From contig NZ_CP133269.1 in the NCBI RefSeq assembly GCF_030915525.1, positions 1,575,001 to 1,639,000 on the forward strand: DNA of 64,000 bases. The letters are read 5' to 3'. A model generated the notes under the pieces. It saw only the letters and a list, made by a program, of their open reading frames with translations, was not told the origin of the DNA and made no database searches. Below are positions 1-64,000 of the stretch, piece after piece. A program made the position numbers and the translations under genes. Numbering within the stretch: position 1 is the first letter of the stretch; each line of letters starts with the position of its first letter. This DNA comes from Neobacillus sp. PS2-9. GTDB lineage: Bacteria; Bacillota; Bacilli; Bacillales; Cytobacillaceae.

Positions 1-1700
<1,700 letters not shown>

Positions 1701-1710
1701 TTGATATTAT

Positions 1711-1755
1711 CCAGGCACTAGGTGAATTCACCTGGTGCCTGAGCTTTTCTTTTAC
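1711..1755 (+). terminator. Rho-independent terminator after mccB
   Basis: Long hairpin, CCAGGCAC paired with GGTGCCTG and extended by an AGGTGAATTCACCT core, followed by a T-rich run. It separates mccAB from yrhC. Confidence 0.85.
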
Positions 1756-1833
1756 TAATATTTACATCCTCTTTCATATTAAGTTTTATGTTAAAGTAGG
1801 TTAGTAGATTAAAAGAAAAGCAGGTGATAAGTA

Positions 1834-2094
1834 GTGAAGCAACAAGCGAGAAGACTTTATGAAAAAATGATTGATTTTAAACGGTTTGCCACGATCTTAT
1901 TGGCTGTTGGTGTATTTTTCTATTTAGGTGTAATTATTCCATCCGATACGAAAAGCGAGATGGATGTTAACATAATGGTTCTATCCTCAATGTCTTTCCT
2001 AGCTTTATCTATTTTGTTTTTTATTCAATCCAAACAATGCCAAATGAAGCTGTCAGAGACAGAAGAAGGGCAGGATTATTTAATGAAAAAATAA
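1834..2094 (+). CDS. yrhC: YrhC-like small membrane protein
   Basis: 86-residue protein with a basic N terminus and two predicted membrane segments (about residues 20-36 and 47-64), then a charged tail. Size, topology and its place directly after mccB match YrhC of B. subtilis, the last gene of the mccAB operon; the function is unknown. GTG start at 1834 with an AGGTGAT ribosome-binding site. Unlike a simple operon member, it lies behind a strong terminator at 1711-1755, so it is either expressed by read-through or from its own promoter in the 80-base gap. The TAA is part of the next terminator hairpin. Confidence 0.75.
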   Translation: MKQQARRLYEKMIDFKRFATILLAVGVFFYLGVIIPSDTKSEMDVNIMVLSSMSFLALSILFFIQSKQCQMKLSETEEGQDYLMKK

Positions 2095-2128
2095 GCGTTT
2101 CCCATTTGCGGGCGCTTATTTTTTTTTA
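2091..2128 (+). terminator. Terminator after yrhC
   Basis: AATAAGCG paired with CGCTTATT around a short GC-rich loop, followed by nine Ts. The yrhC stop codon lies inside the left arm. Confidence 0.9.
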
Positions 2129-2177
2129 TCTGAAAAAGGGCATTTTAATTAATTTAAAAAAATTTACTGGTAAAAGG

Positions 2178-2206
2178 TTTACAAATGGCAGGTGTGTGGA
2201 TATAAT
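2178..2206 (+). promoter_or_regulatory. Sigma-A promoter of a 25-codon ORF
   Basis: TTTACA, 17-base spacer, TATAAT: 11 of 12 consensus positions with ideal spacing. Predicted start near 2213, 35 bases before the ATG at 2248. No other gene lies between this promoter and the tandem terminators at 2351-2432. Confidence 0.8.
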
Positions 2207-2247
2207 TACCGTAGAAAGTAAAAAATTCCAAAAGGAGGTCGAAGAAA

Positions 2248-2325
2248 ATGAATTTAATTGTAGCCTGCACACAAACAGCATATTTGAATATCACGCATTC
2301 GACCAGACTGGAATGGATTGCTTAA
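2248..2325 (+). CDS. 25-aa peptide of unknown function with its own promoter and terminators
   Basis: Short reading frame of 25 codons (begins MNLIVACTQT, ends RLEWIA) that I do not recognise. It is taken as real because all expression signals are present: a TTTACA-17-TATAAT promoter upstream, an AAAGGAGGT ribosome-binding site eight bases before the ATG, and two intrinsic terminators just after the stop. The peptide is mildly hydrophobic at its start, has one cysteine, and shows no clear membrane helix or signal peptide. It could be a small protein, a leader peptide or part of a dual-function RNA. A longer overlapping frame (2037-2333) has no initiation signals and crosses the yrhC terminator. 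Confidence 0.55.
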   Translation: MNLIVACTQTAYLNITHSTRLEWIA

Positions 2326-2350
2326 GTAATTAAGTGACATTACATATCCA

Positions 2351-2385
2351 TGCCGCAGGGAGAATGACGCCTTGCGGTATTTTTG
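2351..2385 (+). terminator. First of two duplicated terminators
   Basis: CCGCAGGG paired with CCTTGCGG, then TATTTTTGTG. The unit from ATCCATGCCGC to TTTTTGTGCC recurs 49 bases downstream with changed loop bases. Confidence 0.82.
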
Positions 2386-2399
2386 TGCCTAAAAATCCA

Positions 2400-2432
2400 T
2401 GCCGCAAGGGATAACTTCTTGCGGCCTTTTTG
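2400..2432 (+). terminator. Second of two duplicated terminators
   Basis: CCGCAAG paired with CTTGCGG, then CCTTTTTGTG. It shares flanks with the terminator at 2351-2385, consistent with a local duplication of about 45 bases. Confidence 0.82.
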
Positions 2433-2525
2433 TGCCCTTTTTATTCGCCAGATGGATATGTTATGCATAGATTGAAAATGTTGTTAGAACAAGAAAGAAA
2501 TAAGTCTTTAAAGGAGGTGTGATAC

Positions 2526-2666
2526 ATGACCCTGAATATATTATTTTTCTCCATCACAATAAAAAAGCGGAAAATGGATCTTGAAAAAGCAGCTCAACAG
2601 GAGATGGTTGAGAAACTTTATGATCAAAACAAAGATCGCCAAATTTCCATGCATCATTTCATGTAA
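2526..2666 (+). CDS. YrzI family small protein, copy 1
   Basis: 46 residues beginning MTLNILFFSITIKKRKM and ending SMHHFM. Hydrophobic N-terminal stretch (residues 3-12), basic KKRK, then a charged amphipathic part with QQEMVEKLYD. Length, sequence and tandem occurrence match the Bacillus YrzI family (Pfam Bac_small_yrzI), known as single copies or tandem arrays and suspected, not shown, to act in sporulation. Start at 2526 is set by an AAAGGAGGTGTG ribosome-binding site. Followed after 35 bases by a close paralogue (roughly 60 percent identical), so the pair arose by duplication. Confidence 0.85.
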   Translation: MTLNILFFSITIKKRKMDLEKAAQQEMVEKLYDQNKDRQISMHHFM

Positions 2667-2701
2667 TCAATACACATGCACTAAAAAGGAAGTGAAAAGA
2701 A

Positions 2702-2842
2702 ATGACCCTCAATATTTTATTTTTAACCATAACTATTAACAAACGGCGAATGAGCCTCGAAGAAGCTGCTCATCAAGAAATGGTTGATAAACTTTATGAG
2801 AAAAACAGAGATCGTCAGGTTTCCATGCACCGTTTAATGTAA
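2702..2842 (+). CDS. YrzI family small protein, copy 2
   Basis: 46 residues beginning MTLNILFLTITINKRRM and ending SMHRLM; same length and layout as the copy at 2526-2666: hydrophobic start, basic turn, amphipathic EMVDKLYEKNRDRQ segment. Ribosome-binding site AAGGAAGTG ten bases upstream of the ATG. It is the second unit of a tandem pair and probably shares a transcript with it, since no terminator lies between them. Family function is unknown; the conserved EM-x-(D/E)-K segment recalls the idea that these proteins are handled like small spore proteins, which remains unproven. Confidence 0.85.
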   Translation: MTLNILFLTITINKRRMSLEEAAHQEMVDKLYEKNRDRQVSMHRLM

Positions 2843-2883
2843 TAGGTAAGTAAAAACAAAAATAGAGAAAGGTGGTTGTTAAT

Positions 2884-2946
2884 ATGTTGTTTTTTCTAAT
2901 GCAAGGTCGAGGAAATAGTTTCTGGGGTATGAAAGATACCACCTAG
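2884..2946 (+). CDS. 20-aa peptide, unknown
   Basis: Twenty codons beginning MLFFLMQGRGNSFWGMK, preceded by AAAGGTGG seven bases upstream. Not recognised. It follows the YrzI pair by 41 bases without an intervening terminator, so it may be the next cistron of the same message. The first six residues are hydrophobic and the rest is polar and aromatic. Expression signals are weaker evidence than for its neighbours; it could be chance. Confidence 0.4.
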   Translation: MLFFLMQGRGNSFWGMKDTT

Positions 2947-2981
2947 CCACTGTGAAAGAATGTAAATAGGAGGTAACCAAT

Positions 2982-3041
2982 ATGCCGCTTCATATTTTGT
3001 TATTATCATTACTCTTTAAATCAAAGAAAAAAGAATCATAA
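2982..3041 (+). CDS. 19-aa hydrophobic-basic peptide, YrzI N-terminus-like
   Basis: Nineteen codons, MPLHILLLSLLFKSKKKES, with a strong TAGGAGGTAACC site eight bases before the ATG. The M-x-L-x-ILxxS pattern followed by a basic cluster resembles the first 16 residues of the two YrzI copies just upstream, so this may be a shortened relative that keeps only the membrane-facing part. Amphipathic hydrophobic-plus-lysine make-up is also common in small membrane-active peptides. Function unknown. Confidence 0.5.
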   Translation: MPLHILLLSLLFKSKKKES

Positions 3042-3151
3042 TCCTTCAAAGGTTTGTTAACAGAATGTTCATATTTCCTGAAGTTAGATACTGTGAAAAT
3101 GTGTTAAATTCAAAGTAGAAAATAGCAGTCTCTAACTAAGGGGTGGGGAAT

Positions 3152-3232
3152 ATGTTTTTGGTTGTGATGGCATTCGTCATTACTGGGGCGATTGGTTGTG
3201 TAATTTCAGCCGAACTAAGTGTTGCAGCATAA
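3152..3232 (+). CDS. 26-aa single-pass membrane peptide, unknown
   Basis: Twenty-six codons beginning MFLVVMAFVITGAIG and ending ELSVAA; almost entirely hydrophobic, long enough to span the membrane once. AGGGGTGGGG lies seven bases before the ATG and a strong terminator follows seven bases after the stop, which argues for a real short gene. It is the last member of the small-ORF run between yrhC and the oligoendopeptidase gene. No family recognised. Confidence 0.5.
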   Translation: MFLVVMAFVITGAIGCVISAELSVAA

Positions 3233-3238
3233 TATTAA

Positions 3239-3273
3239 AAAGCATCGGCCAAAAGTTTCGGCCGATGCTTTTC
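3239..3273. terminator. Bidirectional terminator between small-ORF cluster and pepF
   Basis: AAGCATCGGCC paired with GGCCGATGCTT, with a T-rich run on the right and an A-run on the left, so it can end transcripts from both the small-ORF cluster (+) and the peptidase gene (-). Confidence 0.9.
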
Positions 3274-5073
3274 TTATTTCATGTCAGTTAATTTAAGGAA
3301 TTCATCAATGTCATCCAGACAAATATGAACAGCTTTTTCCCAGAATGCTTTTTTTGTTAGATCTACCTGTAGATGTTTTTGTGCTAAATCTTCAACGGAC
3401 ATGGAAGCCGTATCTCTTAACAAAGCAATGTATTTTTCTTCATAGCCTTTGCCTTCCTCGAGTGCCAGCGCATAGATACCTAATGAGAAAAGATAACCAA
3501 ACGTATATGGGAAGTTATAAAATGGTACACCAGTTATAAAGAAGTGAAGCTTAGAGGCCCAGAATAATGGATGATATTCTTCTAAGGCATCACAATAGGC
3601 TTCTTTTTGTGCAGCAAGCATCAGTTCATTCAGACGTTCTGCATTTACAGGTCCTTGCTTTCTTTCTTCATAAAAACTTGTTTCAAATAAGAAGCGTGCA
3701 TGTATATTCATTAAAAGGGCAACGGTTCTTTGGATCTTATCGTCAAGAAGAACTAGTTTTTCTTCTTCATCTTTTGCATTTTTAACTGCTGCATCTGCAA
3801 CAATCATTTCAGCGAAGGTAGAGGCCGTTTCTGCCACGTTCATGGCATAATTACGGTTGAGATGGTGAACCCCCTTCATCGCAAATGTGTGGAAACCATG
3901 ACCAAGCTCATGTGCCAGAGTTGAAACGTTTGATGGTGTTCCAGAGTAAGTCATAAAGATTCGAGATTGGTCGCTTTCAGGAAAGAAAGTACAGAAGCCA
4001 CCAGGTGCCTTACCAGGTCGATCTTCTCCTTCAATCCATTGCTCTTCAAAGGCTTTACGGGCAAACGAAGCCATTTTTTCACCGAATATAGCAAAATTTT
4101 GTTCGATAAACTCGGCTCCTTCTTGATAGGAAACCTTTGATTCTGTTTTGCCAAACGGAGCATCTAAATCATACCAACTTAATTTATTTACCCCAAGGAG
4201 TGCTGCTTTTCGCTCTAAATACGTAACAAGCTTTTGTTTATTTTCGGATATGACTGCCCACATCGTTTCAAGCGTCTCTTTTTCCATACGATTAATGCTA
4301 AGAGGTTCTTTTAATACATCTTCCCAGCCTCTTTTTTGATACACACTAAGACGGAAACCGGATAAGTGATTTAGGGTTTTGGCAAGAAAGTCAGCCTGTT
4401 CACCCCATGCATTCTCCCAATTTCTGAAAGTATTTTCTCGTACGTTTCGGTCGGGGCTTGAGAACTTATTAAATGCCTGACCGACAGATAGGAGCTTTTC
4501 CTCGCCGTTTTCTTGTATTGGTACTTTTATTTTCCCCACAATTAAATCGTACAATTGCCCCCAACTATGATAGCCATCTACACCAAGTGCGCTGATTAAT
4601 GCTTCTTCTTCTTTAGAAAGCTTCTCTTTTGCTCGATTACGTCTTTCTGTTAAAACAAAGGAAAGGACCTGTAACTGTTCATCCTTTAATAACTCTGTCC
4701 AAATTCCATCATTAAATGAAGATAATAGGCTGTCAAAGGTACTAAGAGCCGTTTGGAAGGCCGCGCTTAAACTGGTAACCTTTGAATCAAGTGTATAGGC
4801 CTTTTTATCGTCGGTGTTTTGTGCCTGCAAGCAACTAACAAATGCCCCTGCTTGACGAAGTTTTTTGGCAGCATGCTCAAAATCCTCAAGTAATTCTTTT
4901 AAATATGTTTGATCCTCTTGTGAATTGAGCGGAGTCCAGTTGTTTACTTTTGTTTGGAAACTATCTATTAAGGTTGCTGTAAGATTTAAATGGTTTGCGA
5001 ATTCTAATGAATCGCTTCCGCCCTGAAAGAACACATCAAGGTTCCAAACATCCGAATATGTAATCGCTGTCAT
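3274..5073 (-). CDS. pepF: M3 family oligoendopeptidase (PepF type)
   Basis: Cytoplasmic zinc metallopeptidase of family M3 that trims short peptides, 599 aa, the usual length. The zinc site HELGH is at H388-E389-H392, followed by the second-shell region around NVAETAS, which provides the third zinc ligand in the family. The start at 5073 is supported by AAGGAGGGG nine bases upstream on the minus strand; no signal peptide. Transcribed alone, converging on the small-peptide cluster and sharing its terminator. Related M3 enzymes in Bacillus include several paralogues, so the exact subfamily name is less certain than the enzyme class. Confidence 0.9.
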   Translation of the reverse strand: MTAITYSDVWNLDVFFQGGSDSLEFANHLNLTATLIDSFQTKVNNWTPLNSQEDQTYLKELLEDFEHAAKKLRQAGAFVSCLQAQNTDDKKAYTLDSKVTSLSAAFQTALSTFDSLLSSFNDGIWTELLKDEQLQVLSFVLTERRNRAKEKLSKEEEALISALGVDGYHSWGQLYDLIVGKIKVPIQENGEEKLLSVGQAFNKFSSPDRNVRENTFRNWENAWGEQADFLAKTLNHLSGFRLSVYQKRGWEDVLKEPLSINRMEKETLETMWAVISENKQKLVTYLERKAALLGVNKLSWYDLDAPFGKTESKVSYQEGAEFIEQNFAIFGEKMASFARKAFEEQWIEGEDRPGKAPGGFCTFFPESDQSRIFMTYSGTPSNVSTLAHELGHGFHTFAMKGVHHLNRNYAMNVAETASTFAEMIVADAAVKNAKDEEEKLVLLDDKIQRTVALLMNIHARFLFETSFYEERKQGPVNAERLNELMLAAQKEAYCDALEEYHPLFWASKLHFFITGVPFYNFPYTFGYLFSLGIYALALEEGKGYEEKYIALLRDTASMSVEDLAQKHLQVDLTKKAFWEKAVHICLDDIDEFLKLTDMK

Positions 5074-5194
5074 TCTTTGTACCCCTCCTTAAAAGATGAA
5101 CCACAATCATGGTTGATTATTGTCAAAAAATTAACACTTCCGCCTTCCATTATAATTTACTTTTTCTAAAAATTCTATATTATTGGTTTTTACA

Positions 5195-5236
5195 GAAAAA
5201 AGAGGCTGAGTTTACTTAGAGAAATTCAGCCTTTTA
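5195..5236 (-). terminator. Terminator of the YjcZ-like gene
   Basis: Read on the minus strand, AGGCTGAATTTC pairs imperfectly with AAACTCAGCCT and is followed by CTTTTTT. Confidence 0.75.
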
Positions 5237-5243
5237 AATAGTA

Positions 5244-5414
5244 TTAACAAACTCTTGTATACCACCACCAGCCTCCGAAGAGTAACAACAGAATAAATAA
5301 GACAATGACGACTGCAATCCAAAAACCACTGCCTGCAGCATATGGAACTGGATAAGCTGTATATGGGGCCGGGTATCCATAAAAACCATAAGGACTAGGA
5401 TAACCAAAAGGCAT
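5244..5414 (-). CDS. YjcZ-like small membrane peptide (sporulation-linked)
   Basis: 56 residues: an N-terminal half rich in Pro, Tyr and Gly (MPFGYPSPYGFYGYPAP), then one membrane segment (about residues 31-47, FWIAVVIVLFILLLLFGG) ending in WWWY. Layout and the VVLFILL-type helix resemble the YjcZ family of tiny sporulation proteins, though this version has a longer aromatic head. Ribosome-binding site AAAGGGGGG precedes the ATG by seven bases, and a sigma-K-type promoter is upstream, supporting expression in the mother cell late in sporulation. Too short to be caught by usual ORF cut-offs. Confidence 0.72.
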   Translation of the reverse strand: MPFGYPSPYGFYGYPAPYTAYPVPYAAGSGFWIAVVIVLFILLLLFGGWWWYTRVC

Positions 5415-5442
5415 CTAGATTCCCCCCTTTATCCTTTTAGAA

Positions 5443-5470
5443 TAGGGTATGAGCCCTTGTTTAAGCTTGT
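5443..5470 (-). promoter_or_regulatory. Sigma-K-type promoter for the YjcZ-like gene
   Basis: On the minus strand: AC, 17-base spacer, CATACCCTA, an exact match to the sigma-K pattern AC-N17-CATAnnnTA. It lies about 30 bases before the coding start. Confidence 0.65.
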
Positions 5471-5576
5471 ATAGGCGAACGTGTATGTCCTAATCAATTC
5501 AACAAATATTTCACAGCTAATTGGATCTATTCTATAGTATAATTTTACTTAGATTGAAACCGGGAGAGGAATACCA

Positions 5577-6257
5577 TTGAAAAAAATACTGCTTATTGAC
5601 GATGAAACTCGGATGTTAGACTTACTTTCCCTTTATTTAACACCAAAAGGTTATGACTGCATCAAAATGACTTCTGCTTTCCAAGCGGTTCAATACCTTG
5701 GTGAAGCAACTGTGGACCTTGTCTTATTAGATATTATGATGCCAGAAATGGATGGCTGGCAAGCCTGTAAGGAAATTAGAAAATTGGGAGATACCCCGAT
5801 TATCATGCTTACTGCTCGTAGCGAAAAAATGGATATTGTTAAAGGGCTGAAACTGGGGGCAGATGATTATATTTCCAAGCCTTTTGATGAAGAAGAGCTA
5901 ATTGCACGTATAGAAGCTATTCTAAGAAGAAATAAAGGACCCTCAAGTAAAATAGACTTTAATGGTCTTTCTCTAAATGAAGAGTCATTCGAGGTTTCCT
6001 ATCAAGGACATCCTGTTTTGGTTACTCTCAAGGAATTTTCCTTACTGACTCTTTTATTAAAAAATAGAAATAAAGTATTTACCCGTGAGCATTTGTTGAC
6101 TACTATTTGGGGGTATGCGGTTGCAACTGAGGATCGGACCATAGATTCCCACGTGCGAAATTTACGAGACAAATTGCGAAAATCAGGTTTTCCTGTGGAC
6201 GATTATTTGACAACTGTATGGGGACTAGGGTATAAGTGGATGGATAAGGATTCGTAA
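5577..6257 (+). CDS. OmpR/PhoB-type response regulator (no partner kinase nearby)
   Basis: 226-aa two-component regulator. Receiver domain about residues 1-115 with the acidic pair D8-D9, phospho-acceptor D52 (LLDIMMPEMDG), the conserved threonine in MLTAR and the lysine in SKPF; winged-helix DNA-binding domain about 130-222 (ends TVWGLGYKW). TTG start at 5577 preceded by GGGAGAGG. No histidine kinase follows: the next gene, 43 bases on, encodes a lipoprotein. The cognate kinase is therefore elsewhere or lost. Target genes cannot be told from the sequence, though the adjoining lipoprotein gene is a natural candidate. Confidence 0.9.
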   Translation: MKKILLIDDETRMLDLLSLYLTPKGYDCIKMTSAFQAVQYLGEATVDLVLLDIMMPEMDGWQACKEIRKLGDTPIIMLTARSEKMDIVKGLKLGADDYISKPFDEEELIARIEAILRRNKGPSSKIDFNGLSLNEESFEVSYQGHPVLVTLKEFSLLTLLLKNRNKVFTREHLLTTIWGYAVATEDRTIDSHVRNLRDKLRKSGFPVDDYLTTVWGLGYKWMDKDS

Positions 6258-6300
6258 ACGAAAACCTCATAGTTTAAGATAATGTTCAGGAGGTAACAAG

Positions 6301-7275
6301 GTGAAAGTTCAAATGAAAGTGATATTGGCTATGTTAATAGGAATATTACTTATTGCAACAGGTTGTAGAAACAATAGTGAGGACCAAGAAAAGAATCAAC
6401 AGGAAAAAAAGGCTGAATCAAAGGCTAAATTTGAAGTGGTTGAGGCCAGTTCATTCAGTGTAAAAAATATACGTGGAATTGGTTATCCAGGCAATGATCA
6501 AGCACTGTATCTTGCCACAAATGCCGGTTTAAAATTCTACAAAGATTCAAAGTGGTATGAATCAACCACGAATCAACATGATTATATAGGATTTCAAGCA
6601 GTAGAAGCTGGTTTTTTAGGAAGTGGACACCCTCAAAAGGGGACAGGCTTTAAAGACCCGCTTGGTGTAGTGCGCAGTGTTGATCAAGGAAAGACACTTG
6701 ATCAGCTGGCATTCTATGGGAAGAGAAACTTCCACTTTATGGCTGCCAGTTTTTCAGGTGAAGGGCTTTATGTAATTAGTGAAACACCTGAAGATGGTTT
6801 AAGCTATGGTGTCAACTATTCTACAAACAATGGCGATACGTGGACAAAGAGCGCATTTAAGGGGTTTAATGCGGACTCATTAGGAATGATAGCAGTACAC
6901 CCTACTAATGGTGATATCGTGGCAATGTCTACACGAACGGGTATTTATTATTCATCTGACAATGGAAACACGATGAAGTTAATTACTAATCCCATTATGG
7001 TGACAGCCCTTACGTTTAGCGGGGATACAATCCTATTTTCTAGTGTGGAGAATGATAAGATTTTTTTAAAAACGTTAAATCCTGTAACTGGCGAACAAGG
7101 AGTATTGGCTTTTCCTTTCTTAGATTATGATAATCCTATTACTTATTTAGCGGTTAATCAAAAGGATCATAATCAAATCGCCTTTACTACCTATAAAAAT
7201 GATATTTATCAATCTAAAGACGGCGGAAAGAATTGGAGCGTTCTTCTTAAAGACGGAAAAAAAGAGCAGGAGTAA
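6301..7275 (+). CDS. Asp-box (BNR-type) repeat lipoprotein
   Basis: 324-aa secreted lipoprotein: a hydrophobic signal segment (residues 7-20) ends in the lipobox IATGC, so Cys is lipidated and the protein is anchored outside the membrane. The mature part has at least four Asp-box-like turns (SVDQGKT, STNNGDTW, SSDNGNT, SKDGGKNW) typical of six- or seven-bladed beta-propellers of the sialidase/YCF48 type. Annotators often place such proteins among glycosyl-hydrolase-like families, but no catalytic set is evident. GTG start at 6301 with CAGGAGGTAAC upstream. Probably co-transcribed with the response regulator before it. Confidence 0.8.
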   Translation: MKVQMKVILAMLIGILLIATGCRNNSEDQEKNQQEKKAESKAKFEVVEASSFSVKNIRGIGYPGNDQALYLATNAGLKFYKDSKWYESTTNQHDYIGFQAVEAGFLGSGHPQKGTGFKDPLGVVRSVDQGKTLDQLAFYGKRNFHFMAASFSGEGLYVISETPEDGLSYGVNYSTNNGDTWTKSAFKGFNADSLGMIAVHPTNGDIVAMSTRTGIYYSSDNGNTMKLITNPIMVTALTFSGDTILFSSVENDKIFLKTLNPVTGEQGVLAFPFLDYDNPITYLAVNQKDHNQIAFTTYKNDIYQSKDGGKNWSVLLKDGKKEQE

Positions 7276-7288
7276 CTGCTCTTTTTTT
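7257..7288. terminator. Bidirectional terminator, lipoprotein gene / sigK
   Basis: AAAAAGAGCAG paired with CTGCTCTTTTT with T-runs on both strands; the lipoprotein stop codon is in the loop. Confidence 0.9.
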
Positions 7289-7301
7289 AATGCGTGTTTC
7301 T

Positions 7302-8018
7302 TTAATTTTTTTTCTTACGTTCTTTTTCAGCCCGATAAAATTCATGGAACATTTTCATTAAGGCGCGCTTTTCTATTCTCGAGACATAACTTCTTGATAT
7401 TCCTAATTCCTTAGCAATTTCTCGTTGGGTTTTTTCCTTTTGTAAGTCTAGGCCAAAACGCCCCACAATCACTTCTTTTTCTCGATCATCCAAAACTTCT
7501 ATATACTTTTTTATTTTCTCCAGTTCCATATTAAGCTGAATGGTATCGATAACGTCCTCAGATTCCGATTTAAGGACATCAATCAATGAAATCTCATTTC
7601 CTTCCTTATCCTGACCGATCGGATCATGCAAGGAAACATCTTTCTTTGTTTTCTTTAGTGCCCGTAAATGCATAAGAATTTCATTTTCTATACAACGAGC
7701 AGCATAGGTTGCAAGTTTTGTCCCTTTACCTTCTGAATAACTCTCGATTGCTTTTATTAAACCAATTGTTCCAATTGAAATTAGATCTTCAGAATCCTCC
7801 CCGGTATTTTCAAATTTTTTAACTATATGCGCGACAAGTCGTAGATTGTGTTCAATTAACATATTTCGCGCATGCGGATCCCCTTCTGCCATTAACCGTA
7901 AGTACTTTCTTTCTTCAGCAGCAGATAGGGGCTGAGGAAAAGCATTATTTTTAACGTATGAAACAAGAAATAAAAATTCTTTCATTAAATATCCGAGAGC
8001 TGTTAAGATTCCAGACAT
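7302..8018 (-). CDS. sigK: RNA polymerase sigma-K factor precursor (uninterrupted)
   Basis: Late mother-cell sporulation sigma factor, 238 aa. Region 2 shows [14 protein letters not shown] and [12 protein letters not shown], with [17 protein letters not shown] for promoter melting; region 4 carries the helix-turn-helix [20 protein letters not shown]. The first 20 or so residues ([19 protein letters not shown]) match the pro-sequence removed by SpoIVFB. The gene is continuous, so there is no skin-type element to excise. Start at 8018 is preferred: GGGGGTGG sits six bases ahead; the ATG at 8024 is too close to it. A sigma-E-like promoter is upstream. Confidence 0.96.
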
Positions 8019-8063
8019 CCACATCCACCCCCGTGCTTTCTTTTTTGGGCTAGGGCCTATTAC

Positions 8064-8094
8064 TAATTCCTATGAAGAAATCGGGAAAATGTGT
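8064..8094 (-). promoter_or_regulatory. Possible sigma-E promoter of sigK
   Basis: Minus strand ACACATT, 13-base spacer, CATAGGAAT: about 5 of 7 matches to the sigma-E -35 and a CATAnnnnT-like -10. Known for sigK in B. subtilis; the match here is moderate. Confidence 0.4.
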
Positions 8095-8130
8095 CTGTCC
8101 ATTCAAATTAATATTTTATTTTATAAAATG

Positions 8131-8160
8131 AAAAGCACCAACCGTAAAAGTGGTTGGTGC
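8131..8160 (-). terminator. Terminator of pssA
   Basis: Minus strand GCACCAACC paired with GGTTGGTGC, followed by TTTTCATTTT. Confidence 0.88.
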
Positions 8161-8173
8161 GAATTGTTGATTA

Positions 8174-8713
8174 TTAGACTTTTTTCAGTTTAAATGAACT
8201 TACCATTAGGAATGATAGAATGATGATAATGAATAAGAACGTTTGAGCTGGCACGTAAGGAATGATTAGAAAGCTTAAGGTTGCCAAACAGCCTGCAGCT
8301 GTAATTGGTAAACCAGTAAAATATCCATTACTCTCAGTAATGTTGAACCGAGCTAGTCTAAAAGCACCGCAGCCGATATAAAAAACAGTAAAAAATGATC
8401 CAGGTCCGCCGAATTCATGCAAAATTCCTTGGTATAGTAATAGTGCTGGAGCCACTCCAAATGATATAATATCACTCATGGAATCTAATTGTTTTCCGAG
8501 TTCTGATTCAATATTGAATTTTCGTGCTACCATACCATCAAAACGGTCGGCTAAGGCTGCAATAAAAATTAGCAGTAAGCTTAGTCTTAAATTTCCATGT
8601 AGTCCGAATACAATCGCAAATCCGCCTAATGATAAATTGGCAAGCGTTATTACATTGGCTGTTTGAGATTTTAATTTCTTTATTGTTTGGTCCAATACGT
8701 CCAACAAAAACAT
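8174..8713 (-). CDS. pssA: CDP-diacylglycerol--serine O-phosphatidyltransferase
   Basis: Integral membrane enzyme making phosphatidylserine from CDP-diacylglycerol and serine, 179 aa. The CDP-alcohol phosphotransferase signature DG-x2-AR-x8-G-x3-D-x3-D is complete (DGMVAR ... G ... LDSMSD, about residues 59-81), and several hydrophobic segments follow. Its product is the substrate of Psd, encoded divergently 127 bases away; in B. subtilis the two genes are in one operon, so this arrangement differs. Start at 8713 follows GATGAGGAGAA; an alternative downstream TTG is possible. Confidence 0.92.
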   Translation of the reverse strand: MFLLDVLDQTIKKLKSQTANVITLANLSLGGFAIVFGLHGNLRLSLLLIFIAALADRFDGMVARKFNIESELGKQLDSMSDIISFGVAPALLLYQGILHEFGGPGSFFTVFYIGCGAFRLARFNITESNGYFTGLPITAAGCLATLSFLIIPYVPAQTFLFIIIILSFLMVSSFKLKKV

Positions 8714-8840
8714 TTCTCCTCATCACTCCTTTTTTTAGCAAAAGGAAAATCATTTTTTTTAGTTTATTCTATAATATTTAATTCTAAGCTTTTTATGACA
8801 GTTCGTAAAGAGTATTTTTACACTATTTGGGGGTAGATTG

Positions 8841-9623
8841 ATGATACAAGGTTTATATCGTCTCATGATTGAATTAACGAATGGAAAGTGGACATCCAGC
8901 CTTTTAAGAAGGTTTGCCCGTTCACGTGCAAGCCGATTTGTTGTACCATCCTTTACAAGAATTTATCAGTTGAATGTGGATGAAATGGAAAAGTCAGTCT
9001 CGGAATATCCTACTCTTCATGATTTATTTGTTCGAACGTTAAAAAACGAATCTCGAGTTATTGACAGAAGTGAAGACTCCGTTGTTAGTCCCGTTGATGC
9101 CGTTATAGAGGACATTGGACCGATAAAAGAGACAAGTGAAATTTTAGTAAAAGGAAAAACGTATTCCATCGAAGAAATGCTTGGTGATCAAGAAGTCTTA
9201 TCTAAATACTTAAATGGTACATACATGATTCTCTATTTAAGTCCAAGTCATTACCATAGGATACACAGTCCTGTTGATGGCACAGTAACGAAGCAATGGA
9301 CACTAGGGGCTAAATCCTATCCAGTAAATAAGTTAGGGTTAAAATATGGAGTTCGTACCCTAGCAAAGAATTATAGGGTAATAACTGAAGTAAAAACATC
9401 ATTCGGGCATGTGGCTATTGTAAAGGTTGGAGCGATGTTTGTTAATTCAATTGAAACAACGCATAAAGGATCAGAACTTGAAAAAGGGGGAGAAATGGCG
9501 TATTTCAGTTTTGGTTCAACGGTGGTCCTGCTATTTGAAAAGAACACCTTCCAAGTGGAATCAGCTATTCAGACACCAAAGGATATCAAGGTTGGCGAAA
9601 AAATAGGTGTAATACACAAATAA
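8841..9623 (+). CDS. psd: Phosphatidylserine decarboxylase proenzyme
   Basis: Membrane-associated pyruvoyl enzyme that turns phosphatidylserine into phosphatidylethanolamine, 260 aa. The self-cleavage motif is FGST (SFGSTVVLLF near the C terminus), whose serine becomes the pyruvoyl group; conserved LSPSHYHRIHSP and DAVIEDIG segments are present. ATG at 8841 is chosen with GGGGGTAG just upstream; the TTG directly before it is an alternative first codon. Faces pssA across a 127-base divergent promoter region, giving the two-step PE pathway in one locus but on opposite strands. Confidence 0.94.
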   Translation: MIQGLYRLMIELTNGKWTSSLLRRFARSRASRFVVPSFTRIYQLNVDEMEKSVSEYPTLHDLFVRTLKNESRVIDRSEDSVVSPVDAVIEDIGPIKETSEILVKGKTYSIEEMLGDQEVLSKYLNGTYMILYLSPSHYHRIHSPVDGTVTKQWTLGAKSYPVNKLGLKYGVRTLAKNYRVITEVKTSFGHVAIVKVGAMFVNSIETTHKGSELEKGGEMAYFSFGSTVVLLFEKNTFQVESAIQTPKDIKVGEKIGVIHK

Positions 9624-9655
9624 GGCAGGGAGTTTCTGCCCTAGAATATTCTTAT

Positions 9656-9681
9656 AAAAAAAGAAAAGCCCATAATAGGGC
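9656..9681 (-). terminator. Terminator of sda
   Basis: Minus strand GCCC-TATTAT-GGGC followed by TTTTCTTTTTTT; a short stem with a strong T-run. Confidence 0.6.
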
Positions 9682-9693
9682 AGTGTAATGGTT

Positions 9694-9834
9694 TTAGGAA
9701 GAGAGCTTTATTTTATTATATAAGGAACGTCGGTTAATTTCGGACTCAATAAGACCGATAAAATCCGGGCTTAAGTTTAATTCCTTTGCTTTAAAATATG
9801 ACTCAATTAATAATTCATCTGACAGTTTTCTCAC
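9694..9834 (-). CDS. sda: Sporulation inhibitor Sda
   Basis: 46-residue checkpoint protein beginning [19 protein letters not shown] and ending [12 protein letters not shown]; the sequence matches B. subtilis Sda closely along its whole length. Sda forms a helical hairpin that blocks autophosphorylation of the sporulation kinase KinA and so holds off sporulation when DNA replication is perturbed. GTG start at 9834 follows GGAGGTGGA; another in-frame GTG four codons upstream is possible. The control region holds DnaA boxes and a LexA-like palindrome. Position beside yqeG is as in B. subtilis. Too short for ordinary ORF cut-offs. Confidence 0.95.
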
Positions 9835-9919
9835 GTCAGAATCCACCTCCGATTATAAATAAATTGTTCTATTTGATGAAAACTAAACATAAAATAGTAC
9901 GTTCAATTGGTGTACCCTA

Positions 9920-9948
9920 AATCTACCAAATTTATCCCTATAGAACAA
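9920..9948 (-). promoter_or_regulatory. Predicted sda promoter
   Basis: Minus strand TTGTTC, 17-base spacer, TAGATT. The -35 lies inside the palindrome at 9942-9955, and the nearest DnaA box starts 10 bases upstream of it. Confidence 0.5.
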
Positions 9949-9955
9949 TCGTTCT
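9942..9955. promoter_or_regulatory. LexA-like palindrome over the sda -35
   Basis: AGAACAATCGTTCT: the GAAC-N4-GTTC core of the Bacillus SOS box (CGAAC-N4-GTTCG) with both outer bases changed. Its overlap with the predicted -35 would allow repression. Confidence 0.45.
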
Positions 9956-9957
9956 AT

Positions 9958-9966
9958 TTATCCACA
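9958..9966 (+). promoter_or_regulatory. DnaA box (perfect)
   Basis: TTATCCACA, exact consensus, three bases from the LexA-like site upstream of sda. Confidence 0.8.
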
Positions 9967-9972
9967 ACTTCT

Positions 9973-9992
9973 AGTGGATAAGTTGTGGTTAA
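9973..9992 (-). promoter_or_regulatory. Two degenerate DnaA boxes
   Basis: Minus strand TTATCCACT (9973-9981) and TTAACCACA (9984-9992), each one mismatch from consensus, in opposite orientation to the perfect box beside them. Confidence 0.55.
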
Positions 9993-10047
9993 TTTGTTTA
10001 TAAACTAAGGAAACTCAAGGAGTTCAATGGGTATAATGTTAATAAGG

Positions 10048-10056
10048 TTATCCACA
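10048..10056 (+). promoter_or_regulatory. DnaA box (perfect)
   Basis: TTATCCACA, second exact copy in the sda-yqeG interval. Confidence 0.75.
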
Positions 10057-10076
10057 GGATGAAAAAAAGTAGATCT

Positions 10077-10084
10077 TTGTCGAA
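10077..10084 (+). promoter_or_regulatory. Possible Spo0A box
   Basis: TTGTCGAA, exact 0A-box core, between the DnaA boxes and the yqeG promoter. An 8-base match in AT-rich DNA can be chance. Confidence 0.35.
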
Positions 10085-10200
10085 AAATATTTTTTATTTT
10101 TTAAAAAAGATGTTACATCCATTAAAAATAGCTGTTTTTTAGTTCCAGTAGAATTAGACGTGGTCGAATTTTGTTGAATCAGACATTGATCATTTTTCTT

Positions 10201-10229
10201 TTGAAACAAAGGGTATTATTGGTTATGAT
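10201..10229 (+). promoter_or_regulatory. Sigma-A promoter of the yqeG operon
   Basis: TTGAAA, 17-base spacer, TATGAT. Start predicted near 10236, about 50 bases before yqeG. Confidence 0.75.
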
Positions 10230-10288
10230 TGTACAAGTACAGATGAAAGAGCTATTCATATTAAGAATTATAATGAGGTGTAAGCTTA

Positions 10289-10804
10289 GTGTTAAAACAA
10301 TTTTTACCAGATGAGCATGTGAAAAGCATTCTGGATATTTCGCCTGAACAATTAAAGGAAAAAGGGATAAAAGGGATTATTACTGATTTGGATAATACAT
10401 TAGTGGAATGGGATCGTCCGAATGCCACTCCCCAATTAATTAATTGGTTTGATGAAATTAGAAAACATCATATTCTTGTAACCATTGTTTCAAATAACAA
10501 TGAGGAACGTGTAAAGGCTTTTTCTGATCCTTTAAACCTTCCGTTTATCTTTCGCGCACGGAAGCCGCTCGGACCTGCATTTAACAAAGCAGTTAGGCAA
10601 ATGGGCATAAAAAAAGAAGAGACCGTCGTTATAGGGGACCAATTATTAACGGATGTACTTGGAGGAAACCGTAGTGGTTTTCATACCATTTTGGTTGTAC
10701 CTGTTGCCCAAACCGATGGCTTCTTTACAAAGTTCAACCGTTTTGCTGAGAGAAGGATCTTAAACTGGTTCAGAAAAAAAGGAATGCTTCAATGGGAGGA
10801 TTAA
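10289..10804 (+). CDS. yqeG: YqeG family HAD-IIIA phosphatase
   Basis: 171-aa HAD-superfamily hydrolase. The catalytic DxDxT motif is TDLDNT near residue 33; later motifs are the SNN turn (IVSNNN) and GDQLLTD, which coordinates Mg. The physiological substrate of YqeG is not established; relatives dephosphorylate small phosphorylated compounds. GTG start at 10289 after TGAGGTG. First gene of a conserved ribosome/NAD operon: yqeH begins three bases after its stop. Cytoplasmic, no signal sequence. Confidence 0.92.
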   Translation: MLKQFLPDEHVKSILDISPEQLKEKGIKGIITDLDNTLVEWDRPNATPQLINWFDEIRKHHILVTIVSNNNEERVKAFSDPLNLPFIFRARKPLGPAFNKAVRQMGIKKEETVVIGDQLLTDVLGGNRSGFHTILVVPVAQTDGFFTKFNRFAERRILNWFRKKGMLQWED

Positions 10805-10807
10805 TTT

Positions 10808-11911
10808 GTGAGTGAACAACATATATGTATAGGCTGTGGTGTAAAAGTTCAAACGGAAAATCCGGAATTAATAGGCTATGCACCATCTTCTGCTTTAGAG
10901 AAAGAAATAATTGTTTGTCAAAGGTGTTTCCGGCTCAAGCATTACAATGAGGTTCAAGATGTTAATCTTACCGACGATGACTTTTTAAAGATTTTAAATG
11001 AAATGGGAAAAACTGATGCCCTTATTGTGATGATTGTTGATATCTTTGATTTTAATGGAAGTTGGTTACCGGGATTACACAGATTTGTTGGGAATAACAA
11101 GGTACTGCTTGTAGGTAACAAGGTGGACCTTTTACCAAAGTCGGTCAAACACAATAAATTAATTAACTGGATGAAGAACGAGGCAAAGGAACTGGGATTA
11201 AGAGCAGAAGAGGTGTTCCTTGTTAGTGCAGCCAAAGGTCAGTTTATTAAAGAAACAGCCGCAGCTATTGATGAGATGCGAAATGGAAAGAACGTTTATG
11301 TGGTTGGCTGTACAAATGTAGGGAAATCAACCTTTATCAATAGAATTATTAAGGATGTAACAGGGGAAGCGGACCTCATTACTACCTCGCATTTTCCTGG
11401 GACTACATTGGATATTATCAAAATCCCACTTGACGATGGAAAGTATCTAATTGATTCTCCTGGAATTATCAATCACCATCAAATGGCTCATTTTGTTGAC
11501 AAAAGTGATTTAAAAGTGATTACCCCTAAAAAGGAGATTAAACCAAAAGTATTCCAACTGAATGAAGGTCAAACCTTATTCTTTGGAGGCTTAGCACGAT
11601 TTGATTATATCAGTGGAGGTAGAAGGTCATTTGTTTGTTATGTATCCAATGATTTAACTATTCATAGGACAAAAACAGAAAATGCCTCTGAACTTTATGA
11701 AAAGCATGTCGGGGAAATGCTAACACCGCCACAGCCGGAACAAGTTGATTCTTTCCCAGAGTTAGTAAGACAAGAGTTTGTGGTGAGGGAAGCTAAAACA
11801 GATATCGTTTTTTCAGGGTTAGGCTGGATTACGGTCAACGAGCCTGGGGCAAAAGTGGCTGCTTATGTTCCAAAGGGTGTACAAACGTTAATACGTAAAT
11901 CTTTAATTTAA
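10808..11911 (+). CDS. yqeH: Circularly permuted ribosome-assembly GTPase
   Basis: 367-aa GTPase needed for 30S subunit maturation. N-terminal zinc finger (CIGCG ... CQRCF, residues 6-38). The G motifs appear in permuted order: NKVD (G4) precedes the P-loop GCTNVGKST (G1), then the switch region and DSPG (G3), as known for YqeH/RbgA relatives; a C-terminal RNA-binding part follows. GTG start at 10808, three bases after yqeG. Translationally close to both neighbours and part of one operon running to yqeM. Confidence 0.95.
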   Translation: MSEQHICIGCGVKVQTENPELIGYAPSSALEKEIIVCQRCFRLKHYNEVQDVNLTDDDFLKILNEMGKTDALIVMIVDIFDFNGSWLPGLHRFVGNNKVLLVGNKVDLLPKSVKHNKLINWMKNEAKELGLRAEEVFLVSAAKGQFIKETAAAIDEMRNGKNVYVVGCTNVGKSTFINRIIKDVTGEADLITTSHFPGTTLDIIKIPLDDGKYLIDSPGIINHHQMAHFVDKSDLKVITPKKEIKPKVFQLNEGQTLFFGGLARFDYISGGRRSFVCYVSNDLTIHRTKTENASELYEKHVGEMLTPPQPEQVDSFPELVRQEFVVREAKTDIVFSGLGWITVNEPGAKVAAYVPKGVQTLIRKSLI

Positions 11912-11963
11912 ATACGTATGTAAAACAAATGATAAAAAGTCAGATTGGGTGAGGAGAAAAAAG

Positions 11964-12803
11964 GTGAAAAAGCTTTTTGCTGTTTTGGGCGATCCGATAG
12001 GGCACTCGATGTCGCCAGTCATGCACAATGATTTATTCTCTTTTTATAATATTGATGCCTATTATCTTCCCTTTCAAGTAAAATCAGAGAATCTAGAGGA
12101 TGCCGTTAAGGGATTAAAGGCAATTGGCGCAGGTGGATTTAATGTCACTGTTCCCCATAAAAGCAAGATTATTCCCTTTTTAGATGAGGTAGATGAATTA
12201 GCTGCCAGCATTGGAGCAGTAAATACAGTCGTGAATGACGGTGGAAAATTAATTGGCTACAATACTGATGGACCAGGATTTTTAAGTGGACTCCATACAA
12301 GTCTTCCTTCTATAGAAGGAAAAAGGGTCTTAATCATTGGTGCAGGTGGTGCTGCAAGGGCCATTTATTTTACCTTGGCAAAGGAACGACCTGCGGTGAT
12401 TGACATTGCTAATCGTACTTTGGAGAAAGCTCAGAGCTTGATTGAAGCATGTCCATATACCATCTCGTCTGCAGCAAAATCTATTGCCGAAGCCGGTAAC
12501 CAAATAGAAGAATATGATTTAATCATTCAAACAACCATGGTTGGGATGTCACCTCGGTTAGATGAAAAACCTTTGGATTTAAATAATCTAAGGAAAGAGT
12601 CAATGGTTTGTGATATAATTTACAATCCGCTTACAACTCAATTTTTACATGATGCAAATGGACAAGGGGCACGAACGCAAAATGGAATTGAGATGTTTGT
12701 TTATCAAGGAGCCCTTGCCTTTGAAAAGTGGACAGGAATACTCCCGGATATCCAACGAATGAGAGAGAATGTGTTGAAACAATTAGGAGGAAAAACATGT
12801 TAA
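11964..12803 (+). CDS. aroE: Shikimate dehydrogenase (NADP)
   Basis: 279-aa enzyme reducing 3-dehydroshikimate to shikimate in aromatic amino-acid synthesis. Substrate-binding segment GHSMSPVMHN (about residues 13-22), catalytic NVTVPHK lysine/aspartate region, and nucleotide-binding loop GAGGAAR near residue 129. The GTG at 11964 is preferred over the GTG at 11949 because GAGGAG lies seven bases before it. Its stop overlaps the start of yqeI. Confidence 0.95.
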   Translation: MKKLFAVLGDPIGHSMSPVMHNDLFSFYNIDAYYLPFQVKSENLEDAVKGLKAIGAGGFNVTVPHKSKIIPFLDEVDELAASIGAVNTVVNDGGKLIGYNTDGPGFLSGLHTSLPSIEGKRVLIIGAGGAARAIYFTLAKERPAVIDIANRTLEKAQSLIEACPYTISSAAKSIAEAGNQIEEYDLIIQTTMVGMSPRLDEKPLDLNNLRKESMVCDIIYNPLTTQFLHDANGQGARTQNGIEMFVYQGALAFEKWTGILPDIQRMRENVLKQLGGKTC

Positions 12804-13087
12804 CAGGTAAACAAAAACGTTTTTTACGTTCAAAAGCACACCACTTGGATCCTATTTTTCAAGTAGGAAAAGGCGGAGTCAATGATAATATGATTAAACA
12901 AGTATCGGACGCACTTGAAGCGAGAGAACTTTTTAAGATCAGTGTCTTGCAAAATTGTGAGGAAGATAAAACAGTAGTTGCTGAACAGTTAGCTGAAGGT
13001 ACAGGTGCTGAACTTGTCCAAATCATTGGGAACACGATTGTCCTGTATAAAGAGTCTGTTGAAAAGAAAACAATCACTCTTCCATAA
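12797..13087 (+). CDS. yqeI: YhbY-type ribosome-assembly RNA-binding protein
   Basis: 96-aa single CRM-domain protein (YhbY/CRS1 family) that binds pre-50S particles. Begins MLTGKQKRFLRSKAHHL; the conserved GKGGV loop and the basic first helix are visible. ATG at 12797 with AGGAGG seven bases upstream; the first seven bases overlap the end of aroE, so translation is likely coupled. An in-frame opening as far back as 12728 is inside aroE and lacks a ribosome-binding site. Confidence 0.93.
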   Translation: MLTGKQKRFLRSKAHHLDPIFQVGKGGVNDNMIKQVSDALEARELFKISVLQNCEEDKTVVAEQLAEGTGAELVQIIGNTIVLYKESVEKKTITLP

Positions 13088-13114
13088 TCCAATGTAGTAA
13101 AGGATGGCGAATGC

Positions 13115-13684
13115 ATGAAGAAGGTTGGAATTTTGGGAGGAACATTTGATCCTCCACATTATGGTCATCTGATGATTGCTAATGAGGTTCTTTCCGCACT
13201 TGAACTTGATGAAATTTGGTTCATGCCAAACCAGGAACCTCCCCATAAGAAAAAGACAGGTTCTGTTAAAAATGAAGATCGTCTTCGGATGCTTGAGCTT
13301 GCAACTCAAGGAAATTCAGATTTTAAAATAGAGACGATTGAATTAGAAAGAGAAGGTCCTTCCTATACTATTGATACTATGAAAAAAATAAATGATAAGT
13401 ATACTGGGTATCAATTTTTCTTTATCATTGGGGCAGATATGATCGAATATTTACCGAAATGGCAACAAATTGATGAGCTTGTTAAGCTCGTTCAATTTGT
13501 TGGTGTACATAGGCCGTCCTATAGTCATCAAACTAATTATCCTGTTCTTTATGTGGAGGTGCCAGGGATGGACGTATCGTCAAGTATGATAAGAGATCGT
13601 GTGAAGAGTGAAAAGACTATTCGATATTTACTGCCTGATGCTGTCATTGAATTTATTGAGGAGAAGCGCTTATATGGAACGTGA
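13115..13684 (+). CDS. nadD: Nicotinate-nucleotide adenylyltransferase
   Basis: 189-aa nucleotidyltransferase converting nicotinate mononucleotide and ATP to deamido-NAD, the penultimate step of NAD synthesis. The N-terminal [12 protein letters not shown] carries the adenylyl-transfer HxGH-type site, and SSSMIRDRV near the C terminus is the ISSTxIR-like ATP motif. ATG at 13115 preceded by AAGGATGG. Its last 11 bases overlap yqeK, which is the standard order in Bacillus. Confidence 0.96.
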
Positions 13685-14240
13685 AAAAGCATTACAGCTT
13701 GTTAAGGAGCAGTTAACCGAGCACCGGTATCAACATACTATCGGGGTCATGGATACAGCCATAATACTCGCTAAGCGATTTGGAGCCGATGTAAAGAAAG
13801 CCGAAACCGCTGCTATATTTCATGATTATGCAAAATTCCGTCCAAAAGAGGAAATGAAGGAAATCATCACTACTCAAGGGTTTCCGCTGAATTTGCTTGA
13901 ATATAATTCCGAATTGTGGCATGCTCCTGCAGGCGCATACTTAGTCGAAAAAGAAGTGGGGATTACGGATCGTGAGGTACTAGATGCCATCCGTTACCAT
14001 ACATCTGGAAGAGTCGGAATGACCTTGCTGGAACAGGTCATTTATTTGGCAGATTATATGGAGCCAGGCCGTCACTTTCCTGGTGTAGAAGAAGTGAGAG
14101 AGCTTGCGCAAGACAATTTACAGCGTGCGTTAATTAAATCAGTTCAAAATACCATGATATTTTTATTAAAAAAGAATCAAAAGGTGTACCCTGATACATT
14201 TTATACTTACAATGACCTTGTTAATAAATTGGAGGATTGA
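13674..14240 (+). CDS. yqeK: HD-domain diadenosine tetraphosphatase YqeK
   Basis: 188-aa HD-family metal hydrolase; YqeK proteins cleave Ap4A symmetrically to two ADP. Metal ligands: H at the start (RYQHTIGV), HD in IFHDYAKF, and a later YHTSG histidine plus the aspartate in [10 protein letters not shown]. The ATG at 13674 follows GAGGAG and lies inside nadD in another frame; longer frames back to 13608 have no start signals. The rsfS gene follows after three bases. Confidence 0.93.
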
Positions 14241-14243
14241 TGG

Positions 14244-14600
14244 ATGAATAATCAAGATCTATTAAAAATGGCTGTAAAGGCAGCAGACGATAAACGTGCA
14301 GAAGATATTTTGGCTTTAAATATGAAGGGCATATCTCTAATTGCAGACTACTTTATTATTTGCCACGGTAATTCAGATAAACAAGTACAAGCGATTGCTA
14401 GAGAGATTAAGGAAAAAGCCCAAGAGAGCGGCTATGATGTAAAAAGAATGGAAGGCTTTGATGAAGCGAGATGGGTGTTAATTGATTTAGGTGATGTGGT
14501 AGCCCATGTCTTCCATCGTGAGGAAAGAAGCTATTACAATTTAGAACGCTTATGGGGCGATGCGCCGCTTGAAGATATCCATAGTGAGTTAAATTCATGA
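14244..14600 (+). CDS. rsfS: Ribosomal silencing factor RsfS
   Basis: 118-aa Iojap/RsfS protein that binds L14 on the 50S subunit and keeps subunits apart when nutrients fall. The ISLIADYFIICHGNS and VAHVFHREERSYYNLERLWGD blocks are hallmarks of the family. ATG at 14244, preceded by TTGGAGG; overlaps yqeM by four bases (ATGA). Confidence 0.95.
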   Translation: MNNQDLLKMAVKAADDKRAEDILALNMKGISLIADYFIICHGNSDKQVQAIAREIKEKAQESGYDVKRMEGFDEARWVLIDLGDVVAHVFHREERSYYNLERLWGDAPLEDIHSELNS

Positions 14601-15361
14601 GTTATGAACAATTTGCCTATTTGTATGATGAGCTAATGAAGGATGCTCCTTATGACGAATGGGTAAGTTTTGTCAAAGAACAGCTTGTAAACTATAACGT
14701 GACTGGGGTTCGCCTGCTTGATTTAGCCTGCGGTACGGGAGAACTCTCCATTCGCTTTGCGAATGAAGGGTTTCAAGTAACTGGAGTTGACTTATCGTCC
14801 GATATGCTGGCTGTTGCGCAGGCAAAGGCAGAAACAAAAGGAATTCATATTCCTTTGTTTGAACAGAATATGATTGATTTGGAAGGACAGGGCCAATTCG
14901 ATGTGATCGGTATATTCTGTGACTCACTCAATTACCTGCAAACAGAAGAGGACGTTAAAGAGACGTTTTCTTCTGTATTCCAGCATTTAACGCTTGATGG
15001 ACTATTTATGTTTGACGTGCATTCCACTTACAAAATCTCTCATGGTTTTATTGACCAAACCTTTGCGGTAAATGATGAGGGTCTTTCCTATATTTGGAAT
15101 AGTTTCTCTGGAGAAAAAGAGTACAGTGTGGAACATGATATAAGTTTTTTTGTGTTAGATGAACTGTCGGGTAAATATGATCGGTATGATGAAATTCATT
15201 ACCAACGGACCTATCCTATTGAGCAATACTCAGACTGGTTAAATGAAGCAGGCTTTGAATTGCTCAAGGTTTGTGCGGACTTCGAACCAAAATCACCCGA
15301 GCCACAATCCGAACGAATCTTTTTCGTCGCTCGAAAAAAAATAAAAAATGAGGCTGACTAA
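14597..15361 (+). CDS. yqeM: Class I SAM-dependent methyltransferase YqeM
   Basis: 254-aa Rossmann-fold methyltransferase. Motif I is LLDLACGTGELS (about residues 42-53), followed by the acidic GVDLSSDML end of strand 2 and the DVIGIFCDSLNYL region. Substrate unknown; ribosome or tRNA modification is a reasonable guess from the operon but not shown. Start overlaps the rsfS stop, so translation is coupled. Last gene of the operon; its TAA lies in a perfect terminator. Confidence 0.88.
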   Translation: MSYEQFAYLYDELMKDAPYDEWVSFVKEQLVNYNVTGVRLLDLACGTGELSIRFANEGFQVTGVDLSSDMLAVAQAKAETKGIHIPLFEQNMIDLEGQGQFDVIGIFCDSLNYLQTEEDVKETFSSVFQHLTLDGLFMFDVHSTYKISHGFIDQTFAVNDEGLSYIWNSFSGEKEYSVEHDISFFVLDELSGKYDRYDEIHYQRTYPIEQYSDWLNEAGFELLKVCADFEPKSPEPQSERIFFVARKKIKNEAD

Positions 15362-15380
15362 AAGTCAGCCTCATTTTTTT
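15346..15380 (+). terminator. Terminator of the yqeG-yqeM operon
   Basis: AATGAGGCTGACT paired with AGTCAGCCTCATT and a seven-T run; the yqeM stop is in the loop. Repeat copy 1 is inserted at the end of its T-run. Confidence 0.95.
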
Positions 15381-15385
15381 GAAAT

Positions 15386-15567
15386 GGCTATGTTAAAGAA
15401 CATTGTTGATTTTTATACCCTGTTGATTGGAGCGGAAGGAGCGAAGACTCCTGTGGGAGTATGGTTCAGGGGAGACCCCGCAGGCGCTAACGACGAGGAG
15501 GCTCGCCGAAACACCCACGAACCGCTCGCTCCTGGAGCGGAAATCAACAGAAAAATTTAACAAAGCC
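15386..15567 (+). mobile_element. MITE-like 180-bp repeat, copy 1
   Basis: 182-bp copy of an element found four times in this window. Ends: GGCTATGTTAAA at left and TTTAACAAAGCC at right (11 of 12 inverted). Flanks TTTGAAAT and TTAAAAAT match at 6 of 8 bases, a worn target duplication. Inside are CTGTTGATT/AATCAACAG and the stem GGAGCGA/TCGCTCC, where the other copies have GGCACGA/TCGTGCC. It lies between yqeM and comER and creates a spurious short ORF. Confidence 0.78.
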
Positions 15568-15607
15568 TTAAAAATAAAGAAGGAATTTGTCTAATGCTAT
15601 CGAATAA

Positions 15608-16429
15608 TTACTTAGAGAATTGCATTTCCACTTTATCAAGATCTTCTTTAAATTTTGAATGGGTCGCCTGGAACAAATGTTCAAACACGTTCCCCAGTTC
15701 ATTGTCTAACACCTTTATCCCTTCACCCGTTATTCCACCTTTTACACAAACTTTTTCTTGTAATGATGGTAGAGTGTAGTGACCTTGTTTTAACAACTCA
15801 CCAAGTCCCACAATCATCTCACTTGCAAAAATGGTTGCAGTGGCTTCGTCAATTTCTGTCTCCTTCACTGCTGCTTGTATGAATCGCTGTAGGAGATAGC
15901 TGAAGAAAGCCGGGCCGCAACTCACAATATCTGATGCCACCCTCGTAATGTTCTCGTCAATACTAACTGGTACCGAAATCTTCGTAATTAAAGTTCCAAT
16001 TTTTTCTCTCCAAAGGTCACTACAATTTTCTCCATAGGTAAGTAAGGACACGCCGGATAATGCCCGATTTGTAATACTTGGAATTACTCGGATTACTGAA
16101 CAAGATACCTTTTTTTCAATTTGGCTTGTACTGACAGGACTTGTTATGGATATAAGACATTTTTCATCATTTAAGTGAGGGTTTATATCATCCAGTAATT
16201 TATAAATGTCTAATGGTTTGACACAAATAAATAATAAATCGGATTGAGCCGCCACCTCTTCCGGAGTTGCCCCAACCCTAATTTCCCTATATTTATCTTT
16301 AAGCAGCATGGCTTTAGATTTCGTTCTATTTGTAATGATCATTGAAGAAGGGGATATGGCCTTACTATCAATCAAGGCCTCCACCAAAATTCTCCCCATA
16401 TTACCGGTACCGATGATACCTAGATTCAT
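15608..16429 (-). CDS. comER: ComER, pyrroline-5-carboxylate reductase-like protein
   Basis: 273-aa member of the P5C reductase (ProC) superfamily encoded opposite comEA, as in B. subtilis. N-terminal Rossmann loop GIIGTGNMG, then the GATPEEVAAQSDLLFICVKP segment typical of ProC proteins and a C-terminal dimerisation part. ComER is not needed for DNA uptake itself and its reaction in the cell is unclear; links to sporulation and biofilm timing have been reported for the family. Start at 16429 is set by GAAGGAGGG on the minus strand; in-frame codons back to 16453 lie before it. Confidence 0.9.
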   Translation of the reverse strand: MNLGIIGTGNMGRILVEALIDSKAISPSSMIITNRTKSKAMLLKDKYREIRVGATPEEVAAQSDLLFICVKPLDIYKLLDDINPHLNDEKCLISITSPVSTSQIEKKVSCSVIRVIPSITNRALSGVSLLTYGENCSDLWREKIGTLITKISVPVSIDENITRVASDIVSCGPAFFSYLLQRFIQAAVKETEIDEATATIFASEMIVGLGELLKQGHYTLPSLQEKVCVKGGITGEGIKVLDNELGNVFEHLFQATHSKFKEDLDKVEMQFSK

Positions 16430-16519
16430 TTTCCGACCCTCCTTCGCATGCAATATTCTTTTATAACCATATGAAAAGTAAATGTGAAATATACCTTCGA
16501 TTTGAAAGGATGGATCCTA

Positions 16520-17167
16520 ATGAAAGACTGGTTGTTGGAACACAAGTTTTACATGGTGGTTGCTATAATTATTGGTTTAAGTTGTTTTTATTATTTTTCC
16601 TTCATAGAAAATGCCCCTGTTGCAACTGAGACAATTTCCATGGAAAGCACGCTGAAAGAGGAGGGTCAGGAAAACACGAAAAATAATCAACCCGAACAAA
16701 AGGAAAAGACAGAGAAAATTATGGTTGATGTAAAGGGACAAATCAAGCAACCGGGCGTATATCAGGCAAATACAGGTGATCGAGTCATTGATGTCATTAG
16801 CCGCGCTGGTGGGTTAACGGTGCAAGCTGACCAAACCCAAGTTAATTTTGCTGCACATGTTGTTGATGAAATGGTTGTCTATGTACCGGCCAAGGGTGAG
16901 GAAACCGCTGCTGCTGTTGTTGGTTCCATAGATGGAAACTCCACCGTAATAGCGAGTACCAGTGAGGGTCAGGCTAAAATTAATATTAATAAAGCGGATG
17001 AAAACGAACTGCAAAACCTCCCTGGAATTGGTCCGTCTAAGGCAGCTGCCATACTGGAATATCGGAACACAAACGGACCATTTAAGGTGGTAGAAGACCT
17101 TAAAAATATTAGTGGGATTGGGGATAAAACTTATGAAAAATTAAAGGATTTAATTGTGGTTCACTGA
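16520..17167 (+). CDS. comEA: Competence DNA-receptor ComEA
   Basis: 215-aa membrane-anchored protein that binds double-stranded DNA at the cell surface during transformation. One membrane segment near residues 9-29, a charged linker rich in Glu and Lys, an SLBB domain (VDVKGQIKQPGVYQ, about 78-130), and a C-terminal helix-hairpin-helix pair (INKADENELQNLPGIGPSKA and ISGIGDKTYEKL) that contacts DNA. ATG at 16520 is preceded by GAAAGGATGG; the frame opens earlier at 16484 without a site. I see no convincing ComK box upstream. Confidence 0.95.
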   Translation: MKDWLLEHKFYMVVAIIIGLSCFYYFSFIENAPVATETISMESTLKEEGQENTKNNQPEQKEKTEKIMVDVKGQIKQPGVYQANTGDRVIDVISRAGGLTVQADQTQVNFAAHVVDEMVVYVPAKGEETAAAVVGSIDGNSTVIASTSEGQAKININKADENELQNLPGIGPSKAAAILEYRNTNGPFKVVEDLKNISGIGDKTYEKLKDLIVVH

Positions 17168-17240
17168 ATCATAGATTGACCTATAGTACAAGTACCCTTA
17201 CACTAAATGTAAACTTTTTAATTCTAGGGAGTGGGGAATC

Positions 17241-17702
17241 GTGAATCGACTATCTTGGGATCAATATTTTATGGCACAAAGCCACTTGCTGGCACTAAGA
17301 AGCACGTGCACTAGGCTTACAGTAGGTGCAACCATTGTTAGAGATAAGCGTATTATTGCGGGAGGCTACAACGGATCGATTGCAGGGGGCGACCATTGTA
17401 TTGATAAAGGATGCTATGTGATTGACCACCACTGTGTAAGAACGATTCATGCAGAAATGAATGCCTTGCTCCAATGTGCTAAATTTGGTGTACCTACTGC
17501 TGATGCTGAAATCTATGTGACTCATTTTCCTTGCCTCCAATGCTGTAAAGCCATTATCCAAGCGGGCATAAAGACAGTTTATTACGCGGAGGATTATAAA
17601 AATCATCCATATGCCATTGAATTATTTGAGCAAGCGGGTGTAAAAATTGAAAAGGTAGAACTGACTGAACAAGTCATCGACTTTAGAAAGATCACACAAT
17701 AG
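17241..17702 (+). CDS. comEB: Deoxycytidylate deaminase ComEB
   Basis: 153-aa zinc enzyme of the dCMP/CDA deaminase family. Zinc and catalytic motifs are HAEMNALL (HAE) and PCLQCCK (PCxxC). It converts dCMP to dUMP; the gene sits in the comE operon, although the protein is not essential for transformation in B. subtilis. GTG start at 17241 with GGGAGTGGGG upstream. Followed by a 76-base gap before comEC that contains a small GC-rich hairpin (GCCGG/CCGGC near 17714-17732). Confidence 0.94.
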   Translation: MNRLSWDQYFMAQSHLLALRSTCTRLTVGATIVRDKRIIAGGYNGSIAGGDHCIDKGCYVIDHHCVRTIHAEMNALLQCAKFGVPTADAEIYVTHFPCLQCCKAIIQAGIKTVYYAEDYKNHPYAIELFEQAGVKIEKVELTEQVIDFRKITQ

Positions 17703-17778
17703 CTTTTTCTTGGCGCCGGTCATATCCGGCGTCATCCCTTTCAAACTCCTTAAAAAACCTACAAATTGGAGAAGTAAA

Positions 17779-20106
17779 ATGAATGGAAAGTATATGTATA
17801 TTGCCCTTTCTGCTTTGTTGGGCGTACTATGCGCTCTTGTAACGTTTTTTCCTTTCTTTATTCTAATGATTATTTATATGTATTTACTGTATCAATACAA
17901 AAGATTTTCGAAGGAACAAATAGCCCTCCTCGTGGTTATTTTTACCATCTCTCTGTTAATAGGAATGAGGGGGGAAAGAATGAATCACTCTCTTATACCT
18001 GAATCTACCACAGCCTTTACTCTGGAATACATAGAAAATCCCAAAATTGATGGCGATTTATTACAGGTAGAGATAAAGGAAAAATTCCACAATGAGAATC
18101 TCCTCCTACGTTACAAATTAAAATCAGAAAATGAAAAAATAAACCTTCAGAATAAAATTTTTTTTAGTCGGGTTTGCAGGGTATCGGGTTCCTTGAAAAA
18201 ACCGGCGATGGCCAAAAATCCAAATGGATTTGATTATCGTAACTATCTCTCCAATAAGCGCATTCATTGGATACTTGAAACCAATGAAAATCCACTCCAA
18301 CATTGTACTTCCATTCCGTCTTCATTACTGGTTACCTTAAAACAATTTCGTTTTACGGGTACGCGTTATCTTATCGACCATTTCCCTATTGAAATTGCTT
18401 CACTGTCCGCAGCTTTAATTTTTGGCGATAGGAGTTTACTGAATCCGGCCTTGCTTGGTAATTATCAAAGAACTGGCATCGTTCATTTATTAGCTATTTC
18501 TGGACTTCATGTTTCCTTGTTAATTGGGGTTGTTTTTTATTTGGGGCTGCGGGTAGGAATCACAAGGCAGTGGATGACGAATGTTCTTTTGGTGGCTATT
18601 CCTGTCTATGTAATCCTTACAGGGAGCTCTCCATCCGTGATTAGAGCTGGATTAATGATATTCCTTGTCCTGCTAACGACAAAATGGAAAAATAGACTTA
18701 AGCTTTTACCAATTGACGCAATATGTTTGGCCTTTATTATCTTTTTGTTTATAGATCCACTGGCAATTTTTGATGTTGGTTTTCAACTTTCTTTTTCAGT
18801 AAGCACGGCCATCATTCTGTCAGCTGGATTAATCTTTTCTATTTATCAGCACAGTTTATTACGGATGTTAGTTACATCTGTTATTTCTCAATTAGCAGCC
18901 TTTCCATTTTTACTTTATCATTATTTTGAGCTTTCATTAGTCGGCATTATCGCCAACATGCTGTATATTCCTCTCTTTTCCTTTGTATATCTTCCAGGTG
19001 TTTACTTCCTCTTTGTCGTTCAACTGCTATTCAGTAATACTCCAATCATTTTTGTAAATAGTTTCTTGAAAATCATTTCCTTTTTTAATGAAGTCATCGA
19101 TTATGCGGCAAAAATCCCTTTTGGGAGCTTTATAGCTGGTAGGCCCAATCTTATACTTTTAATAGTGGAAATCATCATTATATTTGCGGTCTTTTGTAAT
19201 TGGGAAGAGATTACTTCATCCAAAGGGAAAAGACATCTTATTTTGTTGGGTATTCTGCTTTTCAGTCTTCAAATGGAGTTAAACAGATTTAATCCTTATG
19301 GAGAGGTGACTATGATTGACGTCGGGCAAGGGGACAGTATTCTAATTCAACTTCCTTTCCAAAAAGGAACCATTCTGATTGATACAGGAGGAACGATGCA
19401 ATACCATGTGGAAGAATGGAGGCAGCGAGCAAATCCTTTTGAAGTGGGGAAAGATGTGGTAGTACCTTTCTTGAAAGGTAAAGGTGTTACAAAAATTGAT
19501 AAACTGATTTTAACACATGGAGACATAGACCATATCGGAGGTTCCTTTTCTATTTTAGAAGAGCTTAAGGTCAAACAAATCTTAATACCCTCGGTTATTG
19601 CTCCGTCTGAAACAGAGCTTGATATCATTAAAATAGCTAAAAAGAAAAGGATACCTGTTATAAAAGTTGCGGCCGGGGATCATTGGAATATTGATGAATT
19701 TGAATTCTTTATCCTTTCTCCGGAAAGAAATTTTGCGGGTGAAAGAAACAGTGGGTCAATTGCCTTTGTTTCAAGGTTAGGGGGACGGAATTGGTTTTTC
19801 GGGGGAGACCTTGATCAGGAAGGAGAAGAGAAAATTATTAAGAAATATCCAAATCTAACAATTGATGTACTTAAGGCAGGACATCATGGAAGTAAGACAT
19901 CGAGTGCTGAATTATTTATTCATCAAGTTAAACCAAAGACAGTTTTAATTTCTGCCGGTGAAAAAAATCGTTTTGGTCATCCACATCAAGAAGTGCTTGA
20001 GCGGTTAAAAAAAGTCAATGCTACCATTTACCGAACTGATTTACAAGGAGCGATTACGTATCGTTTTTATAAACAGAAAGGAACCTTTTCAACCTTCTTA
20101 CCATAA
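17779..20106 (+). CDS. comEC: Competence DNA channel protein ComEC
   Basis: 775-aa polytopic membrane protein forming the channel for single-stranded DNA entry. Short N-terminal helices, an OB-like extracellular part, the competence domain (LLAISGLHVSLLIG near residue 240) with many membrane helices, and a C-terminal metallo-beta-lactamase-like domain (IDVGQGDSILIQ, THGDIDHIGG, KAGHHGSKTS) thought to degrade the non-transported strand. Start at ATG 17779 with TTGGAGAAG just upstream; the frame opening at 17710 has no site. Last comE gene; no strong plus-strand terminator is seen after it. Confidence 0.95.
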   Translation: MNGKYMYIALSALLGVLCALVTFFPFFILMIIYMYLLYQYKRFSKEQIALLVVIFTISLLIGMRGERMNHSLIPESTTAFTLEYIENPKIDGDLLQVEIKEKFHNENLLLRYKLKSENEKINLQNKIFFSRVCRVSGSLKKPAMAKNPNGFDYRNYLSNKRIHWILETNENPLQHCTSIPSSLLVTLKQFRFTGTRYLIDHFPIEIASLSAALIFGDRSLLNPALLGNYQRTGIVHLLAISGLHVSLLIGVVFYLGLRVGITRQWMTNVLLVAIPVYVILTGSSPSVIRAGLMIFLVLLTTKWKNRLKLLPIDAICLAFIIFLFIDPLAIFDVGFQLSFSVSTAIILSAGLIFSIYQHSLLRMLVTSVISQLAAFPFLLYHYFELSLVGIIANMLYIPLFSFVYLPGVYFLFVVQLLFSNTPIIFVNSFLKIISFFNEVIDYAAKIPFGSFIAGRPNLILLIVEIIIIFAVFCNWEEITSSKGKRHLILLGILLFSLQMELNRFNPYGEVTMIDVGQGDSILIQLPFQKGTILIDTGGTMQYHVEEWRQRANPFEVGKDVVVPFLKGKGVTKIDKLILTHGDIDHIGGSFSILEELKVKQILIPSVIAPSETELDIIKIAKKKRIPVIKVAAGDHWNIDEFEFFILSPERNFAGERNSGSIAFVSRLGGRNWFFGGDLDQEGEEKIIKKYPNLTIDVLKAGHHGSKTSSAELFIHQVKPKTVLISAGEKNRFGHPHQEVLERLKKVNATIYRTDLQGAITYRFYKQKGTFSTFLP

Positions 20107-20126
20107 GATAAAGCATTCAATAAGAA

Positions 20127-20156
20127 ATAAAAAAAGACTGCAAGGTAGCAGTCCTT
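20127..20156 (-). terminator. Terminator of yqzM
   Basis: Minus strand GGACTGC paired with GCAGTC(T) and followed by a run of seven Ts. Confidence 0.82.
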
Positions 20157-20179
20157 GATTACGGTATGTAAACCCTTCA

Positions 20180-20314
20180 TTATGAACCGATAAGCTTAAT
20201 AACAGTTGCGATAATGAACAATAAAGCAAAGAAGCCAAAAGAAACCCCAAATCCTACTCCAGAATCGATAGCGTCGTTACGTTTGCTTTGCACGTTTTTT
20301 TCAAATTGATTCAC
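20180..20314 (-). CDS. yqzM: YqzM family small membrane protein
   Basis: 44 residues beginning MNQFEKNVQSKRNDAIDSG and ending IKLIGS, with one membrane segment about residues 21-41. The N-terminal block is nearly identical to YqzM, which occupies the same place between comEC and holA in B. subtilis. Function unknown. GTG start at 20314 with GGAGGGG nine bases upstream. Missed by ordinary ORF cut-offs. Confidence 0.9.
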   Translation of the reverse strand: MNQFEKNVQSKRNDAIDSGVGFGVSFGFFALLFIIATVIKLIGS

Positions 20315-20395
20315 AATCTACCCCTCCTATTTTCAAAATATAGTATAAGCTATTTGGCTGAAAAAATCCAGCCTCCCTTTACCGTTTTCCTGTAA

Positions 20396-20410
20396 TGACA
20401 AGAGTTGTCA
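20396..20410. promoter_or_regulatory. Palindrome upstream of yqzM/holA
   Basis: TGACAA-GAG-TTGTCA, a perfect 6-bp dyad with a 3-base centre in the yqzM-holA divergent region; operator-like, owner unknown. Confidence 0.4.
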
Positions 20411-20452
20411 AAATACTATGATTCAGTTAAGGCTACACTATTATTACGTTAG

Positions 20453-20547
20453 GAACTCCGCCAGGCAATTACAGATCCTAGGGCTGAATATTGCAGGCGT
20501 TCATTATAGATCGGGAATTGGCACTTATTAGTTAATTGCTAATTCCC
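20453..20547 (+). other. Two consecutive hairpins before holA
   Basis: First stem: GAA, CGCC and GCAAT (left, from 20453) pair with ATTGC, GGCG and TTC (right, to 20502) with small bulges, about 12 pairs. Second stem: GGGAATT (20513-20519) with AATTCCC (20541-20547), extended by a GC/GC pair. They lie upstream of the predicted holA promoter, so they are not in its leader; they may be the remains of a small RNA gene or DNA-level structure. Confidence 0.4.
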
Positions 20548-20556
20548 TTTAAGTAC

Positions 20557-20585
20557 TTGTCAAATCGTCCAAGCTTCATTACGAT
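20557..20585 (+). promoter_or_regulatory. Sigma-A promoter of holA
   Basis: TTGTCA, 17-base spacer, TACGAT; predicted start about 28 bases before the ATG at 20620. Confidence 0.6.
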
Positions 20586-20619
20586 AAGATGTAAGTGAAA
20601 TGAAGGGGAGCGCTGGACA

Positions 20620-21636
20620 ATGGTATTGGATATTTGGAGGAGAATCAAAAAAAAAGAAATTGCTCCTATCTATTTATTATATGGAACAGAGGCATATTTA
20701 ATCAATGAAACGAAGCAACTACTTCTTAACCGTATATTAGACGAAGAAGAGAAGGACTTTAATTTTTCTGCATATGACTTAGAGGAGACTCCCATTGATG
20801 TGGCATTGGAGGATGCAGAAACGTTTCCTTTTCTAGGTGAAAAAAAAGTTGTTTTTTTACATAATCCCGTATTTTTAACTGCTGAGAAAACGAAGGAAAA
20901 GGTTGAACACGATTTAACAAAACTTGAAGCCTACTTGAAAGAACCAGCCCCGTATACGGTGATGGTTATTTCAGCGCCATATGAAAAATTAGATGAGCGA
21001 AAAAAAATCACGAAAGAACTGAAGAGAAACGCAGAACTAGTAGAAGCTAAAAAGTTAAATGAACATGAGTTGAAAAACTGGGTGAAGGATCGTGCGGCAG
21101 GAAATGGAATTGAAATTGAAGCGAATGCTGTTGATCAATTACTTGCCTTAGTTGGAACAAATATGTTTATGCTAACCACAGAAGTGGATAAGTTGGCTTT
21201 GTATGCAGCAGACCATAAAAGAATTGATGTGGATTTAGTTGAAAAATTAGTGGCCCGATCTCTTGAACAGAATATTTTTACCTTAATTGAGAAAGTGGTT
21301 CAACGAAAATTGGATGAGGCACTACGGATTTATTATGATTTGCTAAAGCAAAATGAGGAGCCAATTAAAATCCTTGCCTTACTAGCCGGGCAATTTCGCT
21401 TAATTTATCAAGTAAAGGAACTCTCTAGAAGAGGGTATGGTCAACAGCAAATTGCTGGTTACTTAAAAACCCACCCGTTTCGTGTCAAATTAGCAAGTGG
21501 GCAGGCAAATAAATTTACAGATGAAGAATTAGCTAAACTTATGGAATGGCTGGCTGAGGCTGACTATCAAATGAAAACAGGCGGTATGAACAAATCCTTG
21601 CTTATCGAGATGCTATTGTTTCGTTTAAAAAAGTAA
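20620..21636 (+). CDS. holA: DNA polymerase III delta subunit (clamp loader)
   Basis: 338-aa subunit of the clamp-loader complex that opens the beta sliding clamp. Begins IWRRIKKKEIAPIYLLYGTEAYL, the family's N-terminal signature; three-domain AAA+ relative lacking a Walker A motif, as expected for delta. C-terminal collar region ends LLIEMLLFRLKK. ATG at 20620 with AGGGGAG 10 bases upstream. Convergent with rpsT, with a shared bidirectional terminator. Confidence 0.93.
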   Translation: MVLDIWRRIKKKEIAPIYLLYGTEAYLINETKQLLLNRILDEEEKDFNFSAYDLEETPIDVALEDAETFPFLGEKKVVFLHNPVFLTAEKTKEKVEHDLTKLEAYLKEPAPYTVMVISAPYEKLDERKKITKELKRNAELVEAKKLNEHELKNWVKDRAAGNGIEIEANAVDQLLALVGTNMFMLTTEVDKLALYAADHKRIDVDLVEKLVARSLEQNIFTLIEKVVQRKLDEALRIYYDLLKQNEEPIKILALLAGQFRLIYQVKELSRRGYGQQQIAGYLKTHPFRVKLASGQANKFTDEELAKLMEWLAEADYQMKTGGMNKSLLIEMLLFRLKK

Positions 21637-21644
21637 AGAAACAT

Positions 21645-21677
21645 AAAAAAACGATTCCTGAGCGGAATCGTTTTTTT
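21645..21677. terminator. Bidirectional terminator holA / rpsT
   Basis: AAAACGATTCC paired with GGAATCGTTTT, A-run on the left and seven Ts on the right. Confidence 0.93.
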
Positions 21678-21690
21678 ATTGCGCGCTATA

Positions 21691-21951
21691 TTATAGAGCG
21701 TTTGACTTTTTCATTAGACGTGATTTTTTACGAGCAGCAGCATTTTTGTGGATAAGACCTTTTGCAGCAGCCTTGTCTAATTTACTAGCAGCACTTACTA
21801 ATGCTTCTTTTGCAGCAGCAGCGTCGTTAGTTGAAACAGCAGCTTCTACTTTTTTAACAGCCGTACGCATTGCAGATTTAGCAGTTGTATTTTGAGCATT
21901 ACGAGCTTCAGTTGTTTTAACACGCTTAATAGCAGATTTAATGTTAGGCAT
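21691..21951 (-). CDS. rpsT: 30S ribosomal protein S20
   Basis: 86-aa, very basic and alanine-rich primary-binding protein of the 30S subunit; begins [17 protein letters not shown], the S20 signature, and ends [13 protein letters not shown]. Start at 21951: AGGAGGTGA lies eight bases ahead, while the in-frame ATG at 21960 is only two bases from it. A sigma-A promoter is found about 80 bases upstream, leaving a leader where autogenous control is possible. Monocistronic. Confidence 0.97.
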
Positions 21952-22029
21952 TACATTCACCTCCTACAAAGAATCGAGACTATATGAACTCGACTTTACA
22001 TTCATCAATAATAATTCAGAACAAGAAGT

Positions 22030-22058
22030 ATTTTATCAAACGATGGCCTATATTGCAA
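22030..22058 (-). promoter_or_regulatory. Sigma-A promoter of rpsT
   Basis: Minus strand TTGCAA, 17-base spacer, TAAAAT; predicted leader of about 70 bases. Confidence 0.55.
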
Positions 22059-22090
22059 TACACAAATGAAAAGTGATAATTATTTAACTT

Positions 22091-22120
22091 GCATGTTTTG
22101 AAGTGAAGAGGGCAAAAATA
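22091..22120 (+). promoter_or_regulatory. Forespore (sigma-F/G) promoter of gpr
   Basis: GCATG, 15-base spacer, GGCAAAAATA: the -10 matches the sigma-F pattern GGnrAnAnTw completely and the -35 matches GywTA at 4 of 5. gpr is a known forespore gene. Confidence 0.7.
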
Positions 22121-22167
22121 GGGAATAGTTTCTATTTTATGGAGAACATGTTAGGAGTGAATTGTGA

Positions 22168-23298
22168 ATGAGTATGAGTGAATCAATCGACTTAAGTCAA
22201 TACTCGGTTAGAACTGACCTAGCCATTGAAGCAAGGGAAATGGTGATAGCTGGTAGAAAGGGGACTGTCGAGCAAGAGGAAGACCTTTCACAAATTGAGG
22301 GAGTAATAATTAAGGAAAAAGATGTTGACGATATAAAAATTTCTTTGGTTGAGGTAACAAAACAAGGAGAGCAGCAGCTCGGGAAAAAAGCAGGAAGATA
22401 TTTAACGGTAGAGGTGCAAGGAATCCGTCAGCAAAACACAGACACACAGCACAAGGTAGAGGAAATATTTGCTAGGGAATTTGCTCATTTTCTAGAAGGG
22501 TCTGGAATTAAGAAAACAGACTCGTGCCTCGTTGTTGGACTGGGAAATTGGAATGTAACTCCAGATGCTTTAGGGCCAATGGTTTGTGAAAACCTTTTAA
22601 TTACAAGACATCTCTTTCAGCTTCAACCTGAAAATGTGGAGGAAGGGTATCGATCTGTAAGTGCCTTGGCTCCTGGAGTGATGGGACTAACAGGGATTGA
22701 AACAAGTGATATTATTTTCGGTGTAGTAGAAAATACAAAACCGGACTTTGTAATTGCTATCGACGCCCTAGCATCTAGGTCAATCGAAAGGGTTAATTCA
22801 ACTATCCAAATCTCTGATACAGGTATTCACCCTGGTTCAGGTGTCGGTAATAAAAGAAAAGAACTTAGCAAAGAAACGTTAGGGATTCCTGTTATAGCTA
22901 TTGGAGTTCCAACGGTGGTGGACGCAGTTTCTATTACTAGTGATACGATTGATTTTATCCTGAAACACTTTGGTAAAGAATTGAAGGAGGGCAATCGCCC
23001 TTCAAGAGCGCTGGCACCAGCAGGTATGAGTTTTGGTGAAAAGAGAAAGTTAACAGAGGAAGATTTACCTGAAGAAAAACATCGGAAAACCTTTCTCGGA
23101 ATTGTTGGCACCCTGCCAGATGATGAGAAAAGAAAGTTGATTTATGAGGTACTTGCACCAATTGGCCATAACTTAATGGTTACTCCAAAGGAAGTTGATG
23201 TTTTCATTGAGGATATGGCGAACCTCATTGCAAATGGATTAAACTCATCGCTTCACACGGCTGTTGATCAGGAAAACGCCGGATATTATACAAAATAA
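22168..23298 (+). CDS. gpr: Spore germination protease GPR (zymogen)
   Basis: 376-aa protease of family A25 that degrades small acid-soluble spore proteins early in germination. Made in the forespore as a zymogen; the N-terminal [13 protein letters not shown] segment (about residues 10-22) resembles the SASP cleavage site where autoprocessing removes the short propeptide. Conserved blocks [16 protein letters not shown] and AIDALASRS are present. ATG at 22168 after TTAGGAGTG; an ATG two codons later is an alternative. Same neighbour order (rpsT, gpr, spoIIP, yqxA, lepA) as in B. subtilis. Confidence 0.96.
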
Positions 23299-23307
23299 AA
23301 TTTTCTT

Positions 23308-23342
23308 AGGGGTGTGTGGTTTTTAACCATTAGCCCCTTTTT
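23308..23342 (+). terminator. Terminator of gpr
   Basis: GGGG...TGGTT paired with AACCA...CCCC, followed by TTTTT. Confidence 0.8.
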
Positions 23343-23375
23343 AGAACAGCTTTAGCTGTATTTATGGTTCTACCA

Positions 23376-23406
23376 ATTCTAGTAATGTCATAAGATTTAC
23401 TAGAAT
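23376..23406. promoter_or_regulatory. 10-bp inverted repeat upstream of spoIIP
   Basis: ATTCTAGTAA and TTACTAGAAT, perfect 10-bp arms around an 11-base centre that contains CATAAGAT, a possible mother-cell -10. Twenty bases before the spoIIP start. Confidence 0.5.
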
Positions 23407-23426
23407 CGTTTAAGTGGGGTGGAACT

Positions 23427-24632
23427 ATGAAAAATGCTAGAACAAATGGAACGTTTTTTATCGTCCAAGGGACAAGCTTATTTAAAATAATCGCTGCTCT
23501 GTTACTCTTTATCATATTGATTTTTTCTATAAGCGGCCTCTTAACGTCACTCAAGCCACAATATAGACTTATGTCTCTTTCTGTAAATCAGGCTGCCACA
23601 AATGTGAATGGGGAACTTCTCTATCAACTGATGGGCTGGGAAAATCACCATTTTTTAAAGGTGGAAAATAATTGGGCTGCAACACCAACTCTGACCAATT
23701 TGGTTTTTAAGCTATCTAGTAATATTAATTTGAATGACCCACGAAGTCTTCTTGGAAGAGAGCTGCCGGGGTTCTATCAATTTGATGGAAAAATTCTTGT
23801 GGCAGGAGAGGGCACTAATTATACCAATATGCCAATTGAATCGGCCCCGCCCATTGAGATTATGAAGGCGGAACGGGAAGCGGCATTACAAAATCTTGAA
23901 GGATTAGATAAGCCAACAAACGAGAATCCTTCTACAACGCCAGGGCAAACGACGGGAAATCGACAAGTTGTCTATGTTTACTTCTCTCATAATCGGGAAT
24001 CCTATTTACCATATCTTAAGGGCGTAACCAATCCAAATCTGGCTTATCATTCTCAAATTAATGTTACTAAAATTGGTGACCAACTTAAGACAAGCCTTAG
24101 CGATAGAGGAATCGGAAGCTTTATCGACAAAACAGATATCCAAGCAAATCTAAATAAAAAGGGTTGGAATTTTACGAAGTCCTATGAAGAATCCCGTTCT
24201 GTTGTACAAACAGCCATGGCTTCTAATAAAGAGTTGCATTATTTTATAGATATTCATCGTGATTCGCAAAGGAAGGAAAAGACAACCGTATCGATTGATG
24301 GAAAACCGTATGCAAAGCTTGCGTTTATTATTGGAGGTAAAAACCCCAATTATGAGAAAAATGCAAAGCTAGCAACAGAACTGCACAATCTTTTACAGAA
24401 AAAGTATAAGGGGTTAAGCAGAGGAGTTATGGTTAAAAATGCGGCCGGGTCAAATAGTATCTATAATCAAAACCTATCATCAAATGCCATTCTAATTGAG
24501 TTTGGCGGGGTAGATAATACGTTTGAAGAGTTAAACCGTTCTGCGGATGCTCTTGCTGAAGTATTTAGTGAGTACTACTGGCAGGCAGAAAAGGTGAATC
24601 AGGATGTTAAGCAGTCAACTGATAAACAATAA
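23427..24632 (+). CDS. spoIIP: Stage II sporulation protein P (engulfment hydrolase)
   Basis: 401-aa membrane-anchored cell-wall enzyme with amidase and endopeptidase activity; works with SpoIID and SpoIIM to thin septal peptidoglycan during engulfment. One N-terminal membrane segment (about residues 15-37), then a Pro/Thr-rich linker and the C-terminal catalytic domain. The zinc-site histidine in IDIHRDS falls at residue 277, and LIEFGGVDNT near 358 is the conserved glutamate block. Length equals B. subtilis SpoIIP. ATG at 23427 preceded by GTGGGGTGG. Normally sigma-E-dependent. Confidence 0.95.
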   Translation: MKNARTNGTFFIVQGTSLFKIIAALLLFIILIFSISGLLTSLKPQYRLMSLSVNQAATNVNGELLYQLMGWENHHFLKVENNWAATPTLTNLVFKLSSNINLNDPRSLLGRELPGFYQFDGKILVAGEGTNYTNMPIESAPPIEIMKAEREAALQNLEGLDKPTNENPSTTPGQTTGNRQVVYVYFSHNRESYLPYLKGVTNPNLAYHSQINVTKIGDQLKTSLSDRGIGSFIDKTDIQANLNKKGWNFTKSYEESRSVVQTAMASNKELHYFIDIHRDSQRKEKTTVSIDGKPYAKLAFIIGGKNPNYEKNAKLATELHNLLQKKYKGLSRGVMVKNAAGSNSIYNQNLSSNAILIEFGGVDNTFEELNRSADALAEVFSEYYWQAEKVNQDVKQSTDKQ

Positions 24633-24650
24633 GTGTAAGGGAGCAGTTGT

Positions 24651-24977
24651 ATGAAGTTATTTATGCTTAAAAGCGTTGGTATTGCCGCTCTCATGCTAAT
24701 CTCTGTTTTAACAGGCATGCAATTAGCCAATAACGGAATTCATAAAATGAAAGGGTACGACGATCCAAACTTTCATCAGGCTGTCAGCTTAAATGATACC
24801 GATAATCACATAAGTGCCTCCATATTGGGTAATGATATTTCCAGTCATGATATTGAAGCAAAGAAGAAGAAGCTTGAGGAGATTAGCGCCTATAACTTCT
24901 TTTCCTCAATGGGGAAAAAAATGTCTGATGGGATATCAAATGCCTCTGAAAATCTGATTCAAAAAATAACGAAATAA
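24651..24977 (+). CDS. yqxA: YqxA-like protein (DUF3679)
   Basis: 108 aa: one N-terminal membrane or signal segment (residues 6-26, with LISVLTGMQLA), then a soluble charged part predicted to lie outside the cytoplasm and ending in an amphipathic NASENLIQKITK helix. Placed directly after spoIIP and before lepA, as YqxA in B. subtilis; function unknown. ATG at 24651, AAGGGAG upstream, 18 bases after the spoIIP stop, so co-transcribed and probably made in the mother cell. Confidence 0.8.
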   Translation: MKLFMLKSVGIAALMLISVLTGMQLANNGIHKMKGYDDPNFHQAVSLNDTDNHISASILGNDISSHDIEAKKKKLEEISAYNFFSSMGKKMSDGISNASENLIQKITK

Positions 24978-24981
24978 AGCT

Positions 24982-25016
24982 AAAGCGGTGCCTAAGAAGG
25001 TGCCGCTTATTAATTT
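24982..25016 (+). terminator. Terminator of spoIIP-yqxA
   Basis: AAGCGG..CC paired with GG..CCGCTT, followed by an A/T-rich tract. Repeat copy 2 starts immediately after it. Confidence 0.65.
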
Positions 25017-25018
25017 TG

Positions 25019-25190
25019 GGCAATGAATTGATTTTTCAAACCTGTTGATTGGAGTGGAAGGCACGAAGACTCCTGTGGGAGTATGGTTCAGGGGAGACCC
25101 CGCAGGCGCAAGCGCCGAGGAGGCTCGCCGAAACACCCACGGAAATCGAAGTGCCTGGAACGGAAATCAACAGACAATTTTAATAGAGCT
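25019..25190 (+). mobile_element. MITE-like 180-bp repeat, copy 2 (worn)
   Basis: 172-bp copy with a decayed left end (GGCAATGAATT) and right end (TTAATAGAGCT), but an intact core: CTGTTGATT ... GGCAC ... GTGCC ... AATCAACAG, and the hairpins CTCC/GGAG, GGGG/CCCC and GGCGC/GCGCC. Flanks TAATTTTG and TAAATTTA agree at 6 of 8 bases. Oldest-looking of the four copies; sits between the yqxA terminator and lepA. Confidence 0.72.
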
Positions 25191-25271
25191 TAAATTTAAT
25201 TGAATCTCGAATGCTCTACTGATATAATCAAAAATAGTGTACATGTGCGAGTATAGTAGGAGTGAAAGACC

Positions 25272-27107
25272 ATGAACAGAGAAGAAAAACTCAAACGACA
25301 ATCAAAGATCAGAAATTTTTCCATTATCGCTCATATCGACCATGGAAAATCAACATTGGCTGATCGTATTTTGGAAAAAACAAATGCATTAACATCGCGT
25401 GAGATGAAAGACCAGCTTTTGGATTCCATGGATCTTGAAAGGGAACGCGGGATTACCATCAAGTTAAATGCTGTACAGTTAAAATATAAAGCGAAAGATG
25501 GAGAAGAATATATTTTCCATTTAATTGATACACCAGGGCATGTTGATTTTACGTACGAGGTATCAAGGAGTCTTGCTGCTTGTGAAGGGGCTATATTAGT
25601 CGTCGACGCAGCACAAGGAATTGAAGCACAGACACTAGCAAACGTATATCTTGCCTTGGATAACGACCTTGAAATTTTACCTGTTATTAATAAAATTGAC
25701 TTACCAAGTGCCGAGCCAGAGAGAGTTCGGAATGAAATCGAAGAGGTTATCGGCTTAGATGCATCTGAGGCCGTTTTAGCTTCAGCTAAAGCTGGAATCG
25801 GCATTGAAGATATTCTTGAACAGGTCGTGAAAACAGTTCCAGCTCCAACAGGAGACCCGGAAGCGCCATTAAAAGCCCTGATTTTTGACTCGTTATATGA
25901 TGCATATCGTGGCGTTGTTGCCTATGTTCGTGTAGTAGAAGGGTCTGTAAAAGTCGGCGACAAGATTAAAATGATGGCAACAGGAAAAGAATTTGAAGTT
26001 AACGAAGTGGGAGTTTTCACTCCAAAAGCTACACAACTTAACGAATTAACAGTTGGAGATGTTGGCTTTTTAACTGCATCTATTAAAAATGTCGGTGACA
26101 CTCGTGTTGGTGATACCATTACAAATGCGAAAAACGGAACGACTGAAGCGCTTCCTGGTTACCGGAAATTAAACCCGATGGTATATTGCGGACTTTATCC
26201 GATTGATACAGCTAAGTTTAATGATCTTCGTGAAGCCCTTGAAAAGCTTCAATTGAATGATTCTGCTCTTCAATTTGAACCAGAAACGTCACAAGCGCTT
26301 GGTTTCGGTTTCCGATGTGGATTCCTTGGACTTCTTCATATGGAAATCATTCAAGAACGAATTGAACGTGAATTCAAAATTGATTTAATTACAACTGCAC
26401 CAAGTGTTATCTACCATGTCTACATGACAGATGGTACAAAAGTCAATGTAGACAACCCTGCTAACATGCCTGAACCACAGAAAATTGACCGCGTAGAAGA
26501 GCCGTATGTTAAAGCGACAATGATGGCTCCAAATGATTATGTTGGTGCTATCATGGAACTTTGTCAGTTAAAGCGCGGGAATTTTATAGATATGCAATAC
26601 CAGGGCGAGAACCGGGTTAGTATCGTTTATGAAATTCCGTTAGCGGAAATTGTCTATGATTTCTTCGATCAGTTGAAATCCAGCACAAGGGGCTACGCTT
26701 CTTTTGACTATGAGTTGATTGGTTACAAACCATCTAGCCTGGTTAAAATGGATATATTACTAAATGCAGAACAAGTCGATGCATTAAGTTTTATTGTTCA
26801 TAAAGACTTTGCTTATGATCGTGGTAAGATTATTGTTGAAAAGCTGAAGGAATTGATTCCAAGACAACAATTTGAAGTTCCAATACAGGCCGCCATCGGT
26901 CAAAAAATTGTTGCTCGCTCTACGATTAAGGCGATGCGTAAAAACGTGTTAGCGAAATGTTACGGGGGAGATATTTCCCGTAAACGTAAATTACTTGAAA
27001 AGCAAAAAGAAGGTAAAAAACGGATGAAACAAGTAGGGTCTGTTGAAGTACCGCAGGAAGCGTTTATGGCTGTACTAAAGATGGATGACAATAGTACAAA
27101 AAAATAA
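25272..27107 (+). CDS. lepA: Elongation factor 4 (LepA)
   Basis: 611-aa translational GTPase that acts on stalled or back-translocated ribosomes. G domain at the N terminus: AHIDHGKST (G1), DTPGHVD (G3), NKIDLPSA (G4); then domain II, EF-G-like domains III and V, and the LepA-specific C-terminal domain ([20 protein letters not shown]). ATG at 25272, AGGAGTG 8 bases upstream. First gene of the block leading to hemW and the heat-shock operon; it has its own terminator. Confidence 0.98.
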
Positions 27108-27117
27108 TAACAAATTG

Positions 27118-27159
27118 GAGGTTAGGACATGCCTGTAGCAGGCATTCTAGCCTCTTTTT
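27118..27159 (+). terminator. Terminator of lepA
   Basis: GAGG..AG..ATGCCTG paired with CAGGCAT..CT..CCTC, followed by TTTTTG. Confidence 0.85.
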
Positions 27160-27185
27160 GTTACTAGCATAAGGAAGTGTTAAAA

Positions 27186-28325
27186 ATGATAAAAGCTGCC
27201 TATCTTCATATCCCTTTTTGTGAGCATATTTGTCATTATTGTGATTTTAATAAAGTTTTTCTAAAAGGGCAGCCAGTTGAGGAGTATTTAAAAGCACTTG
27301 ATCAAGAAATGAAAATTACTCTTGCAAAGTATCCAACCAATCAATTAGACACCATTTTTGTTGGGGGTGGAACACCTACCTCATTAAATGAACAACAGCT
27401 TTTTACATTTTGTGAGAGCATAAATAAAAACCTTCCTACAAGTAATGCTGTTGAATTTACTTTTGAAGCAAATCCAGGTGATTTATCCATTGAAAAATTA
27501 CAAATATTAAAGGATGCTGGGGTAAACAGGATCAGCCTGGGCGTTCAAACCTTCAACGAAGAACTTTTAAAAAAAATCGGTCGTGTCCATAAAGCTAAGG
27601 ATGTCTATCAAACCATTGAGAGTGCTAAAAGAGTAGGTTTTGAAAATATCAGCATTGACCTAATCTTCAGCCTGCCATCGCAGACAGTCGATGACTTTAA
27701 AGAATCATTAACGCAAGCTTTTTCACTCGATATCAATCATTACTCTGCTTATTCATTAATTATTGAACCGAAGACTGTTTTCTATAATCTATTAAAAAAA
27801 GGGAAGCTCCCAACCCCTGGGGAGGATATAGAGGCAAAAATGTATGAGGTATTAATGGATGAAATGGAAAAACATGGATTCCATCAATATGAAATAAGTA
27901 ATTTTTCTAAGCCTGGTTTTGAGAGTAAGCATAATCTGACGTATTGGAATAACGAATATTATTACGGGTTTGGCGCTGGGGCACATAGCTATGTGAATGG
28001 GTTTCGACGCTCGAATTCAGGCCCATTAAAAAAATATATGGATCAAGTAAATAGCGGATTGCTTCCAGTTTTGGATGATCATCTAGTTACAAAAGCAGAA
28101 CAAATGGAAGAAGAAATGTTCCTTGGATTGCGTAAAACAGAAGGAGTTTCCGTTTCTCATTTTATTGAAAAATTCGATCAGGACCCCTTACAGTTATTTA
28201 AAAAGGAAATTACTGAATTAATTAGTAAGCAATGGATAGAAGTGAAGAACGATAATATATATTTAACTAAAACGGGTCGTTTTTTAGGAAATGAGGTTTT
28301 CCAGGCCTTTTTGGGCGCGGTCTAG
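27186..28325 (+). CDS. hemW: Heme chaperone HemW (radical SAM)
   Basis: 379-aa radical SAM protein. The cluster motif is HIPFCEHICHYCDF (C-x3-C-x2-C) with phenylalanine where true HemN has a fourth cysteine; together with the missing HemN N-terminal trip-wire this points to HemW, the heme-delivery protein, not coproporphyrinogen dehydrogenase. GGGTPT and the ANPGD block bind SAM. ATG at 27186 with AAGGAAG eight bases upstream; the in-frame GTG at 27177 overlaps that site. Often mis-named hemN in Bacillus. Confidence 0.93.
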   Translation: MIKAAYLHIPFCEHICHYCDFNKVFLKGQPVEEYLKALDQEMKITLAKYPTNQLDTIFVGGGTPTSLNEQQLFTFCESINKNLPTSNAVEFTFEANPGDLSIEKLQILKDAGVNRISLGVQTFNEELLKKIGRVHKAKDVYQTIESAKRVGFENISIDLIFSLPSQTVDDFKESLTQAFSLDINHYSAYSLIIEPKTVFYNLLKKGKLPTPGEDIEAKMYEVLMDEMEKHGFHQYEISNFSKPGFESKHNLTYWNNEYYYGFGAGAHSYVNGFRRSNSGPLKKYMDQVNSGLLPVLDDHLVTKAEQMEEEMFLGLRKTEGVSVSHFIEKFDQDPLQLFKKEITELISKQWIEVKNDNIYLTKTGRFLGNEVFQAFLGAV

Positions 28326-28358
28326 TCAATCTGTCACAAATATCGGCTTTCTTTTTAA

Positions 28359-28386
28359 TTGACACCATCCCCCCTTTTTTGATAAT
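28359..28386 (+). promoter_or_regulatory. Sigma-A promoter of the hrcA-dnaK operon
   Basis: TTGACA, 16-base spacer, GATAAT, immediately before the CIRCE operator. Confidence 0.75.
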
Positions 28387-28398
28387 TTATTAATATAA

Positions 28399-28425
28399 TT
28401 AGCACTCGGTAACTATGAGTGCTAA
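28399..28425. promoter_or_regulatory. CIRCE operator (HrcA-binding)
   Basis: TTAGCACTC-N9-GAGTGCTAA, exact consensus, 12 bases before the hrcA start. HrcA bound here represses the operon until heat stress titrates GroEL. Confidence 0.98.
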
Positions 28426-28437
28426 CAGAGGTGATGA

Positions 28438-29472
28438 ATGTTGCTAACAGATCGTCAATTGTTGATTCTTCAGGTTATTGTTGATGACTTTATTCGATCT
28501 GCTCAACCAGTCGGCTCAAGAAGCTTGTCGAAAAAAGAGGATATTTCCTTTAGCTCAGCTACGATTCGCAATGAAATGGCCGACCTAGAAGAGTTGGGGT
28601 ATATTGAAAAAACTCATACCTCCTCAGGAAGAGTTCCGTCTGAAAAAGGTTATCGGTATTATGTCGATCATTTACTCTCACCGCAGGCATTAAATCAGCA
28701 GGATGTTTCCATTATTCAATCGATTTTTGCCGAAAAAATTTATGAGTTTGAGAAAATTATTCAAAGGTCTGCAAAAATCCTTTCTGAATTAACCAATTAC
28801 ACATCGATTGTGCTTGGACCGGCTGCTAGTATCAATAAGCTGAAAAGAATTCAGATTATTCCTTTGAATAAGGAAACAGCGGTAGCCATCTTTGTTACAG
28901 ATACAGGTCATGTTGAAAACAGAACCTTTTCCTTACCTGCCTCTATTGATGTGAGTGATCTGGAAAAAACAGTAAATATTCTGAATGACCGTCTTGCTGG
29001 TGTTCCGCTAGAAGATTTGAACGACAAAATTTACAAAGAAGTTGCCATGCTGCTTAGACAGCATATTCATAATTATGATTTGATGCTGCATACAGTAGCA
29101 GATTCACTAAAAATGCCAGTCACTGAAAAACTTTTCTTTGGTGGAAAAACAAATATGTTAAGCCAGCCTGAGTTTCATGATATAAGTAAAATCCGTACAT
29201 TACTAACCATGATTGACCAAGAAGAGTGGATTTACAATTTGATTCGAAAAGATTCAGCTGGGATTCATGTCAAAATAGGAACAGAAAATAATATCAGTGC
29301 TATGGATAATTGTAGTTTGATTACTGCTACTTATTCTGTTGGAGTTGAAAAGTTAGGTACGATTGCCATTCTTGGTCCAACCCGAATGGAATATTCACGT
29401 GTCATTGGCCTGCTCCAATTGTTAAGTAACGACTTGACGGCGGTTTTGACAAGATTGTATCAAACCAAGTAG
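28438..29472 (+). CDS. hrcA: Heat-inducible transcription repressor HrcA
   Basis: 344-aa repressor of class I heat-shock genes. N-terminal winged helix ([21 protein letters not shown] ... [17 protein letters not shown]), GAF-like middle domain, C-terminal dimerisation part. Binds the CIRCE site just upstream, so it controls its own operon; its activity depends on GroEL. ATG at 28438 follows AGAGGTGAT. First gene of hrcA-grpE-dnaK-dnaJ. Confidence 0.97.
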
Positions 29473-29489
29473 CACTGGCAATATTGAGT

Positions 29490-29523
29490 AAGGGTGAAAT
29501 TCCTTATGTTTCACCCCTTTTCT
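29490..29523 (+). terminator. Hairpin between hrcA and grpE (attenuator or processing site)
   Basis: GGGTGAAA paired with TTTCACCC, followed by CTTTTCT. A stem-loop at this junction in B. subtilis is associated with transcript processing. Confidence 0.65.
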
Positions 29524-29575
29524 ATGAGAAATAATTTGACTATAAATAGTAGATGCTTTAAGGGAGGTGAGTAAG

Positions 29576-30166
29576 TTGACAAATGAAAAAACCAATTCAT
29601 TGAATGAAGAAGTAGAAATCGAGAGTGCTGACCAAGTTGAACTTACCGAGGAACAAGCGGTTTTAAATGAAGAGCAAATTTCAGATGAAACGTCTGTAGA
29701 CCCTGGTGAGGAGTATGTAAAACAAATCCAAGTGCTTAAGGATAAGTTAGAGGAAGCAGATAATCGTTATTTACGTCTTCAAGCCGATTTTGATAATTTC
29801 CGTCGTCGCACTAGATTAGATTTAGAAGCGAGTGAAAAATATAGAGCACAAAAACTTATTACTGATTTACTACCTGCATTAGACAACTTTGAAAGAGCAA
29901 TGCAGGTTGAGGCAGACAATGAACAAACAAAAGCATTACTTCAAGGGATGGATATGGTATACCGAAGTTTGGTGGATGCCTTGAAAAAGGAAGGTGTGGA
30001 ACCAATCGAAGCGGTTGGTAAAGAATTTGACCCGCATCAACACCAAGCAGTAATGCAAGGGGAAGATGAAAACTTTGGTTCTAACATTGTTACTGATGAA
30101 TTTCAAAAAGGTTATTTACTAAAGGATCGAGTGATTCGACCATCCATGGTAAAAGTAAATCAATAA
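29576..30166 (+). CDS. grpE: Nucleotide-exchange factor GrpE
   Basis: 196-aa co-chaperone that drives ADP release from DnaK. Acidic unstructured N terminus, long coiled coil (about residues 48-95), then the C-terminal beta wing with the [11 protein letters not shown] block and [10 protein letters not shown] ending. TTG at 29576 is preferred: GGGAGGTGAG lies at the right distance, whereas the in-frame GTG at 29567 is part of that site. dnaK follows after 34 bases. Confidence 0.96.
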
Positions 30167-30188
30167 AGACTACATATTATTTTTTTAG

Positions 30189-32027
<1,839 letters not shown>

Positions 32028-32045
32028 GTTGTTGGCTAACTAACA

Positions 32046-32088
32046 AGAGAAAAGTCAAAGTCAGTCTATGGGCTTTGGCTTTTTCTCT
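32046..32088 (+). terminator. Partial terminator between dnaK and dnaJ
   Basis: AGAAAAG.CAAAG paired with CTTTG.CTTTTTCT around a loop; likely lowers dnaJ relative to dnaK. Confidence 0.7.
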
Positions 32089-32172
32089 GTAATAAACATA
32101 AGTATTTTATTGCAATCTTCATCTTATGGGTGATAGAATAATCTTTATGTGAAAGATTCGGGAGTGGTAATC

Positions 32173-33303
32173 ATGAGTAAACGAGATTACTATGAAGTGC
32201 TTGGTGTCAGTAAGAGTGCTTCAAAGGATGAGATAAAAAAAGCGTATCGTAAGCTCTCTAAACAATATCATCCTGATATTAATAAAGAGCCTGATGCGGC
32301 AGATAAGTTTAAGGAAATTGCGGAAGCATATGAAGTATTAAGCGATGATCAAAAAAAGGCGCATTATGATCAATTCGGTCATACCGATCCGAATCAAGGA
32401 TTCGGAGGCGGCGCTGATTTTGGTGGCGGCTTTGGTGGGTTTGAGGATATTTTTAATACTTTCTTCGGAGGTGGCGGCGGCTCAAGAAGACGTGACCCGA
32501 ATGCACCTAGACAAGGTGCTGACCTCCAGTATACAATGACAGTTTCTTTTGAAGAAGCAGCATTTGGAAAAGAAACCGATATTGAAATTCCTCGGGAAGA
32601 AACATGCGAAACATGTAGTGGTTCAGGTGCTAAACCAGGTACTAATCCTGAAACATGTAATCACTGCCATGGATCAGGTCAATTAAATGTGGAACAAAAC
32701 ACTCCATTTGGCAGGATTGTGAATCGCCGTACATGTCATTATTGTAATGGTACCGGAAAAGAAATCAAACACAAATGTTCAACCTGCGGTGGTGCTGGTA
32801 AGGTAAAGAAACGTAAGAAAATTCACGTCAAAATTCCTGCTGGTATTGATGATGGTCAGCAACTCCGAGTATCTGGCCAAGGGGAAGCGGGAATGAATGG
32901 AGGACCAGCTGGAGATCTTTATGTAGTATTCCATGTCCGTCCACATGAGTTTTTTGAAAGAGATGGCGACGATATTTACTGTGAAATGCCAATCACCTTT
33001 GTTCAGGCATCTCTAGGAGATGAGATTGAAGTACCTACTCTTCACGGGAAAGTTAAACTGAAGGTTCCAGCTGGTACACAAACAGGTAAAAAATTCCGTC
33101 TTAAGGGTAAGGGTGTTCCAAATGTCCGTGGCTATGGTGTAGGTGATCAGTACATTATCGTGCGAATCATCACCCCAACTAAGCTATCAGACAAACAAAA
33201 GCAACTTCTTAAAGAATTTGCAGAACTTAGCGGTAATTCACCAATTGGTGAACACGAAGAAAGCTTCTTCTCAAAAGTAAAACGTGCATTTAAAAGCGAG
33301 TAA
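32173..33303 (+). CDS. dnaJ: Co-chaperone DnaJ (Hsp40)
   Basis: 376-aa class A J-protein. J domain with YHPDIN (HPD at about residue 35), glycine/phenylalanine-rich linker ([18 protein letters not shown]), four zinc-binding CxxCxGxG repeats ([32 protein letters not shown]), then substrate-binding beta domains. ATG at 32173 with GGGAGTGG upstream. Stimulates DnaK ATP hydrolysis. Followed after 18 bases by prmA. Confidence 0.98.
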
Positions 33304-33321
33304 GGATTGGAGTTGGTAGAT

Positions 33322-34263
33322 GTGAAATGGTCTGAAATCAGTATTCACACAACAAATGAGGCGATTGAACCTATTTCTCATATTTTGCATGAAGCTGGGG
33401 CGAGCGGTGTAGTCATTGAGGATCCATTTGAGTTGACGAAAGAAAGGGAAGATCAATTCGGAGAAATCTACCAACTAAATCCCGATGATTACCCTGAGGA
33501 AGGGGTAATTGTCAAAGCTTATTTACCCGTTAACAGCTTCCTTGGTGAAACCGTTGATGCCATAAAAGAATCAATCAATAACTTAATTATTTATAATATT
33601 GATATCGGCTTAAACAAAGTAACTATTAGTGAAGTGAATGAAGAAGAATGGGCAACAGCTTGGAAGAAGTATTATAACCCTGTAAAAATATCTGAAAAGT
33701 TTACGATCGTTCCTACATGGGAGGAATATACTCCAGTCAGTAGTGATGAACTAATTATTGAATTGGATCCAGGAATGGCCTTTGGTACAGGAACACATCC
33801 AACGACCGTAATGTGTATTCAAGCAATAGAACGAACTGTTAAGCCTGGGGACCGAGTAATTGATGTAGGGACAGGATCTGGTGTATTGAGCATAGCAGCA
33901 GCCATGCTTGGTGCAGAAGATGTTAGGGCCTTCGATCTAGATGAAGTAGCAGTTACGCAGGCAAGGCTTAATATTAAGCTTAATAAAGTGCACCCTTTAG
34001 TTACGATTTCCCAAAATAACCTGCTGGACAATGTTGAGGAAGATTCAGCAGATGTTATTGTTGCCAATATTTTAGCTGAAGTTATTTTGCGGTTTACTGA
34101 TGACGCAGCCCGTGTGATTAAGCCGGGTGGTGCATTTATTACATCAGGCATTATCAAGCAGAAAAAAGACCAAGTAAAAGAAGCATTAGTGAACTCAGGA
34201 TTTGAAATTTTAGAAACAATCTTAATGGAAGACTGGGTTGCGATTATTGCAAAGAGGGTATAA
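33322..34263 (+). CDS. prmA: Ribosomal protein L11 methyltransferase
   Basis: 313-aa SAM methyltransferase that modifies L11. N-terminal substrate-recognition domain begins [17 protein letters not shown] motif [13 protein letters not shown] and the catalytic-region VANILAEV are clear. GTG at 33322 is chosen because it matches the family N terminus and has TTGGAG nine bases upstream; TTG codons at 33307 and 33313 are in frame but overlap that site. Third-to-last gene of the block after dnaJ; own terminator follows. Confidence 0.95.
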
Positions 34264-34268
34264 TGATG

Positions 34269-34299
34269 AAAAAAAGGGGTGTTTGTTCCCCTTTTTTTT
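34269..34299 (+). terminator. Terminator of dnaJ-prmA
   Basis: AAAAAGGGG paired with CCCCTTTTT and extra Ts. Confidence 0.92.
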
Positions 34300-34370
34300 A
34301 TTTCTGCCTTTTAAATTAATCGCTTCTTTAGTAAAATAAAGAGTAAAATGTTTTAGAGAGGGTGCATTGT

Positions 34371-35120
34371 GTGCAACGTTACTTTGTTAAACAACGAGCA
34401 AATGATGATCGTTTTTTAATTGATGAGGAAGACCGTCATCATATCGTAAAGGTTATGCGCATGCAAATAGACGATCAAATTATATGTGTTGATCCTGAAG
34501 GGAAACAGGCTGTTTGCAGGCTTGCAGAAATTACCGATGAAAGAGTCGTTGCAGACGTTGTACAATGGAAAGAAGAGTCTCCTGAACTACCGATAACAAT
34601 TACGATTGCTAGCGGCCTGCCCAAGGGGGACAAGCTTGAATGGATTATTCAAAAAGGTACTGAATTAGGAGCACATCAGTTCCTCCCCTTTTCTGCTGCT
34701 CGTTCAGTAGTGAAGTGGGATGAAAAAAAAGCAGCGAAAAAAATAGATAGATGGCAGAAAATTGCCAAAGAAGCTGCAGAACAATCCCATCGTGCGGTAA
34801 TGCCAAAAATTATTAGCCCGATGACATTTAAAGCTTTATTGGGAAAAAGTAAGGAATACCAATATAAATTAGCTGCCTTTGAAGAAGAAAGTAGAAAAGG
34901 GGAGGCGTCTGTTTTTGCTTCTACTTTGAAGCAAATGAAACAAGGGGAGTCCCTTCTTATCGTTTTTGGACCAGAAGGCGGTTTAGCAGATGAAGAGGTA
35001 AATTTATTACAGGAACATGGGTTTAAACTTTGCGGGTTAGGCCCACGTATTTTACGAACGGAAACAGCTCCACTGTATACACTGGCGGCTATTTCCTATC
35101 ATTTTGAATTATTGAGGTGA
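34371..35120 (+). CDS. rsmE: 16S rRNA m3U1498 methyltransferase
   Basis: 249-aa SPOUT-class methyltransferase modifying U1498 of 16S rRNA. N-terminal PUA-like domain (QRYFVKQRANDDRFLIDEEDRHHIVKV region), C-terminal trefoil knot with FGPEGGLADEEV and LGPRILRTETA, the SAM-binding signatures. GTG at 34371 with GAGAGGG nine bases upstream; an in-frame GTG at 34362 is part of that site. Followed by mtaB after seven bases. Confidence 0.95.
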   Translation: MQRYFVKQRANDDRFLIDEEDRHHIVKVMRMQIDDQIICVDPEGKQAVCRLAEITDERVVADVVQWKEESPELPITITIASGLPKGDKLEWIIQKGTELGAHQFLPFSAARSVVKWDEKKAAKKIDRWQKIAKEAAEQSHRAVMPKIISPMTFKALLGKSKEYQYKLAAFEEESRKGEASVFASTLKQMKQGESLLIVFGPEGGLADEEVNLLQEHGFKLCGLGPRILRTETAPLYTLAAISYHFELLR

Positions 35121-35127
35121 GGTTCCA

Positions 35128-36501
35128 ATGGCAACAGTCGCGTTTCATACACTTGGATGTAAAGTGAACCATTATGAAACTGAAGCAATTTGGCAGTTGT
35201 TTAAACAAAAAGGATACGAGAGAGTGGAATTTGAATCCATCTCCGACGTATATATTATTAATACATGTACAGTAACCAATACAGGCGATAAAAAAAGCCG
35301 TCAAGTGATTCGTCGTGCTGTAAGAAAGAATCCTGATGCGGTTATTTGTGTAACAGGTTGTTATGCTCAAACATCGCCTGCAGAAATCATGGCTATTCCA
35401 GGTGTTGACATTGTTGTAGGTACACAAGACCGTGTGAAAATGCTTGAATATATTGAGCAATATAAAGCAGAACGACAACCTATTAATGGTGTCGGGAATA
35501 TTATGAAGAATCGTGTGTATGAAGAGCTAGATGTTCCTTCTTTTACTGATCGAACACGCGCATCATTAAAGATTCAAGAAGGTTGTAATAATTTCTGTAC
35601 CTTCTGTATTATTCCTTGGGCAAGAGGGTTGATGAGATCACGGGATCCAAAAGAAGTCATTCGTCAAGCGCAGCAGCTTGTGGATGCTGGGTATAAAGAA
35701 ATCGTGTTAACAGGTATTCATACTGGCGGTTACGGAGAAGACATGAAGGATTATAACCTTGCTATGCTGCTCCATGATTTAGAGGCTCAAGTTAAAGGGA
35801 TTGAGCGTCTTCGTATCTCTTCAATCGAAGCGAGTCAGATTACGGATGAAGTGATTGAAGTCATTAAACATTCAAATATTGTCGTCCGTCATTTACACAT
35901 TCCATTGCAATCCGGTTCTAATTCTGTCTTAAAAAGAATGCGACGTAAATATACGATGGAATTTTTTGGAGAAAGACTGGAGCGACTTAAAGAAGTTCTT
36001 CCAGGGCTTGCTGTTACTTCAGATGTAATTGTTGGATTCCCTGGAGAAACAGAAGAAGAATTTATGGAAACATTTAATTTTATTAAAGATCATAAATTCT
36101 CAGAATTACACGTATTCCCTTATTCTAAACGTACAGGAACACCAGCTGCACGTATGGAAGACCAAGTAGATGAAGAAGTGAAGAATGCGCGGGTTCACCG
36201 TTTGATTTCTCTTTCTGACCAGCTGGCTAAGGAATATGCTTCTCAATTTGAGAACGAAGTATTAGAGGTCATTCCAGAAGAGGAATACAACGAAGAAGGA
36301 ATGACAGGTATGTTTGTTGGTTATACCGATAATTACTTAAAAGTAGTATTCACTGCTACTGAAGATATGGTTGGTAAAATTGTAAAAGTAAAACTTACTA
36401 AAGCGGGTTACCCGTACAATGAGGGACAATTTGTTCGAGTAATTGAAGATACGGCATTCGTGAAAGAAGAAGTTTTTACTAAAGAAGAAGCTGCTATTTA
36501 A
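35128..36501 (+). CDS. mtaB: tRNA t6A37 methylthiotransferase MtaB
   Basis: 457-aa radical SAM methylthiotransferase converting t6A37 to ms2t6A37 in tRNAs reading ANN codons. N-terminal UPF0004 domain with cysteines in LGCKVN, NTCTVTN and TGCYAQ; radical SAM motif CNNFCTFC near residue 154; C-terminal TRAM domain. Corresponds to B. subtilis yqeV. ATG at 35128 after GAGGTGAGG. Last gene of the heat-shock/translation block. Confidence 0.96.
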   Translation: MATVAFHTLGCKVNHYETEAIWQLFKQKGYERVEFESISDVYIINTCTVTNTGDKKSRQVIRRAVRKNPDAVICVTGCYAQTSPAEIMAIPGVDIVVGTQDRVKMLEYIEQYKAERQPINGVGNIMKNRVYEELDVPSFTDRTRASLKIQEGCNNFCTFCIIPWARGLMRSRDPKEVIRQAQQLVDAGYKEIVLTGIHTGGYGEDMKDYNLAMLLHDLEAQVKGIERLRISSIEASQITDEVIEVIKHSNIVVRHLHIPLQSGSNSVLKRMRRKYTMEFFGERLERLKEVLPGLAVTSDVIVGFPGETEEEFMETFNFIKDHKFSELHVFPYSKRTGTPAARMEDQVDEEVKNARVHRLISLSDQLAKEYASQFENEVLEVIPEEEYNEEGMTGMFVGYTDNYLKVVFTATEDMVGKIVKVKLTKAGYPYNEGQFVRVIEDTAFVKEEVFTKEEAAI

Positions 36502-36524
36502 GGACCCATTTGGGTTCTTTTTTT
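36501..36524 (+). terminator. Terminator of rsmE-mtaB
   Basis: AGGACCCA-TT-TGGGTTCT and seven Ts. Confidence 0.85.
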
Positions 36525-36624
36525 AATTTAAGTAGGGCATACTACCTTTAGCAGCAAAAAATTTCTTTCTGAACCAAGTAAGAGTGTTTTCATTTCGAAG
36601 TGAAATCGGAGGGAATAAAAGCAT

Positions 36625-37299
36625 ATGGCTACGACGAATGTTGCTGCAATGATAGATCACACTTTGCTAAAACCAGAAGCGACGAAAGAACAAATAGAGA
36701 CATTGTGCCAAGAGGCGATAGAAAATAAATTCTTTTCGGTATGTGTGAATCCAGTGTGGGTTCGAACCTCAAAGGAATTAGTAAAAAACAGTGAAGTAAA
36801 AGTCTGTACTGTTATTGGATTTCCATTAGGGGCATCAACATCAGAAACCAAGGCATTTGAAACCAAAAATGCGATAGAAAATGGTGCAGATGAAGTTGAT
36901 ATGGTAATTAATATCGGAGCACTTAAGGACCAAAACGATACCTTGGTAGAAAATGATATCAGGGCCGTTGTCGAAGCAGCAAAAGGCAAAGCACTTACTA
37001 AAGTGATTATTGAAACAAGTCTCCTAACGAAGGAAGAAAAAATTCGCGCCTGTGAGTTATCAGTTAAAGCGGGGGCAAATTATGTTAAAACCTCTACAGG
37101 ATTTTCAACGGGTGGTGCCACGTTTGATGACATTGCCCTTATGAGAAAAACGGTAGGGCCTACGATTGGAGTCAAGGCATCCGGTGGTGTAAGAAGCACA
37201 GAGGATGCACAAAAAATGATTGAAGCAGGCGCAACAAGAATCGGTGCAAGTTCAAGTGTGGATATAATAAAAGGACTCACGGTAACCTCAGGATACTAG
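36625..37299 (+). CDS. deoC: Deoxyribose-phosphate aldolase
   Basis: 224-aa class I aldolase splitting deoxyribose 5-phosphate into glyceraldehyde 3-phosphate and acetaldehyde. Schiff-base lysine in TGFSTGGAT context ([10 protein letters not shown], about residue 154) and second lysine in [10 protein letters not shown] are present. Here it stands alone; in B. subtilis deoC lies with nupC and pdp, so the nucleoside-catabolism operon is split in this organism. ATG at 36625, TCGGAGGGA upstream. Cytoplasmic. Confidence 0.95.
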
Positions 37300-37327
37300 A
37301 AAAGACGGCCTACTTGCCGTCTTTTCT
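37299..37327. terminator. Bidirectional terminator deoC / Na-Pi transporter
   Basis: GAAAAGACGGC paired with GCCGTCTTTTC. Confidence 0.92.
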
Positions 37328-38263
37328 TTATATTTTTTTAGGCGGACTGTCATGAAAAAATAAAATCATTTTCCCAAACTTCTCTGCAAAAGGTAAGACG
37401 AGTAACGAGGTGGCAATATTAAAAATTACACTTATATGTGCTAACTGAACCTCGATGCGACTTGCCAGCAGGTTTGCATGCTCATTAAGCATAGGAATCA
37501 GCGGAATAAACAACAAGACCCCGAAGACATTTAACCAAACATGTGCAAATGCTGCCAATCGGGATTCTTTACCACCACCTATAGAAGCAATCACCGCTGT
37601 AATACAGGTACCAATATTAGCACCAAGCACAATCGCGATTCCAGCATCAAGCTGTAATAAACCAGCTGTTAAAAAGCCCATGGCAATCCCAGTCATAGCT
37701 GTACTTGATTGGATAATAGCTGTGATGATGGTCCCTGTTAATAAACTTAAAAAGATACGATCATTAATAGATAAGATAAAGTTATGAATGATGTTCATGG
37801 ACGTTAATGGCTGTGCTAGTAGTTCAAAGCCCTTCATGGCTGTAAACACAGAAGCAATTCCAAAAAGAAGCATCCCTATACTACGAGCCTTTTTATTTTT
37901 AAATAATATTAGGAATGCTCCACTTACTGCTAGTGGTACCAAAGCCGCATCAATATTAAAGGTAATAAGTTCTGTCTTAAAGGTAGTCCCAATATTTGTT
38001 CCAAGAATAATTCCGATCGATTGAGGAAAGGTCATAATTCTTGCAGAAATCAATCCAATGGTAATAACCATTACCGCAGAGCTACTCTGTAAAAGGGCCG
38101 TGATAAAAGTTCCTGTCAGCATTCCTTTTAGTGGTGTACTTGTTAGTTTGATTAGCCACGTTTTTAATTTATTTGCTGATAAATTGAATAAGCCAAATCG
38201 TATAATTGTCATTCCGAAAATAAATATTAAGATACAAAGAATAAATAAAAATATGTAAAGCAT
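37328..38263 (-). CDS. yqeW: Na/Pi-cotransporter family protein (YqeW-like)
   Basis: 311-aa polytopic membrane protein of the NptA/PNaS family. The two inverted repeats each carry the QSS signature (ALLQSSSAVMVITIG near residue 57 and AIIQSSTAMTGIAMG near 187), and GTNIGT/GANIGT loops follow each, as in sodium-phosphate symporters. No C-terminal PhoU domain, so it is the short form. Substrate not proven; phosphate is inferred from the family. Start at 38263, GGGGGC upstream. Same relative place as yqeW in B. subtilis. Confidence 0.88.
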   Translation of the reverse strand: MLYIFLFILCILIFIFGMTIIRFGLFNLSANKLKTWLIKLTSTPLKGMLTGTFITALLQSSSAVMVITIGLISARIMTFPQSIGIILGTNIGTTFKTELITFNIDAALVPLAVSGAFLILFKNKKARSIGMLLFGIASVFTAMKGFELLAQPLTSMNIIHNFILSINDRIFLSLLTGTIITAIIQSSTAMTGIAMGFLTAGLLQLDAGIAIVLGANIGTCITAVIASIGGGKESRLAAFAHVWLNVFGVLLFIPLIPMLNEHANLLASRIEVQLAHISVIFNIATSLLVLPFAEKFGKMILFFHDSPPKKI

Positions 38264-38396
38264 GTCTTATGCCCCCTTCCCCTTCATTCTATGGTCATAG
38301 GGAGAGGGACATGCCACTTTTCATGGGAAATAGAGACAAGTATTAGCAATAATTCTATAAATTTTAAAAAGCATGTTTTATCCTAGCGAAATTCAG

Positions 38397-38425
38397 TTGA
38401 CCTTGTTTCAAGGTTATATTATAAT
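38397..38425 (+). promoter_or_regulatory. Sigma-A promoter of rpsU-yqeY
   Basis: TTGACC, 17-base spacer, TATAAT; 11 of 12 consensus positions. Confidence 0.85.
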
Positions 38426-38481
38426 TGCAAGGTACATGGATTGAATGTAAGTGTGTTGTGTTTCGGAGGGAGGGAAAGAGA

Positions 38482-38655
38482 ATGTCTAAAACCGTCGTTC
38501 GTAAAAACGAATCGCTTGAAGATGCTCTTCGTCGCTTCAAACGTACAGTATCAAAAACTGGTACTTTGCAAGAGGCAAGAAAGCGCGAATTTTATGAAAA
38601 GCCAAGTGTTAAACGTAAGAAAAAGTCTGAAGCAGCTAGAAAACGTAAGTTTTAA
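38482..38655 (+). CDS. rpsU: 30S ribosomal protein S21
   Basis: 57-aa very basic ribosomal protein, begins [19 protein letters not shown] and ends EAARKRKF. Its level affects motility and biofilm formation in B. subtilis. ATG at 38482 with GGAGGGAGGGA upstream; frames opening earlier (38425, 38441) lie in the promoter/leader. Co-transcribed with yqeY 15 bases later. Confidence 0.97.
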
Positions 38656-38670
38656 GAGAGGGTGTATTAT

Positions 38671-39114
38671 ATGAGTCTTCTCGAGCGTTTAAATAATGAT
38701 ATGAAACAAGCGATGAAAAACAAGGAAAAAGACAAACTCTCAGTCATTCGGATGGTTAAAGCTTCGTTGCAAAATGAAGCTATTAAGCTTGGAACAGAGC
38801 TTCCCGAAGATGCAGAGTTAACGGTCCTTTCTCGCGAAGTAAAACAACGCAAAGACTCCCTCCATGAATTTGATAAGGCTGGTCGTGAAGATCTAGTTGA
38901 GAAATTGCGTACAGAGTTGGCGATTGTCGAACTGTATTTACCGAAACAGCTTTCAGAAGAAGAGCTGTCTGAGATTGTAACAGAAACAATTTCAGAAGTC
39001 GGTGCAAAATCAAAAGCGGAAATGGGAAAAGTGATGGCTGCTATCATGCCTAAAGTTAAAGGTAAAGCAGACGGATCGCTTGTAAATAAACTTGTACAAC
39101 AACACCTTTCATAG
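38671..39114 (+). CDS. yqeY: GatB/YqeY domain protein
   Basis: 147-aa protein made of the YqeY domain, also found at the C terminus of GatB, where it binds tRNA. Begins [36 protein letters not shown] at the end is the domain's signature. Free-standing YqeY has no proven reaction; a role in tRNA handling is inferred. ATG at 38671 with GAGAGGG upstream. Confidence 0.93.
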
Positions 39115-39126
39115 TATTCTGACACA

Positions 39127-39158
39127 AAGATCGATGGCTTTCAGCTATCGGTCTTTTT
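39127..39158 (+). terminator. Terminator of rpsU-yqeY
   Basis: AAGATCGATGGCT paired with AGCTATCGGTCTT, then Ts. Confidence 0.85.
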
Positions 39159-39171
39159 ACATATATTTTTA

Positions 39172-39199
39172 TGAAACTTTTTACATGTTAAAACGTATT
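39172..39199 (+). promoter_or_regulatory. Sigma-W promoter of nfeD-floA
   Basis: TGAAAC, 16-base spacer, CGTATT: exact match to the sigma-W pattern TGAAAC-N16-CGTA. The homologous operon is in the sigma-W regulon of B. subtilis. Confidence 0.88.
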
Positions 39200-39237
39200 A
39201 AGTAGAGTCAGGATGAAAGGGAGAGAGGAGGATATGA

Positions 39238-39870
39238 ATGATTGCATTTCTAACTGACCCGATTGTTGTAACGGTTCTGTTAACGATTGCTGGAGTTGGA
39301 ATCGTCTTAGAGCTATTTTCACAGAAATTTGGTATCGCTGGTTTCATTGGGGTAGCTGCACTATTGCTATTCTTTTATGGGCATTTTCAAGCAGGGCTGG
39401 CTGGATACGGGACATTAACCCTATTTGTAGCAGGAATCCTTCTTATCTTCTTAGAGTTTTTTTTACCGGGAGCGGTTTCTGGTACCCTTGGCGTCGCTGC
39501 GTTAATTTTAAGCCTTTTTTTAGCTGGAGAAGATGCCCTCCAAATAGGAGTCTCTATTTTAATTGCCTTGTTTGTTTCTATTAGCGTTTTCTTTATTATG
39601 ATAAAGGTACTTAATAAAAAGCTTGTTCTCTTTAATAAAATGGTTTTGTTTGAGACAGCGAGGAAAGAAGATGGGTATGTATCTAATGTGAACCGTACAG
39701 ACCTGTTAGGAATAGAGGGTAAAGCATTGACCATTCTCAGGCCAGCAGGGACGGTTATCATTAATAACGAAAGAATAGATGTGGTAAGTGAAGGCGGTTT
39801 CATCGAGCAGAATGCAAAGGTAATAGTCATTAAGGTAGAAGGAGCCCGAATTGTTGTAAGAGAAGTATAA
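39238..39870 (+). CDS. nfeD: Short NfeD-family membrane protein
   Basis: 210 aa: about four membrane helices in residues 1-120, then a C-terminal OB-fold (NfeD domain, LLGIEGKALTILRPAGTVIINNERIDVVSEG). It is the flotillin partner and sits in the place of B. subtilis YqeZ, but YqeZ is about twice as long because of an N-terminal ClpP-like serine-protease domain that is absent here; no upstream frame could encode it. ATG at 39238 with GAGAGGAGGA ahead. Linked to envelope-stress defence through the sigma-W promoter. Confidence 0.85.
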   Translation: MIAFLTDPIVVTVLLTIAGVGIVLELFSQKFGIAGFIGVAALLLFFYGHFQAGLAGYGTLTLFVAGILLIFLEFFLPGAVSGTLGVAALILSLFLAGEDALQIGVSILIALFVSISVFFIMIKVLNKKLVLFNKMVLFETARKEDGYVSNVNRTDLLGIEGKALTILRPAGTVIINNERIDVVSEGGFIEQNAKVIVIKVEGARIVVREV

Positions 39871-39891
39871 AATATGAAGGGGGTATTTAGC

Positions 39892-40884
39892 ATGGTTGTA
39901 GGTAGTGGAACAATTTTTATTATTGCTGTTGTCATTATTGCACTTATCTTTTTAGGGATATTATTATCATTTGTCCCTGTTATGCTGTGGATATCAGCAC
40001 TGGCTGCCGGTGTTCGAATCAGTATTTTTACATTAGTTGGAATGAGGCTAAGAAGGGTAACCCCGAGCAGGGTCGTTAACCCACTTATAAAAGCACATAA
40101 AGCAGGCCTGAATGTTTCAACTAATCAACTAGAAAGTCATTACCTAGCTGGTGGAAATGTGGATCGGGTCGTAAATGCTCTTATAGCTGCCCACAGGGCA
40201 AATATAGAATTATCATTTGAGCGTTGTGCAGCAATTGATCTTGCAGGTCGTGATGTGCTAGAGGCCGTGCAAATGAGCGTTAACCCGAAAGTCATTGAAA
40301 CACCATTTATTGCGGGTGTTGCAATGAATGGTATTGAGGTTAAAGCGAAGGCAAGAATTACTGTTCGTGCCAATATTGAGCGTCTAGTCGGTGGGGCAGG
40401 GGAAGAAACCGTCGTTGCTCGTGTTGGTGAAGGGGTGGTCTCTACAATTGGTTCATCAGATAGTCACAGTAAGGTACTTGAGAACCCTGACCTTATTTCA
40501 CAAACGGTCCTTTCCAAAGGACTTGATGCAGGTACAGCGTTTGAAATCTTATCGATCGATATTGCTGACGTTGATATCGGTAAGAATATAGGTGCTGAAC
40601 TTCAAACAGAACAGGCAGAAGCGGATAAGAAAATTGCCCAAGCGAAAGCAGAAGAACGCCGAGCGATGGCAGTAGCTCTAGAACAAGAAATGAAAGCCAA
40701 GGTTCAGGAAATGAGAGCCAAAGTAGTGGAAGCAGAAGCAGAAGTCCCGCTTGCAATGGCAGAAGCACTTAAGTCTGGTAATATCGGTGTGATGGATTAT
40801 ATGAACATTAAAAATATTTCTGCTGATACAGATATGAGAGGATCCATCGGAAAAATAACAGGTGAGAAAAAAGACGACCAATAA
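39892..40884 (+). CDS. floA: Flotillin-like protein FloA
   Basis: 330-aa scaffold protein of functional membrane microdomains. N-terminal membrane hairpin (about residues 5-45), SPFH-type domain, and a C-terminal coiled coil rich in Ala, Glu and Lys ([19 protein letters not shown]...). ATG at 39892 with AAGGGGGT upstream, 21 bases after nfeD. Corresponds to B. subtilis yqfA. Repeat copy 3 is inserted 13 bases after the stop. Confidence 0.95.
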
Positions 40885-40897
40885 CCCACTTTAATTA

Positions 40898-41080
40898 GGC
40901 TGTGTTAAAGAGAAGTGTTGATTTTCACACCCTGTTGATTGGAGAGGAAGGCACGAAGACTCCTGTGGGAGTATGGTTCAGGGGAGACCCCGCAGGCGCA
41001 TGCGCCGAGGAGGCTCGCCGAAACACCCACGGAAAGCGCAGTGCCTGGAGCGGAAATCAACAGGCTAGTTTAACAGAGCC
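40898..41080 (+). mobile_element. MITE-like 180-bp repeat, copy 3 (intact)
   Basis: 183-bp copy with ends GGCTGTGTTAAA and TTTAACAGAGCC (11 of 12 inverted) and perfect 8-bp flanking direct repeats TTTAATTA at 40890-40897 and 41081-41088. The core has CTGTTGATT/AATCAACAG, GGCAC/GTGCC, GGGG-AGA-CCCC and GGCGCATGCGCC. It splits floA from yqfB, which are adjacent in B. subtilis. ORFs reading GVWFRGDPAG through it are artefacts. Confidence 0.85.
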
Positions 41081-41106
41081 TTTAATTAAAAAAAGGAGGG
41101 TAGGAT

Positions 41107-41565
41107 TTGGAAACGATACTATTCTTAATCATTGCCGGCGTGATCTCAACAATCTTTGGTAAAACAAAAAGCACCCAAGGAAAGTCACGAAATAAGCCTT
41201 TTTCCGTAGGTAACATGAAAGATATTCGAACGCTTTTTGATGAATATACCAATGAAAAACCAAGAGAAACCTTCTCCGCTGAAACGAAGACTCATACAGA
41301 AGTGCCGCAAAACGTAATAAAAGATCTTGAAAATGAATATGTTCAAGTGAGGCAAGAGTCAGAAGCTAGTCGTACTAGAATGGCAGTAACTCGGCAACAG
41401 GCTGAACGAGTGATAGCCCCTACTACGAAAGTTAACCATGAGGAAACGACTATACCTGTTGCGTTAGAAAACCCAGATGCTAATACGATTGTTAATGGAA
41501 TCATTTGGTCGGAAATTCTTGGCGAACCGCGCGCAAAAAGACCTTATTTTTCAAAAAGAAGATAA
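41107..41565 (+). CDS. yqfB: YqfB-like protein of unknown function
   Basis: 152-aa protein with a short hydrophobic N terminus (ETILFLIIAGVIST, possibly membrane-anchored) and a long polar, Thr/Glu-rich body. Placed after nfeD-floA as yqfB is in B. subtilis; the similarity itself was not checked. TTG start at 41107 with AAAAGGAGGGTAG upstream. The repeat between floA and this gene leaves it 222 bases from floA; whether it is still read from the sigma-W promoter is open. Its transcript ends at the hairpin before yqfC. Confidence 0.6.
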   Translation: METILFLIIAGVISTIFGKTKSTQGKSRNKPFSVGNMKDIRTLFDEYTNEKPRETFSAETKTHTEVPQNVIKDLENEYVQVRQESEASRTRMAVTRQQAERVIAPTTKVNHEETTIPVALENPDANTIVNGIIWSEILGEPRAKRPYFSKRR

Positions 41566-41615
41566 TTGGATCAGATTAAAGCAACATATGAATCTAAATA
41601 GAAAAAAATGTGCTA

Positions 41616-41664
41616 GAACCCCCTTTCTTTTCATAAATATGAGATGAAAGGGGGTTCTTTTTTT
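41616..41664 (+). terminator. Terminator of yqfB that also holds the yqfC ribosome-binding site
   Basis: GAACCCCCTTTC (41616-41627) pairs perfectly with GAAAGGGGGTTC (41646-41657), then seven Ts run into the yqfC ATG at 41665. GAAAGGGGG in the right arm is the only plausible yqfC ribosome-binding site. Confidence 0.85.
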
Positions 41665-41967
41665 ATGGCAAAAAAATGGGCCGGGCGGGTTCGAAACTGG
41701 ATGGCTAATAAAATGGATCTTCCTCAAGATGTCATGATGGATTTGCCGCGAATAACCATGATAGGACAAATTCATATATATATAGAAAACCATCGCGGCC
41801 TTCTGGCATTTTCTGATAAAGAACTCCGATTGTTGTTAAAGCAAGGTCAATTAATAATAAAAGGCAAATCTTTTGTTATTAAAACGATCTTACCTGAAGA
41901 AATTTTACTCCAAGGAAAAATTGATCAGGTGACCTATATAACAGATAACCCGGGAGGTACAAAATGA
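41665..41967 (+). CDS. yqfC: Sporulation protein YqfC
   Basis: 100-aa YabP/YqfC family protein, begins MAKKWAGRVRNWMANKMDLP; RITMIGQIHIYIENHRGLLAF is the family core. Needed for sporulation in B. subtilis, made under sigma-E. ATG at 41665 directly follows a terminator T-run; the ribosome-binding site is in that hairpin, so a transcript starting inside the loop, where CATAAATAT could be a -10, would be translated while read-through from yqfB would not. Overlaps yqfD by four bases. Confidence 0.92.
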   Translation: MAKKWAGRVRNWMANKMDLPQDVMMDLPRITMIGQIHIYIENHRGLLAFSDKELRLLLKQGQLIIKGKSFVIKTILPEEILLQGKIDQVTYITDNPGGTK

Positions 41968-43157
41968 AGAACCAGTGGATAGAATTTTTTTATGGCAGGG
42001 TTACCGTTAGAGTCTCAGGAAAGGGGCTTGAGCGGTTTATAAATGTGTTAATAAGAAATGGTCTACATGTTTGGAATGTAAAACGTCATGGTACTGAGAC
42101 CATAACATTTAAGATGAGACTTCAGGATGCTCTCCGAATCAGAAAATTTGCCAGGAAAAGTGAATGTACAATTTCTTTTTTACAGAGAAATGGTGCGCCA
42201 TTTCTATTAAGGAGATTGTTAAAGAATAGCGGCTTTTTAATTGGAGCAGCTACTTTTTTACTCCTTATATTTCTTCTGTCAAATGTCATTTGGGGAATTG
42301 AGATTAAAGGTGCAAAACCAGCTACGGAGTATCAAATACGCAAAGAATTGGACAAGATGGGGGTGAAAATAGGCAAGGTCCAGTTTTTTGTAGATAATGT
42401 GGAAGGGATTCAAAGAAAATTAACAAATAATATTGGTGCGTTAACTTGGGTCGGTGTGGAACTAAAAGGGACAACCTATCATCTTCAAGTAGTTGAAAAA
42501 AATGACCCCCAAAAACCTGAGGTTCTATCACCCCAAAATTTAATTGCTAAAAAGAAGGCTATTATTGTAAAAATGTTTATTGAAGAAGGCCAAAAGGCTG
42601 TAGACATTCATGATCATGTAGAAGCAGGACAACTCCTCGTTTCTGGTGCGTTTGGACAGGAAGAGAGTCCTAAATTGGTGGCAGCAAAAGGGGAAGTTTG
42701 GGGTGAAACCTGGTATAAGAGCCACGTTGAGTTGCCGTTAGTCAGTAACTTTAAGGTATATAATGGTAAGGAAAAACAAAAACACTCTCTTTTGCTTTGG
42801 AATATGAAAGTGCCTATTTGGGGGTTTGGAAAGCCGGAGTTTAGGGAATATGAAACAGAGGAGAATACTCATAAAATCCATTTTTTAAAATGGGAATTAC
42901 CGATTTCTTACGTAAATACAACGTTGCGTGAACGGGAGGAAATTACTCGAACCTACTCGGTTAAACAGGCTGAGGAAATTGCGTTAGAAATGGCAAAAAA
43001 AGAAATAAAAAGTCACTTAGATGAAGATGCTATTATAAAAGATGAAAAAATTTTACACAAGGCAAATGAAAATGGTAAAGTTATACTAGATATCCATTTT
43101 AAGATAATTGAAAACATTGCGGTCGGACAACCAATTTCCAAGGAGACTCCTGAATGA
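41964..43157 (+). CDS. yqfD: Sporulation protein YqfD
   Basis: 397-aa single-pass membrane protein: cytoplasmic N-terminal part (MKNQWIEFFYGRVTVRVSGKGLERF), one membrane segment about residues 87-108 (GFLIGAATFLLLIFLLSNVIWG), and a large extracytoplasmic domain. Required for normal sporulation and paired with YqfC across Bacillus; molecular role unknown. ATG overlaps the yqfC stop, and its own end overlaps phoH, so the three are translationally linked. Confidence 0.94.
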   Translation: MKNQWIEFFYGRVTVRVSGKGLERFINVLIRNGLHVWNVKRHGTETITFKMRLQDALRIRKFARKSECTISFLQRNGAPFLLRRLLKNSGFLIGAATFLLLIFLLSNVIWGIEIKGAKPATEYQIRKELDKMGVKIGKVQFFVDNVEGIQRKLTNNIGALTWVGVELKGTTYHLQVVEKNDPQKPEVLSPQNLIAKKKAIIVKMFIEEGQKAVDIHDHVEAGQLLVSGAFGQEESPKLVAAKGEVWGETWYKSHVELPLVSNFKVYNGKEKQKHSLLLWNMKVPIWGFGKPEFREYETEENTHKIHFLKWELPISYVNTTLREREEITRTYSVKQAEEIALEMAKKEIKSHLDEDAIIKDEKILHKANENGKVILDIHFKIIENIAVGQPISKETPE

Positions 43158-44122
43158 CAGAAAAATTAACTACTATAAATGTTCAGTTAGAAAATCCGGC
43201 AGAGGCTATTACGCTTCTCGGTAATTCAGATCAAAACTTAAAAACCATTGAACAAGAGCTTGGTGTATCCATTATTACAAGAGGAGAATCTGTAAGCTTG
43301 TCAGGTGATGAAGAGAAGGTCACGATGGCTGGAGAAATTATTGACAGATTAATCTTTGTTATTCGTAAGGGTATTAACATCAGCCAAAGAGATGTTTTAT
43401 ACGCCATTGAAATGGCGAACAAAGGAACGCTTGATTATTTTGTTAATTTATATGACGAAGAAATTGGAAAAAACGTTAAAGGTAAAACCATTAGAATTAA
43501 AACGCTTGGACAAAGACAATATGTACAAGCTATTAAGAAAAATGACCTTGTTTTCGGGATTGGACCGGCTGGGACCGGGAAAACCTATTTAGCCGTAGTT
43601 ATGGCTGTTAACGCGCTTCGAAATGGGAACGTCAATAAAATCATTCTAACAAGACCTGCTGTTGAGGCAGGAGAAAGTCTTGGCTTCCTACCTGGGGACT
43701 TAAAGGAAAAGGTTGACCCTTATTTGAGGCCCTTGTACGATGCTCTTAATGATATATTAGGCGTGGAGCATACTCAAAGATTAATTGAACGGGGAACCAT
43801 TGAAATAGCTCCATTAGCATACATGAGGGGCCGCACATTGGACGACGCATTTGTTATATTGGATGAGGCGCAAAATACAACTCATGCACAAATGAAGATG
43901 TTTTTGACTAGACTTGGTTTTGGTTCCAAAATGGTAATTACAGGTGACCGAACCCAAATTGACCTGCCAAAGGGTGCTAAATCTGGCCTAATTGTTGCAG
44001 AAGAGATATTACAAAATGTAAATGGTATTTCCTTTGTGTTTTTAGAACAAAGTGATGTTGTTCGCCATCCGTTAGTTGGTAAGATCATTCAAGCCTATGA
44101 AAAGATAGTTAATCAAAAGTAA
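43154..44122 (+). CDS. phoH: PhoH family ATPase
   Basis: 322-aa PhoH-like P-loop protein: N-terminal KH-like part, Walker A GPAGTGKTYLAV near residue 143, Walker B AFVILDEAQN near 240, and the TGDRTQIDLP sensor motif. Probably acts on RNA, given its constant linkage to ybeY and the RNA-binding N terminus. ATG at 43154 overlaps yqfD by four bases. Followed by a strong terminator. Confidence 0.94.
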   Translation: MTEKLTTINVQLENPAEAITLLGNSDQNLKTIEQELGVSIITRGESVSLSGDEEKVTMAGEIIDRLIFVIRKGINISQRDVLYAIEMANKGTLDYFVNLYDEEIGKNVKGKTIRIKTLGQRQYVQAIKKNDLVFGIGPAGTGKTYLAVVMAVNALRNGNVNKIILTRPAVEAGESLGFLPGDLKEKVDPYLRPLYDALNDILGVEHTQRLIERGTIEIAPLAYMRGRTLDDAFVILDEAQNTTHAQMKMFLTRLGFGSKMVITGDRTQIDLPKGAKSGLIVAEEILQNVNGISFVFLEQSDVVRHPLVGKIIQAYEKIVNQK

Positions 44123-44124
44123 GC

Positions 44125-44160
44125 AAGGGGATAAACCATATGGGGTTATCCTCTTTTTTT
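44125..44160 (+). terminator. Terminator of yqfCD-phoH
   Basis: AGGGGATAAACC paired with GGTTATCCTCT, followed by eight Ts. Confidence 0.9.
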
Positions 44161-44285
44161 TCATTAAACGTGAAAGTTGCCAGAAAAACTGTTATCATTT
44201 TACATAAAGCACACGTGTAAGTAGTAATTTGTATTTTTTTGTGGAATTACAAAGCATTTTTTATGGTGTGGTCGGGGGGAGTTAA

Positions 44286-46460
44286 TTGGACAAAATACAG
44301 CAACACTTTATACGTATCCGAAAGCTGCTCGATATTACTTTTTTTCGCTTGCTTTTTTTCTTTGTATTAGGCTCTGTCCTTTTTTCAGCAATGTACAGTA
44401 ATGTTAAGCCGGAAAAGTTAGAATTAAGCTTATTTTCTGTTGCTGAAAAAACCATTCGTTCCCCTGGGACAGTAGAGGATAAAAAAAGTACCGAAAATAA
44501 ACGCAAAGATGCACTTGACCAGGTACAAGACGTTTACACATTAAAAAAAGAATATACTCAAAATAGAGTGGATTTAATTACCTCCATTTTTCAATCAGCA
44601 ATTGATGTAAATAATGAAATGAAAGAGGAATTAAAAAAGCTAGCTGAACAGGCAACAGAAGATACTCCTATTAAAGAAGAGCCAAGTACGGAGGATAAAG
44701 TAACAAGATTAAAAGCAAAATTAACGTCTAGTGCTTCAAAGGATCTCTCTACTCAAGTTCTAACTGCATTAGTGCAAGCGAATAATGAGGATCTATCTAT
44801 TGCAAGAGATATGACAGTGACAGCCATTAACAATGTTATGACTAAAAGGATCTCTGCAGATGAAGTAGAAAATGCAAAAAAGAGAGTGGAAGAGGAGTTA
44901 AAATATACAACACTTAGTGAAAACCTAAGAATGGCCTCGATTGAGCTTGGTAGGTATGCCATTATTCAAAATGAATTTTATGACCCAACAGCAACAGAAG
45001 AGCTGCGAAATCAAGCAGTTGAAAGTGTAGAACCTGTAAAAATTTTACAAGGTCAGGTTATTGTTGAAGAAGGGGAATTAATTACGCAAGATATCTATCG
45101 TCAACTTAAGCTGGCAGGACTTTTAAGCACAGAAAAATCGTTTAAACCGTTTATTGGATTGATAGTGCTTGTCACCATTATTCTTTCTGCCATTTACTAT
45201 TATTTTTATCAAATGAAATCGTTGCCTGAGAAAAGGCAGACCTACCTGCTGTTATTTGGGATTATCTTTATTCTCTCCATCTTTATTATGAAAATAATAA
45301 GCATGCTTCAAATATTTAATTTTGGGGGTATTGGCTATATATTTCCTGCTGCGATGGGGGGCATGCTAATAAAGATTCTAATTGACGAGAAGCTTGCGAT
45401 TTTTATGTCCATTATTATGGCGATTTGCGGCAGTATCCTTTTTAATGAGGGAATGGCAGGAACGCTAAACTTTTCTGAAGGCATTTACATTTTGTTTAGT
45501 GCTATTGCGGGGATTTTATTTTTAAGCAAAAAAAATCAACGTTCGAAAATTTTACAGGCAGGTACCTTTGCTGCACTGATCAATCTTCTAACTATTTTGG
45601 CGTTAATGTTTCTACCTAATGGTCAGTATTCTGGGGTTGAATATGGGAATTACTTCATTACAGCTCTTGTTTCAGGAATTGGTTCTGCGGTATTGACCAT
45701 AGGATTATTACCTTTTTTTGAAGCTAGTTTTGGAATTTTATCAACAATGAGGCTGATTGAACTTTCTAATCCCAATCATCCACTGCTCAGGAAAATCCTA
45801 ATGGAAGCGCCTGGTACATATCATCACAGTGTGATGGTGGCCAACTTAGCTGAATCGGCATGTGAAGCGATAGGAGCGAATGGGCTTTTAGCAAGAGTAG
45901 GAAGTTATTATCATGATATCGGTAAGACGAAAAGACCAAACTTTTTCATAGAAAATCAAATGCATTTAGAAAATCCTCATGACCGTCTACCGCCGGATAA
46001 AAGTGCAAATATTATTATTGCGCATGTCACTGATGGCTCTCATATACTGAGAAAACATCATATGCCAAAAGAAATTGTCGATATCGCAGAACAACACCAT
46101 GGAACAACCCTATTAAAATTCTTTTATCATAAGGCACTTCAAGATGAGACAGCTATAAAGGAAGATGATTACCGTTATCCTGGCCCGAAGGCACAAACAA
46201 AAGAATCCGCAGTTGTAGGGATTGCAGATAGTGTAGAGGCCGCTGTTCGCTCATTGTCGAAACCTACGCCAGAATTAATAGAATCACTCGTTAAGAAAAT
46301 TGTTGCAGACAGGCTTCAAGATGGTCAGTTAAATGAATGTGATATAACGTTAAAAGAAATTGAGACAGTCTCCCATACGTTATGTGAAACACTTAAAGGG
46401 ATATTTCACTCAAGGATTGAATATCCAGAAATGACAAAGAAGAAGGTGAAAGAAGCATGA
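44286..46460 (+). CDS. pgpH: Cyclic-di-AMP phosphodiesterase PgpH (7TM-HD)
   Basis: 724-aa membrane protein that hydrolyses c-di-AMP to pApA. One N-terminal helix, an extracellular 7TMR-HDED domain (about residues 50-280), seven membrane helices (about 290-480), and a cytoplasmic HD domain with [26 protein letters not shown] and the later HVTDGS and EQHHGTT metal ligands. TTG at 44286 with GGGGGGAG upstream. Corresponds to yqfF; followed by ybeY with a four-base overlap. Confidence 0.95.
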
Positions 46461-46927
46461 CTTTACTAATTGATTGTGCTGACGAGACGAATGAATTATC
46501 TGAAGAACATATGCTTGATGTGGAAAGGATATTAGCGTTTGCCGCTAAGAAACTAAATATTGAAGAACATAGTGAAGTGTCTGTAACCTACGTTACAAAT
46601 GAAAGAATTCATGAAATAAACCGAGAGTACCGCGATAAGGACACTCCAACAGACGTTATTTCTTTTGCTATGGAAGAACTAGGTGAAGGTGAAGTGGAGC
46701 TAAAGGGTGTGGATATGCCTCGAGTCTTAGGAGATATTATCATCTCTGTCCCTAAAACAAGGGAACAGGCGGAAGAGTATGGTCATTCATTTCAAAGAGA
46801 GTTAGGTTTTTTAGCGATACATGGATTTTTGCATCTCTTAGGATATGATCATATGACTGAAGAGGAAGAAAAAGAAATGTTTACATTGCAAAAGGAAATT
46901 TTTAACGAGTATGGACTTACAAGATAA
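46457..46927 (+). CDS. ybeY: rRNA-maturation endoribonuclease YbeY
   Basis: 156-aa zinc metalloprotein acting in 16S rRNA 3'-end processing and ribosome quality control. The zinc triad is in [11 protein letters not shown] (H-x3-H-x5-H, residues near 122-132); [11 protein letters not shown] and GDIIIS are conserved. Start overlaps pgpH by four bases and the end overlaps dgkA by 17. Confidence 0.96.
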
Positions 46928-47294
46928 AAGAAAGTCAAAACCACTGCTGGGGTCATTTTCTTTTGCTGTTGCAGGGATCCTTACCGCGCTACTTTCAGAG
47001 AGGAATATGAGGATTCATTTGATCAGCTCGATAGTGGTCTTTCTCTTTTCCATATACTTTTCAATAACAAAAATGGAATGGATAGTCATTCTTTTCGCTA
47101 TTGGCGGCATGTTCTCCTTAGAGTTAATAAATACTGCTATTGAAAGAGTGGTGGATCTCGTAACGAAGGAATACCACCCTCTCGCAAAACAAGCAAAGGA
47201 TATAGCGGCAGGGGCTGTATTCCTTTACGCAGTTCTTGCAGTGATCGTTGGAAGTATCATTTTTATTCCATACATATTTAAGCTATTCAAGTAG
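46911..47294 (+). CDS. dgkA: Undecaprenol kinase (DgkA family)
   Basis: 127-aa membrane kinase with three helices. Gram-positive members phosphorylate undecaprenol, recycling the lipid carrier for wall synthesis, in preference to diacylglycerol. The active-site block [14 protein letters not shown] is at about residues 72-85, and the N-terminal helix has SFSFAVAGI and [12 protein letters not shown] at 46911 is inside ybeY in another frame. Confidence 0.92.
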
Positions 47295-47457
47295 GTATTT
47301 ATTAAACATTTTAAATGTATTTGAAATGGTGCGGGGAATTCGGTAAAATGAATTACCAACTTTCATTACTAGACAAGTTGAGTTATGAGAAAATTCTAAT
47401 TTTTAAAAATTTTATATTACTTTTTCGCTACAAGTAATGATTTTCTCTCGTTTTTAA

Positions 47458-48817
<1,360 letters not shown>

Positions 48818-48977
48818 GACAATAACCCTAACTAAAATATTACGATATAGATCAAATTATGCATGGACAACATTAACAATTTTTTCGTCTTATGATTTTT
48901 GCGCAGGCAGGCTATGATAAATGTAAGGTTTGGGATTGAATTAAAGCTAGTCTAAATATTGAAAGGTGGGGTTTTCG

Positions 48978-49121
48978 ATGATGGATTTTACGTGGAAAGT
49001 ATTCCTCCAAACAGGTAATATTGACACATATCTTCTCTTCAAAGAGCTTGAGAAGGAAAACCAAGAAATACCCGGAAATCTGAATGAAGAGCTAGCACAA
49101 ATCGATTTTCCCGTTTCATAA
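48978..49121 (+). CDS. yqzL: YqzL family small protein
   Basis: 47 residues beginning MMDFTWKVFLQTGNIDTYLLFKELE and ending QIDFPVS. It matches YqzL, found between era and recO in Bacillus, in length, position and the DFTW-x-VF-x-QTGN-x-DTYLLFKE core. Function unknown. ATG at 48978 with GAAAGGTGGGG upstream. Not caught by usual length cut-offs. Confidence 0.9.
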   Translation: MMDFTWKVFLQTGNIDTYLLFKELEKENQEIPGNLNEELAQIDFPVS

Positions 49122-49155
49122 GTTTGTCTTCGTACTACTTTAGAAGGTGACATTT

Positions 49156-49908
49156 ATGCTTCAAAAGTGTGAAGGCATCGTCATTAGAACGACAGATTAT
49201 GGTGAAACCAATAAAATAATAACAATATTTACAAGGGAATGGGGGAAGATAGGTGTTATGGCGAGAGGCGCTAAAAAGCCCAACAGCCGCCTTTCTTCCG
49301 TTACCCAGCTTTTTACACATGGTTATTTTTTGGTACAAAGAGGATCTGGATTAGGCAGTCTCCAACAGGGGGAGATTGCTACTTCCTTAAGGTCAATTGG
49401 TGAAGATATATTCTTAACTGCGTATGCGAGTTATATTGTTGAATTAACTGATAAATGCACCGATGAAAAAAAACCAAACCCTTTTCATTTTGAATTGCTT
49501 CTCCAAACATTGAACTACATGAACGAAGGCTATGAACCTGATATTCTGATGAATATCTATGAAATGAAAATGTTAAATGTAATGGGCTTATATCCAGTCT
49601 TGAATCAATGTTCCGTTTGCGGGAGTACAGACGGACATTTTTCTTTTTCCATTCGGGAAGGCGGCTTTATTTGTCACAGATGTTTAGAAAAAGATCGATA
49701 CCATTATAAATTATCACCAGCTACAGTTAAATTATTAAGGCTATTTTATTATTTTGATCTTTCTAGACTAGGAAATATATCTGTTAAAGCAGAAACGAAG
49801 GCCGAACTAAAAAATGTGATTGACGCATATTATGAAGAGTACTCCGGACTGCACTTAAAAACAAAGAAATTTCTTAACTCCATGGATCAATTTCGTAATC
49901 TCTTATGA
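49156..49908 (+). CDS. recO: DNA repair protein RecO
   Basis: 250-aa recombination mediator that helps load RecA on SSB-coated DNA. N-terminal OB-fold ([21 protein letters not shown]), helical C-terminal domain with a four-cysteine zinc site (CSVCG ... CHRC). ATG at 49156, AGAAGGTGA upstream. Transcription of the next gene starts anew at the promoter at 49917. Confidence 0.95.
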
Positions 49909-49916
49909 TAGCTATA

Positions 49917-49945
49917 TTGACAATAGCAGAAGTTTTGGTTAATAT
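49917..49945 (+). promoter_or_regulatory. Sigma-A promoter of glyQS
   Basis: TTGACA, 17-base spacer, TAATAT; predicted start near 49952, just before the T-box leader. Confidence 0.75.
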
Positions 49946-49984
49946 TTTGGATAATAAAATATTTGCATTGACGGAAAAGAGTAA

Positions 49985-50180
49985 TTAGATTTCTCTCTCT
50001 ATAAAAGCGAACCTAGGATGGTGAGAGCTAGGGTATAGGGCACTAATGAAGGCGTTCCTGAGCAATTTTGTGTTGATTAGGCACATTTAAGGAGGCTGCT
50101 ATTACAAGCAGCAAATAGGGTGGAACCGCGGGTAACTCTCGTCCCTATGCTAATAAGCATAGGGGTGGGAGTTTTTTTAT
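49985..50180 (+). promoter_or_regulatory. Glycine T-box riboswitch
   Basis: Untranslated leader that senses uncharged tRNA-Gly. The T-box core AGGGTGGAACCGCG is at 50117-50130, followed by the terminator stem (CCCTATGC/GCATAGGG and flanks, 50134-50179) with seven Ts; the antiterminator uses the T-box. Stem I spans about 49990-50070, and GGC at 50051-50053 after the conserved GAA is the likely glycine specifier. Confidence 0.93.
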
Positions 50181-50250
50181 TTGCTGGAATAGGCACCCCC
50201 TGTTTTAAAGGCACTATAGCTAGAAATTTTTTAGAAAAGGAGCAATAAAA

Positions 50251-51636
50251 ATGAGTAATGTAACGATGGAGCAAATTGTTGCACATGCAAAGCACAGAGG
50301 ATTTATTTTTCCGGGGTCAGAGATTTATGGTGGCCTTGCAAACACATGGGATTACGGTCCATTAGGTGTTGAGTTCAAAAACAATATCAAACAGGCATGG
50401 TGGAAGAAATTTGTTCAGGAGTCCCCTTACAATGTGGGCTTGGACGCGAGTATTCTGATGAATCCAAGAACATGGGAAGCGTCTGGACACATTGGAAACT
50501 TTAATGATCCAATGATTGATTGTAAAAACTGTAAAGCGCGTCACCGCGCAGATAAATTAATCGAAAATGCTCTCGATGCAAAAGGTATTGAAATGGTTGT
50601 TGATGGCTTACCGTTTGAGAAGATGGAAGAGCTTGTCAAAGAACATAATATAGCATGTCCGGATTGTGGAAGTCATGATTTCACAGGAATCCGACAGTTT
50701 AATCTTATGTTTAAAACCTTCCAAGGTGTTACTGAGTCAAGCACCAATGAGATTTTCCTTCGACCTGAAACAGCTCAAGGAATTTTTGTGAACTTTAAAA
50801 ATGTACAACGTACAATGAGAAAGAAATTACCATTTGGTATCGCTCAAATTGGAAAAAGTTTCCGTAACGAAATTACACCAGGTAATTTTACATTCCGTAC
50901 ACGTGAGTTCGAACAAATGGAGCTTGAATTTTTCTGTAAACCAGGAGAAGAGCTCACATGGTTTGATTATTGGAAGAATTTCGCTGAAGGCTGGTTAGGT
51001 TCTTTAGGTCTTACAAAAGAAAATTTAAGACTGCGTGACCATTCTGAAGATGAACTTTCTCACTATAGTAATGCAACGACCGATTTTGAATATAAGTTTC
51101 CATTTGGCTGGGGTGAGCTTTGGGGTGTTGCTTCCAGAACAGATTATGATTTGAAGCAACATATGGAATTTTCGGGTGAGGATTTCCATTACCTTGATCC
51201 GGAAACGAATGAAAAGTATGTTCCTTACTGTATCGAACCATCACTCGGTGCGGACCGCGTTACATTGGCATTTTTAATTGATGCATATGAAGAAGAAGAG
51301 CTTGAAGATGGTACTTCCAGAACAGTTATGCATTTTCATCCTGCACTAGCACCGTTTAAGGCAGCCATTCTTCCGTTATCCAAGAAGTTATCTGATGAGG
51401 CAAAGGAAGTTTTTGCTACATTATCTAAATACTTTACTGTTGATTATGACGAGGCTGGTTCTATCGGTAAACGCTACCGCCGCCATGATGAAATCGGAAC
51501 ACCGTTCTGTATTACCTATGATTTTGACTCAAAAGAAGATCAAATGGTAACAGTAAGAGACCGTGATACCATGGTGCAAACAAGAATCCCAATCGCGGAT
51601 CTTGTCAGCTTCCTTCAGGAGAAAATGGTATTTTAA
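50251..51636 (+). CDS. glyQS: Glycine--tRNA ligase, single-chain (alpha2) type
   Basis: 461-aa class II aminoacyl-tRNA synthetase of the homodimeric type shared with archaea and eukaryotes, not the GlyQ/GlyS pair of B. subtilis. Class II motifs: motif 1 around [16 protein letters not shown], motif 2 [25 protein letters not shown], motif 3 [13 protein letters not shown]-terminal anticodon-binding domain from about 350. A CKNC/CPDC zinc-like pair sits in the insertion. ATG at 50251, AAAAGGAG upstream. Expression governed by the T-box leader. Confidence 0.96.
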
Positions 51637-51649
51637 TATATGCAAACCT

Positions 51650-51676
51650 AAAGGTGTGGGAAACCACACCTTTTTA
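51650..51676 (+). terminator. Terminator of glyQS
   Basis: AAAGGTGTGG-GAAA-CCACACCTTT and further Ts. Confidence 0.93.
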
Positions 51677-51790
51677 TCATGAAAGGGATGCTTCCGCCTT
51701 TAAGATAATTAGTATATAATATTTCTATTAAAGTATAACGTTATCATAGGAATAGGGTTCATTAGGAATCCATATTAATCCATATTAAGG

Positions 51791-52423
51791 GTGGTGAGGA
51801 CAATCGAACTGACAAAACGCCAGGAACATATTCTACAAATAGTAAAGGAAAATGGGCCGATAACAGGAGAGCACATCGCGGATCAATTAAGTTTGACCAG
51901 AGCAACCTTAAGACCGGATCTTGCCATACTAACGATGGCTGGTTTCCTTGATGCCAGACCACGTGTGGGCTATTTTTATACGGGAAAATCGGGAGCCCAA
52001 TTATTAACAGAAAACCTTCAAAAAATTTATGTGAAGGATTATCAATCCATTCCTGTTGTAGTGAATGAGAATGTTTCGGTATACGATGCTATTTGTACAA
52101 TGTTTCTTGAAGATGTGGGAACATTATTTGTAGTTGATCAAAGCACTCTTTTAGTAGGTGTTCTTTCTAGAAAGGACTTGCTTAGAGCGAGTATTGGGAA
52201 GCAGGAACTTGCAAGTATACCTGTCAATATTATTATGACCAGGATGCCTAATATTACAATGTGTGAGCGGGAAGATCTACTGATTGATATTGCCAAGAAA
52301 TTAATTGAAAAACAAATCGATGCTCTTCCAGTAGTGAAAAGATCTGACAAGGGTTTTGAAGTAATTGGCAGAATAACGAAAACGAATATTACAAAAGCTT
52401 TTGTTGCATTAGGGGATGAATAA
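51791..52423 (+). CDS. ccpN: Gluconeogenesis repressor CcpN
   Basis: 210-aa regulator that represses gapB and pckA in the presence of glucose. N-terminal helix-turn-helix (GPITGEHIADQLSLTRATLRPDLAIL) and two CBS domains (about 80-140 and 145-205) that sense nucleotides. The start is uncertain: GTG codons at 51791 and 51794 both lie very close to the AAGGG site; the family N terminus (M-x-TIEL) fits 51794. Cotranscribed with yqfL, which modulates its activity in B. subtilis. Confidence 0.92.
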   Translation: MVRTIELTKRQEHILQIVKENGPITGEHIADQLSLTRATLRPDLAILTMAGFLDARPRVGYFYTGKSGAQLLTENLQKIYVKDYQSIPVVVNENVSVYDAICTMFLEDVGTLFVVDQSTLLVGVLSRKDLLRASIGKQELASIPVNIIMTRMPNITMCEREDLLIDIAKKLIEKQIDALPVVKRSDKGFEVIGRITKTNITKAFVALGDE

Positions 52424-52460
52424 GGTTAGATAACTTGAATAGAGGAGCTGTTGGAGGAGA

Positions 52461-53270
52461 ATGAGTTTACCAATTATTTATGTAGTGTCTGATTCGGTTG
52501 GAGAAACAGCAGAATTAGTGACCAAAGCGGCAATAACCCAATTTAATGGTTCTGGTATGACATTAAAAAGATTTCCCTACGTGGAAGACAGGGAACATAT
52601 TGATGAAGTCATCTCACTTGTTTCTCTTGATAAGGGAATGATTGCCTTTACACTAGTTAAACCGGACATGCGTACATATATGCAGAAACGTGCGGAAGAG
52701 GAAGGAATCATTGCTGTAGATCTTATCGGGCCTATTATGGATCAAATTCAACTTTATAGCGGAAAAACTCCATTATGTGAGCCTGGACTTGTCAGAAAGC
52801 TGGACGAGGATTATTTTAAAAAAATTGAGGCGATTGAATTCGCCGTTAAATATGACGATGGCCGAGACCCAAGAGGAATTTTAAAGGCTGATATAGTATT
52901 AATTGGTGTTTCAAGAACCTCTAAAACTCCACTATCTCAATACTTGGCCCATAAACGCTTAAAAGTGGCAAATGTTCCCCTTGTGCCTGAGGTCGATCCA
53001 CCAGAAGAACTTTTTAAGGTTCCTATTGAAAAATGCTTTGGTCTAAAAATTAGCCCTGAAAAGTTAAATAATATTAGACGTGAACGATTACGGTCCCTAG
53101 GATTAAATGACGAGGCTAGTTATGCGAATATTGAACGGATAAAAGATGAATTAACCTTTTTTGAAAAATTAGTTTCAAAAATTAACTGCCCTGTTATTGA
53201 TGTGACCAATAAAGCTGTTGAGGAAACAGCGAACGTTATTTTAAATTATATTCAAAAAGGTAGACCGTAA
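52461..53270 (+). CDS. yqfL: YqfL, PEP-synthase/PPDK regulatory kinase-phosphorylase family
   Basis: 269-aa DUF299/PDRP family protein; relatives phosphorylate and dephosphorylate pyruvate phosphate dikinase or PEP synthase. P-loop-like [14 protein letters not shown] near residue 151 and VPLVPEV are the signatures. In B. subtilis YqfL affects CcpN instead, and the ccpN-yqfL pair is kept here. ATG at 52461 after TTGGAGGAG. Ends in its own terminator; the usual next gene, yqxD, is absent. Confidence 0.92.
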
Positions 53271-53301
53271 GCGCATAATCAATTGATTATGTGCTTTTTT
53301 A
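53271..53301 (+). terminator. Terminator of ccpN-yqfL
   Basis: GCGCATAATC-AATT-GATTATGTGC then six Ts. Confidence 0.92.
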
Positions 53302-53462
53302 TGAAAAAAACTAAACAAATAATACAAAATAATTATGGTAAAATGATAATGATTGTACTATAATAAAAAATTGTGATAAAAATATATCTTTTTAGGTTTA
53401 GAGTTGCCTGTGAACGAATAAACTATTTATTGTTAGATGTCAAGGAAACCCCCTAAAAAAAA

Positions 53463-53470
53463 TTCGACAT
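53463..53470 (-). promoter_or_regulatory. Possible Spo0A box
   Basis: Minus strand ATGTCGAA, 7 of 8 to the 0A box. Confidence 0.35.
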
Positions 53471-53593
53471 AAAACCTTTTTGTAAAAGTTATCACTTTTA
53501 AGAAGGAATATGCGGAGAGATGTAGAATTAATACTTATGCAAAAGCATTCCAAGATTTAAGTGGATAAGATTCATGACTGGTTAATGAGGAAA

Positions 53594-53601
53594 TTGTCGA
53601 A
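53594..53601 (+). promoter_or_regulatory. Possible Spo0A box
   Basis: TTGTCGAA, exact 0A-box core, 166 bases upstream of the sigma-H promoter. Confidence 0.45.
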
Positions 53602-53747
53602 ATAGCTTCTGATTTTTCAGAAGAATTTTGACTTATTGCTTCCTGAAATTACCATGACATGAACTATTCTACATAATTTTATCTCCAAAGGGAGTGTTAT
53701 TTAAGGAGAATGCAATATAAAGTTTTACGGCAGAATTAACAAAAATT

Positions 53748-53755
53748 TTGTCGAA
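53748..53755 (+). promoter_or_regulatory. Spo0A box next to the dnaG sigma-H promoter
   Basis: TTGTCGAA, exact, ending four bases before the -35 of the sigma-H promoter at 53760. Confidence 0.55.
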
Positions 53756-53759
53756 ATTT

Positions 53760-53787
53760 GCAGGAATTTAAAGATTGCCTGCCGAAT
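53760..53787 (+). promoter_or_regulatory. Sigma-H promoter of dnaG-sigA
   Basis: GCAGGAATT, 12-base spacer, GCCGAAT: full match to RnAGGAwww and RnnGAAT. A sigma-H promoter is known in the B. subtilis sigA operon. Confidence 0.72.
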
Positions 53788-53815
53788 ACCTGTTAGTACA
53801 AATGGAGATGTTCAC

Positions 53816-55627
53816 ATGGCAGACCGTATTGCCGAAGAAAAGATTGATCAAGTTCGTCAAGCTGTTGATATTGTCGAAATAATCAGCGATTATGTTCAAC
53901 TGAAAAAGCAGGGGCGAAATTACTTCGGACTATGTCCTTTCCATGGTGAAAGCACCCCTTCATTTTCAGTATCGCCTGATAAACAAATTTACCATTGTTT
54001 TGGATGTGGAGCAGGTGGAAATGTTTTTTCTTTCTTAATGGAACTTGAAGGTATGTCGTTCCAGGAAGCAGCCATTAAATTAGCTGCGAGAGTTAATATT
54101 GATCTCGATATTAAAAGGTCTACGGTTTCTGGAGAGAAGAAGGTTTCCAAAGAATTTCAATCTATGCTCGATGCCCATGAGTTATTAAGAAAATTTTATC
54201 ATCACTTACTAGTAAATACAAAGGAAGGTCAGCACGCATTAGAGTATTTATTAGATAGAGGTTTTTCAAGGGAATCGATTGATAAGTTTCAAATTGGGTA
54301 TTCATTAAATTCATGGGATTTTGTTTATAAGTTCCTATCTAAAAGGGATTTTTCACCTGAATGGATGGAAAAAGCCGGACTAATTATCCAGCGGGAAAGA
54401 GACGGGACATATTTTGATCGATTTAGAGATCGAATCATGTTTCCAATTTCCGACCGAAATGGTAATACGATTGCATTTTCAGGGAGGTCACTTGGGGCCG
54501 ATGAGCCCAAATATTTAAATAGTCCCGAAACCGCAATCTTTAATAAAAGTAAAATTCTATACAATTATCATTTAGCTAAATCAAGTATAAAAAAGTTGCA
54601 ACATGCTGTTTTGTTTGAGGGATTTGCCGATTGTATTGCAGCAGATCGATCTGGTGTAGAGAATGGTATTGCCACAATGGGAACTTCTTTGACTGATGAA
54701 CATATAGCCCTATTACGTCAAAGCGTTCAATCCATAACAATTTGCTATGATTCTGATAAGCCTGGGATTGAAGCGGCCTATCGAGCAGGTAGTCACTTAA
54801 ATGATGCGGGTTTCCAAATCAAGGTGGCTATGATGCCAGATGGAATGGATCCTGATGAATATATAAAAAAAAATGGCTCTGAAAAATTTCGCAATGAAGT
54901 AATTGGTGCAAGCTCAACCTGGATGGGTTTTAAATTTCTTTACTTTAGAAGAGGAAAAAATCTTCAAATTGAAGGAGATCGGCTTGCGTATATCGAACAA
55001 ATAATTAAAGAAATCAGCAAATTAAATAAGGCTGTTGAAAGAGATCATTACTTGCGGCAGCTCGCTGGTGAATTTTCACTTTCGTTGGATGCTTTAAAAC
55101 AGCAGCAAAAACAAATCTTCTTCGAAGAAAAAAGAAAATCCAACGGAAAGACTGAAACAAGTAATAAACCACCATTGAAAATTGTTAAGCAGGTGAACGA
55201 GTTAAAGCCCGCACATTATACTGCTGAGAGGCGTTTAATTGCACATATGCTAAAAAATCGTGATGTTGCTTACAAGGTTCAGGATTTATTACAGCAAAAC
55301 ACGTTTAATATGGATGAACATCAGGCAATAATAACATATCTGTTAGGATTTTATGAAGATCACTTAGAACCTGATTCTAGTGCGTTTTTAACCTATATTC
55401 AAGATGAAAATCTTAGAAGAATAGTTGCAAATATTGAAATGATGTCCATTAATGATGAATTAAGTGACCAAGAATTAACTGATTATATCAAACAGGTGTT
55501 GAATTATCAAAAAATGCTAAAGATAAAAGAAAAAGAAGTGGAACAAAAAGAAGCAGAGCGACATGGTGAATTTAGTAGAGCTGCTGCAATTGGTATTGAA
55601 ATTATTCAATTGCGTAAATCGTTATAG
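53816..55627 (+). CDS. dnaG: DNA primase
   Basis: 603-aa primase laying RNA primers at the fork. N-terminal zinc domain [15 protein letters not shown] ... CFGCG (about 40-64), TOPRIM polymerase core ([20 protein letters not shown]), and a C-terminal helicase-binding part. ATG at 53816; GGAGATG lies seven bases upstream. Followed after 41 bases by sigA, the classic macromolecular-synthesis operon without yqxD. Confidence 0.97.
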
Positions 55628-55668
55628 ATTCCATTTTAGTGTCTTTGATTCTGGAAGGAGGAGGACAT

Positions 55669-56796
55669 ATGGCTGCTGAAAAATCAGCCCGTTCAAAAGA
55701 GGCCGAGAATGAACTGACCTTTGAACAAGTAAAGGATCAGTTAACTGAATTAGGAAAAAAAGTTGGTGTCCTTGCCTATGATGACATTGCCGAAAAGATG
55801 GCTAATTTTGATTTAGAATCTGATCAAATGGATGAGTTTTATGAATTCCTGGGAGATCAAGGTATTGAATTAGTAGGCGATAGTGAGGAAGCTCCAAATA
55901 GTAAACAATTATCAAAAGGGGACGACGAAGAATTTGATTTAAATGATCTTAGCGTTCCTCCAGGTGTTAAGATTAATGACCCAGTTCGTATGTATTTAAA
56001 AGAGATTGGTCGCGTTGACTTACTTTCTGGTGAAGAAGAGATTAAACTCGCCAACCGTATTGAAGAAGGTGACGAGGAAGCGAAGCGCCGTTTGGCTGAA
56101 GCAAACCTACGTCTAGTCGTAAGTATTGCAAAGCGCTATGTAGGTCGCGGTATGCTATTTCTAGACCTGATTCAAGAAGGAAATATGGGTCTAATTAAAG
56201 CAGTTGAAAAATTCGATTATCGTAAAGGCTTTAAGTTTAGTACCTATGCAACCTGGTGGATTCGCCAAGCTATCACAAGGGCAATTGCGGACCAAGCCCG
56301 AACCATTCGTATCCCTGTTCATATGGTTGAAACAATTAACAAACTTATCCGTGTTCAACGTCAATTACTACAGGATCTTGGACGTGAACCAACACCAGAA
56401 GAAATTGGAGAAGATATGGATTTAACCCCGGATAAAGTAAGGGAAATTCTAAAGATTGCTCAAGAGCCTGTTTCATTGGAAACACCAATTGGTGAAGAAG
56501 ATGATTCTCATCTTGGTGATTTCATAGAAGACCAAGATGCAACGTCTCCTTCTGAACATGCTGCGTATGAATTATTAAAAGAGCAATTAGAAGACGTTCT
56601 CGATACTTTGACAGACAGGGAAGAAAACGTCCTTCGCCTGCGTTTTGGATTGGATGATGGCCGGACTCGTACACTAGAAGAAGTAGGGAAAGTCTTTGGA
56701 GTAACCCGCGAGCGAATTCGTCAAATTGAAGCGAAAGCATTGCGGAAATTACGTCATCCAAGCCGGAGCAAACGGTTGAAAGATTTCTTAGAATAA
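55669..56796 (+). CDS. sigA: Housekeeping sigma factor SigA (RpoD)
   Basis: 375-aa primary sigma-70 factor. Acidic N-terminal region 1.1, region 1.2 ([18 protein letters not shown]), region 2 with [29 protein letters not shown] for -10 recognition and melting, region 3, and region 4 ([30 protein letters not shown]) for the -35. ATG at 55669 with GGAGGAGG upstream; the frame opens at 55639 without a site. Terminator follows. Confidence 0.98.
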
Positions 56797-56811
56797 ATTT
56801 ATTCAATTAAT

Positions 56812-56843
56812 GGTTTACTCTTTAAGGGAGTAAACTTTTTTTT
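56812..56843 (+). terminator. Terminator of dnaG-sigA
   Basis: GTTTACTC paired with GAGTAAAC and eight Ts. Confidence 0.93.
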
Positions 56844-57096
56844 GTCTTTTTAAAAAGTTTACATTGAAAGCACTTACTGTATTTGAGTTTATTTTACTGA
56901 ATTGTCTCTCATTTTGCAAATAGGCACATTGATTTATTCATTTGTTTTAATGAATTTTATTTTTTTGGAAAAGGAATAAACTTGTTCTTGTTTCTTATTC
57001 TCTGTGTTAATAGTGTCAATTCTTTTCTTGCAACTTTGTTGTATTACTATTTTTATTATTTTTAAATAATTAATTATTTTATAAAATTTTTAAATG
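56844..57096. other. AT-rich gene-free stretch between sigA and the acyl-CoA dehydrogenase gene
   Basis: No reading frame seen. It contains TTGAAAGCACTTACT (near 56864), one base off a cre-like core, and an ATTCATT-N6-AATGAAT dyad at 56936-56955 of opposite polarity to a FadR box. Promoter elements follow. Confidence 0.5.
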
Positions 57097-57126
57097 TTGA
57101 GAAATTTCGGTTGTTTCTTTTATAAT
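57097..57126 (+). promoter_or_regulatory. Sigma-A promoter of the acyl-CoA dehydrogenase gene
   Basis: TTGAGA, 18-base spacer, TATAAT; about 38 bases from the -10 to the coding start. Confidence 0.7.
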
Positions 57127-57132
57127 AAATAA

Positions 57133-57146
57133 AGAAAGCGCATACA
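57133..57146. promoter_or_regulatory. Possible cre (CcpA) site
   Basis: AGAAAGCGCATACA, 12 of 14 to the TGWnAnCGnTnWCA pattern, placed at the predicted transcript start where CcpA would repress. Confidence 0.45.
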
Positions 57147-57169
57147 AAGTTGTTTCAAGGGGGATAAAA

Positions 57170-58309
57170 ATGAATTTTGACTTAACAGCTGAACAAGATA
57201 TGATTAAAAGAACTATTCGCCAATTTGCAGATGAAGAGGTAGCACCTGGTGCTATTGAAAGAGATAAAACTAAACAATTTCCAGTAGAAATTTTTAAAAA
57301 GCTTGCTGAAATGGGGATTATGGGACTTCCATTCCCTGAAGAATACGGCGGTGCTGGAGCAGATACTGTCAGCTTTGCCATTGTAACTGAAGAATTAAGT
57401 AGAACTTGTGCGTCGACAGGGATTACCTATTCTGCTCATATTTCATTAGGTGGAGCTCCCCTTCATTTGTTTGGGACTGAAGAACAAAAGCAAAAATATT
57501 TAACTCCTATTTGTACAGGTGAATCATTTGGTGCATTTGGCTTAACGGAACCCAATGCGGGTTCAGATGCGGGCGGTACAAGAACTTCCGCTAGAGAAGC
57601 GAATGGTGAATTCATAATAAATGGGAATAAGTGTTTCATTACTAACGCAAGCTTCGCAAAGCATTTAGCCTTAACAGCTATAACTGGTGAAAATAACGGG
57701 AAGAAAGAAATCAGTGCGATTATCGTTCCTACTAATTCTGACGGCTTTACGATTATTGATAATTACGAAAAGATGGGTTTGAATGCTTCGAATACCACGG
57801 AGCTTGTATTAGAGGATGTAAGAGTTTCTTCCGAAAATCTTTTAGGAAAGCGAGGAGAGGGTTTTAGACAGTTTTTGATTACGCTTGATGGGGGCCGAAT
57901 TGGGATTGGAGCTATGGCAGTGGGGATTGCTCAGGGCGCGTATGAGAAGGCACTTGCCTATGCCAAGGAACGGAAGCAATTTGGAAAATCCATTTCCTCT
58001 TTTCAGGCCATTCAGTTTAAATTAGCCGATATGGCAATGAAAATTGAATTAGCCAGAAATATGGTGTATAAAGCTGCTTGGTTAAAAGATCAAGGCAGAG
58101 CGTTCTCAAAAGAAGCTGCAATGTGTAAACTATATGCATCTGAAATCTGTATGGAAGTAACGAGTCAGGCTGTTCAGATACATGGTGGATACGGATATAT
58201 GAAGGAGTATCATGTGGAAAGAATGATGCGTGATGCAAAACTGCTTGAAATTGGTGAAGGGACATCTGAAGTTCAACGAATGGTTATTTCGCGATTAATT
58301 GGTTGCTAA
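57170..58309 (+). CDS. Acyl-CoA dehydrogenase
   Basis: 379-aa FAD-dependent dehydrogenase catalysing the first step of beta-oxidation or branched-chain acyl-CoA breakdown. FAD/substrate motifs GAFGLTEPNAGSDAGG and ITNASFA, the second signature QFGKSISSFQAIQFKLADM, and the catalytic glutamate in LEIGEGTSEVQRM near the end. Resembles short-chain/butyryl-CoA dehydrogenases; chain-length preference cannot be read off. ATG at 57170 with AAGGGGGAT upstream. Stands alone between sigA and cccA; a cre-like site at its promoter suggests glucose repression. Confidence 0.93.
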   Translation: MNFDLTAEQDMIKRTIRQFADEEVAPGAIERDKTKQFPVEIFKKLAEMGIMGLPFPEEYGGAGADTVSFAIVTEELSRTCASTGITYSAHISLGGAPLHLFGTEEQKQKYLTPICTGESFGAFGLTEPNAGSDAGGTRTSAREANGEFIINGNKCFITNASFAKHLALTAITGENNGKKEISAIIVPTNSDGFTIIDNYEKMGLNASNTTELVLEDVRVSSENLLGKRGEGFRQFLITLDGGRIGIGAMAVGIAQGAYEKALAYAKERKQFGKSISSFQAIQFKLADMAMKIELARNMVYKAAWLKDQGRAFSKEAAMCKLYASEICMEVTSQAVQIHGGYGYMKEYHVERMMRDAKLLEIGEGTSEVQRMVISRLIGC

Positions 58310-58330
58310 AAGTAAATATGGGAAAGCTAA

Positions 58331-58372
58331 GAGAGGTAAATTAATTATTTTCGTTAATTTACCTCTTTTTTC
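58331..58372 (+). terminator. Terminator of the acyl-CoA dehydrogenase gene
   Basis: GAGGTAAATTAA paired with TTAATTTACCTC, then six Ts. Confidence 0.93.
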
Positions 58373-58502
58373 TTTTTTACAAAGATTATAGTGATAAAAT
58401 AAGTTTAGGGCTTTTCCTTCTGTTCATTTTCAAGTAAAATAGTAATTGTTTGTAGACTATTTATTTATTAACAGATGTTCGTACATAAGGGAGGTTAATT
58501 GC

Positions 58503-58871
58503 ATGAAACGTAATCCAGTAATTCCTTTTATTCTTATCATGGTTTTTGGACTCGTACTTGTATTTGTCATGTCTTTCAAAGGCCTTGGTGATATGAAAGA
58601 AGTAGCTAGTGAGAAGGGTGAAGGAAAAGGCAGCGAGAAGACGGAAGTAGCTGCATCTAAACCAGAAGACATCTATAAGCAAACATGTGTTGCTTGTCAC
58701 GGTGATCAGTACCAAGGGGTAGTTGGTCCTACGCTAAAAGGTGTTGGTAGCAAGTATTCTAAGGAACAATTAGAAGAGATCGTAACAAAAGGTAGAGGTA
58801 ACATGCCAGCTGGTCTAGTTTCACCAGATAAAGCTGGAGCAATGGCAGATTGGTTAAAAACAATCAAATAA
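58503..58871 (+). CDS. cccA: Membrane-anchored cytochrome c-550
   Basis: 122-aa c-type cytochrome: N-terminal membrane anchor (about residues 5-24), a Lys/Glu-rich linker, and a heme domain with CVACH (heme attachment) and the axial methionine in NMPAGL. Carries electrons on the outer face of the membrane; normal neighbour of sigA in B. subtilis. ATG at 58503 with GGGAGGTTAAT upstream; in-frame codons back to 58446 have no site. Confidence 0.94.
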   Translation: MKRNPVIPFILIMVFGLVLVFVMSFKGLGDMKEVASEKGEGKGSEKTEVAASKPEDIYKQTCVACHGDQYQGVVGPTLKGVGSKYSKEQLEEIVTKGRGNMPAGLVSPDKAGAMADWLKTIK

Positions 58872-58885
58872 TTTAACGTTTTTAA

Positions 58886-58919
58886 AGAAGTCCTTTGCAT
58901 AAGTGAAGGACTTTTTTTT
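58886..58919 (+). terminator. Terminator of cccA
   Basis: AAGTCCTT paired with AAGGACTT and seven Ts. Confidence 0.9.
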
Positions 58920-58972
58920 ATAATGAGAAAAGCGATTTAAAAAAATATTATAATTTGTAAAGTGGTGATTTT

Positions 58973-59692
58973 TTGAATACTGATAAATTATCAATCCGAT
59001 TAGCTACAGTGGCTAAATATGTACCTGCTGGATCTAGGATTGCAGATATTGGCTCTGATCATGCATATTTACCCTGTTACTTAGCCAAAAGTACCGGAAT
59101 TTCTTTTGCTATTGCAGGAGAGGTTGCTGCAGGACCATACCAATCGGCCGAAAGAAATGTTCAATCGGAAGGTTTATCTTCTATTATTTCTGTACGAATG
59201 GGTGATGGTTTAGAAGTCATTCAGCCTGGAGAAGTGGATTGTATTACTATTGCAGGAATGGGTGGCTCTTTAATCACAAGTATATTAGAAAATGGGAAAG
59301 AAAAGCTCGAATCTGTCAAAAGGTTAGTATTGCAACCAAATATTAGTGCAATTTCTATTCGAAAATGGTTCTTAGAAAATAATTGGGAACTTGTTGCGGA
59401 AGAAATTATGGAAGAGGACGAGAAAATTTACGAAGTCCTTGTTGCTGAAAAAGGAGATACCTCTAAACCTTATCAAAATCAGTTAGAAAGTGGTCTTTTA
59501 TTAGGGCCATTTCTAAGTCAAAATCAAGAACCAGCCTTTCAAAAAAAATGGACCATGGAAATAAAAAATTGGAAGCGAATAGTAGATCAGTTAGAGAGTG
59601 CAGGCGAAACGGCTGAAACAGTAGAAAAAAAGCAAGAGTTATTGAACAAGATAAGGCTAGTTGAGGAGGTATTGAAACTTGAAGAATCCTAA
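58973..59692 (+). CDS. trmK: tRNA m1A22 methyltransferase TrmK
   Basis: 239-aa SAM methyltransferase modifying A22 in bacterial tRNAs. Begins LSIRLATVAKYVPAGSRIADIGSDHAYLP, the family signature with SAM motif I; the ITIAGMGGSLI loop is the NPPY-like position. C-terminal coiled coil. TTG start at 58973, AAAGTGGTGA upstream. Overlaps yqfO by 14 bases, as in B. subtilis (yqfN-yqfO). Confidence 0.95.
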   Translation: MNTDKLSIRLATVAKYVPAGSRIADIGSDHAYLPCYLAKSTGISFAIAGEVAAGPYQSAERNVQSEGLSSIISVRMGDGLEVIQPGEVDCITIAGMGGSLITSILENGKEKLESVKRLVLQPNISAISIRKWFLENNWELVAEEIMEEDEKIYEVLVAEKGDTSKPYQNQLESGLLLGPFLSQNQEPAFQKKWTMEIKNWKRIVDQLESAGETAETVEKKQELLNKIRLVEEVLKLEES

Positions 59693-60794
59693 CGGGCATG
59701 AGATTATTCAGCTTTTTGAACAGTTTTCACCGAAATCCTTAGCCATGGAAGGCGATAAAATTGGCCTGCAAGTTGGAAGGTTAAATAAAAAGGTTGATCG
59801 GGTGATGATTGCTCTGGATGTGCTGGAAGATGTAATAGATGAAGCTATAGAAAAAAATGTACAACTGATCATTGCACACCATCCAATTATTTTTCGCCCA
59901 CTAAAAAATGTACTAACGGATACAACACAAGGTAGAATGGTTGAAAAGCTATTAAAACACGACATTGCAGTCTATGCGGCACACACCAATCTTGACGTTG
60001 CAAAGGGAGGAGTAAACGACCTCTTGGCAGCTGCATTAGAATTACAGGAACCAGAAGTACTAGTCCCTACCTTTGACACGAAGTTAAAAAAATTAGTGGT
60101 TTTTGTACCTGCAAGCCATGCAGAAGAAATTAGAAACGTACTTGGCAAAGCCGGAGCAGGTTTTATAGGGAATTACAGTCATTGTACCTTCTCTACAAAT
60201 GGCACCGGGCGGTTTCTGCCTGGTGAGAATACAAATCCCTTTGTGGGACAGCCTGGTCAGTTAGAAGTGGTAGATGAGATTCGGATTGAGACCATAGTTC
60301 CAGAACCGCTTCTAAAAAAAGCTATAACTGCGATGGTTAAAGCACATCCTTATGAAGAAGTAGCTTACGATATATATCCTACTGAAAATAAAGGGGAAGT
60401 GCTTGGTCTAGGTAGGATAGGAAAAGTGAGTGAAATGACTCTTGGAGAGTTTGCAGAAAAAGTAAAGACCGCACTTGATGTGGAACGAGTAAGAGTAGTA
60501 GGCGATCTATCTTCTAAGGTTAGAAAGGTTGCTGTTTTGGGTGGCGATGGAAATAAATATTTCATGAATGCCAAATACAAAGGAGTCGATGTATATGTAA
60601 CAGGAGATATTTATTATCACACTGCACATGATGCCATGATGCAAGGCCTTAATATGATTGATCCTGGGCATAATGTTGAAAAGGTCATGAAAAAAGGATT
60701 GACAGCAGCCTTGCAAAAGATGTGTAGAGAAGAAGGATATGAAGTAGAGATATTCCCTTCTGAAGTAAATACGGATCCTTTCCAATTCATTTAA
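59679..60794 (+). CDS. yqfO: Nif3-like dinuclear metal-centre protein YqfO
   Basis: 371-aa hexameric protein of the NIF3/DUF34 family. Metal ligands in IIAHHPIIF and AAHTNLDVAKGG (N-terminal half) and in the C-terminal half; the middle (about 130-240, including VKAHPYEEVAYDIYP) is the PII/CutA-like insert that marks the long form. Biochemical role unsettled; a GTP cyclohydrolase I type 2 label is common but unproven. TTG at 59679 with GAGGAGGT eight bases upstream. Repeat copy 4 begins six bases after the stop. Confidence 0.92.
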   Translation: MKNPNGHEIIQLFEQFSPKSLAMEGDKIGLQVGRLNKKVDRVMIALDVLEDVIDEAIEKNVQLIIAHHPIIFRPLKNVLTDTTQGRMVEKLLKHDIAVYAAHTNLDVAKGGVNDLLAAALELQEPEVLVPTFDTKLKKLVVFVPASHAEEIRNVLGKAGAGFIGNYSHCTFSTNGTGRFLPGENTNPFVGQPGQLEVVDEIRIETIVPEPLLKKAITAMVKAHPYEEVAYDIYPTENKGEVLGLGRIGKVSEMTLGEFAEKVKTALDVERVRVVGDLSSKVRKVAVLGGDGNKYFMNAKYKGVDVYVTGDIYYHTAHDAMMQGLNMIDPGHNVEKVMKKGLTAALQKMCREEGYEVEIFPSEVNTDPFQFI

Positions 60795-60800
60795 AAAGAA

Positions 60801-60982
60801 GGCTGTGTTAAAGAACAGTGTTGATTTATACACCCTGTTGATTGGAGCGGAAGGCACGAAGACTCCTGTGGGAGTATGGTTCAGGGGAGACCCCGCAGGC
60901 GCAAGCGCCGAGGAGGCTCGCCGAAACACCCACGAACCGCTCGTGCCTGGAGCGGAAATCAACAGGCAAGTTAAACAGAGAC
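60801..60982 (+). mobile_element. MITE-like 180-bp repeat, copy 4
   Basis: 182-bp copy with left end GGCTGTGTTAAA, a slightly worn right end (GTTAAACAGAGAC) and perfect 8-bp flanking direct repeats AAAAAGAA at 60793-60800 and 60983-60990. Internal stem GGCACGA/TCGTGCC is complete. It has landed between yqfO and its terminator. Frames through it are artefacts shared with the other copies. Confidence 0.85.
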
Positions 60983-60990
60983 AAAAAGAA

Positions 60991-61029
60991 AAGAACCGCG
61001 TCTAACGTTAGACGCGGTTCTTTTCTTTT
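60991..61029. terminator. Bidirectional terminator yqfO / ispH
   Basis: Sixteen-base perfect arms AAGAACCGCGTCTAAC and GTTAGACGCGGTTCTT, with T-rich tract; now separated from yqfO by the repeat. Confidence 0.93.
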
Positions 61030-61978
61030 ACTCGTTTTCGGCCTTTTTAACCTTAGGTAATATTCTACTTAGTTGAACTTTTTTTCTCCGTTCCCAAGTG
61101 GCTTCATTGTTCGGATCAAATTGTTCTAAGAACGTTATGACTTCCTTTGTAATAGGAGTAGGTGTGGAGGCTCCGGATGTAACAGCAACCGTCTTAGCAT
61201 CCTTAATCCAATCAATTTCTAACTCAGTAATATCTGCAATACGATACGCCCTTGTACCAGCAATTTCTTCTGAAACCTGTGCAAGGCGATTAGAATTATT
61301 ACTTTTTGGATCTCCTACAACAATAGTAACGTCAGCTTCAGTGGCCTGATCGGCAACTGCCTCTTGGCGTATTTGGGTTGCATGGCAAATTTCATTATAA
61401 ACCTCAACATGAGGATATTTTTGTTGAACCCTTTTCATCGTATCCGAAACATCCCATTGACTCATAGTCGTTTGGTTCGTTACGAGAAGCTTCTCACAAT
61501 CAATGGTTAATGCCTCAACATCACTCGGGGTTTCCACCAGATGAACCATGCCAGGAGCAACACCTACAGCTCCTTCAGGTTCTGGATGCCCTTTTTTCCC
61601 AATGTATATGACGTGGTAACCTTGTTGGGTCTTTTCTTCGATGAGGTCATGTGTTCTTGTCACGTCAGGACATGTTGCATCAATGGTTACAAGGCCTTTC
61701 TTTTTAGCAAGTTCACGCACTTCTGGAGAAATCCCGTGGGCAGTAAAAATAACTGTCCCTGATTCTACCTTATCAAGAATATCTTTTCTGTTTTTTCCAT
61801 CTAGTGTGATGATTCCTTCTTCCTCGAAAGCATCTGTAACATGTTTATTATGAACAATCATTCCTAAAATGTAGATTGGACGTGGCAAAGATTTATCTAA
61901 TGCGGCGTTTCTGGCGATGACCATAGCGTCGACCACACCATAACAGTATCCGCGTGGAGATATCTTTATGATTTGCAT
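61028..61978 (-). CDS. ispH: 4-hydroxy-3-methylbut-2-enyl diphosphate reductase
   Basis: 316-aa iron-sulfur enzyme, last step of the MEP isoprenoid pathway, yielding IPP and DMAPP. The three cluster cysteines are in RGYCYGV (C12), [11 protein letters not shown] and [12 protein letters not shown]. Start at 61978: AGGAGGAC lies eight bases upstream on the minus strand, so the frame up to 62002 is untranslated. Monocistronic and convergent with yqfO. Confidence 0.96.
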
Positions 61979-62085
61979 ATATGAAGTCCTCCTAAAAGAC
62001 ATTGTTTAATAGACTATGTATATATTATATAAAACTAATAGATAGAATACAAAGATACATTTTTCCTTTTGGAATAGCGAGAAAT

Positions 62086-62110
62086 AAAAAGAATGCTGTT
62101 TCCAGCATTC
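62086..62110 (-). terminator. Terminator of yqfQ
   Basis: Minus strand GAATGCTG-GAAA-CAGCATTC followed by TTTTTATTTC. Confidence 0.9.
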
Positions 62111-62115
62111 ACATG

Positions 62116-62817
62116 TTAGATGTACATTCTCGGAATGGAATTTCCTCTTGGTTGTTGTCCGCTACTCTTAGCGGGCTTTTGTTGCTTCTTTTGACTAGAT
62201 TGTTTTCCTGTACGGCGGTTTTCAGTTTGCTCGTTCGTTGAAGACTCTTCATCCATAACGGCTACTGATTGATTACTTTTCCCATCCGTTGTTTCTTCCG
62301 TACTCTTTGATGCATTTTTAAATCCTTTATAGAGCTTCCACATGGCCGGGAGATTCTTGACCATTGGACCATATTGTTGAATGACAGGGCCTATAGATTG
62401 TGCTGTTCTTAATACTTGTTGGGTATTATTGAGAATAGAGTTTAATCCGCCTGGGTTACTTAAGGACTGGAGTAATCCACCTGCACCGCCTGATGCAGCC
62501 CTTCCAGCTCCTTGTGCACCCATAAGTCCACCTGCACCGCCAGCTTGGTTTCCTCTACCCAAAATTTTTGAGAGTAGCCCGCCGCCACCGTTCATTTGTC
62601 TTCCCATCGATCCCATCATCGGATTTCTTCCCCCAAATGGATTGGCAGTTGACCTCATCATTTGGTTTCCTCCTCCAAAGGGGTTTATACTAGGTCCCAT
62701 CATTGGGCTTCTTCCGGCAAAAGGATTGTTCCCAGCCCCCATCATCGGATTTCTGCCTCCAAACATACCTGGGCCGCCCATACCGCCTTGCATAGGTACT
62801 CTTGGTCTTGGTTGCAT
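62116..62817 (-). CDS. yqfQ: YqfQ/VrrA family low-complexity protein
   Basis: 233 aa. N-terminal third is rich in Gly, Met, Pro and Asn and made of a 14-residue imperfect repeat (unit GRNPMMGxxxNPFG, residues 21-74); then GGAGG-rich linker; a conserved core (about 130-175, TAQSIGPVIQQYGPMVKNLPAMWKLYKG) that defines the YqfQ family; and a Ser/Lys/Gln-rich tail. VrrA of B. anthracis, of the same family, carries the first described VNTR of that species. Function unknown, probably sporulation-related. Start at 62817 has AAAGGAGGT upstream. Confidence 0.85.
   Translation of the reverse strand: MQPRPRVPMQGGMGGPGMFGGRNPMMGAGNNPFAGRSPMMGPSINPFGGGNQMMRSTANPFGGRNPMMGSMGRQMNGGGGLLSKILGRGNQAGGAGGLMGAQGAGRAASGGAGGLLQSLSNPGGLNSILNNTQQVLRTAQSIGPVIQQYGPMVKNLPAMWKLYKGFKNASKSTEETTDGKSNQSVAVMDEESSTNEQTENRRTGKQSSQKKQQKPAKSSGQQPRGNSIPRMYI
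62596..62757 (-). repeat. 42-bp imperfect tandem repeat inside yqfQ
   Basis: Four in-frame units of about 42 bases (three full, one partial) coding for GRNPMMG-xxx-NPF(G/A). Diverged at DNA level, so old relative to a fast VNTR. Confidence 0.75.
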
Positions 62818-63077
62818 ACCACGACCTCCTTTCGTTCCCTCATGCTTTAAAATATGCATTTACCCTAATTTTGTTTAGGTATTCTACACAAGTTATTAAC
62901 TAAATTTCATTTTAAAAATCGGATAAAATGTAAAAGATGAGAAATATATAGATAGTTAGCTGGTGATTTAAGAGAAACTTTAATATAATAACATGATGGA
63001 GTGAAAAGTGTAGGTACATGCTGGTAAAGAAAAACTACATTAAACCATTGGATATTTTTAGAATAAGGAGCCCTTAC

Positions 63078-64000
63078 ATGAAAGTAAATAAATTTGATCG
63101 TTTTAAGTTTCAACCTTTTATTATAGATTCACTGAATAAGTTTGGTTTTTTAAGTCCAACGGAAATTCAGGAACGGATGATTCCATTAGTGCTTAAGGGA
63201 GAAAGTGCGATTGGCCAATCCCAAACAGGAACAGGTAAAACATTTGCCTATGTATTACCTATCCTTGAAAAAATTGATCCAAAGCGTCAAGAGGTACAAG
63301 CAGTTATTACTGCACCGACAAGAGAATTAGCCTCACAAATTTATCATCAAATCTTAAAAGTAACAGAAAACTGCAGTCCAGATAGTCAAATCATGACAAG
63401 ATGCTATATTGGTGGGACTGACAAACAGCGGACTATTGAAAAATTAAAGGTACAGCCTCAAATCGTTGTGGGTACTCCAGGACGAATAAAGGATTTAATG
63501 GTTGAACAAGCTCTTTTCATTCATACATCAGAAATCTTTGTTGTTGATGAAGCAGACATGATTCTAGATATGGGATTTATTGAAGATGTGGATCAGGTAG
63601 CTGGAAAGATGCCGGAGAACTTGCAAATGCTTGTCTTTTCTGCGACCATACCTGAAAAACTAAAACCTTTTTTAAAAAAGTATATGGAAAATCCAAAAAC
63701 GGTTCATATTGATGCAAAAAATAAAGCTGCTGAAAATTTAGAACATGTTCTTTTACCAACCAGACATCGCAGTAAGAAGCAGCTTGTTCATGATGTCCTA
63801 CTGGCTTACAATCCCTATTTAGCGATTGTTTTTACGAATACTAAAAAAATGGCTGAAGAGGTAGCGTATTACTTAAATGAAAAAGGGTTAAAGGTTGGCC
63901 GTGTTCATGGGAACTTAAACCCACGGGAACGTAAAAAAATGATGAAGCAAATTCAGGATTTGGAGTTCCAATATATCGTGGCAACTGACCTCGCCTCAAG
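63078..64000 (+). CDS. cshB: DEAD-box RNA helicase CshB (5' part)
   Basis: ATP-dependent RNA helicase; the frame stays open to the window's end, so about 307 N-terminal codons are present. Q motif PTEIQ, Walker A SQTGTGKT, Ia PTRELA, Ib TPGRI, II VDEAD, III SAT, IV FTNTKK and V ATDLAS are all visible, i.e. all of RecA domain 1 and most of domain 2. Position after ispH-yqfQ equals B. subtilis yqfR (cshB), a cold-shock and ribosome-assembly helicase. ATG at 63078 with AAGGAG upstream. Confidence 0.93.
   Translation, partial: MKVNKFDRFKFQPFIIDSLNKFGFLSPTEIQERMIPLVLKGESAIGQSQTGTGKTFAYVLPILEKIDPKRQEVQAVITAPTRELASQIYHQILKVTENCSPDSQIMTRCYIGGTDKQRTIEKLKVQPQIVVGTPGRIKDLMVEQALFIHTSEIFVVDEADMILDMGFIEDVDQVAGKMPENLQMLVFSATIPEKLKPFLKKYMENPKTVHIDAKNKAAENLEHVLLPTRHRSKKQLVHDVLLAYNPYLAIVFTNTKKMAEEVAYYLNEKGLKVGRVHGNLNPRERKKMMKQIQDLEFQYIVATDLAS

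Follow-up and report, generated by a model that had tools for sequence, protein, structure and literature searches.

A MITE of Neobacillus sp. PS2-9 with IS1595-like ends and a conserved folded core

Four dispersed repeats in the window, i.e., the whole 64,000-nucleotide stretch of the Neobacillus sp. PS2-9 genome analyzed here, are copies of a MITE: they are short, lack a transposase gene, possess terminal inverted repeats (TIRs) and target site duplications (TSDs) of fixed length, and correspond to empty sites in relatives. We consider it probable that this is a mobile element of two parts, with ends of the IS1595 type and a folded passenger that selection maintains on the transcribed strand. 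Bacterial MITEs are usually seen as empty shells. The interior of this one is better conserved than its ends and covaries like a functional fold, and the same core travels under different transposon ends across the order while being rare in a sample from outside it.

Copies in the window and across the genome

A repeat search confirmed the four copies that an earlier note on this DNA had described, and their inverted terminal repeats also held. All are located on the forward strand and are intergenic relative to the named neighboring genes. Copy 1 (15386..15567, 182 bp, +) has as convergent neighbors a methyltransferase gene and one of the P5C-reductase type, and contains the folded core at 15420..15550 (+). 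Its flanking octamers, TTTGAAAT (15378..15385) and TTAAAAAT (15568-15575), are identical at 6 of 8 positions, as had been noted. Copy 2 (25019..25190, +), whose neighbors are a DUF3679 gene and one of the lepA type, retains its core (25042..25173, +) despite a decayed left end; the 6/8 match claimed for its octamers is reproduced with the boundaries originally chosen, but a boundary-free end search gives 3/8. Copy 3 (40898..41080, 183 bp, +; core 40932..41063, +) separates floA from a downstream ORF that has no Pfam match, and copy 4 (60801..60982, 182 bp, +; core 60835..60965, +) is again flanked by convergent genes, one of the NIF3 family and one of the lytB/ispH type. The perfect duplications reported for these two copies were recovered at 8/8 each, namely TTTAATTA at 40890..40897 and 41081..41088, and AAAAAGAA at 60793..60800 and 60983..60990. 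Two mechanically called ORFs, 40902-41162 (+) overlapping copy 3 and 60507-60962 (-) overlapping copy 4, are no evidence of genes. A fifth copy in the window was found neither by the repeat search nor among the 100 listed of the 173 core matches (≤3 mismatches).

These matches come from a genome-wide consensus search, which the earlier note had suggested along with a comparison of occupied and empty sites. A 36-nt core pattern matched 173 times in the genome and the reversed pattern not once (≤3 mismatches in both cases). With 88 matches on the forward and 85 on the reverse strand, the uniform orientation claimed for the repeats is true of the four window copies but not of the genome. The TSDs were counted in 94 scanned copies, both ends being found in 88. 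Perfect 8/8 octamers flank 43 of these 88 copies, compared to a mean of 0.7 and a maximum of 5 in 2000 shuffles, and exact repeats of length 3 ranked second (12 copies), with 0-5 copies for each length of 4-7 and 9-13. Chance is thus excluded genome-wide by the 173 vs 0 pattern matches and by the octamer counts relative to the shuffles. The two-ended copies are uniform in size, 82/88 measuring 180-185 bp. The hairpin is missing from 5/38 copies picked by their ends, and two short coreless forms (L304, L314) have perfect TSDs; they may also have lost the core later.

For the site comparison, 35 copies were examined, of which 17 were testable in the relative G027. The element is absent from G027 at 17/17 sites, including all four in the window. 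At the copy 3 site, G027 is empty and has one TTTAATTA only. The element is also absent from the copy 1 site of G027, while the corresponding spacer of a second relative, G021, holds an oppositely oriented copy. G021 shares the insertion of copy 2, where G027 lacks the element and has an imprecise junction, and G021 is also occupied at the copy 4 site, where G027 is without the element. Together with the TSD statistics, these empty sites bear out the view that the repeats are transposed, non-autonomous elements.

Ends of the element

By sequence comparison, the MITE ends match IS1595-type transposons instead of the IS6-type ones suggested earlier. IS1595 elements of the genus (PF12762) display the same TIR layout, GGCTSTGTTAAA-N6-TGTTGAT, and A/T-rich 8-bp duplications; the conserved positions of their ends agree with those of the MITE, and the internal spacing is equal. 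Such ends were present on both sides in 9/25 PF12762 loci (e.g., L062, L068, L072, L080), and NCBIfam names all four transposases tested as IS1595 family. In the literature, 8-bp duplications are described as usual for the IS1595 family (PMC8101967), which includes the IS1016 group and ISApl4; ISApl4 has A/T-rich 8-bp repeats, mostly intergenic insertions, and ends starting with GGGGCTG (PMC12561309). The MITE differs from its IS1595 counterparts in lacking a transposase gene, and the examined IS1595 loci differ from it in lacking the folded core (0/25). A PF12762 search of this genome revealed no intact IS1595 helper and one relic with an in-frame stop. The genome also has one type B-like end. 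No transposase was recognized near the solo, coreless ends L342 and L343 when the ORF lists were inspected by eye, and five viral contigs carry such an end, one each.

The earlier note had proposed an IS6-like transposase as the mover. The IS6 family generates 8-bp TSDs and has ends starting with GG, and the MITE shares both features. However, a search with PF13610 (IS6/IS240) scored 13 candidates in this genome and yielded 0 matches, and the conserved positions and spacing of the MITE ends are those of the IS1595 elements on which matching ends sit. An IS6 origin was accordingly rejected and is, in our view, very improbable. Among 40 genomes of the genus, PF13610 matched at E≤0.001 in 14/40 and passed the family cut-off in 5/40. 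The end scan of PF13610 loci covered the type B end pattern.

The terminal ∼27 bp at either side of the element (GGCTSTGTTAAA-N6-TGTTGATTT) are ends such as DDE transposases of the IS1595 family use. According to the mechanism we propose from these ends and the observed duplications, an IS1595-type enzyme supplied in trans would have inserted the element into A/T-rich intergenic octamers, often just behind genes, leaving 8-bp duplications.

The folded core and its distribution

Between the ends lies a folded core of ∼131 nt, which in copy 4 comprises an outer stem (CTGTTGATT/AATCAACAG), two GGA/GGA internal loops and several inner helices. Covariation is strong, with 26/39 pairs changed on both sides. 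In the alignment, 91.2% of the cells are paired and 121 cells show two-sided changes, compared to shuffled means of 83.2%, 12.9 pairs and 30.3 cells; these values were reached by 0/500 shuffles, and a slid alignment pairs just 37-49%. Either strand can fold well, with z of -3.9 and -4.3. Since G-U and A-C combinations are about equally frequent (38 vs 44 cells, excluding one pair that is T-G in 44/46), the wobble pairs do not point to an RNA on this strand.

The core was found in 152/199 genomes and 78/97 genera of the order, and its invariant unpaired motifs and two-sided changes recur across many genera. Across the phylum it was detected in 2/199 genomes, one of which is the present genome (G000), and an exact core pattern occurred among named genomes in 3 stretches, two of them from Neobacillus. 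A known RNA family was rejected, as Rfam release 15 gave nothing over the gathering cut-off at the core in the copy 4 region and five loci of relatives; the sole Rfam match in the window was a T-box. Carriage by phages was also dismissed, with no blastn match in phage records and one exact core pattern absent from viral contigs. A description of the module was not found in the literature searched, outside which lie most subscription papers that may contain one, and a text search with six core fragments returned papers on other subjects, judging by title. The folded core, which the earlier note had missed, is the more unusual part of the element.

The sequences show that the core is a separate passenger, found with an unchanged plan under three or more types of transposon ends. 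In two genomes (G111/G103) its carrier is a second IS1595 end type, with 8-bp TSDs, and in two others (G045/G160) it is surrounded by IS1182-type ends, with terminator-like hairpins duplicated. At PF13751 loci the core was located upstream of the transposase match and on the opposite strand in 9/9 cases, the nine IS1182 loci coming from 3/8 genomes preselected for holding the core and five being copies in one genome; the arrangement is the same in both plasmid relatives inspected. The core was found at 0/25 PF12762 and 0/29 PF13610 loci. The wide occurrence in one order and the carriage by other mobile elements therefore suggest a useful function.

IS1182 elements of the order thus share the core of the MITE, which in them is located upstream of the transposase gene. 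The window copies differ in their ends and in having 8-bp duplications; with only the core in common, IS1182 membership of the window copies was rejected. IS1272 of the IS1182 family is described as targeting terminator hairpins (PMC5678879, PMC4923244), and core-bearing IS1182-type elements also target such hairpins. However, IS1272 deletes its target hairpin, while several IS1182-type elements of the order are flanked by two whole hairpin copies.

Selection, orientation and alternative explanations

Singleton substitutions are 2-4 times rarer in the core than in the ends. Relative to subterminal and right-end sites, the core rate was 0.26 in 14 copies of G021 and 0.42 in 33 copies of this genome picked by their ends. 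In orthologous copies of this genome and G021, whole arms of one helix differ, which fits gene conversion; therefore, core diversity could drop without selection.

The copies are located at a median distance of about 30 bp past the upstream stop codon in this genome. Those sense to both neighbors outnumber those antisense to both by 56:17 in this genome, 11:0 in G021 and 26:7 at other loci, with a weaker sense bias in later samples (14:5, p 0.06; 5:3; 11:6, p 0.33). Between convergent or divergent genes, 14 copies follow the direction of the leading strand and 17 oppose it, so replication direction fails to explain the orientation and was discarded as its source. The sense bias is already present among copies flanked by perfect TSDs (18:8, compared to 22:6 for the others), so it may arise at insertion.

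As regards the function of the core, we infer from these comparisons that selection may keep the folded module on the transcribed strand. The inner ∼131 nt are a separate module, conserved across the order and residing in IS1182-family elements just upstream of the transposase gene. Copies tend to be sense to the upstream gene, and the fold, which would then be in the 3' end of the mRNA, might protect the transcript or mark its limit. Insertions would thereby be tolerated or useful, and different transposons would gain from carrying the module. In its most far-reaching form, which we put forward tentatively and would not bet on, one ancient Bacillales module would be a mobile functional RNA of message 3' ends, selected at many of the sites that it occupies in this genome, which number roughly 200. 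IS1182 elements and two or more IS1595 end types would have acquired it as a passenger, thanks to which the host tolerates their insertions or profits from them. If the fold does work in transcripts, transposons would have distributed a layer of 3'-end elements over the whole genome.

A role at the DNA level would instead make the core a cruciform-forming or protein-binding site that helps elements of the IS1182 and IS1595 types to transpose or replicate, i.e., a helper site common to two unrelated transposase families. The position of the core near the end of IS1182 elements, the similar folding of both strands and the lack of a G-U excess over A-C are all consistent with such a site, yet the 25 IS1595 transposase loci examined do without the core, the coreless L304 and L314 have inserted with perfect TSDs unless the core was lost afterwards, and orientation tracks gene direction; we regard this role as rather unlikely. 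It is unlikely, too, that the repeat is an ordinary IS1595 MITE whose interior is inherited baggage, with a hairpin conserved by conversion between copies and a few active masters. Conversion within a genome leaves unexplained the motifs that are invariant across genera and the two-sided changes, and inherited baggage accounts neither for the recurrence of this core within IS1182 elements and between ends of other types nor for the orientation bias, although the exchange of helix arms between orthologous copies, the large copy number and the short forms without hairpin would all agree with it. The selected, folded passenger thus remains our preferred reading.

Short repeats of Bacillus species were compared with the MITE by description. 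Bhal-1 and Bhal-2 of Bacillus halodurans are families of repeated intergenic stem-loops, as are the copies studied here, and differ in length at 74 and 76 bp (PMC2267715); on this basis identity with the core is possible. The string "transpos" has zero occurrences in the main text of that paper. In the Bacillus cereus group, the bcr1-bcr3 repeats are also short and MITE-like, often located in UTRs, and transcripts bearing bcr3 had longer half-lives, a result its authors call inconclusive (PMC3446304). Going by description and not by sequence, they are set apart from the present MITE by their mobility, which is tied to a TTTAT motif (PMC6542083).

Copies, target duplications and empty sites

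The four repeats claimed in an earlier note were confirmed in the window at 15386-15567 (copy 1), 25019-25190 (copy 2), 40898-41080 (copy 3) and 60801-60982 (copy 4). Their flanking octamers stood as perfect 8-bp repeats at copies 3 and 4 and as a 6/8 match at copy 1; at copy 2, whose left end is decayed, the claimed match depends on the boundaries, being 6/8 at those first drawn and 3/8 by an independent end search. In the whole genome (5.19 Mb, one contig), a 36-nt pattern from the core, the folded interior of this MITE, matched 173 places with at most three mismatches (88 on the plus and 85 on the minus strand), while the reversed pattern, run as a control on the same genome, matched none. 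Both ends were located in 88 of 94 extracted core-containing copies, which were chosen by core or BLAST rank, the core-pattern places being drawn from the first 100 listed of the 173. The flanking octamers of these 88 copies agree at 8/8 positions in 43, at ≥7/8 in 60 and at ≥6/8 in 72; random re-pairing of the flanks (2000 times) gave a mean of 0.7 perfect (maximum 5) and 2.5 ≥7/8 matches (maximum 9). Exact flank repeats of other lengths are rare (length 3 in 12 copies, lengths 4-7 and 9-13 in 0-5 each), and the target duplication is therefore 8 bp. The targets are 91% A+T.

Stretches of 400 kb from two relatives in the genus, G027 and the more distant G021, were compared with 35 own copies; profile matches in these stretches numbered 2 and 25, respectively. 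The MITE was absent from G027 at all 17 testable sites (flank pieces 92-100% identical), and the extrapolated junction overlap was exactly 8 bp at eight of them, the length that one copy of the target octamer should give. Site 1748986, among these eight, lacks the octamer itself; copy 3 has a clear empty site with one TTTAATTA. The 15 testable sites in G021 comprised 10 empty and 5 occupied ones. Copy 4 is matched there by an element at the same place and in the same orientation. At 1458059 and at 1590458 (copy 1), the G021 element is inverted relative to our own and G027 is empty; the opposite orientations make it probable that each of these short spacers received its two elements independently, suggesting that a short A/T-rich target was hit repeatedly. 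Two copies, copy 2 and that at 1785212, have end changes in common with their G021 counterparts and look older; both are absent from G027, with imprecise junctions.

Transposon ends and the partner transposase

The proposal that an IS6-like transposase had moved the element found no support, as IS6/IS240 is without any match in this genome. The MITE ends read GGCTGTGTTAAA-N6-TGTTGATTT and GGCTCTGTTAAA-N6-TGTTGATTT. IS1595 transposases (PF12762) were found in 16 of 40 genus genomes, at 25 loci, of which at least nine (among the 15 loci listed) have GGCTCTGTTAAA-N6-TGTTGATATTT-like ends on both sides. Among these loci, three have the end variant GGCTTTGTTAAA and L070 has AGCTATGTTAAA, and L067 is weak at its right end; all nine show 8-bp duplications, which match at 7/8 positions in L061 and perfectly in the other eight. 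NCBIfam places the transposases of L061, L068, L072 and L063, the last with a second type of IS1595 end (type B), in the IS1595 family. The sole PF12762 match of this genome has an in-frame stop and one type B-like end. As a transposable element, the repeat is an IS1595-type MITE and a new member of that group; the nearest analogues found in print are the bcr repeats of B. cereus. Solo IS1595-type ends occur in this genome at L342, 4474(-), and L343, 563(+), with neither a core nor a recognised transposase nearby.

A folded core under different transposon ends

The unusual feature is the passenger, a single covarying fold found across the order both in IS1182 elements and with two types of IS1595 end. 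The core, ~131 nt between the ends, has an outer stem CTGTTGATT/AATCAACAG and an interior with two symmetrical GGA/GGA internal loops, a 2-bp helix between them and further helices. Across 46 diverse copies, a structure of 39 pairs accounts for pairing in 91.2% of cells, a measure on which it is favoured by having been derived from the same aligned copies, and 26 of its pairs changed on both sides. On each of five structure measures, all 500 shuffles fell short of it, and pairing was 37-49% of cells when the structure was slid. RNAalifold alone predicted 29 pairs, of which 19 show changes in both partners; no Rfam family scored above its cut-off at the core. Of the 199 genomes and 97 genera in a sample of the order, a covariance model of the core matched 152 and 78, respectively; in a phylum-wide sample it matched 2 of 199 genomes (this genome and G404, of the same class); with up to 16 places scored per genome, these are presence counts and not copy numbers. 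G404, which lies outside the order, holds at least 16 core matches (e.g., the odd-numbered loci L375-L403) with differing flanks, several of them GGCGTTCTCCACATCTAAA-like; the outer stem of these cores covaries and is mostly GAGT/ACTC.

Type B ends (GGCTSTTTTC...TTGTTG) surround the core in other genera, both being present in 12 of 17 loci, with octamers matching fully in eight of these, at 7/8 positions in two, and at 6/8 and 3/8 in one each. Type B ends also stand on both sides of IS1595-family transposase loci, e.g., L063, L075, L077 and L078. A further type (D, CAGTGTGTAGACAAAG) has both ends in 8 of 12 loci; four directly abut exact direct repeats of 25-30 bp reading as terminator-like hairpins, a fifth abuts a 20-bp repeat and the longest exact repeat in the other three is 10-13 bp. 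Type D ends are similar to the ends of elements in the IS1182 family. L446, in a genome also holding type D loci (G045), has one type D end, CATTGTGTAGACAAAGC; L444 and L447 (G182) have ends related to type D, and each lies between two copies of the same hairpin. NCBIfam assigns the transposases of L444, L445 and L446 to IS1182. Wan et al. drew an alternative IS1272 pathway with the whole stem-loop duplicated (PMC5678879); it is the nearest analogue found in print of the type D hairpin duplication, and the hairpin on both sides of L409, L410, L412, L413, L444 and L447 matches its outcome. L409, L410, L412 and L413 (G045, G160) are MITEs between whole terminator-like hairpin copies, 25-30 bp exact.

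At 9/9 IS1182-type (PF13751) loci, the core immediately precedes the transposase match and is on the other strand; these loci come from three of eight genomes searched, all picked for holding the core, with five loci from one genome. The five G211 copies each keep a constant core distance; element ends were not found in them. Two Peribacillus plasmid relatives likewise have the core upstream; an IS1182 transposase is annotated in one of them and no gene at that place in the other. By comparison, the core was upstream of the transposase at 0/25 PF12762 and 0/29 PF13610 loci, and in several genera recognisable ends around the core were not found. At L445, L448 and L451 (G211), cores stand on either side of the IS1182 transposase gene, both directed outwards.

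Orientation, conservation and possible roles of the core

An ORF heuristic called genes on both sides of 107 of 128 own copies; 56 are sense and 17 antisense to both neighbours (p = 5e-6), and the neighbours are convergent at 22 and divergent at 12. Sense:antisense counts were 11:0 in G021 (p = 0.001) and 26:7 at other loci (p = 0.0013). Later samples run in the same direction and are singly non-significant: 14:5 at 29 loci from the order-wide sample, best-scoring copies outside this genome (p = 0.06), 11:6 at a further 40 loci, 27 with genes on both sides (p = 0.33), and 5:3 at 15 loci of G404. When GC skew of the fetched flanks is used to assign the leading strand, copies that have convergent or divergent neighbours do not favour either strand (14 with the leading strand, 17 opposite to it); 48 run with and 12 against co-directional leading-strand genes, and four with and three against lagging-strand genes. 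The bias was present early, since copies with perfect target duplications already stand at 18:8 (remaining copies 22:6).

Conservation was assessed in 40 loci taken from 100 listed exact 12-nt end matches, a sample that works against core conservation because loci already fetched by core were left out. The MITE was present in 38, as 33 complete copies and five short forms of ~80-90 bp lacking the hairpin (L304, L305, L314, L315 and L329). Three short forms retain a single GGAGCGGAA, the 9-mer bordering the core on both sides, and nothing else, which is consistent with deletion between its two copies. In the 33 complete copies, singleton substitutions per site in the core were 0.42 of those at subterminal and right-end sites (p = 0.0003), and the same ratio was 0.26 among 14 complete copies from the G021 stretch (p = 6e-9), the region borders in both being off by one base. 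Selection is the likelier reading of this conservation but not the sole one, because same-place copies (window 25042-25173, window 60835-60965 and L167) differ from G021 coordinately in both arms of one helix, suggesting that gene conversion between copies also acts.

A role of the core in transcripts is suggested by its sense bias, its location a short way past stop codons and the conservation of its fold, and within the overall explanation we put an RNA-level role slightly below an even chance. Speaking against such a role, G-U cells in core pairs are no commoner than A-C cells (38 vs. 44) and the two strands fold with similar stability, so that a role at the DNA level is also possible. The mechanism of the core past its anatomy is something that we infer. 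Elsewhere in the window, a T-box leader was observed at 49959-50149, upstream of the ORF at 50251.
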